The notes under the pieces were generated by a model. The model saw only the letters and a program-made list of their open reading frames with translations. It was not told where the DNA came from and ran no database searches. The translations under genes were made by a program, and so were the position numbers. From Desulfobacterales bacterium (GTDB lineage Bacteria > Desulfobacterota > Desulfobacteria > Desulfobacterales > UBA11574), in contig JAQYVT010000021.1 in assembly GCA_030145345.1 (NCBI GenBank), positions 1 to 35,534 of the forward strand: 35,534 bases of DNA. Direction: 5' to 3'. This document shows positions 1 to 35,534 of the stretch, piece by piece. Each line of letters starts with the position of its first letter. The stretch's first letter is position 1.

Positions 1-1
1 C

Positions 2-976
2 ATCGGCCAGGTATCTGAGACAGAAGCAACGGTTTTGATTCGCGGAGAATCGGGAACCGGGAAAGAGTTGGTGGCGCGGGCCATTTATCAAAACAGCACT
101 CGGGCCGACAGACCTTTTTGGGTCATCAACTGCGGGGCCATTCCTGAAACCCTTTTGGAAAGGGAGCTGTTTGGATATGAAAAAGGCGCCTTCACCGGAG
201 CAACCCACCGCCGCATAGGAAAGATCGAGCAGGCAAACGGCGGAACCGTATTTTTGGATAAAATCGGCCATATGCCGCTGAGCATTCAGGCCAAGGTTTT
301 GCGCGTGCTTCAAGAAAAGAGTGTTGAGCGATTAGGGGGTAGAAGCGCCATCCCTGTAAATGTGAGAATTATTGCCGCCACCAATCGTGACCTTGAATCA
401 GCCATCGCTCAAGGCCGGTTTCGGGAAGACCTCTACTACCGTCTCAAGGGGGTCTCCATCTTTTTACCGCCCTTAAAGGAAAGACTCGAAGATATCCCGG
501 CACTGACAGACTTTTTCCTTGCGCGATATTCACGGGAAGCGAGCGTCGAAAATCTGGGAATCACTCCAAAGGCAAAAACTTTTCTTGCAACAAATCTCTG
601 GAAGGGAAATGTGCGCGAACTGCTCGACACCCTACAAAAGGCCCTGATTTTTAACCGCGGCGCGCCTATTTCCAAAGAAGACATTTTACAGGCGATCAGT
701 GACAGGAATACGGGCAATACAATGGAGTTAGAAAAAGGAGAAGAGACCATTCAACAATGGGTGCGTCAGTCCCTGAATTCGCATTCAAATTCAAATCTAT
801 TTGCTAACTGTTTGGACCACTTTGCAGGTATCATCATCAGGGAAGCGCTCAACATAACCGGAGGTAATCGGTCACAAGCGGCAAAACGCCTCGGCATTTC
901 CAGGCCGTCCTTATATTCTAAAATCGAAAAGTATGGTCTCAAAATCAAAACTTCAGTTAAAGAAGACCCATCATAG
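2..976 (+). CDS. Sigma-54-dependent transcriptional activator, 5' end cut off by the window
   Basis: This is the AAA+ and DNA-binding part of a bacterial enhancer-binding protein that remodels sigma-54 RNA polymerase. The reading frame is open from base 2, so the true start and any sensory domain lie outside the window; the first in-frame TTG at 35 is not a credible start. In order one sees Walker A (GESGTGKE), the sigma-54 contact loop GAFTGA, a Walker B region, sensor I (AATNRD), the arginine-finger segment [11 protein letters not shown] and a C-terminal Fis-type helix-turn-helix ([19 protein letters not shown]). Oddly, the Walker B sequence reads FLDKIG instead of the usual FLDEIG: codon 260-262 is AAA (Lys) where family members carry the catalytic Glu. 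ATP hydrolysis may be impaired. Its target is unknown; the neighbouring sigma-54 promoter of the acyl-CoA synthetase is a natural candidate. Confidence 0.93.
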
Positions 977-1402
977 TTTGCGTATCTGGTCCTCTGCGCC
1001 CAGTATGAGGGCTGATCCAGATTTTGTGAGAGAAATGATTCATCATCTACTATTGAAATAGGAGGTCAGGTTACAGCCGATTAAATTGGCCTTGTTGTCA
1101 CCTATGACCGGCATTCACTAGAACACACCCCCGAGAAAAGAAAAGCCTTCAGCAAACTACCGAACGCCTTCCATAGAAAGAACAAGAAGCGTGTCTGCCA
1201 GAAACCCATGTAAAGCTGAACCTTTTCCGGAAGTCCGGTTATGATCCGGAAGAAAACTATATCCACATGATCTGATGTCGTTTGCTGAGAAATCCGATGC
1301 ATCAGTATTTCTAAATTGTCCCCCGCCAAGCGTCTCAATGAAGTGGTTTGATTATGTGTGCTTAATTGAAGTCTTTCATATTTCATTTGTCGATATTCCA
1401 AA
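977..1402. other. Intergenic region without a convincing gene
   Basis: Nothing coding is supported here. A strong Shine-Dalgarno-like AGGAGG lies near 1061 but is followed by no ATG, GTG or TTG at usable spacing. The frame after it reads RLQPIKLALLSPMTG and then stops at about 1122, which could be the relic start of an exported binding protein, but this is too short to claim. A 7-bp inverted repeat (TTCCGGA/TCCGGAA) lies at 1225-1231 and 1245-1251. Minus-strand ORFs here have no start signal or recognisable domain. Confidence 0.4.
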
Positions 1403-1539
1403 TTTGAAATATTTCAAAAAAACTTTCGAAGATTTTCTAAATTTGCCTCGCAAATTAGATGACTGGCCGTCGAGCATTATGTTAACCAATTGAAATAACG
1501 ATATCTTTAAAAATCGTAAATTGATGGCACGACTTGTGC
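1403..1539 (+). promoter_or_regulatory. Sigma-54 promoter with upstream dyad for the acyl-CoA synthetase gene
   Basis: The -24/-12 element is TGGCACG then GTGCT, with GG at 1526-1527, exactly ten bases, then GC at 1538-1539; transcription should start near 1551. A perfect 16-bp palindrome TTTGAAAT/ATTTCAAA lies at 1403-1418, centred 115.5 nt before the GG. A reverse-oriented IHF-like site, TAACCAATTGAAA (one mismatch), lies at 1483-1495. The dyad differs from the TTTACA-N3-TGTAAA boxes elsewhere in this window although its distance to the promoter is the same, so a different activator is likely; the neighbouring activator gene is a candidate by position. Confidence 0.78.
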
Positions 1540-1609
1540 TTAAGACTTTTGAGAAGACAAAAAATCGGCATTTCATAAAAAATACCTGTACATAATTAAG
1601 GAGGAAACG

Positions 1610-3745
1610 ATGAACAAAGACATTGAATGTATAATCAGCCCAAGATCCATCGCGGTTGTAGGTGCAACAAACCGTCCCGGAAGCGTGGGGCTTGCCACCT
1701 TTAAGAATCTGCTCCAGGCGGGTTACCAGGGGATCCTCTACCCTGTTAATCCCAAATCAAAATCGGTTCAGGGGGTCAAGGCCTACCCAAGCCTGACAGA
1801 TGTCCCGGATGATGTAGACTTGGCGGTCATCGTCGTTCCTCCGGAGATCGTTCCATCGGTGGTTGAAGAGGCCACTCGAAAAAAGGTCAAAGGGTGTGTG
1901 GTAATTACCGCGGGTTTCAAGGAAGTCGGCGGTCAGGGGGCAGAACTGGAAAAACGTCTTCAAGTATTGGTAAGAGAAAACGGAACCCGTTTGGTCGGGC
2001 CCAATTGTTTAGGCGTCATCAATACCAATAAAGGGGTTTGCATGAACGCCAGTTTTGCCCGGATAATGCCCAAGCCGGGCAATATCGCCTTCATATCCCA
2101 GTCAGGGGCACTTTGCACATCCGTGCTCGATGTCGCAGCTGGCCGCAACATCGGATTTTCCAAATTTGTCAGCTTTGGGAACAAGGCCGATGTTAACGAG
2201 ATAGATCTTCTCCGGTACCTTAAAGATGATCCGGATACGGACGTTATTCTCATGTACATAGAAGATATTACAGACGGCAGGGAGTTTATAGAAGTCACCA
2301 GGGATATTACGCTGAACACGGGCAAACCTATTCTGGCGGTGAAGTCAGGAAGATCTCGGGAAGGAGCCCGAGCCGCCGCTTCCCACACAGGTTCTTTGGC
2401 GGGATCCGATAATACATATGATGCCATCTTCCTTCAGGGCGGCATCCAGCGGGTGGAAGGGGTAAACGAGCTCTTCATCTATGCCCAGGCATTCAGCAAA
2501 CAACCTCTGCCAAACGGGAACCGGGTTGCCATCATAACCAACGCCGGGGGGCCCGGTATTATGGCCACGGACGCAGCCATCAGACACGGCTTGAGTCTTG
2601 CCGTTTTTTCCGAAGCCACGCGGGAAAGGCTTTTGGAAAATCTACCGGCAACGGCAAGTATCCATAACCCGGTGGATATTATCGGAGATGCGACCCACGA
2701 ACGTTATGAGGCGGCGATTCGGGACATTCTTATGGATGACGGCGTGGATGGGGCCATCGTCATCCTCACTCCCCAGGCCATGACCGACATCCTGGAGACG
2801 GCCCAGATCATACCTCATGTGGCTAAGGATATCCAAAAACCGATTTTAAGCGCATTCATGGGGATGGTGGATGTGTCGGAAGGTGTGCGATATCTGGAGG
2901 AACACGGGATCCCGAATTACACCTTCCCGGAAGCGGCAGCCAGGGCTATGGCCTCCATGGTGCGCTTCAGTGAACGTCTGAGATCAAAGGGAAGCCAAAA
3001 AAGAGAGGTTTGGCGCTTTTCTGCCGACCGGAAAAAAGCTTCCGGCATCATCAAAGAAAAACTGGAAGGTAAACAATCCTATTATATGCCTGAAAAGGAT
3101 GCCGCCGAGGTCCTCCGTTGTTACGGATTCCCGTTACTCGAAAGCCGGGTTGTGAGAGATTCTTCCGAAATCGATGCCGTAATCGATGAAATCGGTTTCC
3201 CCGTTGCCATGAAAATTGCCTCTCCGGATATTGTCCACAAGTCCGACGTGGGAGGCGTTCGTTTGAAAATCGAGTCCCTTGAAGAGGCCAGGAAGGCCTT
3301 CGAAGAAATTATCAAAAATGTCAAGAAATTCGCGCCAGCCGCCCGTGTGGAAGGCATTCTTGTGGTGCAGATGGCCCGGGACGGTGTGGAAGTAATCCTG
3401 GGTGCCACCCGGGATCCCAAATTCGGGCCCATGTGTATGTTTGGTTTGGGAGGGATATTTGTGGAGGCGCTCAAGGATGTAACCTTCCGCCTGGCCCCCA
3501 TGTGGGAGTTGAGCGCAGAGAACATGATCCGTTCCATCAAGGCCTATAAAGTACTCAGGGGAGTCCGCGGGAATCCCCCGGCAGATATCGAGGCCATCAA
3601 GGAATGCATAATGCGGCTGTCAAAAATGGTCTCCGAGCATCCGGAAATCAAAGAACTCGACATCAATCCTTTAATCGTCTACCCCGAAGGTCAGGGATGC
3701 GTGGTGGCGGACAGCCGCATCCTTCTATCGTCGAAGGAAAGATAA
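1610..3745 (+). CDS. Acyl-CoA synthetase, ADP/NDP-forming (acetate-CoA ligase type), alpha and beta parts fused
   Basis: The 711-aa protein interconverts an acyl-CoA plus ADP and phosphate with the free acid, ATP and CoA, in the cytoplasm. It has the full fused order: N-terminal CoA-binding Rossmann domain (SIAVVGATNRPGSVG near residue 15), ligase-CoA domains containing the phosphorylated-histidine loop ASHTGSLAG (His259), and a C-terminal ATP-grasp domain from about residue 490 (FPVAMKIASPDIVHKSDVGG). No GNAT domain is attached, so it is not a Pat-type protein acetyltransferase. The start is supported by AAGGAGGAAACG just upstream. It is a single gene behind its own sigma-54 promoter, implying conditional use in organic-acid or acyl-CoA metabolism; the substrate (acetate, propionate, aromatic or branched acid) cannot be read from the sequence. 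Confidence 0.93.
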   Translation: MNKDIECIISPRSIAVVGATNRPGSVGLATFKNLLQAGYQGILYPVNPKSKSVQGVKAYPSLTDVPDDVDLAVIVVPPEIVPSVVEEATRKKVKGCVVITAGFKEVGGQGAELEKRLQVLVRENGTRLVGPNCLGVINTNKGVCMNASFARIMPKPGNIAFISQSGALCTSVLDVAAGRNIGFSKFVSFGNKADVNEIDLLRYLKDDPDTDVILMYIEDITDGREFIEVTRDITLNTGKPILAVKSGRSREGARAAASHTGSLAGSDNTYDAIFLQGGIQRVEGVNELFIYAQAFSKQPLPNGNRVAIITNAGGPGIMATDAAIRHGLSLAVFSEATRERLLENLPATASIHNPVDIIGDATHERYEAAIRDILMDDGVDGAIVILTPQAMTDILETAQIIPHVAKDIQKPILSAFMGMVDVSEGVRYLEEHGIPNYTFPEAAARAMASMVRFSERLRSKGSQKREVWRFSADRKKASGIIKEKLEGKQSYYMPEKDAAEVLRCYGFPLLESRVVRDSSEIDAVIDEIGFPVAMKIASPDIVHKSDVGGVRLKIESLEEARKAFEEIIKNVKKFAPAARVEGILVVQMARDGVEVILGATRDPKFGPMCMFGLGGIFVEALKDVTFRLAPMWELSAENMIRSIKAYKVLRGVRGNPPADIEAIKECIMRLSKMVSEHPEIKELDINPLIVYPEGQGCVVADSRILLSSKER

Positions 3746-4184
3746 TAGTAGGGTAGAACAGCGCCGGTTAGATATTTTAGGAAAGGATAAAAAACGACAA
3801 ATTGTACCGGACTCGACTACAATGACCCTAGGTTGATCAATCGGTTTCACAAGCAATTTTTTCTGAATTCACAGGCGCTTTATCTTTGAACCGCTATAGC
3901 TCGTCCAGTTGAATTGCGCTTTGCGCGCCCTTCGGGGATTCAACAGCGCAAGCGCATTTCCCACAAGCTTGTTCAAGCGAGGCGCAAATCCCGCTGTTCG
4001 GGATCGGAGCAAAACGGAGACCGTTGCAACGGGACGAGCAAAGTAAAAATTTGAAAAAATTCCTTACCGGCGGAGATTTCCTGCAATTGCGTTGAACGCG
4101 TTGGAATCCGGCACTGTGAGGCTTCAGAGAGCCTCAATAAGAAGTAGATGGCCCAATATAAGAATGTGTTGTCTGCCATTCCCC
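3746..4184. other. Intergenic region with small hairpins
   Basis: No gene is supported. It holds short inverted repeats: ATCCCG/CGGGAT (3988-3993 and 3999-4004) and GAGGCT/AGCCTC (4118-4123 and 4130-4135). Neither is followed by a T run, so they are weak terminator candidates for the synthetase gene. ORFs on both strands here lack ribosome-binding sites. Confidence 0.4.
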
Positions 4185-4321
4185 TTTACATTTTGTAAAA
4201 AATTCCGACACCCATTTTTTCCGACCCCCAGCGGCAATTCCATCCAATTGCATAAAATATCCTTATTTATCGGAGAGTTATTTCAAATCATAGGCAAAGA
4301 GTTTCTTGGCATAGCTTTTGC
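4185..4321 (+). promoter_or_regulatory. Sigma-54 promoter module A (dyad, IHF-like site, -24/-12) for uspA
   Basis: Dyad TTTACA-TTT-TGTAAA at 4185-4199 (centre 4192), followed by AAAATTCCGACACC as in modules B-D. IHF-like site TATCGGAGAGTTA at 4268-4280 (two mismatches to WATCAANNNNTTR). Sigma-54 element TTGGCAT...TTTTGCG with GG at 4308-4309 and GC at 4320-4321. Dyad centre to GG is 116 nt; IHF start to GG is 40 nt. The predicted transcript start near 4333 precedes the uspA start at 4384 by about 50 nt. Confidence 0.85.
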
Positions 4322-4383
4322 GTTGATAGACCATTAGACTGGGGTGGCACAATGCCGATTTTCAATTCTCGGAGGAGATTTGG

Positions 4384-4827
4384 ATGTACAAAACCATTTT
4401 AGTACCGTTGGATGGATCAACGCGAGCCGAACAGATATTAACCCATGTGGAAGCTTTGGCCCAATGCTTGAAGGCCAAGGTCATTTTTCTGCAAGTTGTT
4501 CGCTATCCCAATATTGTGGCGTATCACGAGATGGAAATCCTGCTTTACCGCCAAGATATAGAACAACTGAAAAAGCAGGCCGCCGAGTATTTGACAGCCC
4601 AGAAAGGAAAATTCCGGGAAAAAGGTATCGAGGCCAAGATCTGTGTCGTCAATGGTTCGGTCGTTCGAGAGATCATAGACTGTTCTGAGCGGGAAGGTGC
4701 CGATCTCGTCGCAATGACGAGCCATGGAAGGAGCGGCTTGGCTCGGGTTTTCTATGGAAGTGTGGCGGCCGGTGTGCTGCAATTGATAGATCGTCCGCTG
4801 CTCATTATCCGAACACGTAAGGATTAG
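4384..4827 (+). CDS. Universal stress protein, single UspA domain
   Basis: The 147-aa protein has the Usp fold: N-terminal strand MYKTILVPLDGS and the C-terminal nucleotide-binding segment SHGRSGLARVFYGS. The second glycine loop and final GS match the ATP-binding G-2X-G-9X-G(S/T) motif, while the first glycine position is Thr, so nucleotide binding is likely but not certain. It is cytoplasmic, without signal or TM segment. GGAGGAG precedes the ATG. It is apparently monocistronic: it follows sigma-54 module A and a hairpin with a T/A-rich tail lies downstream (4989-5002). It is one of three Usp genes in this window under, or inside, sigma-54 units, pointing to a starvation or energy-stress programme; the precise role is unknown. 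Confidence 0.9.
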   Translation: MYKTILVPLDGSTRAEQILTHVEALAQCLKAKVIFLQVVRYPNIVAYHEMEILLYRQDIEQLKKQAAEYLTAQKGKFREKGIEAKICVVNGSVVREIIDCSEREGADLVAMTSHGRSGLARVFYGSVAAGVLQLIDRPLLIIRTRKD

Positions 4828-4988
4828 TGGTGCCGGAAAGACGCCTTTGATCATCTAATGCGTGTTTCGAGAAATGGACGTCCGGAGTTATACAATGCCT
4901 TCGCTAACGAAACGCGCCGCTGGGTCGCTCTGAAAAAAGGGTGTTTCTATACCATCGAATTGTTCACATCCTAGAAATTCACCCCACA

Positions 4989-5019
4989 CCTCGAATACGA
5001 GGCGTTTATTTAATATTTT
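4989..5019 (+). terminator. Possible terminator after uspA
   Basis: CCTCG-AATA-CGAGG (4989-5002) is followed by CGTTTATTTAATATTTT. The stem is only 5 bp, extendable past one mismatch, so this is a modest prediction. It sits about 40 nt upstream of the cstA start, and no sigma-54 motif was found before cstA. Confidence 0.35.
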
Positions 5020-5044
5020 AAACGAGAAGAAGAAAGGAGGAAGT

Positions 5045-6787
5045 ATGGATGCTTTGCTAATCATGATTATGGCATTTGTCGGTTACATTGCCATGTATCA
5101 TCTGTACGGCAAATTTATCGGAAAAAAAATTTTTGCGTTGTCGGCTATGGCAAAGACCCCTGCCGTTGAACTTGAAGACGGGGTCGATTATGTGCCGACC
5201 AAAAAGGAAGTCATTTTCGGTCATCATTTCACTTCAATTGCAGGTACAGGACCCATTGTGGGTCCGGCAATCGCCATCATCTGGGGCTGGGTACCGGCAC
5301 TGTTGTGGGTTTTTGTCGGAAGTGTCGTCATGGGCGCGGTTCACGATTTCGGCGCCTTAATTATTTCCATGCGAAATCAGGGGAAATCTATCGCAGACTA
5401 CACGGCCAAATACATTAACAGCCGCACCCGATTTTTCTTCTTCCTGATCGTGTTTTTGGAATTGTGGATTATTATTTCAATTTTCGGGCTGGTGATCGCC
5501 GTCGTATTCGCCATGTATCCGGCATCGGTGCTGGCGGTCTGGCTGGAAATACCCATCGCCATTTATCTGGGCCATCTGATTTACAAAAAGGGCAAAAGCG
5601 TAATGGGATGGTCGATTTTTGCCGTGATCGTCATGTATATTACAGTGGTTCTCGGCTATTTTGTACCGATTAAGATGCCCGCTGTAGCAGGCATTCCAGC
5701 CACCGGCGTGTGGACGATTATTCTGCTGGTCTATGCGTTTATCGCTTCGGTACTGCCGGTGACCACGCTGTTGCAGCCGCGGGATTTTATCAACTCCCAT
5801 CAGCTTGTGATTGCAATGTCCCTCTTGGTTTTGGGCGTTATTTTTTCGGCCTTCGGCGGCAGGCTTGAGATCGTAGCCCCGGTCTTGCAAACCGCCCCGG
5901 CGAAAGCCCCGCCCATGTGGCCCTTTTTGTTTATTACCATCGCCTGTGGGGCCATATCCGGATTCCACTCCCTGGTGTCTTCGGGAACTTCGGCGAAACA
6001 GGTCCGTAATGAGGAAGATTCCCTTTTTGTGGGCTACGGCGGCATGCTCATGGAAGGCACCCTGTCTACGGTGGTGATTATCGCGGTGGCGGCGGGTATC
6101 GGAATGGGATATACAACCAAAGCCGGTGTAACGCTAACCGGTGTTGCCGCCTGGACCTCCCACTACTCATCCTGGGCGGCGGCTGCCGGATTGGGCTCAA
6201 AAATCGCCGCTTTTGTGGATGGGTCTGCGAACATGATCAGCGTCATCGGTATTCCCAGAGGAATTGCCCTGGTGATTATGGGGGTTTTTGTGGCGTCGTT
6301 TGCGTCAACGACTCTGGATACCGCTACGCGGATTCAACGCTATGTAATTTCTGAACTTTTCGGCGGTTTTAATCTTAATTTCTTAACCAATCGTTATGCC
6401 GCCACAACCGTAGCTGTGGGTTCAGCCTTAATACTGGCTTTTGTCACCGGTGCCAGCGGGAAAGGTGCTTTAAAACTGTGGCCCCTGTTCGGAGCGGTCA
6501 ATCAAACCCTGGCCGCCCTGGCGCTGATTGTTATCACCCTGTATTTAAAAGCCAGAGGCGGTCTTAAATGGATGGTTTCAGGGATTCCCGCAGCTTTTAT
6601 GGCGGTAATGACCCTTTGGGCGTCCATCATGAATCAGGTAAAATTCGGGTCGACACACAATATATTACTCCAGGCAATCAATATTTTAATTATTGCGATT
6701 GCAGCCTGGATTCTCATTGAGGGTGTCATCAAGTTCTTTTCAAACGGTGAAAAACCCGAAGAACATGCGGAGCCATTAACTGTCTAA
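5045..6787 (+). CDS. cstA: CstA-family carbon-starvation transporter
   Basis: A 580-aa integral membrane protein of the CstA family, whose characterised members import pyruvate or peptides into starving cells. Family signatures are visible: an N-terminal TM helix, the KKEVIFGHHFTSIAGTGPIVGPAIA block near residues 52-76 (given here as its key elements GHHF and GPIVGPA), then GAVHDFGALIIS and the C-terminal STTLDTATRIQRY segment. Roughly 15 hydrophobic helices are apparent. It is shorter than the E. coli CstA and BtsT proteins (about 700 aa), mainly at the C-terminus, as is common for anaerobes. AAAGGAGG precedes the ATG. A strong hairpin terminator follows. It is a single gene between a Usp gene and a small membrane protein. 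Confidence 0.92.
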   Translation: MDALLIMIMAFVGYIAMYHLYGKFIGKKIFALSAMAKTPAVELEDGVDYVPTKKEVIFGHHFTSIAGTGPIVGPAIAIIWGWVPALLWVFVGSVVMGAVHDFGALIISMRNQGKSIADYTAKYINSRTRFFFFLIVFLELWIIISIFGLVIAVVFAMYPASVLAVWLEIPIAIYLGHLIYKKGKSVMGWSIFAVIVMYITVVLGYFVPIKMPAVAGIPATGVWTIILLVYAFIASVLPVTTLLQPRDFINSHQLVIAMSLLVLGVIFSAFGGRLEIVAPVLQTAPAKAPPMWPFLFITIACGAISGFHSLVSSGTSAKQVRNEEDSLFVGYGGMLMEGTLSTVVIIAVAAGIGMGYTTKAGVTLTGVAAWTSHYSSWAAAAGLGSKIAAFVDGSANMISVIGIPRGIALVIMGVFVASFASTTLDTATRIQRYVISELFGGFNLNFLTNRYAATTVAVGSALILAFVTGASGKGALKLWPLFGAVNQTLAALALIVITLYLKARGGLKWMVSGIPAAFMAVMTLWASIMNQVKFGSTHNILLQAINILIIAIAAWILIEGVIKFFSNGEKPEEHAEPLTV

Positions 6788-6793
6788 AACAAC

Positions 6794-6838
6794 GCGGAAG
6801 TATCGCACCCAGCGATACTTCCGCTCACTTTGTTTTTA
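6794..6838 (+). terminator. Rho-independent terminator of cstA
   Basis: A perfect 13-bp stem (6794-6806 with 6812-6824, GCGGAAGTATCGC and its complement) with a 5-nt loop starts seven bases after the cstA stop codon and is followed by TCACTTTGTTTTT. Stem strength and T run make this a clear terminator. Confidence 0.85.
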
Positions 6839-6871
6839 TCCTGTATCTTTTTAAGAAAGTATCATATTTAA

Positions 6872-7303
6872 ATGACACGTAAATTGAAAAGAACATATTT
6901 TACACTCCTGGCTCCTGCGGTCTTCGGCCTCATGGTTATCAGATTGGGCAATGGATATAATTTGTTTGCCATTGGAGAAATGCAAAATTCGCAGGTAATT
7001 GCACCGCTGGTTTTCATATTATCGGTCATTTTTGCGGTTGCGTTACCGGTGTTGTTGAGATCGCTGTTTGCGCACAGAATACGCCATCAAAAAAACACCT
7101 CGGAATCCGATCTCATTAAATTCGAACGCAGCCTCATTTATATGATATCGGTCGCCCCTTATTTGGCCTTGATCGCCTGCCTATTTGAACTTCCCCTCTT
7201 TTACATTGCCGGAACGATATTGGTGTCTCTTTATGGAGTTTATTACTATTATCCGTCGAAAAAGAGGATTCAGTTTGAACGGCGAATTTTCAGAGTTCGG
7301 TGA
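6872..7303 (+). CDS. Small integral membrane protein of unknown function
   Basis: The 143-aa protein is very hydrophobic, with about four predicted TM helices (near residues 10-27, 41-63, 88-105 and 108-126), separated by a charged segment (HRIRHQKNTSESD) and ending in a basic tail (KKRIQFERRIFRVR). I do not recognise the family. The start codon has only a weak AAGAAAG upstream. It lies after the cstA terminator and before a possible structured RNA, so it seems to be transcribed alone. Codon use is ordinary for the window, which together with length and hydrophobic pattern supports a real gene. Confidence 0.65.
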   Translation: MTRKLKRTYFTLLAPAVFGLMVIRLGNGYNLFAIGEMQNSQVIAPLVFILSVIFAVALPVLLRSLFAHRIRHQKNTSESDLIKFERSLIYMISVAPYLALIACLFELPLFYIAGTILVSLYGVYYYYPSKKRIQFERRIFRVR

Positions 7304-7320
7304 TGATACCTCAATCGAGC

Positions 7321-7420
7321 GAAAGCCGAGGATGCCCCAGATCTGAGGCATCAAGGGCGAAGCCGTAATCGTATACTGCGAGCCCTTGATAACGAAGGAG
7401 ATGGGGTGTTATCGGCTTTC
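7321..7420 (+). ncRNA. Candidate structured RNA element (multi-branched fold)
   Basis: An outer 9-bp stem GAAAGCCGA (7321-7329) pairs with TCGGCTTTC (7412-7420). Inside, GATGCC/GGCATC (7331-7336, 7347-7352, with an extra CAG/CTG inner stem) forms one hairpin. ATCAAGGGC/GCCCTTGAT (7350-7358, 7382-7390) can form another; the two share bases 7350-7352, so one is shortened. GATAAC/GTTATC (7388-7393, 7408-7413) is an alternative pairing. No known RNA family was recognised. It could be a small RNA, a leader or a folded repeat; strand is not certain. Confidence 0.3.
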
Positions 7421-7574
7421 CCAAAGGGTAAACAAAATGATGAAATAATCATTGAGTTATAAGTCTTCTATACATGCTTTATATTAAGCAATTTATTTTA
7501 TATTAACAGGCTGTAATTTCATCTTTTTTATAGTTATCAGCATTTTGTTTGCGCTCATTTGAGGTGATATTTAG

Positions 7575-7874
7575 TTGGGAAAAATGAGATCGATACTCCA
7601 TCATATTAAGACTAAAATCGTTTCAATGTGGAAAATCGTCGATGAAGTTGCACGCGGGAAGGCTGTCGCGACCCTCGAATATGAAGTCGAAGAATTGGAG
7701 AATATATTCGGCATTTTGGTCTTGGGGGCATTTATCGGAATCCCTTCACCGCCGATTCATATTACCATGGAACTTTTACCGCAGATGGAAAAGGATTTGG
7801 ATATCATGCTCGAAAAGGTGTCCACGGCCCATGATCCATTGGGGAATCTTTTTTCTGTTTTAGGCATTGAATAG
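7575..7874 (+). CDS. Small helical protein preceding an ArsA/Get3-like ATPase
   Basis: A 99-aa protein with an amphipathic N-terminal half (KTKIVSMWKIVDEVARG), a short hydrophobic segment (FGILVLGAFIGIPSPP, around residues 45-60) and a helical C-terminus. I do not recognise the family. A GAGGTGAT six bases before TTG 7575 favours this TTG start over the in-frame ATG at 7584. It ends nine bases before the ATPase start, so the two are almost certainly co-translated and probably act together, the small protein perhaps being the client, anchor or partner of the ATPase. The role is inferred from pairing only. Confidence 0.75.
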   Translation: MGKMRSILHHIKTKIVSMWKIVDEVARGKAVATLEYEVEELENIFGILVLGAFIGIPSPPIHITMELLPQMEKDLDIMLEKVSTAHDPLGNLFSVLGIE

Positions 7875-7883
7875 AACAGCTAT

Positions 7884-8786
7884 ATGGAACAGCAACTTCA
7901 TTTTTTTATTGGTAAGGGCGGCGTTGGCAAATCAACAACCTCTGCCGTAACGTCCGTTCATCTATCCAACGCTTCTATGGATACCCTCTTGGTTTCTATG
8001 GATCCCGCGCATAGTCAAAGAGATATTTTTATGATGGACTTTTCGAAGACACCCAAAAAAATTGGGCGACACCTGGCGGTGATAGAGATCGATGAAGCGT
8101 ACTGGATTGAAAAATATCTGAAGGAGACCCAAGACCAAATAAAAAAAACCTACCGATACGAGAGTGCTTTTAATTTAGAAAATTATTTTGATGTGTTGAA
8201 GTTTTCTCCGGGATTGGAAGAGTATGCGCTTCTGTTGGCTTTTGAAAATATCATTCATACATTTTCAGATAAAGAGATTATTGTTTTTGATATGGCGCCC
8301 ACGGCCCTGACCCTACGATTTTTTTCCATGCCGGTTATCACCCTCATCTGGTTGGAAGAACTGCTGAGCCTTCGAAAAAAAATTTATGACAAAAAGGAGA
8401 TTGTATCAAAAATAAAAATCGGTAAAAAAGAAATCGAAAAGGACCCGGTAAAATCAAAACTAGAACGGTTGATTCAAAACCATCAGAATTTGAAAGAACT
8501 TTTCATGTCTAAAGCATCCATCGTCAATCTTGTCATGAATAATGATACGTTGTCCTTTTCAGAATCTGTTCGAATCAAAAAGAGGTTGACCGATATCGGA
8601 ATTCAAGTTGACCGAATTGTTGTCAACAAGTTCTTGAATACAGACATTGCAGAGGATATTGAAAAAGAATTCGAGAATCAAAAAATAGTAAGGTTTCCGT
8701 TCTCGTCAAACGGGTTGATCGGTTTTCGGGCCATCAATGAATATATCGATGCAAACAGGGAAATCGTGATGGGTTTAAGCGGTTAG
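7884..8786 (+). CDS. ArsA/Get3-family P-loop ATPase
   Basis: A 300-aa single-domain member of the deviant-Walker (SIMIBI) ATPases. The P-loop FIGKGGVGKST lies at residues 8-18. The switch I region reads SMDPAHS, and the switch II-like segment FDMAPTALTLRFF matches the DTAPTGHTLR motif of ArsA/Get3 with substitutions. No cysteine set for arsenite is apparent and no arsenic genes are nearby, so an arsenite pump role is unlikely; membrane-protein targeting or a partner-specific chaperone role are alternatives. It is about the length of one ArsA half. It follows the 99-aa protein by nine bases. A hairpin at 8856-8875 lies downstream. Confidence 0.85.
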   Translation: MEQQLHFFIGKGGVGKSTTSAVTSVHLSNASMDTLLVSMDPAHSQRDIFMMDFSKTPKKIGRHLAVIEIDEAYWIEKYLKETQDQIKKTYRYESAFNLENYFDVLKFSPGLEEYALLLAFENIIHTFSDKEIIVFDMAPTALTLRFFSMPVITLIWLEELLSLRKKIYDKKEIVSKIKIGKKEIEKDPVKSKLERLIQNHQNLKELFMSKASIVNLVMNNDTLSFSESVRIKKRLTDIGIQVDRIVVNKFLNTDIAEDIEKEFENQKIVRFPFSSNGLIGFRAINEYIDANREIVMGLSG

Positions 8787-8855
8787 GCCCATTTGGTCTA
8801 AAATAGAAATTTTGGTTTAAAAATCGGCGTCAAATGCCAGGACTCGATGCGGTTG

Positions 8856-8875
8856 CGGGTATGTCAGCATACCCG
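8856..8875 (+). terminator. Hairpin downstream of the ATPase operon
   Basis: CGGGTATG-TCAG-CATACCCG is a perfect 8-bp stem about 70 nt after the ATPase stop. There is no T run after it, so it may be a rho-dependent or processing structure and not an intrinsic terminator. It lies just before module B. Confidence 0.35.
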
Positions 8876-8891
8876 GACAAACCCAATCCAT

Positions 8892-9028
8892 TTTACATTG
8901 TGTAAAAAATTCCGACACCAATTCCTTCCTCCCCATGGCGATAAGCTCATGTAGTCTCAGAAAATATTCCGACTTATCAAACGGTTATTTGTGTCGTCTT
9001 TAAAACAGATGCTTGGCATGTCTTTTGC
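8892..9028 (+). promoter_or_regulatory. Sigma-54 promoter module B for the small ORF and formate/nitrite channel operon
   Basis: Dyad TTTACA-TTG-TGTAAA at 8892-8906 (centre 8899) with the conserved tail AAATTCCGACACC. A perfect IHF consensus TATCAAACGGTTA lies at 8975-8987. Sigma-54 element TTGGCAT...TTTTGCG has GG at 9015-9016 and GC at 9027-9028. Dyad to GG is 116 nt and IHF to GG 40 nt, identical to module A. The predicted transcript start near 9040 lies about 43 nt before the 59-aa gene. Confidence 0.9.
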
Positions 9029-9082
9029 GTTATGTAGGATTGGGCCGTTGAATTGAAATTTAAATAAACAGAGGAAAAACAA

Positions 9083-9262
9083 ATGCAAGACACGGCACCG
9101 TGCGTATCGTTATCAAAGACGGTATCTTCAGAATCTTTCAGCATAAAAACCACATTATACGAATTGATCGAAGCGGTGAATAAAGAAACAACGCCGGATG
9201 AGAAACATTGGGTTACTTTGATTGTGGATAACATCCTTCGTTCCGGCAGATCGGTTTCATGA
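9083..9262 (+). CDS. Small 59-aa protein, first gene of the channel operon
   Basis: The frame ATG 9083 to TGA 9262 encodes 59 residues with a GAGG eight bases upstream of the start. It is the first reading frame after the sigma-54 module. The protein is soluble, with a Ser/Thr-rich N-terminus (SLSKTVSSESFSIKTT) and a helical segment (LYELIEAVNKET, then HWVTLIVDNILRSGR). No domain was recognised. Placement between promoter and channel gene, good ribosome-binding site and protein-like composition support a real gene. It could be a regulator or partner of the channel, but function is not known. Confidence 0.7.
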   Translation: MQDTAPCVSLSKTVSSESFSIKTTLYELIEAVNKETTPDEKHWVTLIVDNILRSGRSVS

Positions 9263-9334
9263 TATAAAAATAAACGGTTAACTTTTGCCAGGCTGAAAAA
9301 TTAGATCTTTTCAGAATTAAAAAGGGGCAGCGAA

Positions 9335-10147
9335 ATGGTTACCAAGTTGCCGAGGGACATTGTTAAAGCCGTCAACACGGCAGGAATGGTCAAGGCTACA
9401 ATGAGCTTAGAAAAAACATTGGTTTTGGGTTTTCTGGCCGGAGCCTTTATCGCCTTTGGCGCATTTTTGGCCATTATGGTGGGGGGCGGTCTACCGGGTA
9501 TTAAAATGACCAATCCGGGTTTTCAGAAGTTTGTTTTCGGCGGCACGTTTCCGGTGGGCCTGATGCTGGTTGTCATCGCCGGGTCGGAACTGTTTACCGG
9601 CAACACGGCCATCAGCGTACCCGGGGTGCTTTCCGGCAGAATCAAAGGTTTCGCATGGATCAGAAACATGTTCCTTTCTTATACCGGCAATCTCATCGGT
9701 TCTCTTTTCGTCGCCTTTTTTCTGGCGTACCAGACAAAATTGTTGGGTAGTGACCCGTGGCTGAGTTTTACCATCGGTATCTCCGAGGTTAAGGTCAGCC
9801 AAAGCTTTTGGGTGTTGTTTCTAAAAGGTATCGGTTGCAACTGGTTGGTGTGCCTGTCCATCTGGTTGGCCCTGGCGTCCGAAGATGCCGCGGGAAAAAT
9901 TTTGGGCATCTGGTTTCCCATTATGGCGTTTGTCACTCTGGGGTTTGAGCACTCTGTCGCCAACATGTTCTTTATTCCGGTGGGAATTTTTTATGGCGCC
10001 GAAGTGACCTGGACGCAATTTTTTGTTGTAAATCTCATCCCGGTGACGCTGGGAAACATTGTGGGCGGCAGTTTCTTTGTCGGTGCGATTTACTGGTTTG
10101 TTTACGAATATGAGAGACCGGGCAAAGTTGAAAAAAGCCTCACGTAA
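9335..10147 (+). CDS. Formate/nitrite transporter family channel (FocA/NirC type)
   Basis: A 270-aa six-helix membrane protein of the FNT family, which forms pentameric channels for formate, nitrite or hydrosulfide. Visible signatures are FTGNTAISVPGVLSG, KGIGCNWLVCLSIWLALAS and the pore-histidine segment GFEHSVANMFFIP, followed by GNIVGGSFFVGAIYWFVY. The ATG follows a GGGG stretch. The transported anion cannot be decided from sequence: formate would fit the anaerobic electron-transfer setting, while hydrosulfide would fit a sulfate reducer. It lies between the 59-aa gene and a 97-aa soluble protein in the module B unit. Confidence 0.93.
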   Translation: MVTKLPRDIVKAVNTAGMVKATMSLEKTLVLGFLAGAFIAFGAFLAIMVGGGLPGIKMTNPGFQKFVFGGTFPVGLMLVVIAGSELFTGNTAISVPGVLSGRIKGFAWIRNMFLSYTGNLIGSLFVAFFLAYQTKLLGSDPWLSFTIGISEVKVSQSFWVLFLKGIGCNWLVCLSIWLALASEDAAGKILGIWFPIMAFVTLGFEHSVANMFFIPVGIFYGAEVTWTQFFVVNLIPVTLGNIVGGSFFVGAIYWFVYEYERPGKVEKSLT

Positions 10148-10214
10148 TCGCAATTCCCAAAACGCCGGAATTGTGTGTATATATGATTTTAAACACAAAA
10201 AAAGGAGGTTTATC

Positions 10215-10508
10215 ATGAAGGCAGGCATTTTTTTTACCGGCACAGGCCCCATTCTGGTTTTGACCACCTATGACGCGCTTGATGATTCCAGGCTGATTGA
10301 AAAGCTATTGGCAAAGGGGATCAAAAAATTCATGGCGTATGAAGTTTCAGAAGAAAAGGTAAAGGAAAAATACGGAATGCAATATAAGGTGATCCTGGGT
10401 GATCTCCACCAGACGGACGACTTGCGGGTTCTCGACTATGATGGGCATCATGTGTTCTACAACTTTTCATTCAAAGAACTCGGAGAGCCGATTTTTTATG
10501 AATCCTAA
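10215..10508 (+). CDS. 97-aa soluble protein of unknown function coupled to the channel gene
   Basis: Start at ATG 10215 is chosen because AAAGGAGG lies nine bases upstream; the longer open frame from 10059 overlaps the channel gene and is not credible. The protein begins MKAGIFFTGTGPILVLTTYD and contains FMAYEVSEEKVKEKYG and LGDLHQTDDLRVLDYDG, a compact alpha/beta-like composition with no TM or signal. I have the impression that similar proteins sit beside FNT channels in related bacteria, but could not verify this. Gene order suggests a cytoplasmic partner or regulator of the channel. A long hairpin follows at 10530-10572. Confidence 0.75.
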   Translation: MKAGIFFTGTGPILVLTTYDALDDSRLIEKLLAKGIKKFMAYEVSEEKVKEKYGMQYKVILGDLHQTDDLRVLDYDGHHVFYNFSFKELGEPIFYES

Positions 10509-10529
10509 TTTTTCCAAGTGTCTAAAAAA

Positions 10530-10572
10530 TTACGGAAATCGCTGAAGTTTTATCATTCAACGATTTCCGTAA
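10530..10572. terminator. Long hairpin after the 97-aa gene
   Basis: A 17-bp stem with one mismatch (10530-10546 with 10556-10572) and a 9-nt loop starts 21 nt after the stop codon. The right side is followed by AAATAGG, not a T run, so on the plus strand it is an imperfect terminator. It may reduce readthrough to the second Usp gene or protect the upstream mRNA end. Confidence 0.55.
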
Positions 10573-10587
10573 AATAGGAAAACAACC

Positions 10588-10722
10588 GTGAAGGGCATTC
10601 TCATTTGCCAAAAATATCCAGCCATACCCAAAGCCGCTTACGGGTTGATTCGCGAATGTGAGCGGCCGGATAACGTCGTAAAGGAAGAAGAACTATACCG
10701 TGAAGGTTCCTTAAGCATCTGA
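10588..10722 (+). CDS. Possible small 44-aa gene
   Basis: GTG 10588 to TGA 10722 encodes MKGILICQKYPAIPKAAYGL and a charged remainder ending in REGSLSI. AGG lies ten bases upstream and the next gene starts 18 bases after the stop, so an operon placement is possible. No family is recognised and the ribosome-binding site is weak; it may be a chance frame. Confidence 0.33.
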   Translation: MKGILICQKYPAIPKAAYGLIRECERPDNVVKEEELYREGSLSI

Positions 10723-10740
10723 TGTGTGTGCGAGGAAAAT

Positions 10741-11220
10741 ATGAAAAAGATTCGTAGGATTATGGTGGCTTGTGATTTTTCAGAGTACTCAAAAGAGGCT
10801 TTAAAATATGCTGCTAAACTGGCCGAGGTTTTAAAGAGCGATCTGATCGTTGTCAATGTAATCAACAAAAGGGATGTAGAAGCGGTTCAAATGGCAGCAA
10901 TGGTTAGCGGCGTTATTTCCGAAGCGGCGTTTATAAAGGATAGAATGGAAAATCGATCCGAAGGCATCGATAAACTGCTCGAAGAAATATCTGCGACCCA
11001 TCTTCCCATCAAAAAAGTTATCAAGATAGGCGTGCCCTTTCACGAGCTAATAAAGGCCGTAAAGGATAAACTTGCAGACATCGTGATTATGGGGCCCAAG
11101 GGCCGAAGCAATCTCGCCGGTATTCTTTTCGGCTCCACGGCGGAAAAAATGTTCCGTCACTGCCCTGTTCCCCTATTGAGTGTCCGCGCGAATCAGCACG
11201 AATCAATTTGGGATCGGTGA
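10741..11220 (+). CDS. Universal stress protein, single domain
   Basis: A 159-aa Usp protein (MKKIRRIMVACDFSEYSKEA at the N-terminus). The C-terminal segment GPKGRSNLAGILFGSTAEK fully matches G-2X-G-9X-G(S/T), so ATP binding is expected. ATG 10741 is preferred over the GTG at 10726 because GAGG lies at proper spacing. It lies downstream of the long hairpin in the module B unit, so it may be a distal operon member or have its own promoter; none was identified. Cytoplasmic. Confidence 0.9.
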   Translation: MKKIRRIMVACDFSEYSKEALKYAAKLAEVLKSDLIVVNVINKRDVEAVQMAAMVSGVISEAAFIKDRMENRSEGIDKLLEEISATHLPIKKVIKIGVPFHELIKAVKDKLADIVIMGPKGRSNLAGILFGSTAEKMFRHCPVPLLSVRANQHESIWDR

Positions 11221-11286
11221 AGATGGGAAATTCAGGAAAGGAAAACGGTGTCGTTAGCGACGCTCTGCAAACCCACTCGAAAACGG

Positions 11287-12720
11287 CTATTCAATGAAGT
11301 GTTCAAGTGTCGGCGGCGGGTCGATACACCCCATGACCGGTTTCCATTCGCATTGCGCGTTCAATTCCACGCCCTCTTGAATGACCGAAATCGGCCGGTC
11401 CACGGAGACGACCACGACGATGAGATTGACATTTTCAGCGGTGAACCGCAATGCTGAGTTGAACCGCGCGCCCCGGGCCCGATCCTCACCCAGGATGGCG
11501 TGACCGTCCAGAAGACAGGCAAACCCGTGAAGGTTCAGATCCGTCCCGATATGCAGGGCTCCGTCGAGCTTTGCCAGGGACTCCGAGAGCTTTAGGAAGC
11601 GCTCTTGTCTGAGATCCAGGGCTTGCTCTGATTTCTGTCCTGCAATCTTGATGGGCGTGTCGTTAAGATCGATAATGAGCGTGCAGCCGTACTTTTCTCT
11701 TTCGGCCGTATGCACAATTCGCGTGATGATTTTAAAAAGTTCATGCCCGGTGGCAAAATCCAGATTCGATCCGAGCAAGGCTTCTTCCACTTCCACCAAC
11801 TTGGCCTGTCGGGTCGTCGAATGAAAGCTGCCGTCTGCAAAACTACATACCAGATCTCCGTTTATCCTCAAAAAGCCGTATTCACCTCTGAAATCGGCAA
11901 CGATGCGAAACGTCTTCTCGGCGTTGGCGGCAATTCCGACAATGGTTTTACCGTCAGAGATCAGTTTGCGCGCCGAGTTCTCAACACTTTGCAGGAGCTT
12001 ACGCACATGCTTGAAATTATTTAGGTTCGGCTGTTCCAAAAGGGGAAACCGGGCTAGAAATTCCATTTCTGCAACGGCTTTCGGTTCGACAAACGTCAGC
12101 TCACCCAAAGGCCAGGCCTTTTCCTCCCGGGTCCTGGAAATACCGAGGACGGCGTCCAGAACAGGATATACCCGTATCTGCGTATCCCAGCCCAGCAAGA
12201 CGTTCATTCGGTCAATAATATAATCCCGCACCGCATGGGTGGCGTATTCCCGAAGTACGTTCCCGGAAGTTTCGGTGTATAAGGGATCTTCCGTGGCAAA
12301 ATCATGGGAAAGGAGCCAGACGGCCTGTTCCAGCCAGCATTGAGTGGGCCCGATGGAACACATGTCGGGGTGATGCTCCGTAAACCACATCTGGTAGAAA
12401 ATCGAACGCGATCGACCGCCGTGGGAGATCAGTCCCGCCAGTTGAAGGTTTTTTTCGGCGTGGATGTGTCCGGAGTGCATCTTTTTCAGGACCTCTTCCG
12501 CAACATCCTTGCGCCATTGATTCGATTGAAGGTAGAGTTCTTTTAATATGGGTTCATGTCCCTTTAGGAGATGCTGTGGATCGTAGACGCGAATCGGGTC
12601 TTCGGGATTGATGGCATAGATGAGCGCCGCGCGACTCGACCCAGAAAAATGGGTAAGACCGTCCCGAAGCCCATCAAGGGTATGAAAAAGGCACAAGTTT
12701 CTGAAAGATTCCGGCGTCAT
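11287..12720 (-). CDS. Protein with a degenerate diadenylate-cyclase-like (DisA_N) domain
   Basis: The 477-aa protein has a long N-terminal region without a recognised domain and a C-terminal DAC-like fold over about the last 170 residues. Matching blocks are KLDGALHIG (the DGA motif of diadenylate cyclases), RARGARFNSALRF (aligned with GTRHRAA) and VNLIVVVVSVDRPISVIQEG. The second motif lacks the His-Arg of the catalytic Arg-His-Arg signature (here Arg-Phe-Asn), so c-di-AMP synthesis is doubtful; a nucleotide-sensing or altered enzyme is an alternative. Start ATG 12720 has GAAGGAGC upstream. It is convergent with the second Usp gene and has no sigma-54 promoter that I can see. Domain assignment rests on motif reading. 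Confidence 0.7.
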   Translation of the reverse strand: MTPESFRNLCLFHTLDGLRDGLTHFSGSSRAALIYAINPEDPIRVYDPQHLLKGHEPILKELYLQSNQWRKDVAEEVLKKMHSGHIHAEKNLQLAGLISHGGRSRSIFYQMWFTEHHPDMCSIGPTQCWLEQAVWLLSHDFATEDPLYTETSGNVLREYATHAVRDYIIDRMNVLLGWDTQIRVYPVLDAVLGISRTREEKAWPLGELTFVEPKAVAEMEFLARFPLLEQPNLNNFKHVRKLLQSVENSARKLISDGKTIVGIAANAEKTFRIVADFRGEYGFLRINGDLVCSFADGSFHSTTRQAKLVEVEEALLGSNLDFATGHELFKIITRIVHTAEREKYGCTLIIDLNDTPIKIAGQKSEQALDLRQERFLKLSESLAKLDGALHIGTDLNLHGFACLLDGHAILGEDRARGARFNSALRFTAENVNLIVVVVSVDRPISVIQEGVELNAQCEWKPVMGCIDPPPTLEHFIE

Positions 12721-12926
12721 TTTGCTCCTTCCGAAGGGTAGGTTTAAAAAGTTTGTTTAAATCCATATTCTAAAAAACACACCTATCCGGATTTTTTTTA
12801 TGAATAACATCAAACATATTTTTTTAAATTTTACAATCTGCAATTTCGACCATTCTTTAAATTTCAATATAATTTGTTGATATCGTTTTTTTCCTTTCTG
12901 TTTGAGGTTCTTCATGAGAATTCAGG
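12721..12926. other. Intergenic region with a half-conserved dyad
   Basis: AT-rich. TTTACA-ATC-TGCAAT at 12830-12844 followed by TTCGACC resembles the shared dyad and its tail but has two mismatches in the right half, and no sigma-54 element lies at the expected distance on either strand. No gene is seen. Confidence 0.35.
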
Positions 12927-13688
12927 CTAATAAAGACGGTCTCCTATTGTCTTTATAAGTTCCTGATATTCGAGTGCCATGTAGTCTTTAAGATCCATTA
13001 AGGAATAATTTATAAGTTTCTTAAGACCTGCCAGTGAGCGTGCGGGTTTTTGTGCAAAATACCGTGCCGTATCTACTGCGGCTTTTTCAAGTTCTTCCTG
13101 AGGGACAACCTTGTCTACAATACCCAGTTTCTTGGCTTCATCCGCGGTGATATCCTTGTCGGACAACAGGATTTCCAGCGCCTTGCTCCGCCCCAATCTC
13201 CTGGAGAGAAAAAAAGCGCCACCGCCGATGGGCACCAGTCCCAGTTTGAAATAAGGATTCTGGAAAACGGTGTCGTCAGCGACGATTCTGTAGTCGCAGG
13301 CAAGGCTAAAATTCAAAAACAACGATATCACCGTCCCGCTGTTGGCATGAACCACGATTTTATTTAAATCCACGATTCTCAAAATGATTTGAGAAAATAC
13401 ATTGTGCAATCTGTGAACATCCTTGTCATCGAATTTTGAGATTAACACGCGATGAAAAAAATTAAAATATTCTTCACTTCCCTTAGCCTTTGGAGAGCTG
13501 ATGATCACAACAACCTTGATAGAATCTGTTCTTGAAACCCGCTCAAGATAATCCAATACCGTGTCTCTGACACTCAAGTCGGTTGCACGAAAAAGAAGGT
13601 TTTCTTTTAAACGGAGCATGACGATTTCATCGAGCCTTTGTGCTGTAAAGAATTCACATTCTTCATCGAGATTCATTTTTTCAATCAT
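12927..13688 (-). CDS. Crotonase-fold (enoyl-CoA hydratase/isomerase family) protein, divergent
   Basis: The fold is recognisable from FNFSLACDYRIVADDTVFQNPYF... (key elements ACDYRIV and FQNP), then KLGLVPIGGGAFFLSRRLG and the C-terminal ITADEAKKLGIVDKVVP block. ATG 13688 (MIEKMNLDEE) is preferred because AAGGAGAG lies just upstream, giving 253 aa; the frame continues upstream without a better start. The protein lacks normal catalytic features: the GGG oxyanion-loop segment before ACDYR is replaced by SLFLN, and the usual Glu positions in PEI-LG and PG-GG are Phe and Ile/Gly. A scaffold role, an isomerase with other residues, or a different acyl-CoA reaction are possible. It is transcribed alone, divergent from tauE/safE. 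Confidence 0.8.
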   Translation of the reverse strand: MIEKMNLDEECEFFTAQRLDEIVMLRLKENLLFRATDLSVRDTVLDYLERVSRTDSIKVVVIISSPKAKGSEEYFNFFHRVLISKFDDKDVHRLHNVFSQIILRIVDLNKIVVHANSGTVISLFLNFSLACDYRIVADDTVFQNPYFKLGLVPIGGGAFFLSRRLGRSKALEILLSDKDITADEAKKLGIVDKVVPQEELEKAAVDTARYFAQKPARSLAGLKKLINYSLMDLKDYMALEYQELIKTIGDRLY

Positions 13689-13743
13689 TCTTTTCTCTCC
13701 TTCTAAACGGAAGTGTGATTTGCTTTTTTTAATAGAATGAAGA

Positions 13744-13878
13744 GCAAGAACTATACCAATAGAAAACTCACTTTTTATCCTTTGTATCCAGGATCGACTT
13801 TTGTAAATATTGCGGCGGTGTAATTTATAAAATCTTTTAAAAGTCAAGGTGATATTGATAGTTACTCTTTTTAGAAAG
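13744..13878 (-). promoter_or_regulatory. Tentative sigma-54 promoter for the crotonase-like gene
   Basis: On the minus strand TTGGTAT-N5-TTGCTC has GG at 13757-13756, ten bases, and GC at 13745-13744. The -12 element is perfect and the -24 element has one change (GGTAT for GGCAT). An imperfect 12-nt dyad CTTTTTAGAAAG at 13867-13878 is centred 115.5 nt upstream of the GG, the same distance as in the other modules. No good IHF site was seen. AT-rich sequence makes short dyads common, so confidence is modest. Confidence 0.42.
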
Positions 13879-13965
13879 CATTAAGGATTGTTTGGGTAAA
13901 TGGCTTTGGCTTCACAGAATAAATCATTCAAAAAATGTTACATTCAAAGGAACGAGTATTTTGAC

Positions 13966-14102
13966 TTTACAATTTGTAAAAAATACTGACACCAATTCTT
14001 TCCCCCCCACAGAAAATCATTTGCCAAGTCTCAAAAAATAATCGGTTTTATCAAGGCGTTATTCCCCATTACTCCTAAATCCATTCTTGGCATATCTTTT
14101 GC
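13966..14102 (+). promoter_or_regulatory. Sigma-54 promoter module C for the tauE/safE operon
   Basis: Dyad TTTACA-ATT-TGTAAA at 13966-13980 (centre 13973) with tail AAATACTGACACC. A perfect IHF consensus TATCAAGGCGTTA lies at 14049-14061. TTGGCAT...TTTTGCG has GG at 14089-14090 and GC at 14101-14102. Spacings are again 116 and 40 nt. The predicted transcript start near 14114 lies 68 nt before the chosen start codon. Confidence 0.9.
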
Positions 14103-14181
14103 GAATGAACATGGCAGTGATATTGCATCGATGCGATGCTGTGCTGGTCTTAAATTGAAGGAACCAACCGGGAGGGAACTT

Positions 14182-15462
14182 ATGAAGGCGATGAGAAGGA
14201 TGTACGATATGCTCATGTATGGCGCATACGCCCATGCGAAATGGGAATATGAAACAAGCATGTCAATCCTTAGAAACAAAAAGAAGATGCTTTTCCTGCT
14301 TATACTGTGTGTTGCCCTGTTCTGCACGGGAGCAGTCCTGGTCTATGCAAATGATGGCCTAATACTCGGAGGGAAAAAGGCATATGCCCCTCCGATCGGT
14401 TTTGCAGCGGGCGCGTTCATCGTGGCGATACTCGTGGGTTTTGCCGCAGGATTAATGACGGGCGCCATCGGCGTCGGTGGTGGTGTTGTCATCACCCCGG
14501 CATTAATGAGCGTGGGAATCAGAGGGATCGTCGTGGTCGGTACCGATCTTTTACACATGTTTGCCAAGGGAATTATGGGAACCGCTGTGCACAAGAAACT
14601 GGGAAATGTGAACTATCGGCTCGCAATCGCATTTGTTGCCGGCTCTTTTATCGGTGTCACTTGCGGCGGATATATAAACAGAACCGTTTACAACATCAAT
14701 CCGGTGCTGAGCGATGCGTTCATAAGCATTATCTACGTTGCGTTGCTTGGGTTTCTCGGTTTCTATGCCATTCACGATTACTTTCAGCTTAGAAAAGTAG
14801 GGAATGCAGCACACGAAGAACATGAACAAAAGGTGGAGGTATCAAGGGCGGCTCGGAAACTGCAATCGCTTAAAATTCCCCCCATGATAAAATTCGATGA
14901 AGACTTGGTACCCGGCGGGAGAAAGATATCTTTCAGCTTGGTCACCATAGTTGGGTTTTTTGTAGGTACATTTGCCGCAATAATGGGCGTAGGCGGAGGG
15001 TTTCTAACATTTCCTTCCTTTGTTTATCTGCTTGGAATATCTTCTTTCACAACCGTTGGAACAGATATCTTCCAGATCGTCTTTACTACGGGTTATGCTT
15101 CCATCGCCCAATATGCGATATATGGGTTCATATTCGTTTCATTGGCAATGGGCCTTCTTTTGGGGTCGCTCATCGGCGTTCAATTCGGAGCGCTCACAAC
15201 CAAGGTCGTGAAAGGAATGCACATCAGGGCCTTTTACGGTCTTGTGATGCTCGCGGGCTTTATGAACCGGCTCCTTGCCCTACCATCTAAGCTCTCGGAT
15301 TTAGGGGTCATCCATATCTCCAAATCTCTGGGGGGTGGCCTGAAGCTGGTCGGAGTCGTAATACTATTCGGAATCATAACCTACTTTGCGCTGTGGGTTT
15401 TTTACCGCTTCATAACGAAGGTTAAGACTTTTAGGCAGGAAGCTTTGAGAAAGGAGGGATAG
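14182..15462 (+). CDS. TauE/SafE-family membrane transporter
   Basis: A 426-aa integral membrane protein of the TauE/SafE (DUF81) family, whose members are linked to export of sulfite, sulfoacetate or related anions. Two family repeats are visible, each opening with a glycine-rich helix: GLMTGAIGVGGGVVITPAL and GTFAAIMGVGGGFLTFPSF. ATG 14182 is chosen over the in-frame ATG at 14131 because GGGAGGGAAC lies just upstream. An N-terminal soluble stretch of about 35 residues precedes the first TM helix, which is unusual, and a charged cytoplasmic loop (HEEHEQKVEVSRAARK) joins the halves. It forms an operon with the two-TM protein three bases downstream. Confidence 0.9.
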   Translation: MKAMRRMYDMLMYGAYAHAKWEYETSMSILRNKKKMLFLLILCVALFCTGAVLVYANDGLILGGKKAYAPPIGFAAGAFIVAILVGFAAGLMTGAIGVGGGVVITPALMSVGIRGIVVVGTDLLHMFAKGIMGTAVHKKLGNVNYRLAIAFVAGSFIGVTCGGYINRTVYNINPVLSDAFISIIYVALLGFLGFYAIHDYFQLRKVGNAAHEEHEQKVEVSRAARKLQSLKIPPMIKFDEDLVPGGRKISFSLVTIVGFFVGTFAAIMGVGGGFLTFPSFVYLLGISSFTTVGTDIFQIVFTTGYASIAQYAIYGFIFVSLAMGLLLGSLIGVQFGALTTKVVKGMHIRAFYGLVMLAGFMNRLLALPSKLSDLGVIHISKSLGGGLKLVGVVILFGIITYFALWVFYRFITKVKTFRQEALRKEG

Positions 15463-15465
15463 GAA

Positions 15466-16173
15466 ATGGGACTCGTTGTGAATAAAAAGGAATTTACACT
15501 GGGGGCGGTACTTGCGGTCACTTTCTTTGTCCTCTTATTTATCATGCATACCACCACGGTAATAAGCATCAAGGGAAAATCCTTGGTGAATTATACCGAT
15601 GAGATGTTTGTATCCGTATCCAAAGGTTCGGTTTATTTTATTCCGGATCTGGTGAAAATAGGAGATAAATATGTTGGAAAACCTCTCGATGTCAAAATAA
15701 ACGGGAGTGAAAAATCAGCGATGATTTTCGAAAAGACAAATGCAAAAATTGAACTAAAAAATGGCGAGCTGAAGATAAAAGGCGATTTGGGCGAGATACT
15801 GAAAAACGTCCTTAAAGATGCAGACGCCGTCTTTAAGGGCGAGGACAAACGTTTATACGACAGATATGGATATGCAGGGAGGGAGGTTATACACCAGTGG
15901 TGGCTGTCTCTCAGAGAGATAGAAGGCGTATACAAAAAAGCCAAAAAGTTTGATGAAATAAAATCGTTAAAGACGGTAAGAATAAAGGCCCTCGAGCCGG
16001 CATTTAACTTTTGTGGGGTAGAGGCAGCATCAGCCTCCCAGCATGCTTTAGGCATCAGTGCTGTTATTGTATTTTATGTGATTTACACGGTGTGGTGGGG
16101 ATATGCCATATACTTTCTTTCCGAGGGTGTTGGTTTGCTGATGAAAAAATCCAAGGAAAAAAAGGAAGCGTAA
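15466..16173 (+). CDS. Two-TM protein with an extracytoplasmic domain, partner of TauE/SafE
   Basis: A 235-aa protein with a TM helix at residues 12-30 (LGAVLAVTFFVLLFIMHTT), a soluble middle domain of about 150 residues, and a second TM helix near 195-220 followed by a lysine-rich tail (KKSKEKKEA). The middle domain (GKPLDVKINGSEKSAMIFEK, then Lys/Asp-rich helices) is probably periplasmic. Family not recognised. It starts three bases after the transporter stop with AAGGAGGG upstream, so it is cotranscribed and probably functions with it as an accessory subunit. It converges with hdrA ten bases away. Confidence 0.8.
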   Translation: MGLVVNKKEFTLGAVLAVTFFVLLFIMHTTTVISIKGKSLVNYTDEMFVSVSKGSVYFIPDLVKIGDKYVGKPLDVKINGSEKSAMIFEKTNAKIELKNGELKIKGDLGEILKNVLKDADAVFKGEDKRLYDRYGYAGREVIHQWWLSLREIEGVYKKAKKFDEIKSLKTVRIKALEPAFNFCGVEAASASQHALGISAVIVFYVIYTVWWGYAIYFLSEGVGLLMKKSKEKKEA

Positions 16174-16182
16174 ACTAAGGTT

Positions 16183-19100
16183 TTAAAAAATCGATTTCAG
16201 GATGCCGTCGATTTCGGCGTTTATCTGATCTTCGGTGGAATGCTTTAAGGTGATGGCCCTTCGCGGGCACCCGGAAACGCAGATGCCGCACCCGCGGCAT
16301 TTGGCGGGCTGTATCTCGGAAACGCCATCGGCGTTGATAAACGGCGCTTCAAAGGGACAGAACCGCACACACACCAGGCAGGCGGCACAGATTTCGGGAT
16401 TTACCTGTGCGACGGTGGCCGGAGTGGTCATGGTTTCTTGGCAGAGAATTTTTACGGCCTGCTGGGCGGCGCCTTTGGCCATGGCAACAGATTCCGAGAT
16501 GAACCTGGGGCTGTGGGCCAGCCCGGCCAGGTAAATGCCGGGGGAGGCAAATTCTACGGGCTGGAGCTTAACGTGGGCTTCCATGAAAAATCCTTCCTGC
16601 GTGCGGGGCAGCTTCAAAAGCCTTGCGACCTGTTCGCTTTCCACATGGGGCCGGATGCCGGTGCTCAAGATCACCAGATCGGGTTCAACCCGAAGATTTT
16701 TGTAGGTGCTCTGGTGGTAAAAGTCCACCAGCAGTTTATGGGCGGGATCTTTGTGCACCCGAGGTTCTTGCTCCGGAATAAACCGGAAAAACAGAACGCC
16801 CATTTTGCGGGCCTTGGCGTAGTAAAGTTCCTTGAACCCGAAGGTCCGCAAGTCCCGGTACAAGATGATGACCTGAACATCCGGGTTGAGTTCTTTGAGC
16901 AGGATGCTGTTTTTCACCGCAGCGCTGCAGCACACACGACTGCAAAAGGAAAAATCCGGATTGCGTGAGCCGATGCACTGGATCATCACCAGCTGCTGTA
17001 AACTTTTGGCCCAATTAGGGTCCTGTTTGATCCGGCGTGTCAGTTCAACCTGGGACAGAATCCTTTCATCGGACGAATAAAGGTGTTCGCGAGGCTCATA
17101 GGCCTGGCCGCCGGTTGCAACGATTACGGCCCCGTATGAGATTCCATGATTGCCCTCCAAAGTTTTCAGCGTTCCCTCAAACGCCCCCACATGCCCCTGG
17201 TGGGCAATGAGCCGGCTACCGAAATGAACCGTTATCTTCGGGTGGCGAAGGACTTTTTCTTCCATTTGCCGGACGAGCTTTTGGGGCGAATCTCCCTCCA
17301 GGGTTTCGAAAAGGTTGCGGGCAAACCCCCCGAGCCGGTCGTCTTTTTCCACCAGATGTACACAAAACCCCTGGTCCGCCAAGGTCAGCGCGGCTGCCAT
17401 CCCGGAAATTCCCCCGCCGATGACCAGCGCCTCGTGGACCACGGGGTGGGTGAAATCGTGTAAGATCTCCAGGCGAACTGCCCGGGAAACGCCGCCGCGG
17501 ATGAGCTGTATGGCTTTTAAGGTGGCTTTATCCGGCCCTGATCCATGGACCCAGGAACACTGGTTGCGGATATTGACCATTTCAAAAAGATAGGGATTCA
17601 GGCCCGCCTTTTGCAAGGTGTCCCGAAAAAGCGGCTCATGGGTTTTGGGCGAGCAGGCAGCCACTACCACGCGATTTAACCGGTGTTCCTGGATAAGATC
17701 GATCAGCGGTTGCTGAGTCTCGGCCGAACAGGTGAACATAAAATCTCTGGCAAACGTGACTTGGTCCATTTTTTGGACCTGTTCCATGACTTCGGGAATA
17801 CGGATCACGCCGGCGATGTTCGATCCGCAGTGACAGACGAATACGCCGACCCTGGGCTGATCTTCCACCGGTTTTTCAGCAACGATTTTTAAGGAAACGG
17901 TTTCGGCATGGCGCGCAGTCTCGATCAGGGCCGAGGCCTCGGCGGCCGCGGCGCTCCCCTGGATCACGGTTTCGGGAATGTCCTTGGGAGCTTCCATGCC
18001 GCCGCAGACAAAAACACCGGGCCGGGATGTGGATACCGGTTCATCGAAGTCAGCGGTGATAAACCCAAAGGGGTTGGAGACAATCCCCAGCCGCTGGACA
18101 AGATCCGAGCTGTCATGGGCCGGTTTGAAACCGCTGGAAAGAACCACCAGATCGTATTCTTCTTCAATCTTGCGGTTTTGGTGATGATCGAAGGTTTCGA
18201 TGATCAGGTTTTCATTTTCCGGGTTCAGGTACACCTGGGAAATCATGGACCGCCGGAACGTTACCCCGTGCTGGTGGCGCGCCCGGTCGATGTAATTGTC
18301 AAATTCCTTGCCATGGGCCCGGATGTCCATGAAATAGATGGTCGTTTCCGTATCCGGCTGGTGGCTTCGGGTCAGAACGGCCTGTTTGGCCGCGTACATG
18401 CAACAGACCGACGAACAAAACGGACGGTTTCGGGCGGCATCCCGGGACATGACGCACTGGATCCAGGCCACCGCCTTCGGCGGTTTATTGTCCGAGGGAC
18501 GCTGAAGATGACCGGCAAAAGGGCCCGTGGCCGAGAGCATGCGCTCGTATTGCAAAGACGTCACAACGTTTCGATACCGGCCGTAGCCAAATTCTCCCTC
18601 TTGGGGAGTCAGGGCCGGCTCTAAACCCGTGGAAAGGATAACCGCGCCTGCGTCCAGGGTAAGGGTTTCGGGTTTCTGATCAAATTCAATGGCCCCTGTA
18701 GGGCATATATCTTTGCACAGGCCGCACCGTTTTCGGGTCAGATAGAGGCAATGTTCGGCGTCCAAGGCATACTTTAGCGGCACCGCCTGGGGAAACGTGA
18801 GAAACGCAGCCTTGCGAACCCCCAGCTTTCCGTTGAACGGGTCGGGCACTTTCTTGGGACATTTTTGTGCGCACTGGCCGCAAGCGATGCACTTTTCCAT
18901 GTTGATATAACGGGGGCTTTTTTGGATCCGGGCGGTAAACCGCCCCGGTTCGCCCTTTAGATCCAGCAGGCGGCTTAAGGTGATGATTTCGATGTTGGGA
19001 TTTGCGGCCACCTGTACCAGTTTGGGGGAAAAAATGCAGGTGGAACAGTCGTTGGTGGGAAAGGTCTTGTCCAGGGCGGCCATGATTCCGCCCAGAGTGG

Positions 19101-19242
19101 GGCTTCGGTCAAGCAGGTAGACGAAAAATCCCGTGTCGGCGAGATCCATGGCACATTGTATGCCGCCGATCCCGCCGCCGACCACGATGACCTTCCCGGA
19201 GGGTCGGTCGTCCATGTTTTTTGTGTCGATTCGATGGTTCAA
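16183..19242 (-). CDS. hdrA: HdrA-like flavin and iron-sulfur protein with two HdrA modules
   Basis: The flavin subunit of heterodisulfide-reductase-type complexes, which can couple (bifurcate) electrons between FeS and disulfide or other acceptors in the cytoplasm. The 1019-aa protein has two modules. The first contains an FAD motif VGGGIGGIQCAMDLA (about residue 20), the cluster segment NDCSTCIFSPKL, ferredoxin cysteines CIACGQCAQKCP and CGLCKDICP, and IQCVMSRDAARNRPFCSSVCC. The second begins with the canonical HdrA N-terminal segment GVFVCHCGSNIAG (about 470), has a second FAD motif VIGGGISGMAAALTLA (about 615) and IQCIGSRNPDFSFCSRVCC, and ends with two ferredoxin clusters (CAACLVCVRFCP, CRGCGICVSGCP). 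The second lacks NDCSTC. Start ATG 19242 overlaps the hdrB stop by four bases (ATGA), showing translational coupling. Double HdrAs are known in this bacterial group. Confidence 0.93.
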   Translation of the reverse strand: MNHRIDTKNMDDRPSGKVIVVGGGIGGIQCAMDLADTGFFVYLLDRSPTLGGIMAALDKTFPTNDCSTCIFSPKLVQVAANPNIEIITLSRLLDLKGEPGRFTARIQKSPRYINMEKCIACGQCAQKCPKKVPDPFNGKLGVRKAAFLTFPQAVPLKYALDAEHCLYLTRKRCGLCKDICPTGAIEFDQKPETLTLDAGAVILSTGLEPALTPQEGEFGYGRYRNVVTSLQYERMLSATGPFAGHLQRPSDNKPPKAVAWIQCVMSRDAARNRPFCSSVCCMYAAKQAVLTRSHQPDTETTIYFMDIRAHGKEFDNYIDRARHQHGVTFRRSMISQVYLNPENENLIIETFDHHQNRKIEEEYDLVVLSSGFKPAHDSSDLVQRLGIVSNPFGFITADFDEPVSTSRPGVFVCGGMEAPKDIPETVIQGSAAAAEASALIETARHAETVSLKIVAEKPVEDQPRVGVFVCHCGSNIAGVIRIPEVMEQVQKMDQVTFARDFMFTCSAETQQPLIDLIQEHRLNRVVVAACSPKTHEPLFRDTLQKAGLNPYLFEMVNIRNQCSWVHGSGPDKATLKAIQLIRGGVSRAVRLEILHDFTHPVVHEALVIGGGISGMAAALTLADQGFCVHLVEKDDRLGGFARNLFETLEGDSPQKLVRQMEEKVLRHPKITVHFGSRLIAHQGHVGAFEGTLKTLEGNHGISYGAVIVATGGQAYEPREHLYSSDERILSQVELTRRIKQDPNWAKSLQQLVMIQCIGSRNPDFSFCSRVCCSAAVKNSILLKELNPDVQVIILYRDLRTFGFKELYYAKARKMGVLFFRFIPEQEPRVHKDPAHKLLVDFYHQSTYKNLRVEPDLVILSTGIRPHVESEQVARLLKLPRTQEGFFMEAHVKLQPVEFASPGIYLAGLAHSPRFISESVAMAKGAAQQAVKILCQETMTTPATVAQVNPEICAACLVCVRFCPFEAPFINADGVSEIQPAKCRGCGICVSGCPRRAITLKHSTEDQINAEIDGILKSIF

Positions 19243-20078
19243 CGCAACAATTCCTTTATCCGTAAAAGTGGAACCGGATCGGTGATATGCATTCTAAACC
19301 ATTTGCGGGAAGCTCTTCCGGGCTCGAAAGCCAGGCGCAGCAGCTCAGTGAAATAAAAAACCGGAATGGTCGACTCGGTCTCGTTTCGCTGGAGAATGTC
19401 CAGGTTGGCCTGACACAGCGGGCAGGAGGTCACAACGGCTTCCGCATTGGCCTGACGGGCTTTGTCAAGCAGCCGCGCCGTCAGAGACTCCTGGATATCC
19501 CTGCGGCCGATCCCGATGCTCGCGCCGCAGCACGTGGTTTTGTAAGACCAGTCCAGGGCCTTTGCGCCAACCGCTGCCACGATCCTGTCCAAGGTCTGGG
19601 GATTTTCGTAATCGGTATAGCCCGTGATGCGCGGCGGACGGACCATCTGGCATCCGTAGTAGCAGACCACTTTAAGGCCTTCCAGCGGCTTTCGAACCCG
19701 GGTCATGATTCGCTCGAGCATGTCGGGGTCGGCCAGAAAGCGGGTCATATCGTGCACCTCGATTTTTCCCGTGATCTTCCAGGGCACATCGAAGATTCTC
19801 TTTTGGATCATGATTTGGGATGCGCGCAACCGGTTGTAGCAATTGGCGCAGGGCGACACGATGTCCATGCCCATTTTCTCAGCCTGCGCAAGATTTCTGG
19901 CCGGAAGCGTCACAGCCATCAATTCGCTCAAACTGTGGGCCGCGGTGGCGCCGCAGCAGGACCAATCTTCGATTTCCACAAGTTCGATATCAAGATTCCG
20001 GAACACCGCCGTGATGGACTGGCTGTAATCATTTGCCATCCCCTCCAGGGAGCATCCGGGGTAAAATGCCAGCTTCAT
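19239..20078 (-). CDS. hdrB: HdrB, CCG-domain subunit of heterodisulfide reductase-like complex
   Basis: The 279-aa protein carries two CCG domains, which in HdrB bind the noncubane [4Fe-4S] pairs that cleave a disulfide. First set: Cys9, Cys41-Cys42-Gly, Cys77 and Cys80. Second set: Cys139, Cys143, Cys183-Cys184-Gly, Cys219 and Cys222. All positions are intact, so the catalytic clusters are likely functional. Gene order hdrC-hdrB-hdrA with one base between the hdrC stop and the hdrB ATG, and a four-base overlap with hdrA, indicates a coupled complex. The natural disulfide (for example a DsrC-type trisulfide or a thiol cofactor) cannot be named from sequence. Confidence 0.93.
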   Translation of the reverse strand: MKLAFYPGCSLEGMANDYSQSITAVFRNLDIELVEIEDWSCCGATAAHSLSELMAVTLPARNLAQAEKMGMDIVSPCANCYNRLRASQIMIQKRIFDVPWKITGKIEVHDMTRFLADPDMLERIMTRVRKPLEGLKVVCYYGCQMVRPPRITGYTDYENPQTLDRIVAAVGAKALDWSYKTTCCGASIGIGRRDIQESLTARLLDKARQANAEAVVTSCPLCQANLDILQRNETESTIPVFYFTELLRLAFEPGRASRKWFRMHITDPVPLLRIKELLR

Positions 20079-20079
20079 C

Positions 20080-20733
20080 TTAGTCCATCTCCCCTCGTTC
20101 CTGCCGGTAGAGTTTTCGAATCTCGCCCATGGCCTTGCACCGACGGGGAATCAGCTTCAGCTTTCCTTTTCGAAAGAGCCTAAAGCCCAGTGCCATCTCT
20201 TCCGTTAGGGTGCCTGTCTGTATTTTCTCTTTTAATACGATGGGTTTTAAGTGCAATGCCACCATGAGCCAGAATTCGTTGACCCGGCCGAAATACTGAA
20301 GCGATTCTAGAAAGGCCTGGTGAAACAGGGCCACTTGTTTTTCCCTGGGTGCCACGGACGAATGGGCGGCCATATTTCGCAAATGAATGATGGTTTCTGC
20401 CACCTGGACCTCGTTGGGACAAAAGGTGGTGCACATTTCGCAGGACAGACAGACCCAGATGGTGGAAGATTTCAAAAGCTTCTCTCGCCAGCCGAACTGA
20501 ATGTACCGGATCACCTGGTGCGGTTTAACATCCATGTAATGGCTGACCGGACAGGCGTTGGTGCACCGATGGCACTGATAGCAGGCGGAGATGTTCGCGG
20601 CGGTCTCGCCCTCTATCCGCTTTAAAAAGTGGTTTCCCCGGTCCCCGATAATCTCTCTTGCTTTATCCTCCGTGTCCTGATTCAAGAGGAGGATTTCATC
20701 GGCTTCGTCAAAAATTTTTGCCATGGCAATCAC
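20080..20733 (-). CDS. hdrC: HdrC, ferredoxin-like subunit of heterodisulfide reductase-like complex
   Basis: A 217-aa protein with two [4Fe-4S] motifs: Cys51-x2-Cys54-x2-Cys57-x3-Cys61 and Cys95-x2-Cys98-x2-Cys101-x3-Cys105, as in HdrC, which relays electrons between HdrA and HdrB. Start GTG 20733 is preferred: AAGGA lies at correct spacing, whereas the in-frame ATG at 20724 would be 14 bases away. It has no TM segment and is cytosolic. It opens the hdrCBA block and follows the double Usp gene by 59 bases. Confidence 0.9.
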   Translation of the reverse strand: MIAMAKIFDEADEILLLNQDTEDKAREIIGDRGNHFLKRIEGETAANISACYQCHRCTNACPVSHYMDVKPHQVIRYIQFGWREKLLKSSTIWVCLSCEMCTTFCPNEVQVAETIIHLRNMAAHSSVAPREKQVALFHQAFLESLQYFGRVNEFWLMVALHLKPIVLKEKIQTGTLTEEMALGFRLFRKGKLKLIPRRCKAMGEIRKLYRQERGEMD

Positions 20734-20792
20734 CGTTATCCTTCGAATGCTTATGAAAATTTTTCCATGCGCTTTTTAATGATTATCTCATT

Positions 20793-21710
20793 CTACTTTC
20801 CGGCGTATTGGTTTACACTGACGACCGGGCAGTTGGCCCGACCGATCACCTGTTCAAGGATATTTGCATGTGGTGCGTCACCGGTTTCCGTCTTTTTGGC
20901 ATGGTACGCCAGAACGATCAAATCCGCATGCTTTTCGCCGGCATATTTCACAATTTCTACAGACGGGATGCCTTTCCAGACTTTAACAGAGTATGGTTTA
21001 AAGTCCCCCATCCGGGAAACATATTTACTCCTGATCTGCTGGTCTGCTTTGCGAATTTTCCCTTCAATATATTCGGGTGTATCGAATTTGTTCGTCTGGA
21101 TACCCCGGATGTCTAACACATGAAACAAATGAAATTCACAGTCAAGTTCCTGTTCCTGAACGAGCTGGAAAGCAAATGCGAAGGCTGCATCATCTGCAAT
21201 GGAGAAATCAGCTGCGAATACAACATTCGAAAACTGTCCCCCAACTGAGGCTGCAGATCGGTTGACCACTAAAACCGGACAGCGAGCGGCCTTTGCCACC
21301 CGCAGGTACGTCGAACCTGTCATCGTTTTTTTATAAAATGAAATATCAGGATCTCCTGTGCTGCCGCCCATAATGATAAGATCTGGATCAATATGACGCG
21401 CAAACCGTAATATTTCTCGGTGAGGAAAACCAATGGTGACTTCGAACGAATATTCTATTGTATTTTTAAGCACTTGATTACAATAGTCACTGATTTCTTC
21501 TTTCACAAAATCAACATAATTTTCATCGAGTATTAACTCATCGCCCGTAATTAAATCGATGACAACTTGACTGAAGCCGTGGGTGGGTACCCCAAAAACA
21601 TGAAAAACATAAATATGGGCATTGTATCTTTGCGCAATGTCAAATGCCATCCGGGCGGCACCATCACAGGCGTCTCTGGCGCATGTGGCAAAAAGAATTT
21701 TATCGAACAT
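20793..21710 (-). CDS. Universal stress protein with two tandem Usp domains
   Basis: A 305-aa protein. Domain 1 starts MFDKILFATCARDACDG and ends near TGSTYLRVAKAARCPVLVVNR; domain 2 starts FSNVVFAADFSIADDA and ends VIGRANCPVVSVNQ. The glycine loops are only partly conserved (IIMGGSTGDPDIS in domain 1, YHAKKTETGDAPH in domain 2), so ATP binding is uncertain. GAGGTGAT precedes the ATG. It lies within the redox operon, 50 bases after hmcF and 59 before hdrC, hinting at a role in regulating or stabilising the membrane-to-cytosol redox link. Confidence 0.88.
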   Translation of the reverse strand: MFDKILFATCARDACDGAARMAFDIAQRYNAHIYVFHVFGVPTHGFSQVVIDLITGDELILDENYVDFVKEEISDYCNQVLKNTIEYSFEVTIGFPHREILRFARHIDPDLIIMGGSTGDPDISFYKKTMTGSTYLRVAKAARCPVLVVNRSAASVGGQFSNVVFAADFSIADDAAFAFAFQLVQEQELDCEFHLFHVLDIRGIQTNKFDTPEYIEGKIRKADQQIRSKYVSRMGDFKPYSVKVWKGIPSVEIVKYAGEKHADLIVLAYHAKKTETGDAPHANILEQVIGRANCPVVSVNQYAGK

Positions 21711-21760
21711 AAGATCACCTCGTTTTTGAGTGCGCTGAAATGGATCTTCTTCTTGCGCAG

Positions 21761-23149
21761 TTATTCATTGAGCTTAAGATGCTCAGGAATTTCCACCATA
21801 TCGATCAGTAGCGACTTTAAAAAAGACCAGCGGATACCGATACGGTATTCTTTTTCAATGTCCCGGATGGCATCCCAACAGTTGTGACAGGGTGCAAGTA
21901 CGAGGGTCGCACCGGTTTTAATAATCTGGTCACGTTTTGTGATGAGGGCTTTGTTTCGTTGTTCACGAAAGATCCCGATGCCGTTTAATCCGCCGCCGCC
22001 GCCGCAACAGTAATTATGGTCACGGTTGGGTGCCATATCAACGAAATAACCCGGCTCCACGATATAACCGATGATTTCCCGGGTGATTTCTTTGAGCCCA
22101 TGATTTCGGACATAATTACATGAATCCTGAAGGGTGATGCGTTCTTTGATTCGTTTTGACGGGTCAATTTTTAATTTTCCGGTTCTGAGTGCTTCGGCAA
22201 CCCATTCGACATAATGTAACGATTCAACGGGAGGTTTGCCGTCCTTTCGACCTGCCCAGTAAGGCCCCTCAACAACGGTTGCGCGATGGGCGTGGCCACA
22301 TTCCGTTCCCACCATGCGTTTGGGCCTCAATCGTTCCATGGCAGCGTAAACATGTTCAACCTGCATTTTACACGCTTCCCAGTCACCGGCAAACATGGCC
22401 AAGCTGGTCTGTTCCCAACCGCTGCTGGGAATGGTCCAATTTTCACCTGCCAAATGAAAAAGAATGGCCGCTTCCGCCAAAGCTTCCGGGTAATGCTTCA
22501 CTTCCCGGGCATTTACAGTATACATGATGTCCGCGCCGACGTTGTCAATCGGTATGGACAGACCGGGATAGTCTTCTTGGTATTCTTCGGCCATCCACTT
22601 AAATGTCTCGACAAAATCCTCGTCTGTGACATCCATCTGAGCATGGTAGAGGCGGTGCATGCCGGCGCCGATTTTCAGTTCCCAGGGGACAAACCCTTGT
22701 TGATATAACAAGCCGCGGAGATAACTGAACATCACGCCCATATCAATGCCATGGGGGCAATATAGACCACATCGATTACAACAGGTACATTTTGCCCAGG
22801 CCGTTTCCATCGCCATCCACATGAATTTGTTATCGACGTTTCCTTTTCGACGGATGATTTCGCCGAGACTTGATTGAATTTTGTACGCCGGCACCTGTTT
22901 GGGATCTCGATTGTGTATGCGATAAAAAAAACAGCTGTCCGCGCACAAACCGCAGTGGGCACAGATCTCCAGCCAGGTACGCATACGGGAATGGAATGTT
23001 TTATTGATCGTATCCCACAGAAGACGGCTGTCAACCTCTATTGATTTCATCTCTTCATAGTATTTTTTCCCCCTTGTATCAGAAAGCAGGGTTTTCAATG
23101 CTTCTTGGGTTTGAATCGGATTTTTATTGCAAAGCGTTCCTTCGGGCAT
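21761..23149 (-). CDS. hmcF: HmcF-like cytosolic iron-sulfur protein with CCG domain
   Basis: The 462-aa protein is the cytoplasmic subunit expected in Hmc/Tmc-type complexes. Two [4Fe-4S] motifs are intact: Cys63-x2-Cys66-x2-Cys69-x3-Cys73 and Cys121-x2-Cys124-x2-Cys127-x3-Cys131. Near residue 340 and onward comes an HdrD-like catalytic set: [21 protein letters not shown] and APCHNCWD. It may therefore reduce or oxidise a disulfide or pass electrons to a soluble partner such as DsrC. No TM segment. It follows hmcE by 88 bases with TAGGAGA upstream of ATG. DsrK and TmcB are related alternatives; complete Hmc gene order favours HmcF. Confidence 0.88.
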
Positions 23150-23237
23150 TTTATGGTTCTCCTAAATCGGAATTATTTTCTGAATTGGACACCCATCGTG
23201 TTCATTTTAAATTCGTGGATGGACACTATTTAAGATG

Positions 23238-23915
23238 TTACCAAGTCAGTCCTTTACCTTTCATGCCGCCCCGTTTAATTCCGAAATCCATTCCCAATTG
23301 TGCCCGGGACATAAAGAACAGGAGTATATGAGACAGTTTGGTAAACGGAACGGCAATAAGCAGCATCTCACCGCTGATAATATGAGCCAACAGCCAGAAA
23401 GAATCATTACCCAATTCATACCGGCAAATTAGTCCGGTAATAAAAGGTGCGACTGAAAGAAAAAGGACAACATAATCGTGTTTGGTTGTGAGAATCCGAA
23501 CCTCTGGCAATGCAATGCGCCTTAGCAATAGAAAAACAGCACTGATAATCACTCCCCAACTTAAAATATCTGCCAAGTTTTGATTCAATAACGCAAAAGA
23601 AAGGCCCAATTTTTCTTGGAGAATCATTTGATGCGCCTCCAGAAAAAGGGGGATGCAAATGACACCGATATGAAATGTGTAAAAGAGCAACGCCATAAAC
23701 GGCTGCGCACGCCAGCTGCGGGTTCCAAACGGCAGAATCCAGAAAACAATCGATCTGACCGCACCCTTTATTCCGGCTTTCGGGTGAGCGGTATACGCCA
23801 CGCGATCAAGCTGCCAGTTCAATCCTTTGACATACCATACCCCCCGGACAAGCAGGCCGATCAGGCAGATACCGATGGACAGGCATAACCCGGGGCCGGT
23901 TAGAAAGTTATACAT
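23238..23915 (-). CDS. hmcE: HmcE-like cytochrome b membrane subunit (NarI/DsrM type)
   Basis: A 225-aa membrane protein with about five TM helices. Histidines suited as heme b ligands occur in FYTFHIGVICIPLFLEAHQ and in LLAHIISGEMLLIAVPFTKLSH (both in TM helices), as in NarI, DsrM and HmcE. It would move electrons across the membrane between periplasmic cytochrome/ferredoxin subunits and HmcF, possibly linked to menaquinone. AAGGAAG precedes the ATG. It lies 68 bases after the tiny hmcD gene. Confidence 0.88.
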   Translation of the reverse strand: MYNFLTGPGLCLSIGICLIGLLVRGVWYVKGLNWQLDRVAYTAHPKAGIKGAVRSIVFWILPFGTRSWRAQPFMALLFYTFHIGVICIPLFLEAHQMILQEKLGLSFALLNQNLADILSWGVIISAVFLLLRRIALPEVRILTTKHDYVVLFLSVAPFITGLICRYELGNDSFWLLAHIISGEMLLIAVPFTKLSHILLFFMSRAQLGMDFGIKRGGMKGKGLTW

Positions 23916-23983
23916 TGGATTCTTCCTTTAATATCTATACAAGACCGCATCGATTTTGTGTAAGCACCGTAACTGTTGAATTC

Positions 23984-24127
23984 TTAAAACGTCCGCTTTT
24001 TTTTATCTCGTCCGGTCAAAAACCGCCAGAAAAGCGCGAGCGCAACCAGCGCTCCGACCGCAAGCAGATACACAATCGATTGGGTATACGTTATAAATTC
24101 TTGAAGCGTGTAAAAAATCGATTCCAT
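23984..24127 (-). CDS. hmcD: HmcD-like small membrane protein
   Basis: A 47-aa frame (ATG 24127, TAA 23984-23986) not seen by long-ORF searches. It reads MESIFYTLQEFITYTQS, a TM helix (IVYLLAVGALVALALFWRFL) and a basic tail TGRDKKKRTF. Small single-TM proteins of this size lie at exactly this position, between HmcC and HmcE, in known hmc operons. The start has only a weak AGAGA. Position, composition and a clean stop support a real gene; its role is presumably structural. Confidence 0.85.
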   Translation of the reverse strand: MESIFYTLQEFITYTQSIVYLLAVGALVALALFWRFLTGRDKKKRTF

Positions 24128-24262
24128 GTCACGTCTCTTTGTCGGATCTTAAAAATCCAAATCCTCAAGATCAGGCCATAAAACCTAAGATCTGCCAAAC
24201 ACCCTTAAAAGTGACCATTTATCCGGACAAAAGCGGGGAAGTTTTAAGTGAGTCCCGCCGTG

Positions 24263-24280
24263 TCGGGCCTTCCGGCCCGA
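24263..24280 (-). other. Hairpin between hmcBC and hmcD
   Basis: TCGGGCC-TTCC-GGCCCGA is a perfect 7-bp stem with a tetraloop 15 bases after the stop codon of the HmcB-HmcC gene. No T run follows on the minus strand, so a processing or mRNA-stabilising structure inside the operon is more likely than a terminator. The 168-base spacer is the second longest in this operon. Confidence 0.4.
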
Positions 24281-24295
24281 ATGCTTTATGGCTGT

Positions 24296-26437
24296 TTAAC
24301 GTTCATATCGATAATCCGGGTGTTCGTATAAAATCGGCATCCGGGCAACGCAAAACCGGTATGCAATAATACCGATGGTAACAATGAAAATGCTGGTGAC
24401 AACCTCCATCCAGCTTGGAAAATATCTTTGATCTGCGGGCAGGTTCCAATTAAAGGCAATCAGGCAGATATTTAATCGATTTAAAATAATTCCCAGCAGG
24501 GTCCATAGCGCCGCCCAACGAATAAGACGGATGTTGCGTTCCCTTTCGCCGACGGCAAAGAAGAATGCCGGCAGTGCAACAAATCCTATCAATTCAAGAA
24601 GATACCAAATTCCCCAGCGGCTGATCAGCTCCCCCCAATCATTGTCGGCGGCCAAGCCGATCAGCTGAATCATGACATAACCGGCCATAACCCATGCAGC
24701 GGCTTTTGCAAAACCGAAGGTTATGTGAGGACCTGCGGACAGGTGGGCCGGGTCCATTTTGGGTCGCAGAAACCGCTGGGCCAACGTGCTTTCAAAAATA
24801 ACCATGGACATCCCGGCAAACATACTGGAAATTAAGAAAGATACGGGTAAATAAGTGGAATGCCATAGCGGATGGAGCTTGAACGGCGCAATCAAAAAAA
24901 GGCCGCCGAGGGTCAGGTTGTGTAATATAAAAAGTATAATACCTAAAACGGTCAGGGCCAGCGTCAACTCAATGACGGCATTGCGGGCTTTTCTCCATCC
25001 GAGGCATTCAAAGGCTGCCGGACTGCATTTGATCGCCAGAACGAAAACAGACAGAAACATACACACAGCCAACATAAAGAGTAACGAGGAGGTCCCTTGT
25101 GAAAGAAATATTGAATACGGGAGGCGCCACGGCCGTCCCACATCATAACACAGAGCGAGGACGACCAGAGCGTATCCCAGAAATGCCGTCAAGACGGCCG
25201 GTCGAACCGCTGAATGACATCTCTTTAAGCCGAAAAGATAACAAGCGGCGGATGTCATATACCCGCCGGCGGCCAGGGTAACGCCGCATAACAGGTCAAA
25301 CCCGATCCAGAGCCCCCAGGGATTGTTGTCATCAAGACGGGTTACGGCGCCGAGCCCTCCGGTAAACCTGAGAACCGTGAGAATCATCCCGACCAGCACG
25401 ATGATTCCAGCAGTTAGATTAAAGGGTGAGAATACCGATTGGAGATTTTTGAGCCGCGGGAGCGACGTCTGTGCGCCTGAACTTTTTCTCGCCGGCGTTG
25501 CAGCGTCTTTCACTGCTTTTTTTTTGTCTCGTTTTGCGCCAGCTTGCGTCTCCTCGTTTACGATCCGGTCTTTACGTTTTGAGATGGCATAAATCCCTGT
25601 GAGAAAAACGAACCCTGTAACCACAACAATGGGAAATGAAGCCAGTAGCCCGGAAGTCCGTTGCGCTGCCGAGATATCGCCGAGATCTTGGCGCATCCCG
25701 ATATCTGCAAACCCTACGTTAGAGATATATAACCAGTTGCAGCCGCCCATTTCATGTTCTCCGTAGATATGATCCACATAGCGGCCCGGATAATCGTGAA
25801 TTCTTTGCCGGGCGATTTTGATCAAATCTTCGCGGGTGCCAAACGCCAGGGCTTCTTTGGGGCAGATTTCGACACATTTAGGCATCAGCCCTTTTTGAAT
25901 TCTCGGCTGACAAAGGGTGCATTTCATCACCTTGGGGGTGATGGGATCACTGTACTCGTAAGCCGGGATATTGAACGGACAAGCGATCATACAATAGCGG
26001 CAGCCGACACACAGAGACGGGTCATAGACAACGGCACCGGTCTCGGATTTTTTAAGCGCTTTGACAAAACATGCCGATACGCAGGCCGGTTCCAGGCAAT
26101 GATTGCATTGCTTTTTCACAAAAACCGGCAATGCTGTTGCCGGCGGTAAAAACCGATTGACCACGGTATATACGCCGGCATCCGGCCGCCGCTCGAGGTT
26201 CAGAACGTTCAGGTCGTCAAAGGGGCGCTCCGGAGGGGGAAGTTCGTTGACCTGGTTGCAGGCGGCTTCGCATTTGCGGCATCCGATGCAGCGGGATATG
26301 TCGTGCAGAACGCCCAGACTCCCGGGGTGCCCGCTGAAATGCCGGGTAGCGGCCGCCTGGGCGTGGCGACTCAAAAGGAAATTGTTTCCCATGGCCGTGC
26401 CCGTCCCGGCCAAAAATTGTCTGCGGGTAACCCCCAT
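24296..26437 (-). CDS. Fused HmcB-HmcC: periplasmic ferredoxin subunit joined to NrfD-type membrane subunit
   Basis: A 713-aa protein. The N-terminus has a Tat-type signal (TRRQFLAGTGTAMG). Four ferredoxin clusters follow (CIGCRKCEAAC, CNHCLEPACVSAC, CVGCRYCMIACP, CTLCQ with CVEICP), as in DMSO-reductase-type electron-transfer subunits, then a TM helix (SFPIVVVTGFVFLTGIYAIS near 285). A Lys-rich linker (KRKDRIVNEETQAGAKRDKK) leads into an NrfD-like domain with about eight to ten TM helices (about residues 345-700). In classical Hmc complexes these are two genes. The linker would be cytoplasmic. Start ATG has GAGGAAG upstream and lies 15 bases after hmcA. It should pass electrons from the cytochrome to the membrane quinone site. 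Confidence 0.9.
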   Translation of the reverse strand: MGVTRRQFLAGTGTAMGNNFLLSRHAQAAATRHFSGHPGSLGVLHDISRCIGCRKCEAACNQVNELPPPERPFDDLNVLNLERRPDAGVYTVVNRFLPPATALPVFVKKQCNHCLEPACVSACFVKALKKSETGAVVYDPSLCVGCRYCMIACPFNIPAYEYSDPITPKVMKCTLCQPRIQKGLMPKCVEICPKEALAFGTREDLIKIARQRIHDYPGRYVDHIYGEHEMGGCNWLYISNVGFADIGMRQDLGDISAAQRTSGLLASFPIVVVTGFVFLTGIYAISKRKDRIVNEETQAGAKRDKKKAVKDAATPARKSSGAQTSLPRLKNLQSVFSPFNLTAGIIVLVGMILTVLRFTGGLGAVTRLDDNNPWGLWIGFDLLCGVTLAAGGYMTSAACYLFGLKRCHSAVRPAVLTAFLGYALVVLALCYDVGRPWRLPYSIFLSQGTSSLLFMLAVCMFLSVFVLAIKCSPAAFECLGWRKARNAVIELTLALTVLGIILFILHNLTLGGLFLIAPFKLHPLWHSTYLPVSFLISSMFAGMSMVIFESTLAQRFLRPKMDPAHLSAGPHITFGFAKAAAWVMAGYVMIQLIGLAADNDWGELISRWGIWYLLELIGFVALPAFFFAVGERERNIRLIRWAALWTLLGIILNRLNICLIAFNWNLPADQRYFPSWMEVVTSIFIVTIGIIAYRFCVARMPILYEHPDYRYER

Positions 26438-26452
26438 AATTCTTCCTCTATT

Positions 26453-28111
26453 TCAGAATAACGCCGTTTGTTGAACCTTTACCGTTTTCTTTGGGTGACA
26501 TGCCTTGCAATCCGTGGACAGCGGTTTTTCAATGCCCATGCGCTGGTGGCAGGTCATACATTGTCCATGATAAGCGCCCAATAACCCGGGTTTTCCGTTT
26601 TTTTGGGTTTGAAGTGACATGCCGTGACATGCGGCACATTTTGGGTATGCGCCGGCCGACGGACCCTTATGGTGGCATCCCGAACATATCGACGTTGTTT
26701 TTCTGTGAAAGTGCTGTGCCAACCTGCTTTTCTGGGTTCGTTCGATCAGGGCCTGAACAATTTTCCGGTGTGGAAACTGCACGCCGTCATATTGATCCGT
26801 CATGATATCTATGGTTACCTTATCCGGTATCTGCTCATCCAATATCGTCGGCCCGTTGGCTGAAGGGGCCTTGATCGCGGTTGCCGCAACGTTGGCCCGG
26901 GTCGCATTGCTTTCGGGCAGCGGTCTAAGCGCTTCCCTGGCAACCGTATGACAAGGATTGCATTTAAATTTATCTAATTGTCCGGTTTTCATTTGGGCGT
27001 GGCAGCCGGCGCAGTCTGAAGATTTCATGGATTCCCGGTGACAGCCCAGACAGCTTCTGGATGTATTTGAAGAATGCATGGCCTGTTCAAGTCTGATAAA
27101 TTTACTTTTTTCGGAACCGGTTCTAGTATGGCATGCCGTGCAAGTGTCCATGGATTCATGGTGACACAAACGACAATTTTCAACCTGTTTTTCATGGGAG
27201 AGATGATCGAATGCCACCGGTTCGACAAACTGAAGCGACGGCTTCCCTGATTCAATCGCATCCTTTAACCAGGTCGACAAAAGCACAACATCCGGTTGAT
27301 TCCGCTTTATTCGTGGGATTTCCTTGAGTTTCACAATTTTTGACTGCTTTGCCAACGCGTGACATGCTGCGCAGTTTGTCGGTCCGGCCTTTTTATTCTC
27401 TAGGTTGAGTGCGATATGACAGTTGAGGCAGTCTTCATGCGCAACTGTTTTAAACGATCGGACTTCCTCGGTCTTTTCCTGTTTATGGCAGTAGCGGCAT
27501 GTCCCTTCCTTGCCTTTGGTATAAACCGTCTTATTGAGCGCTTTATCGTATTCATGATGACATGCACTGCAATTCTCTTCTTTTTCGCCGTCCACGGATC
27601 GGATCCGGTCGGCAAGTACATGACGATAATGAAGGGATTTATCCATGCCAAAGGGTTGGGACGCGTCTATATATGGCGGGTTTTGAGCGTGGCACATGCG
27701 GCATTCGCCGGTAAGGGGTCCTGATTTTAATCCCTGATCTCGTCTATCCGTATGGCATCCGATACACGTGTGATGATATAATTCCTTATCGTTTTTGAAT
27801 CCATCATCTTTGAGCCGCTTTAATTTGAAAACAAAAACATTTTCCTTTTTAAGATGGCACGATTCGCACGACTTGTTTTCAATCGCTTCGGTATGTCTGT
27901 CATGAGGGAAGAACACCTCGGGCATTTGATAGCCTTGGGGGGGGCTTGACAGCCGGATTCTGATGAGATCAGATCTTTCTTGATTCTGGGATGTGTTGCC
28001 ATAAAGCGGGCAGAACAGAATGATTGTGATTATAAGAAAAAATAGAATTCCATTTCGGAGCCTTTGCAGAGGAACTTTCTCCAAAATGCTCGACATAAAC
28101 AAAATATTCAT
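26453..28111 (-). CDS. hmcA: HmcA-like 16-heme cytochrome c
   Basis: The 552-aa exported protein contains sixteen CxxCH heme motifs (CESCH, CIGCH, CRMCH, CSACH, CRYCH, CLNCH, CAACH, CRLCH, CTACH, CLGCH, CAGCH, CNPCH, CSGCH, CAACH, CMTCH, CKACH), the same number as the 16-heme HmcA. An N-terminal hydrophobic segment (GILFFLIITIILFCPLYG) acts as signal or anchor, putting the hemes in the periplasm. Length is near that of known HmcA. No clear ribosome-binding site precedes ATG 28111 or the in-frame ATG 28096. It would take electrons from periplasmic hydrogenase or formate dehydrogenase through small cytochrome c3 and pass them to HmcBC. Confidence 0.93.
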   Translation of the reverse strand: MNILFMSSILEKVPLQRLRNGILFFLIITIILFCPLYGNTSQNQERSDLIRIRLSSPPQGYQMPEVFFPHDRHTEAIENKSCESCHLKKENVFVFKLKRLKDDGFKNDKELYHHTCIGCHTDRRDQGLKSGPLTGECRMCHAQNPPYIDASQPFGMDKSLHYRHVLADRIRSVDGEKEENCSACHHEYDKALNKTVYTKGKEGTCRYCHKQEKTEEVRSFKTVAHEDCLNCHIALNLENKKAGPTNCAACHALAKQSKIVKLKEIPRIKRNQPDVVLLSTWLKDAIESGKPSLQFVEPVAFDHLSHEKQVENCRLCHHESMDTCTACHTRTGSEKSKFIRLEQAMHSSNTSRSCLGCHRESMKSSDCAGCHAQMKTGQLDKFKCNPCHTVAREALRPLPESNATRANVAATAIKAPSANGPTILDEQIPDKVTIDIMTDQYDGVQFPHRKIVQALIERTQKSRLAQHFHRKTTSICSGCHHKGPSAGAYPKCAACHGMSLQTQKNGKPGLLGAYHGQCMTCHQRMGIEKPLSTDCKACHPKKTVKVQQTALF

Positions 28112-28385
28112 ACAGTCAACAGGTTAATTCAACCCAATCCATCATACGGTCTTGGAGCTTTTTCATTGTTTTTAGTTCAAACCGGGCCAAACCCAACCGA
28201 GAGCGGTAACTCGGGACTACAGCCAGAAACGGTCTTTTCGGACATCGGCAGCAAAATAAACCGTCCCCCGCTTGTTTTTATCAGGCTGTCTAAAGGCTTA
28301 TGACAGGCTTTCCATCAATATCCTTTGGTTATATCCCCAAGTCGCCATCAACGATCCTTGACCCGGTTACTGAACCTGTTTATCG
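28112..28385. other. Spacer between dsrC-like gene and hmcA
   Basis: The 274-base gap has only a weak 5-bp hairpin (CCGAG/CTCGG) and no recognisable promoter or gene. Without a clear terminator it is compatible with one transcript, but a separate hmcA promoter cannot be excluded. Confidence 0.4.
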
Positions 28386-29048
28386 CTATCTTAGACGCAA
28401 TCCGGCAATCTTAACGGCACCCCGGTGGTATCCATCAGGGAATAACTGCTCGAGATCTGCCAATCTAATCTGGTTCTCGTCACAGGTGTCATAAACGGTG
28501 GGGATCTCTTTGTTCTTTTTATAACTTTCGCGAAGAAAATTAATAATTTCCCAGTGCTTTTCCGTCAGCTTTCCACCGGGTATTTTCATTTCATATGCTC
28601 TGTGGATCGCATAATGCTCATCCCATTCATCAGGATCCATTAAAAATCCCCGTACATCCACGGTATAAGACTTATTACTGGCAACTGCGTGAAGGGCCTC
28701 GGCCGCCTCGGCAGTATATAATTCTTGTTGTTTATGACTGTCGCGGAAGCTAATACCTGCCAGCTTACAGGCACCTCTCTGATATCCGGTGGGGAAAAGT
28801 TTCTTTAACTGTTTTCGCCGCAGATTATTCTCTCTACAGGCTTCAAAGATGGTAGGACATATGCCCGTTTCTTTAAATTTATGCCGGATAGAATAAATTA
28901 CATCCCAGTGCTCTCTGGTGGGACCCTTCTCGATCCGAAGTTGCGGCGCCATTCCTTCCACAAAATTTTCATCCCATTGTTCAGGTTCCGCCAAGAACCC
29001 GATGGAATCTAAAGAATAACTTTTTCCTTTGTGTGTCAAAATGTTCAT
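28386..29048 (-). CDS. Tandem DsrC/TusE-family protein (two domains in one chain)
   Basis: A 220-aa protein made of two DsrC-like domains. Domain 1 (1-105) has THKGKSYSLDSIGFL, REHWDVIYSIRHKFK and FPTGYQRGACKLAG; domain 2 (125-220) has SNKSYTVDVRGFL, EKHWEIINFLRESYKKN and FPDGYHRGAVKIAG. Cys94 in GACKLAG matches the CysB position of DsrC; in domain 2 this residue is Val212. Neither half has the C-terminal Cys (CysA), the chain ending LRLR. ATG 29048 is chosen because GGAG lies eight bases upstream; the GTG at 29054 is too close. DsrC carries sulfur trisulfides to DsrC-reducing complexes; with one Cys this protein could bind persulfide but not form the usual intramolecular bond. It leads the Hmc-Hdr unit. 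Confidence 0.85.
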   Translation of the reverse strand: MNILTHKGKSYSLDSIGFLAEPEQWDENFVEGMAPQLRIEKGPTREHWDVIYSIRHKFKETGICPTIFEACRENNLRRKQLKKLFPTGYQRGACKLAGISFRDSHKQQELYTAEAAEALHAVASNKSYTVDVRGFLMDPDEWDEHYAIHRAYEMKIPGGKLTEKHWEIINFLRESYKKNKEIPTVYDTCDENQIRLADLEQLFPDGYHRGAVKIAGLRLR

Positions 29049-29169
29049 GTTCACTTCTCCTTTCGAAATTTTTCGCTCCCGAGTTTTTCCGTGTCGGGAT
29101 TGTTGAGCAGTCAGAGTTTAGAAAAACAATTAAAAAATAATCATGAATTTAATGTGGTAATATGGAAGA

Positions 29170-29307
29170 GCAATTAATATGCCAATCGGAGCAGCAGGAA
29201 TCTGATCATATAATCATATGATATTATTTATTAAATTTTATGATGTGATAGGAAAGAAGTGCTTGTCTTAAGAAGAATGATCGTCAGATATTTTTACAGA
29301 CTGTAAA
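29170..29307 (-). promoter_or_regulatory. Sigma-54 promoter module E for the dsrC-hmc-hdr gene set
   Basis: Dyad TTTACA-GAC-TGTAAA at 29293-29307 (centre 29300). On the minus strand an IHF-like site TATCATATGATTA (one mismatch) runs 29223 to 29211. Sigma-54 element TTGGCAT...TTGCTC has GG at 29183-29182 and GC at 29171-29170. Dyad to GG is 117 nt and IHF to GG 40 nt. Transcription would start near 29158, about 110 nt before the dsrC-like start codon. Confidence 0.82.
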
Positions 29308-29399
29308 AAAAGTAAAAATTCGATGTGAATATTCTTAAGAGAAGACCCATACTGCCAGAGGAATTTTTCAGTTTTAAGCGGTTGGCTTTCTTCTGTGAT

Positions 29400-29459
29400 T
29401 AATAAAATACCCGTGGTGACCCCTTCCATGAGGGAGAAAGGGCCGGCTCAACCACGGGT
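29400..29459 (-). terminator. Terminator of the rhodanese gene
   Basis: ACCCGTGGT/ACCACGGGT (29409-29417 and 29451-29459) form a 9-bp stem enclosing a smaller CCCT/AGGG hairpin. On the minus strand, 73 bases after the rhodanese stop, the stem is followed by ATTTTATTAA, consistent with an intrinsic terminator that separates this gene from module E. Confidence 0.65.
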
Positions 29460-29532
29460 GTTTCTTGGATTAGCGTGCAACGAGTTCCCTAAATTGTAAC
29501 CATCGAAGGGTTCATGGTTGCCCCAATTTTCT

Positions 29533-30363
29533 TTATGGATGCGGAGAGTACTTCAATTCCTTGGGATATTTACCCTTCTGCATGTATGGATCGGGTTTCT
29601 GGAAGGTGCCCGGAACCAAATTGAACTGCCCGTGGCGGTTAATGACCGGGTATCCCAGCTCTATCCAGCCCCTGAACCCGTCGGTAAGGTTGTAAATATC
29701 GCCGGTGTAGCCCATGATTCTCATATGCCGGGCGACGATCGCCCCCCGAATGCCGCCGTCCTCCGCCGTGCCGCTTTTGCACTGCAGATAGTACGTGGCA
29801 TCGCCGGGATACTTTAGAGCAGGAAGATGCCACATATCCAGACCGGTATCGAGACGGATGGCACCCGGGATGTGTCCCTGAAGATATTCGGACTCCATGC
29901 GAATATCCAGCAGAATATGCTTGGGATCTTTCCACTTGCCATCATCGATCCAAACCTTCTTGAAGTTTTCCATGTTCATGCCAAGGCCGTACTGAAGCAT
30001 GATCGGCATCCAGTAAGACCTGCCGTTTTCATACAGTTGTGTCGGCGTGAGGACTTCACCCTTTTTGGCCTTTACTTTATGGAGCGTAAATTTGTGTTTA
30101 TCGAGAATATACCCCAGATCGGCAGGACCCAGCAATTTTTTCTTTTCTTCTTTGGTCCAGGGCCTCTTGACAAACTCCTCGACCTGTTTGCGCGTCCAGT
30201 CCTTGCTGTAATATGAGCCCAGGTCATCGCTGTACCAGTCTTTGTCACCCCCTCCGAAAGCCCCGTAATTCGGGAAATCGGAACCGCCAAATGAAGTGCC
30301 GGCAAACGCTGCTGCTATAAACAGGCAAAATATCATTAGCATGAGTTTGTTAAATGTTTTCAT
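29533..30363 (-). CDS. Exported rhodanese-domain protein
   Basis: A 276-aa protein with a cleavable Sec signal (MKTFNKLMLMIFCLFIAAAFAG) and a C-terminal rhodanese domain (about 140-245): ILLDIRMESEYLQGHIPGAI and the active-site loop YYLQCKSGTAEDGGIRG, with catalytic Cys present. Rhodaneses transfer sulfane sulfur, for example from thiosulfate or polysulfide, here in the periplasm. The N-terminal 120 residues (FGGSDFPNYGAFGGGDKDW...) are glycine- and tyrosine-rich and have no recognised domain. GGGGGG lies just before the ATG. The neighbouring YeeE/YedE transporter on the same strand suggests a shared sulfur-uptake route. A sigma-54 promoter lies far upstream at 30668-30681. Confidence 0.88.
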   Translation of the reverse strand: MKTFNKLMLMIFCLFIAAAFAGTSFGGSDFPNYGAFGGGDKDWYSDDLGSYYSKDWTRKQVEEFVKRPWTKEEKKKLLGPADLGYILDKHKFTLHKVKAKKGEVLTPTQLYENGRSYWMPIMLQYGLGMNMENFKKVWIDDGKWKDPKHILLDIRMESEYLQGHIPGAIRLDTGLDMWHLPALKYPGDATYYLQCKSGTAEDGGIRGAIVARHMRIMGYTGDIYNLTDGFRGWIELGYPVINRHGQFNLVPGTFQKPDPYMQKGKYPKELKYSPHP

Positions 30364-30482
30364 TTTTACCCCCCCCTGGTAAAGTAATCATTGTTAAACT
30401 GTATAATGCGTAATCATACAGAGGTTCACCCTATGTTTTTCACCTCCTTTCGTTTGGCTGACGTTGTTAAGATTGGTGTTTT

Positions 30483-30533
30483 GGATTGATGTCAGGCAAT
30501 TTTACACTGTGTAAAATTGCCTGACATCAATCC
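30483..30533. repeat. 51-bp perfect palindrome containing the shared TTTACA-N3-TGTAAA dyad
   Basis: Arms of 24 bp (30483-30506 and 30510-30533) are exact complements around a 3-nt spacer CTG. The core is the same dyad as in modules A-E, and the flanks repeat the downstream half-motif (TTGCCTGACATCA; compare TTCTGACATC in module D) on both sides, so the site looks like a doubled version of the box. In the rhodanese leader RNA it would form a very stable hairpin. A GATCAA IHF-like core starts at 30584, 76 nt from the centre on the plus side, but no intact sigma-54 element lies at 30624. Confidence 0.9.
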
Positions 30534-30667
30534 TTTTAAATTTTATGGTGTCTGCTATTTGGGATGATTGAATAACATCCTGTGATCAATGGAATATAAG
30601 CGTTCATGATGCTTTTTGTTGTATGATTTTTCTCTGGCCGGCACTTTGAATTGTTAATTCTAATAGT

Positions 30668-30805
30668 GCATGAAACGTGCCACAGGATGCCTTTGGAGGC
30701 ATATCTATTCCTAGACGGTTTATCTATATCAAAGGGTTGAAGGGGCAGATGAACGCTTAAGAAATATTGCACAATTTGTAAGGTTTTAACGGCGTCCGGG
30801 CCGTT
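30668..30805 (-). promoter_or_regulatory. Sigma-54 promoter with a different upstream dyad, upstream of the rhodanese gene
   Basis: Minus-strand TGGCACG-N5-ATGCA has GG at 30681-30680, ten bases, and GC at 30669-30668. The dyad AACGGC-N6-GCCGTT (30788-30793 and 30800-30805) is centred at 30796.5, 115.5 nt from the GG. A perfect IHF consensus TATCAAAGGGTTG at 30727-30739 (plus orientation) lies between. Transcription would begin near 30657, giving an unusually long leader of about 290 nt that includes the 51-bp palindrome. A degenerate TGCACA-N3-TGTAAG at 30768-30782 is also present. Confidence 0.65.
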
Positions 30806-30916
30806 TATTTACGATGTAATGATTGCTGAGTGTACGCACCTGGATTGTATGTAGCTGCATAAAATCCGGTTCAGTCAATGAGTTAAAAAGGAGTATAAAT
30901 TCATGGTTTGACCACT

Positions 30917-32143
30917 CTAAAATGAGATAACGAATTTTTCCGTCTTAGCATTATACGCCGCCAGCAGGTACCAGACGATAAAAAAAGCCAAATAAAGAAT
31001 CGGGGTCCAGGTCCAGGAGAAGATATCGACAACATAAATTCCCTTGCCCAAAAAGGGCCCCAGAGCGGTATTTTGTACGGCGAATTTAAATGGCGGATAC
31101 ACCGAACAAAAACCGACGATGGCCAACCAGATTTTGGTGTTTCCTTCGCCGGCCCGCCACAGACCGGAACTTGCGCAGGCACCGGCAATGACCATCCCCA
31201 GGCCGAAAATTGTCCCGCCGACTAAACTTCCCAACCAGAAACGGTGGTCGATTCCATGGGTGTCCGGCTGAAAGAAACCGTACTTTATAACCGCCGATCC
31301 GGTGCTGTAAATGATCAGACTCAGGATGACCGCTTTGACCATTTCATAATCACCGGTCATAAAAGGATTTCGAAAGGTTCGCTGGAGACAGAAGCGGGCC
31401 CGCTGCATAAAAAACCCGATCCAAAGCCCGAAAAAGGCCATACCCCCGATCAGGGTTTTGTCGAAGGCCGTGTAGACATAAAATGAAAGACATATTGCGA
31501 TATAGATGCCGGCTCCGATGTAGGGATACGCTTTGCTCCAGTTGATTAACGGTGTTTTTGGAGAGGCAACCGGTTTTGGCGTCGGTATTTTTACCGGCCA
31601 GTGAAGCATTTCCCAGATAAGATATTTGACACCCAGATAGGATCCCGCAGCCAGGCCGATCATCATTGCGAACCCCCCCAGGGAATAGACCCCCACAGCG
31701 GTGTAAAACCCGCCCTCAATACACCCGTTGGCAAAAGAAGAGCCGATGCCCATCAAGGCGCCCCCAAGGAATCCTTTTACATATTCCCGGCCCGGTGCGC
31801 GGTAGGTACTAAACTGCCGTTTCATCATGGACGCCCCCATTGAACCGAAAATCATCCCAAGATTCATAACGGATACAGGATGGATCCAGGGGGCAAGGGG
31901 CGCTTCCTTTAATCCGGCAAGTTTTCCAAGGCCCAGATAGTAATACAGCTGATTGCCCCAGTTGCCATACCCCGAAGAAATGCCCCAGGGATAACGCCAC
32001 AAAAAAATCAGTATGGCCAGAATGCCCAGTCCGATACCGGCCACCCACATGGGCATATCCCGAATGAAAATAAAATGGCAACCTTTACGGATTTCTTTCC
32101 AAGTTTCACCCCACAAGCCTGTTTTTGTAGTTTCCAATGGCAA
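30917..32143 (-). CDS. YeeE/YedE (TsuA-like) sulfur-compound transporter
   Basis: A 408-aa membrane protein of the YeeE/YedE family, whose characterised member TsuA imports thiosulfate; other members are linked to selenium. Two internal repeats each have the conserved Cys loop: GIGSSFANGCIEGGFYTAVG and GMVIAGACASSGLWRAGEG. About nine to ten TM helices. The start is TTG 32143 or TTG 32137; AAGGAG is 3 or 9 bases upstream respectively, so the second is slightly better placed. It lies on the same strand as the periplasmic rhodanese but 553 bases upstream of it, so they may be regulated separately. Thiosulfate or another sulfane-sulfur donor is the likely substrate. Confidence 0.9.
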   Translation of the reverse strand: MPLETTKTGLWGETWKEIRKGCHFIFIRDMPMWVAGIGLGILAILIFLWRYPWGISSGYGNWGNQLYYYLGLGKLAGLKEAPLAPWIHPVSVMNLGMIFGSMGASMMKRQFSTYRAPGREYVKGFLGGALMGIGSSFANGCIEGGFYTAVGVYSLGGFAMMIGLAAGSYLGVKYLIWEMLHWPVKIPTPKPVASPKTPLINWSKAYPYIGAGIYIAICLSFYVYTAFDKTLIGGMAFFGLWIGFFMQRARFCLQRTFRNPFMTGDYEMVKAVILSLIIYSTGSAVIKYGFFQPDTHGIDHRFWLGSLVGGTIFGLGMVIAGACASSGLWRAGEGNTKIWLAIVGFCSVYPPFKFAVQNTALGPFLGKGIYVVDIFSWTWTPILYLAFFIVWYLLAAYNAKTEKFVISF

Positions 32144-32535
32144 CGTCTCCTTGTAATTTTCGTGAAATAATTATCGATTGTACCGAGACTCCGGAACGAA
32201 GTATCCGAGAGAAAAAAGAGGATGGTATTTTCGAAAGATTCGGGCATTATTGTTTGGCTACAACCCTGGTTGTGAAATCATCGGCCTGACAGAACCCCTT
32301 GTTAAGGATGTCATCCAAAATTGGTTGTGCAATTTCTATTCCATAATTCCCTAGTTTAAGGGAATATTTGTCAACCTCAAGTCAGTCCTATCCACTTATT
32401 GTCAACTTATGATAAAATGTATCAGAAAAGAATGGTAATGTGTATCAAAACAGTGGAATGTGTCTCATAAAATGTGTCAAATCATAAGAAAAGTGTACCA
32501 AACTACATCTTATTAAAATAAAAAAAACATACGAG
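32144..32535. other. Intergenic region with degenerate direct repeats
   Basis: Between about 32385 and 32505 a loose repeat occurs several times (ATAAAATGTATC, TAATGTGTATC, GAATGTGTCTC, ATAAAATGTGTC, AAAAGTGTACC). This resembles multiple binding-site ends of insertion elements, but no transposase gene or inverted end was identified. No promoter for the YeeE/YedE gene was found. Confidence 0.45.
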
Positions 32536-32790
32536 ATCGACCCCTGCCCGGTTCCAAGTGCCCGGGGGTCGATGCGGATCATCAGTTCCATAGAAGATCC
32601 GGATATGGTCAAAAAAAAATTCTCAAGCAACTGGTTTTTTGGGGTTAAAAGGAAATCCGGCGCCCAGAGTCAATGCTCCGCCCGCTGGTGCCTTTCAGAG
32701 GATAACGATTTACCATCCCCCTGGGCGGATGATGACTTGAAAGACGCTGAATGTCCGCCTGGCGCCTATTTTCAATCAAAATCCGATTTC
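32536..32790 (+). pseudogene. Remnant of an IS91-like transposase, C-terminal end
   Basis: Reading from about 32536, DPCP then SMRIISSIEDPDMVKK resembles the C-terminal zinc-ribbon tail of IS91-family transposases (typically CP-CGGRM(R/K)IISFIEDP-VI-KIL). A run of nine A at about 32608-32616 shifts the frame: in the alternate frame it continues KKILKQLVFWG, as expected for that family, then stops. Returning to the first frame gives VKRKSGAQSQC and ADDDLKDAECPPGAYF, like the family's end. The metal-binding Cys motif is partly destroyed. So this is a decayed fragment without the catalytic part. Family assignment is by motif memory. Confidence 0.6.
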
Positions 32791-32877
32791 ACTTTTGACG
32801 GCTCTCCAAAGGCGAGTTCAAATCCATTCAATATTCATTATTTTATCGTATAAATCTTAAAAATAACCCGAACACAT

Positions 32878-33013
32878 TTTACAACCTGTAAAAAATTCTG
32901 ACATCTTTTGCCCTACAAATTTATGTGTCAGACGCTCCTTTTTCCAAATAAGATAGTCTTATCTAAAGGTTACATAAATCACCCGGTGTTTTGAATCCTG
33001 GCACGATTGTCGC
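32878..33013 (+). promoter_or_regulatory. Sigma-54 promoter module D for the methyltransferase operon
   Basis: Dyad TTTACA-ACC-TGTAAA at 32878-32892 (centre 32885) with tail AAATTCTGACATC. IHF-like site TATCTAAAGGTTA (one mismatch) at 32960-32972. Sigma-54 element CTGGCACG...GTCGCAG has GG at 33000-33001 and GC at 33012-33013. Dyad to GG is 115 nt and IHF to GG 40 nt. The leader to the start codon at 33245 is about 220 nt. Confidence 0.82.
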
Positions 33014-33244
33014 AGAAGTAATATATCGAAAAGGTAAGCCCATAGGAGTTTGACGATATTTAAATGGTAATTATTTGTTTTCATTGCCGCCTCACAGATG
33101 ATTGCAAGCACCGGATGTTCTTCACACCCATAATAAATACTCGCACCATTGATAACCGGTTTCAAAAAATTTCACATGATAAAAAGAATTGCAGGCAAAC
33201 AGACGTGATTGAATGATTGGAAAAAAATTAAGGAGGAAATTAAA
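33014..33244 (+). other. Long leader of the methyltransferase operon
   Basis: The region between the predicted transcript start and the start codon has no reading frame of note. I looked for a cobalamin riboswitch because a corrinoid protein is encoded downstream, but no B12-box-like sequence was recognised. Confidence 0.4.
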
Positions 33245-34393
33245 ATGAGTTATTACCTTTACAGCAACACTCAGGAAGTGAGCCCCTATGAAAGGATGAT
33301 GGCATCGCTCAATGGAGAAAAAAGGGACCGTGTACCGGTTCATTTCTATCCCAGATGGGCTGCTTTAGAGCACATCGGCGTCACCTTTAAACAGACCTGG
33401 GATGACCCGGACCTGTATGTCAAGGGGCAGATTCTTGCCCAGGAACGGTTTCAATATGACTGTGCCATCGATTACGACATGATGGGTCCTGTAGAGGAAG
33501 CCATGGGCGCTAAACTCAAGTACCCGGAAAACGACGTTCCCCAGATTGCCGAACCCCTGATCAAGACCAAAGAAGACATGAAAAATGTAAAATGGAAACT
33601 CGATCCCCGCAAAGACGGCAACATGCCCAAAGTGCTTTACGTGATTCGGCGTCTCAAAGAAGAGTTGATCAAACGCGGTAATGGCACCCAGCATGTGCCC
33701 ATCATGACCTGGGGGAGCTGTCCTTCCCGAACCGCGGCCTGTCTGACCGGATTCAAAGAGTGGTTTTTAATCGTCGCCAGAGACCCTGACTGGGCGGTGG
33801 AACTGATGGAACGGGCCCTTGACGGATGGCTCCAGATGGTTGTCGCGGCATGGGAAGCCGGTGCCGACTGTGTGTGGGTCAACGATCCGGTCTCTTCCCG
33901 GGACTGCATCTCCCGGGACCACTACGAAAAGCTGACCCAGCCGTATGAGCGAAAGTTCATTGAAGCCATCCGAAGAGAGACCGGAATGAACATTACCATG
34001 CATCCCTGCGGCAACTGGCATGATCGAATGGATCTTGTCTATCAGAATCAGGCGGACTGCTATTTCCTCGGGCCCATGGATGTCGAAATGTGTACCCAAA
34101 AAGCGGTGGAAACCAACGAAAAGGGGCTGTCCCGGGTAAAGGCTTTAAACGGTAACGTCGGTGCCGCCACCAAAAGTACCACAGACGGCCAAACAGCCGT
34201 TTCCTACGCCACGACCATGAAAAGAGGAAAACCCGAAGACATTGAAAAAGAGGCCAAGGCGGTCATCGATGTTGTCGAAGCTGCCGATCTTCGATGCATT
34301 CTGGGAACCAACTGCTGGGATGTCAAGGGCTCTTCTTATGCCAATCGCGACGCCATGGTCTATGCCGCCAGAAAATACGGTCAGTACCAATAG
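33245..34393 (+). CDS. MtaA/uroporphyrinogen-decarboxylase-family methyltransferase
   Basis: The 382-aa protein belongs to the UroD-like family that includes MtaA and CmuA, zinc-dependent enzymes that move methyl groups to or from a corrinoid protein. Zinc-ligand motifs are present: His253-Pro-Cys255 (MHPCGNW) and Cys357 (GTNCWD). The N-terminal part contains the family segment LNGEKRDRVPVHFYPRW. ATG 33245 is chosen because TAAGGAGGAAAT lies just upstream; the frame upstream to 33209 starts only with TTG. The substrate methyl donor (methoxy-aromatic, methylated amine, methylated sulfur compound) is not readable. The corrinoid protein starts 23 bases downstream. Confidence 0.9.
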   Translation: MSYYLYSNTQEVSPYERMMASLNGEKRDRVPVHFYPRWAALEHIGVTFKQTWDDPDLYVKGQILAQERFQYDCAIDYDMMGPVEEAMGAKLKYPENDVPQIAEPLIKTKEDMKNVKWKLDPRKDGNMPKVLYVIRRLKEELIKRGNGTQHVPIMTWGSCPSRTAACLTGFKEWFLIVARDPDWAVELMERALDGWLQMVVAAWEAGADCVWVNDPVSSRDCISRDHYEKLTQPYERKFIEAIRRETGMNITMHPCGNWHDRMDLVYQNQADCYFLGPMDVEMCTQKAVETNEKGLSRVKALNGNVGAATKSTTDGQTAVSYATTMKRGKPEDIEKEAKAVIDVVEAADLRCILGTNCWDVKGSSYANRDAMVYAARKYGQYQ

Positions 34394-34416
34394 ATCGTTA
34401 AAAGGAGAGGAATGAA

Positions 34417-35061
34417 ATGGGTATCCTAAGTGACATCAAAAATGCCGTATTCGACGGAGAAGAAAATAAGATCGTTGAACTGGTTAGACAAGCTTTGGAT
34501 GAAGGCCAGGCGGCTAACGAAATTCTGGACAAAGGGCTGGTCGAGGGCCTCCGGGCCACCGGTGACGCTTTTGAAAAAGGAGAGAAGTTCATTCCCGAGA
34601 TGCTGCTGTCGTCGGAATCCATGAAGAGGGCCATGGTGATTCTCAAACCGCTGCTGGTGGAAGGTGCAGGGGGAGGTTTCGGAAAAGCCGTGCTGGCCAC
34701 CGTGGAGGGCGATGTCCACGACATCGGACTGGAACTGGTGGGCACCATGTTCGAAACCGCAGGGTTTGAAATTCGAAATATGGGGCCGGATGTACCGACC
34801 GAAGATATTGTTGAAGCCGTAAAAGAAGACAAACCGCACATCGTCGGGCTTTCCGCGCTCCTGTCCAACACCATGGATGTCATGCCCGATGTGCTCGAGG
34901 CGCTGGAAAAGAACGGACTCAGAGACTCGGTGAAAGTGATGGTGGGCGGTGCGCCGGTCAAGCAGGATTTCGCCGATGAGATCGGTGCGGACGGCTGGGC
35001 TTACGATGCCGCCAGCGCCGTCCCTAAAGCCAAGGCATTGCGCAGCCAGCTTCCGGATTAA
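34417..35061 (+). CDS. Corrinoid (B12-binding) methyl-carrier protein
   Basis: A 214-aa protein of the MtaC/MtbC type. A helical N-terminal cap domain (about 1-85, GILSDIKNAVFDGEENKIVEL onward in short form) precedes the B12-binding Rossmann domain with Asp99-x-His101-x2-Gly104 (GDVHDIG, His101 being the lower cobalt ligand), then LSALLSNTMDVMP and VMVGGAPV. All key residues are intact. AAGGAGAGG precedes the ATG. It pairs with the MtaA-like protein just upstream; the substrate-specific MtaB-type methyltransferase is not in the window, so the system is incomplete here. Confidence 0.93.
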   Translation: MGILSDIKNAVFDGEENKIVELVRQALDEGQAANEILDKGLVEGLRATGDAFEKGEKFIPEMLLSSESMKRAMVILKPLLVEGAGGGFGKAVLATVEGDVHDIGLELVGTMFETAGFEIRNMGPDVPTEDIVEAVKEDKPHIVGLSALLSNTMDVMPDVLEALEKNGLRDSVKVMVGGAPVKQDFADEIGADGWAYDAASAVPKAKALRSQLPD

Positions 35062-35282
35062 TCATTGAACATGGTCCGGCAGATGAAGCGGTTTTCCGGT
35101 TGATCGGGGTCACTGGTAATGAGTTCACTTCCATTCGGTCAAGCGTATAGCCGGGACAAGATGAATTTGTGGTGGTTGTTTGTTGGTTTATTAGATGACT
35201 TATGAGTTCAACTGCGTGCATAGAAAGCGCGAAGTTATCTATGGCCTTACTCGGCAAGCCCATATAAAAAAGGAGGAACACC

Positions 35283-35534
35283 ATGCAGGAAAAGGATAAG
35301 AAAAAGAAAGAAAAACAGTCTCTCATGGAAAGGCCCCTTTCCCGTAGAGATTTTTCGCGGATTGCCATGACATTCGGCGTCACTTCGACGCTGTTTGCCT
35401 GGCAGAGCTTTGCCGATGCCGGCGTGAACCCGGACGGCCATATGCTGGCCCAGAAGGCCAAGAATATCCAGGACGCACGTTACAAGGCCAAACCCAAGTA
35501 CAAATTCCGTTATGGGGCTGCCGGGCACAGTGTC
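35283..35534 (+). CDS. Start of a Tat-exported protein, probably a TRAP-type solute-binding subunit, cut by the window end
   Basis: ATG 35283 follows AAAAAGGAGGAACACC. The 84 visible residues begin with a Lys-rich tail, then a twin-arginine signal (LSRRDFSRIAMTFGVTSTLF) and a mature start at AKPKYKFRYGAAGHSV, reminiscent of the opening of DctP-type TRAP binding proteins (KFRYG...). If so it would bind the substrate of the neighbouring methyltransferase system, such as a methylated compound or organic acid, in the periplasm. The visible part is too short to settle this. The 221-base gap before it shows no further gene. Confidence 0.6.
   Translation, partial: MQEKDKKKKEKQSLMERPLSRRDFSRIAMTFGVTSTLFAWQSFADAGVNPDGHMLAQKAKNIQDARYKAKPKYKFRYGAAGHSV

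Follow-up and report, generated by a model that had tools for sequence, protein, structure and literature searches.

Promoter units of the window

The window, a stretch of 35,534 nt that corresponds to contig C59 of a Desulfobacterales genome (3.57 Mb, 188 contigs), contains five promoter units, each composed of a TTTACA-N3-TGTAAA dyad, an IHF-like site and a GG-N10-GC sigma-54 element (Table 1). These units had been described in a first-pass annotation of the sequence, and their coordinates and spacings were all found to be correct: the dyad centre precedes the GG by 116, 116, 116, 117 and 115 nt, the IHF-like site begins exactly 40 nt before the GG in all five units, and two of these sites (8975 and 14049) match the IHF consensus perfectly. 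The five listed dyad positions were likewise confirmed, although a sixth exact dyad at 30501 had been missed, and the tail following the dyad, which had been assigned to only four units, is in fact present in all five (CGACA, CGACA, TGACA, TGACG and TGACA).

The predicted targets of the units are a Usp–CstA–ArsA-like set, an FNT channel with a Usp, a TauE permease, a DsrC–Hmc–Hdr set that includes a Usp, and a UroD-like methyltransferase with a corrinoid protein. The unit at 29293 is oriented on the minus strand and faces the dsrC-hmc-hdr genes, the products of which are a DsrC-domain protein, a class III multihaem cytochrome, an NrfD/ferredoxin fusion, a b-type cytochrome, an HmcF-like protein, a Usp and HdrC-, HdrB- and HdrA-like proteins; an AAGGAG ribosome site lies 5' of the DsrC ATG.

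The sixth dyad is enclosed in a perfect palindrome which, unlike the promoters, carries a four-half-site version of the operator, and no sigma-54 element was found at this dyad on either strand. The palindrome was considered as a terminator and rejected, because it folds strongly but its T-run is short and broken; as a dispersed repeat it was also rejected, since the genome contains one copy.

Table 1. Positions of promoter elements, genes and other features in the window
Feature	Position	Strand	Remarks
REG paralogue	2..976	+	5' end lost at contig start
Operator, unit 1	4185..4210	+	three half-sites, TTTACATTTTGTAAAAAATTCCGACA
IHF-like site, unit 1	4268..4280	+	TATCGGAGAGTTA; 40 nt 5' of GG
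-24/-12 sigma-54 element, unit 1	4307..4322	+	TGGCATAGCTTTTGCG
Genes, unit 1	4384..8786	+	Usp, CstA, 143-aa protein, ArsA-like ATPase; predicted operon extent
Operator, unit 2	8892..8917	+	
IHF site, unit 2	8975..8987	+	TATCAAACGGTTA; perfect consensus
-24/-12 element, unit 2	9014..9029	+	TGGCATGTCTTTTGCG
Genes, unit 2	9083..11220	+	59-aa ORF, FNT channel (9335-10147), Usp (10726-11220)
Operator, unit 3	13966..13991	+	
IHF site, unit 3	14049..14061	+	TATCAAGGCGTTA; perfect consensus
-24/-12 element, unit 3	14088..14103	+	TGGCATATCTTTTGCG
Genes, unit 3	14131..16173	+	TauE/SafE permease, 235-aa protein
Genes, unit 4	16183..29054	-	Hmc/Hdr set; predicted operon extent
-24/-12 element, unit 4	29169..29184	-	TGGCATATTAATTGCT
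IHF-like site, unit 4	29211..29223	-	TATCATATGATTA
Operator, unit 4	29282..29307	-	
Palindrome	30483..30533		perfect, 24-bp arms; encloses dyad at 30501
Operator, unit 5	32878..32903	+	
IHF-like site, unit 5	32960..32972	+	TATCTAAAGGTTA
-24/-12 element, unit 5	32999..33014	+	TGGCACGATTGTCGCA
Genes, unit 5	33209..35061	+	UroD-like methyltransferase, B12-binding corrinoid protein

Architecture of the operator and promoter

In 59 aligned promoters, which were ascertained by the dyad and a GG-N10-GC element with at least three of five further consensus bases, the dyad is only part of a polar, three-half-site operator, TTTACA-N3-TGTAAAAAWNCYGACA. The YGACA tail is as fixed as the dyad itself (G, A, C and A at 97–98 %) and lies on the promoter side in every case, while the far side of the dyad is unconserved. 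All three half-sites are of the TGTMAR type; the second and third together make up a TGT-N11-ACA dyad of 17 bp, which has the geometry of NtrC sites. A search that ignored the left half-site recovered 13 genomic promoters, and in all 13 the left half-site matched at least five of six bases (TTTACA in 11, TTTGCA and TTAACA in the other two, on contigs C42 and C160). The left half-site thus belongs to the operator, and the regulon comprises at least 16 promoters in the genome. A fourth half-site 5' of the left TTTACA was seen in 2 of 162 promoters, which is the background level. The distance from operator to promoter is 112–118 nt in the family set, and both this range and the polarity are kept even as the intervening sequence diverges.

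The T, GG, A and GC of the sigma-54 element are invariant in the 59 promoters, which were selected partly on consensus bases, and the TT of TTGC reaches 97–98 %. The -24 GG and -12 GC lie 10 nt apart, with the consensus TGGYAYRN4TTGC expected of such an element, and RpoN is encoded in the genome (PF04552 on contig C170, 220.6 bits). The best offset for the IHF consensus WATCAAN4TTR is -40 from the GG, with none of 500 shuffles as good, and the match is sharper when the promoters are aligned on the GG than on the dyad. Over the 59 promoters the IHF-like match is degenerate (mean of 3.5 mismatches of 9), being poor in several members.

Genome-wide distribution and target genes

The genome contains 15 exact dyads, as compared with none in a reversed control, and in 14 of them a GG-N10-GC element lies, on one strand, 112–117 nt away from the centre of the dyad. 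For a point and orientation drawn at random in the window, the chance of GG-N10-GC at 112–118 nt is 0.031, and that of the stronger GGYA-N6-TYGC is 0.0012, while the observed frequencies of a sigma-54 element beside the dyad are 5/6 in the window and 14/15 in the genome. The first-pass annotation had anticipated that a genome-wide scan would reveal further promoters, and this was the case; the finding it had named as contrary to its reading, a dyad equally common without a sigma-54 element, was not made, a single dyad of the 15 being without one. The dyads are distributed over four contigs (six on C59, seven on C183 and one each on C155 and C181), with two pairs on C183 standing back to back, approximately 70 bp apart, for divergent genes.

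The targets on C183 include two Cache-kinase/receiver/DASS clusters, an acyl-CoA synthetase–GNAT fusion with a CBS protein, a Usp with an acetyl-CoA hydrolase/transferase, two cytidylate-kinase-like proteins and a cyclic-nucleotide-binding protein, while the C181 target is a Na/H exchanger. Among 159 unique promoters, for which first genes were assigned by best BLAST hit (so that receiver counts are loose), the commonest first genes encode receiver, Cache-kinase, CBS and DASS proteins, followed by Usp, TauE and cyclic-nucleotide-binding proteins. The Cache kinase/receiver/DASS cassettes are clearly duplicated.

Occurrence in related genomes

The expectation that the composite pattern would be conserved in relatives was also confirmed, as it recurs in 16 of 24 family genomes, with no control matches, and in 107 of 243 order genomes. 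Among the named GTDB genomes, the matches listed all belong to Desulfobacterota, bar one titled only Proteobacteria, and include Desulfobacteraceae bacterium Eth-SRB2, Ca. Desulfatibia vada, Desulfonema magnum, Desulfosarcina alkanivorans, Desulfosarcina widdelii, Desulfoferrobacter suflitae, Desulfomonile, Syntrophobacteraceae and Desulfovibrio sp. DV. The first genes in Desulfonema, Desulfosarcina and Desulfoferrobacter include, among these listed matches, Cache kinases, receivers and DASS transporters. The same three are cultured genera that carry the motif.

The candidate activator

The gene that accompanies the motif, here termed REG, is found intact on contig C139 (4089–5525), which has no dyad, and encodes a 478-aa NtrC-type response regulator with Pfam matches to a receiver, a Sigma54_activat AAA+ domain containing GAFTGA and a Fis-type HTH (HTH_8). 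In relatives, REG closes a kinase/receiver/DASS cluster, 3' of a gene for a kinase of approximately 490 aa with four-helix-bundle sensor, HisKA and HATPase domains; it usually adjoins a histidine kinase gene and has one dyad promoter a short distance downstream. In the family, 14 of the 16 genomes with the motif and none of the 8 without it encode REG (Fisher 6e-5, kinship ignored; two of the REG-less, motif-negative genomes are from the same genus), and in the order the corresponding figures are 96/107 and 47/136 (Fisher 1.8e-19, kinship ignored). In the 47 order genomes that encode REG and have no exact dyad match the operators have perhaps diverged, and several of the 11 motif-positive order genomes without REG are incomplete. 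Among the matches listed, the named loci with the motif include 14 activator genes, of which 13 are REG orthologues (62–80 % identity), most with a dyad directly downstream; in Desulfovibrio sp. DV and one Syntrophobacteraceae genome, what follows REG is a dyad promoter for TauE, which in Desulfovibrio sp. DV serves a receiver protein as well.

The operator, its spacing, the promoter element, the co-occurrence of REG and the adjacency of genes, all of which are read from sequence, suggest that the five units are sigma-54 promoters of one regulon, very probably activated by the two-component regulator REG. The original proposal of a regulon with one activator is thus supported, in that one activator gene is found together with the motif and adjoins dyads. 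It has nevertheless been refined: the site has three half-sites rather than two, the activator is a two-component regulator partly encoded in the window, and the regulon is larger than had been noted and is centred on sulfate-uptake signalling clusters.

The REG copy in the window shares 81 % identity with the C139 protein, while the C139 protein and its orthologue from the same genus share 93 %, which marks the window copy as a diverged paralogue. It keeps GAFTGA and has FLDK in the Walker B motif, where all other aligned copies have FLDE; Walker B is intact (LDE) in the C139 protein and in seven other full-length aligned copies. As the Walker B glutamate is required for ATP hydrolysis in AAA+ activators, the window copy, with lysine at this position, looks ATPase-defective, and the C139 copy is probably the working activator. 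It is possible that FLDK is an assembly error.

Proposed mechanism and alternative explanations

We infer the following course of activation. The neighbouring histidine kinase probably phosphorylates REG, which would bind the three half-sites approximately 115 bp 5' of the -24 GG; IHF would bend the DNA at -40 from the GG, and the looped REG would then drive sigma-54 open-complex formation. Given that Cache-kinase/DASS clusters for sulfate uptake, Usp proteins and TauE permeases are the targets met most often, the signal is probably sulfate/sulfide or energy status.

One alternative takes the operator for a PrsR-type (PEP-CTERM) site and the genes for a side branch of the known PrsK/PrsR regulon. 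The 17-nt PrsR motif ending in TTTACA (PMC1569441) does fit TGTCRGNNTTTTTTACA, the reverse complement of the right part of the operator, and in Desulfovibrio vulgaris one predicted motif is shared by DVU0110 and DVUA0057, the latter being the PEP-CTERM regulator, and each of the two is bound 5' of an operon for a TSUP permease (PMC4641369). However, no activator of the genome passes TIGR02915, for which REG scores 424–460 bits against a cut-off of 502.6. PrsK (TIGR02916) has no match in the 24 genomes, a search in which the control was also without a match anywhere. Moreover, the operator-to-promoter distance is 92–98 nt here as compared with 32–92 for PrsR, the number of half-sites differs, and the Pfam-tested targets are not PEP-CTERM proteins. 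This explanation is regarded as quite improbable.

Equally improbable in our estimation is that REG only travels with the motif and that another of the 37 sigma-54 activators of the genome reads the sites. Several activators are encoded near dyads, and C155 carries an activator gene as well as a dyad, yet orthologues of the C155 activator with at least 80 % identity occur in only 6 of the 16 motif-positive genomes, and its 56 % class is present in most genomes, motif-bearing or not. Its distribution does not follow the motif, and the C155 activator, the sole rival compared in this way, was thus rejected as the dyad reader, whereas REG is the activator that adjoins the dyad across families. The idea that an unrelated repressor or global regulator binds the dyad, the spacing being inherited through copied promoter cassettes, has in its favour that several promoters are alike beyond the operator and that cassettes are duplicated, but it can be practically dismissed in view of the rarity of dyads without a sigma-54 element (1/15), the spacing and polarity kept despite diverged intervening sequence, and the co-occurrence of REG with the motif.

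REG activation thus remains the preferred explanation. As the promoters recur across sulfate-reducing Desulfobacterota and one activator travels along, the system appears to be a common switch, not described before, that governs genes for the uptake of sulfate, the export of sulfur, electron transfer and stress. A more far-reaching proposal, which we consider rather unlikely, is that REG is a master sulfur/energy-status switch of Desulfobacterota, tuned here by the dead-Walker-B second copy as a dominant-negative partner; such a switch would coordinate sulfate uptake, sulfur-compound export, DsrC–Hmc–Hdr electron flow, storage and stress proteins. To our knowledge, little is known about the control of sulfate uptake and the electron path in sulfate reducers outside Desulfovibrio, and the analysis provides a defined operator, names an activator together with its likely kinase, and lists targets across many Desulfobacterota.

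Relation to known systems

The sigma-54/IHF promoter architecture is textbook knowledge. As in NtrC, NifA and D. vulgaris orp systems, an enhancer dyad, an intervening IHF-like site and the -24 GG/-12 GC element are combined with an AAA+ activator carrying GAFTGA and a Fis HTH; the difference is that three half-sites replace the simple dyad. For the D. vulgaris orp operons this architecture has been demonstrated (PMC3897727). The promoter type is therefore already known, while the regulon, judged by its sequence signatures, is real and conserved, with its probable activator identified. REG is 41–45 % identical to the named relatives encountered and falls below every NCBIfam equivalog cut-off, including that of TIGR01818, the NtrC model (483–495 bits against 558.6). 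The likeness to PrsK/PrsR extends to a response regulator, sigma-54 promoters and a 17-nt enhancer ending in TTTACA, described upstream of a sigma-54 element for PrsR by Haft in 2006 (PMC1569441), although REG differs in its TIGR02915 score, spacing and target genes.

In D. vulgaris, DVU0110 and DVUA0057 are sigma-54 response regulators that act on a TSUP (TauE-like) permease operon, and the regulons reported for them comprise just 2 and 6 operons, annotated as exopolysaccharide/transport (PMC3333781; PMC4641369). DVU0110 may be a REG orthologue, since REG lies directly upstream of the TauE dyad promoter in Desulfovibrio sp. DV. None of the papers found and checked in a literature search describes this regulon, and the regulon, the three-half-site operator, the activator and the link to sulfate-uptake clusters appear to be new. 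Desulfobacteraceae Cache-kinase/DASS/CBS clusters have been assigned to sulfate uptake, and the DASS clusters described there have the same gene content as the main C183 targets (Sci Adv 2025, PMC11887813). WalR-type control was proposed in that study, rather than sigma-54 control by REG, and the present analysis would thus alter the control scheme proposed for these sulfate-uptake clusters.

Operator arrangements

The operators within each back-to-back pair on C183 lie about 70 bp apart and serve divergent genes; on one side of each pair, a cytidylate-kinase-like protein is encoded. The tandem operator regions on C160, in which the left half-site is AACA, are near-identical and spaced by 189 bp, with the full sigma-54 consensus present only at the second copy. 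The perfect palindrome in the window, which occurs once in the genome, contains a version of the operator with four half-sites and is accompanied by no sigma-54 element; its RNA fold has an energy of -40 kcal/mol (z -8.9).

Regulatory genes

The diadenylate cyclase gene is flanked by two regulon units, yet does not sit under a dyad promoter. No dyad lies near the second kinase/sigma-54-activator pair. In the paralogue of REG, the proposed NtrC-type activator, the Walker B motif carries Lys in place of Glu (FLDKIGH vs FLDEIGD), and on the basis of this substitution the protein is predicted not to hydrolyse ATP.

Coordinates of the features
Feature	Location	Position	Strand	Remark
Two back-to-back operator pairs	C183 (L017)	35418/35488; 37889/37960
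Operator region, two tandem copies	C160 (L118)	1312; 1501
Perfect palindrome	window	30483-30533		24-bp arms
Second kinase/sigma-54-activator pair	C139 (L094)	386-3597		directly downstream of intact REG gene
REG paralogue	window	2-976		5' end cut off by contig start
Diadenylate cyclase (DAC)	window	11287-12720	-	sensor domains DACND + DACNH

Follow-up and report, generated by a model that had tools for sequence, protein, structure and literature searches.

Tandem DsrC gene and its neighbors

The window analyzed here, i.e., the whole stretch of 35,534 nucleotides from a Desulfobacterales bacterium (GenBank assembly GCA_030145345.1, contig JAQYVT010000021.1; this genome is labelled G000), encodes a protein with two DsrC-type domains, hereafter tandem DsrC. 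Behind its gene come, in this order, hmcA, hmcBC, hmcE, hmcF, a gene for a universal stress protein (Usp), hdrC, hdrB, and hdrA (Table 1). The preliminary description of the locus had placed the gene at positions 28386 to 29048; the position stood, but the gene lies on the minus strand, the forward-strand translation of this interval being riddled with stops. The start chosen by the open reading frame lister was a GTG located 6 bases before the ATG at 29048. A sigma-54 promoter precedes tandem dsrC, and no such promoter was detected in the interval up to hmcA, which agrees with the earlier view that tandem dsrC heads an Hmc-Hdr unit, and we infer that tandem dsrC and the hmc-hdr genes are expressed as one transcript. 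A rhodanese gene, a YeeE-type transporter gene, and a TauE exporter gene are also located near the tandem gene. HmcB and HmcC gave one continuous match in several other genomes too, and separate matches in others. Elsewhere in the window (11287 to 12720), a protein combining DACND and DACNH sensor domains with a DAC (DisA nucleotide-binding) domain is encoded, and its relative in another genome (G006, L167) is preceded by an upstream activating site (UAS) and a sigma-54 promoter. Scanning the window for Rfam families and tRNA genes yielded no matches.

Table 1. Coordinates of the features of the tandem dsrC locus in the window
Feature	Position	Strand	Basis or remark
Sigma-54 activator, AAA+, Fis-type helix-turn-helix, cut by contig end; candidate regulator	35..976	+	
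hdrA-like gene	16183..19242	-	
hdrB-like gene, two CCG domains	19239..20078	-	
hdrC-like gene	20080..20733	-	
Universal stress protein gene, two Usp domains	20793..21710	-	
hmcF, DsrK-like, CCG domain	21761..23149	-	
hmcE	23238..23915	-	
hmcB-hmcC, fused in one ORF	24296..26437	-	
hmcA, 16-heme cytochrome, following tandem dsrC in the unit	26453..28111	-	
Tandem dsrC coding sequence from ATG 29048 to the stop, 220 aa	28386..29048	-	ORF list and translation, Pfam, NCBIfam
Domain 2, aa 126-220 plus stop; DsrC fold, no CysB, no C-terminal Cys arm	28386..28673	-	
Val212 codon at the domain 2 CysB site	28413..28415	-	Alignment; V/I/L/N in 41/41
Cys189 codon	28482..28484	-	Alignment; Cys in 41/41 tandem domain 2
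Linker, aa 101-125	28674..28748	-	Low-confidence predicted helix 102-123; conserved among three closest relatives
Domain 1, aa 1-100, DsrC fold, with CysB	28749..29048	-	Pfam, AlphaFold2
Cys94 codon (CysB equivalent)	28767..28769	-	Alignment; Cys in 40/40 relatives covering the site
Upstream region of tandem dsrC	29049..29532	-	Alignment; 86% identical to G022
Sigma-54 -24/-12 promoter of tandem dsrC, TGGCATATTAATTGCT	29169..29184	-	Sequence match
Palindromic upstream activating site, TTTTTACAGACTGTAAAAA	29291..29309	.	Sequence match

Two-domain architecture and cysteine pattern

The fusion of two DsrC/TusE domains recognized in the preliminary description was confirmed by profile searches and structure prediction. 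The protein contains two stretches matching the DsrC family PF04358 (E value 2.2e-40; 137.9 bits against a cut-off of 24.9, which each half exceeded alone) and two matches to TIGR03342, and only DsrC proteins were retrieved below an E value of 1e-7 in a search of solved structures. Each half was modeled as a DsrC fold by AlphaFold2 (mean pLDDT 86.5), with confident cores, a poorly placed linker, and an uncertain mutual placement of the halves (pTM 0.49). The best solved match of the model was a single DsrC (3or2_C; Foldseek target TM 0.89).

Domain 1 carries the motif FPTGYQRGAC(94)KLAG and thus keeps the CysB of DsrC, the residue that closes a disulfide or trisulfide. As had been described, the equivalent residue in domain 2 is valine and no C-terminal cysteine follows: the motif reads FPDGYHRGAV(212)KIAGLRLR-stop, with neither arm nor CysA. 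The designation as a single-Cys protein is right for the DsrC motifs, in which C94 is a strictly conserved CysB, but not for the whole chain, which also contains C64, C71, and C189. An ordinary DsrC with the KPTGCV ending is encoded on another contig of the same genome (contig 101).

Distribution and origin of the tandem DsrC family

A profile built from three close tandem proteins was scanned against 390 genomes of the class, and full-length or partial tandem matches were found in 24 of them; a second profile, based on 30 members and scanned against other classes of the phylum, added six more genomes. Altogether, 41 tandem genes were recovered from 30 genomes across Desulfobacterota, with two to four copies in some genomes, which are sometimes adjacent (G354, G036, G241, G440, and G660). 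A single scan for occurrence outside the phylum, run with short sequence patterns of the window protein, returned one near relative. These 41 independent genes rule out a frame or assembly artefact, the weakness that the preliminary description had itself raised. A phage or plasmid origin was also rejected, as no phage or plasmid record matched and no match in viral contigs was confirmed.

The conservation of Cys94, which had been proposed for checking, proved complete: the domain 1 CysB is cysteine in all 40 proteins covering the site, and the domain 2 equivalent is cysteine in none of the 41, being V, I, L, or N. A CysA-arm ending was absent after both domains in all 41 tandem proteins; two f3 proteins have a cysteine elsewhere, in a longer and different tail. 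Since the C189 position is also cysteine in 14 of the 21 single-domain comparison sequences, this residue is probably structural, and the invariant Cys189 is unlikely to replace CysA. C64 of domain 1 is tandem specific (present in 35/40; alanine in canonical DsrC); it may be a partner of C94, although it was lost in 5 genes.

In a tree of all halves together with single-domain DsrC, three groups were resolved, namely, the N-halves (support 0.73), the C-halves (0.99), and the single-domain proteins at 1.00 (0.998); the one misplaced "N-half" is the sole remaining domain of a gene truncated at a contig end. Because N-halves and C-halves fall in separate clades, the family is most simply traced to one old duplication and fusion that took place before it spread. 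The window protein shares 85% and 81% identity with its relatives in G022 and G003, respectively, and among these three closest proteins the dN/dS ratio was 0.13 to 0.24, with purifying selection strongest in the linker and domain 2. Among the 24 genomes of the class with tandem DsrC, 22 gave a further DsrC-type match, so tandem DsrC is an extra protein. Taken at the level of sequence, the two-domain DsrC family is old, genuine, and separate from canonical DsrC. No description of tandem DsrC was found in a search of the open literature, and novelty is provisional. Single DsrC-like proteins of 113 aa (L024, L027, and L028 in G019, G021, and G023), in which Trp occupies the CysB site and CysA is missing, end in the charged tail KPTPEVLAKIKHNV.

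Comparison with known DsrC-type proteins

Tandem DsrC resembles DsrC (PF04358, TIGR03342) in sequence, in the fold of both halves (TM 0.89), and in the GACK.AG CysB motif of domain 1, and differs from it in having two domains per chain and no C-terminal arm, with CysB lost from domain 2. The penultimate CysA of canonical DsrC is missing, the residues before the motif are GY.R in both halves rather than GP.K, and the tandem proteins occupy a separate clade, do not group with canonical DsrC, and have a separate genomic setting, the canonical protein coexisting in G000. TusE belongs to the same superfamily and keeps CysA, usually without CysB, which is the reverse of the tandem pattern; against the TusE model PRK11508, the window protein scored 59.9 bits, well below the cut-off of 191. 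RspA-type DsrC-like proteins have a single DsrC domain without the CysA arm and are thought to be regulatory; compared by description only, they share with tandem DsrC the lack of CysA and differ in not being a fusion. Thus, as far as sequence features tell, tandem DsrC is a member of the DsrC superfamily that is neither canonical DsrC nor TusE.

Sigma-54 promoter and palindromic upstream activating site

The promoter of the tandem gene, TGGCAT-N5-TTGCT, matches the -24/-12 pattern (GG-N10-GC) at 10 of 11 positions, and 125 bp upstream of it lies the UAS, a perfect 9+1+9 palindrome (TTTTTACAGTCTGTAAAAA, i.e., TTTTTACAG-T-CTGTAAAAA). This promoter and UAS pair precedes the tandem gene in G000, G022, and G003, and the upstream region is more conserved between G000 and G022 (86% identity) than synonymous sites and the next intergenic region (only about 75%). 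In G003, tandem dsrC and hmc are located on separate contigs, and both, including the unlinked hmcA, carry the palindrome and an 11/11 promoter. With both elements in place, tandem dsrC is predicted to be a sigma-54-dependent gene. Beside the promoter (29200 to 29230), there is a second inverted repeat, ATCATA-TGATTA-TATGAT, with a compensatory change in G022 (L031; ATCAGA..TCTGAT).

The palindrome recurs well beyond this gene. With one mismatch at most, it was found 9 times in G000, 7 times in G003, and 10 times in G022, compared with 0, 0, and 1 for the reversed-pattern control, and a sigma-54 promoter followed 100 to 130 bp downstream (mostly 121 to 126 bp) at 36 of 41 palindrome sites versus 2.2% of random positions. 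Seven genomes (G000, G003, G022, G006, G012, G015, and G016) contain the element 4 to 10 times with a fixed promoter spacing, and the apparent targets are mostly stress, signaling, and energy genes, including those for universal stress proteins, CstA, the FNT channel, TauE, cytidylate-kinase-like, CBS, cNMP-binding, and GAF proteins, ADP-forming acyl-CoA synthetase, and response regulators. The window alone has six copies of TTTTTACANNNTGTAAAAA with two mismatches at most (4183-4201, 8890-8908, 13964-13982, 29291-29309, 30499-30517, and 32876-32894; 0 expected), five of them with a sigma-54 promoter 123 to 125 bp downstream, and the genes behind these five pairs encode Usp, the FNT channel, TauE, tandem DsrC, and a methyltransferase-like protein.

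The UAS also precedes tandem genes or apparent operons in f5 and f13, and hence occurs in three families overall (10 sites with two mismatches at most in f5 and f13, against 0.6 expected; the number of mismatches is two at some of them, and G100, G057, and G036 show only a weak promoter match). It lies before a hydrogenase operon whose last gene is tandem dsrC in G181, and, in G108 and G189, in the intergenic region that the tandem gene has in common with Hox genes. Overall, the element covers hmcA, [NiFe] hydrogenase, and Hox operons. The UAS was not seen at tandem genes of f3, f14, f65, and other classes. A general link between Hmc and the UAS was rejected: among 16 other hmc loci, the start of hmcA was covered in 14, and neither UAS nor sigma-54 promoter preceded any of these 14 genes.

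These sites suggest that the palindrome TTTTTACANNNTGTAAAAA defines a sigma-54 regulon, of which no earlier description was found in the open literature. The control of electron-transfer genes by a UAS and a -24/-12 promoter is known from sigma-54 regulons of sulfate reducers (DVU3142/Ohc; PMC4641369), and the main text of that paper mentions neither Hmc nor hydrogenase nor DsrC and contains no TGTAAA string.

Genomic settings of tandem dsrC

The link of tandem DsrC to Hmc is lineage-specific. The gene order of the window recurs in a Desulfobacteraceae MAG (G022, L031), from the rhodanese gene through hmcBC, where the contig ends, and a rhodanese neighbor was observed in these two genomes only. 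HmcF was found in 207 of the 390 genomes of the class versus tandem DsrC in 24, and most Hmc genomes lack the tandem gene. Both occur in 16 genomes, and they stand side by side in only two of these (G000 and G022); thus, neither the conserved linkage nor the co-occurrence expected of a dedicated partner of Hmc was observed. The proposal that the protein is dedicated to HmcF or HdrB is accordingly not supported; other loci combine the tandem gene with hydrogenase, signaling, or unrelated genes. The regulatory link of tandem dsrC is stronger than its linkage to the Hmc genes.

Among these other loci, the tandem gene lies in or beside a group-3b-like hydrogenase operon in G181 and G220, with a formate-hydrogenlyase-like cluster including a formate-dehydrogenase-like enzyme in G036 and G354, with Hox-type genes in G108 and G189, and with HdrB- and HdrA-like genes in G177, the hydrogenase group names being assigned from subunit composition. 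A hydrogenase large subunit is encoded within 12 kb of 6 of the 29 tandem loci (0.35 expected), and these counts are not independent because all come from two families. Signaling genes accompany tandem dsrC in G100, G057, and G003 and at the third copy in G036, and some tandem genes adjoin unrelated genes. No common electron-transfer neighbor was seen at tandem genes of f3, f14, f65, and other classes. In G036, a fusion of a response-regulator receiver domain to a formate/nitrite transporter adjoins tandem dsrC (L084:6172-7467).

Possible roles of tandem DsrC

A regulatory or docking role is favored. The reading that we put forward, tentatively and at slightly less than even confidence, is that this DsrC paralogue with CysB only acts as a thiol-bearing, redox-responsive adaptor or sensor within a sigma-54 regulon around H2 and formate electron transfer. 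In this organism, its gene would open the hmc-hdr unit and be transcribed from a sigma-54 promoter belonging to the TTTTTACANNNTGTAAAAA regulon. Domain 1 would contribute the retained CysB thiol, and domain 2, without motif cysteines, would probably offer a further surface for docking. With the CysA arm missing from the two halves alike, neither a DsrC trisulfide nor DsrC-like sulfur carriage is expected, and DsrC-type trisulfide formation by the tandem protein is unlikely on this sequence evidence. As CysB closes the disulfide or trisulfide in DsrC, a CysB that stands alone could engage another thiol in trans: C94 might be joined reversibly, by a mixed disulfide or a persulfide, to a partner, either canonical DsrC or an iron-sulfur subunit of the CCG/HdrB/DsrK type (here HmcF or HdrB), and such pairing would couple H2- and formate-linked electron transfer to the redox state of the DsrC pool. 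We infer this C94 chemistry, the adaptor role, and the partners, the last being guessed from context. It is weakened by the possibility that CysB alone is kept for structural reasons and by the diversity of the tandem neighborhoods.

The main rival is that tandem DsrC is a transcription or signaling regulator, whose two DsrC folds, each containing a helix-turn-helix-like segment, bind DNA or another regulator and whose C94 senses redox state or sulfide. Histidine kinases, response regulators, GGDEF and cNMP-binding proteins, and sigma-54 activators are encoded beside the tandem gene in several genomes, the gene is divergent from the hydrogenase operon in G108 and G189 with a UAS region common to both, and a role of DsrC in regulating rdsr genes has been suggested (PMC4411801). 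Domain 1 also carries a more positive charge than canonical DsrC (median net charge, +1 versus -3), but the whole protein has a net charge of about 0, and the LexA similarity found by Foldseek (E value 0.4) is, like that to TetR, not significant. Moreover, tandem dsrC apparently shares an operon with genes of catalytic subunits in G181, G036, and the window, and no binding site specific to the protein was identified. We regard a regulator of this kind as rather unlikely.

The single-Cys carrier suggested in the preliminary description, in which a C94 persulfide would be handed to HmcF or HdrB, or to canonical DsrC in trans, is less probable still. The invariance of C94 and the rhodanese, YeeE-type transporter, and TauE exporter genes near the window gene are consistent with such a carrier or scaffold, but the rhodanese was observed in the window and G022 only, and CysA, which the tandem protein lacks, is the only cysteine at which Allochromatium vinosum DsrC was found to bind sulfur, CysB being irrelevant there (PMC3397948). 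CysB was found in organisms with DsrAB (PMC3397948). Least probable is a decoy or inhibitor that would occupy the DsrC site of DsrAB or DsrMK without an arm and so lower sulfate respiration under stress when the regulon is on; the retained fold, the lost arm, and the coregulation with stress-type genes (Usp, CBS, CstA, and FNT) would suit it, but a pure decoy would not need a strictly conserved CysB, and the GY.R residues before the motif depart from canonical DsrC in both halves.

Significance

DsrC has a central place in sulfate reduction, for which the electron exchange between the cytoplasmic sulfur pathway and Hmc or soluble hydrogenases remains to be explained. On the adaptor or sensor reading, one could go further and suppose, although this is doubtful, that a soluble, hitherto unrecognized thiol adaptor couples Hmc, group 3b and Hox hydrogenases, and formate-hydrogenlyase-like complexes to the DsrC/heterodisulfide pool of Desulfobacterota, on demand via the large TTTTTACANNNTGTAAAAA regulon. 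The tandem protein offers a specific testable protein, a residue (C94), and a promoter common with Hmc or hydrogenases. It also means that a DsrC match in a metagenome does not always denote a two-Cys partner of sulfite reductase.
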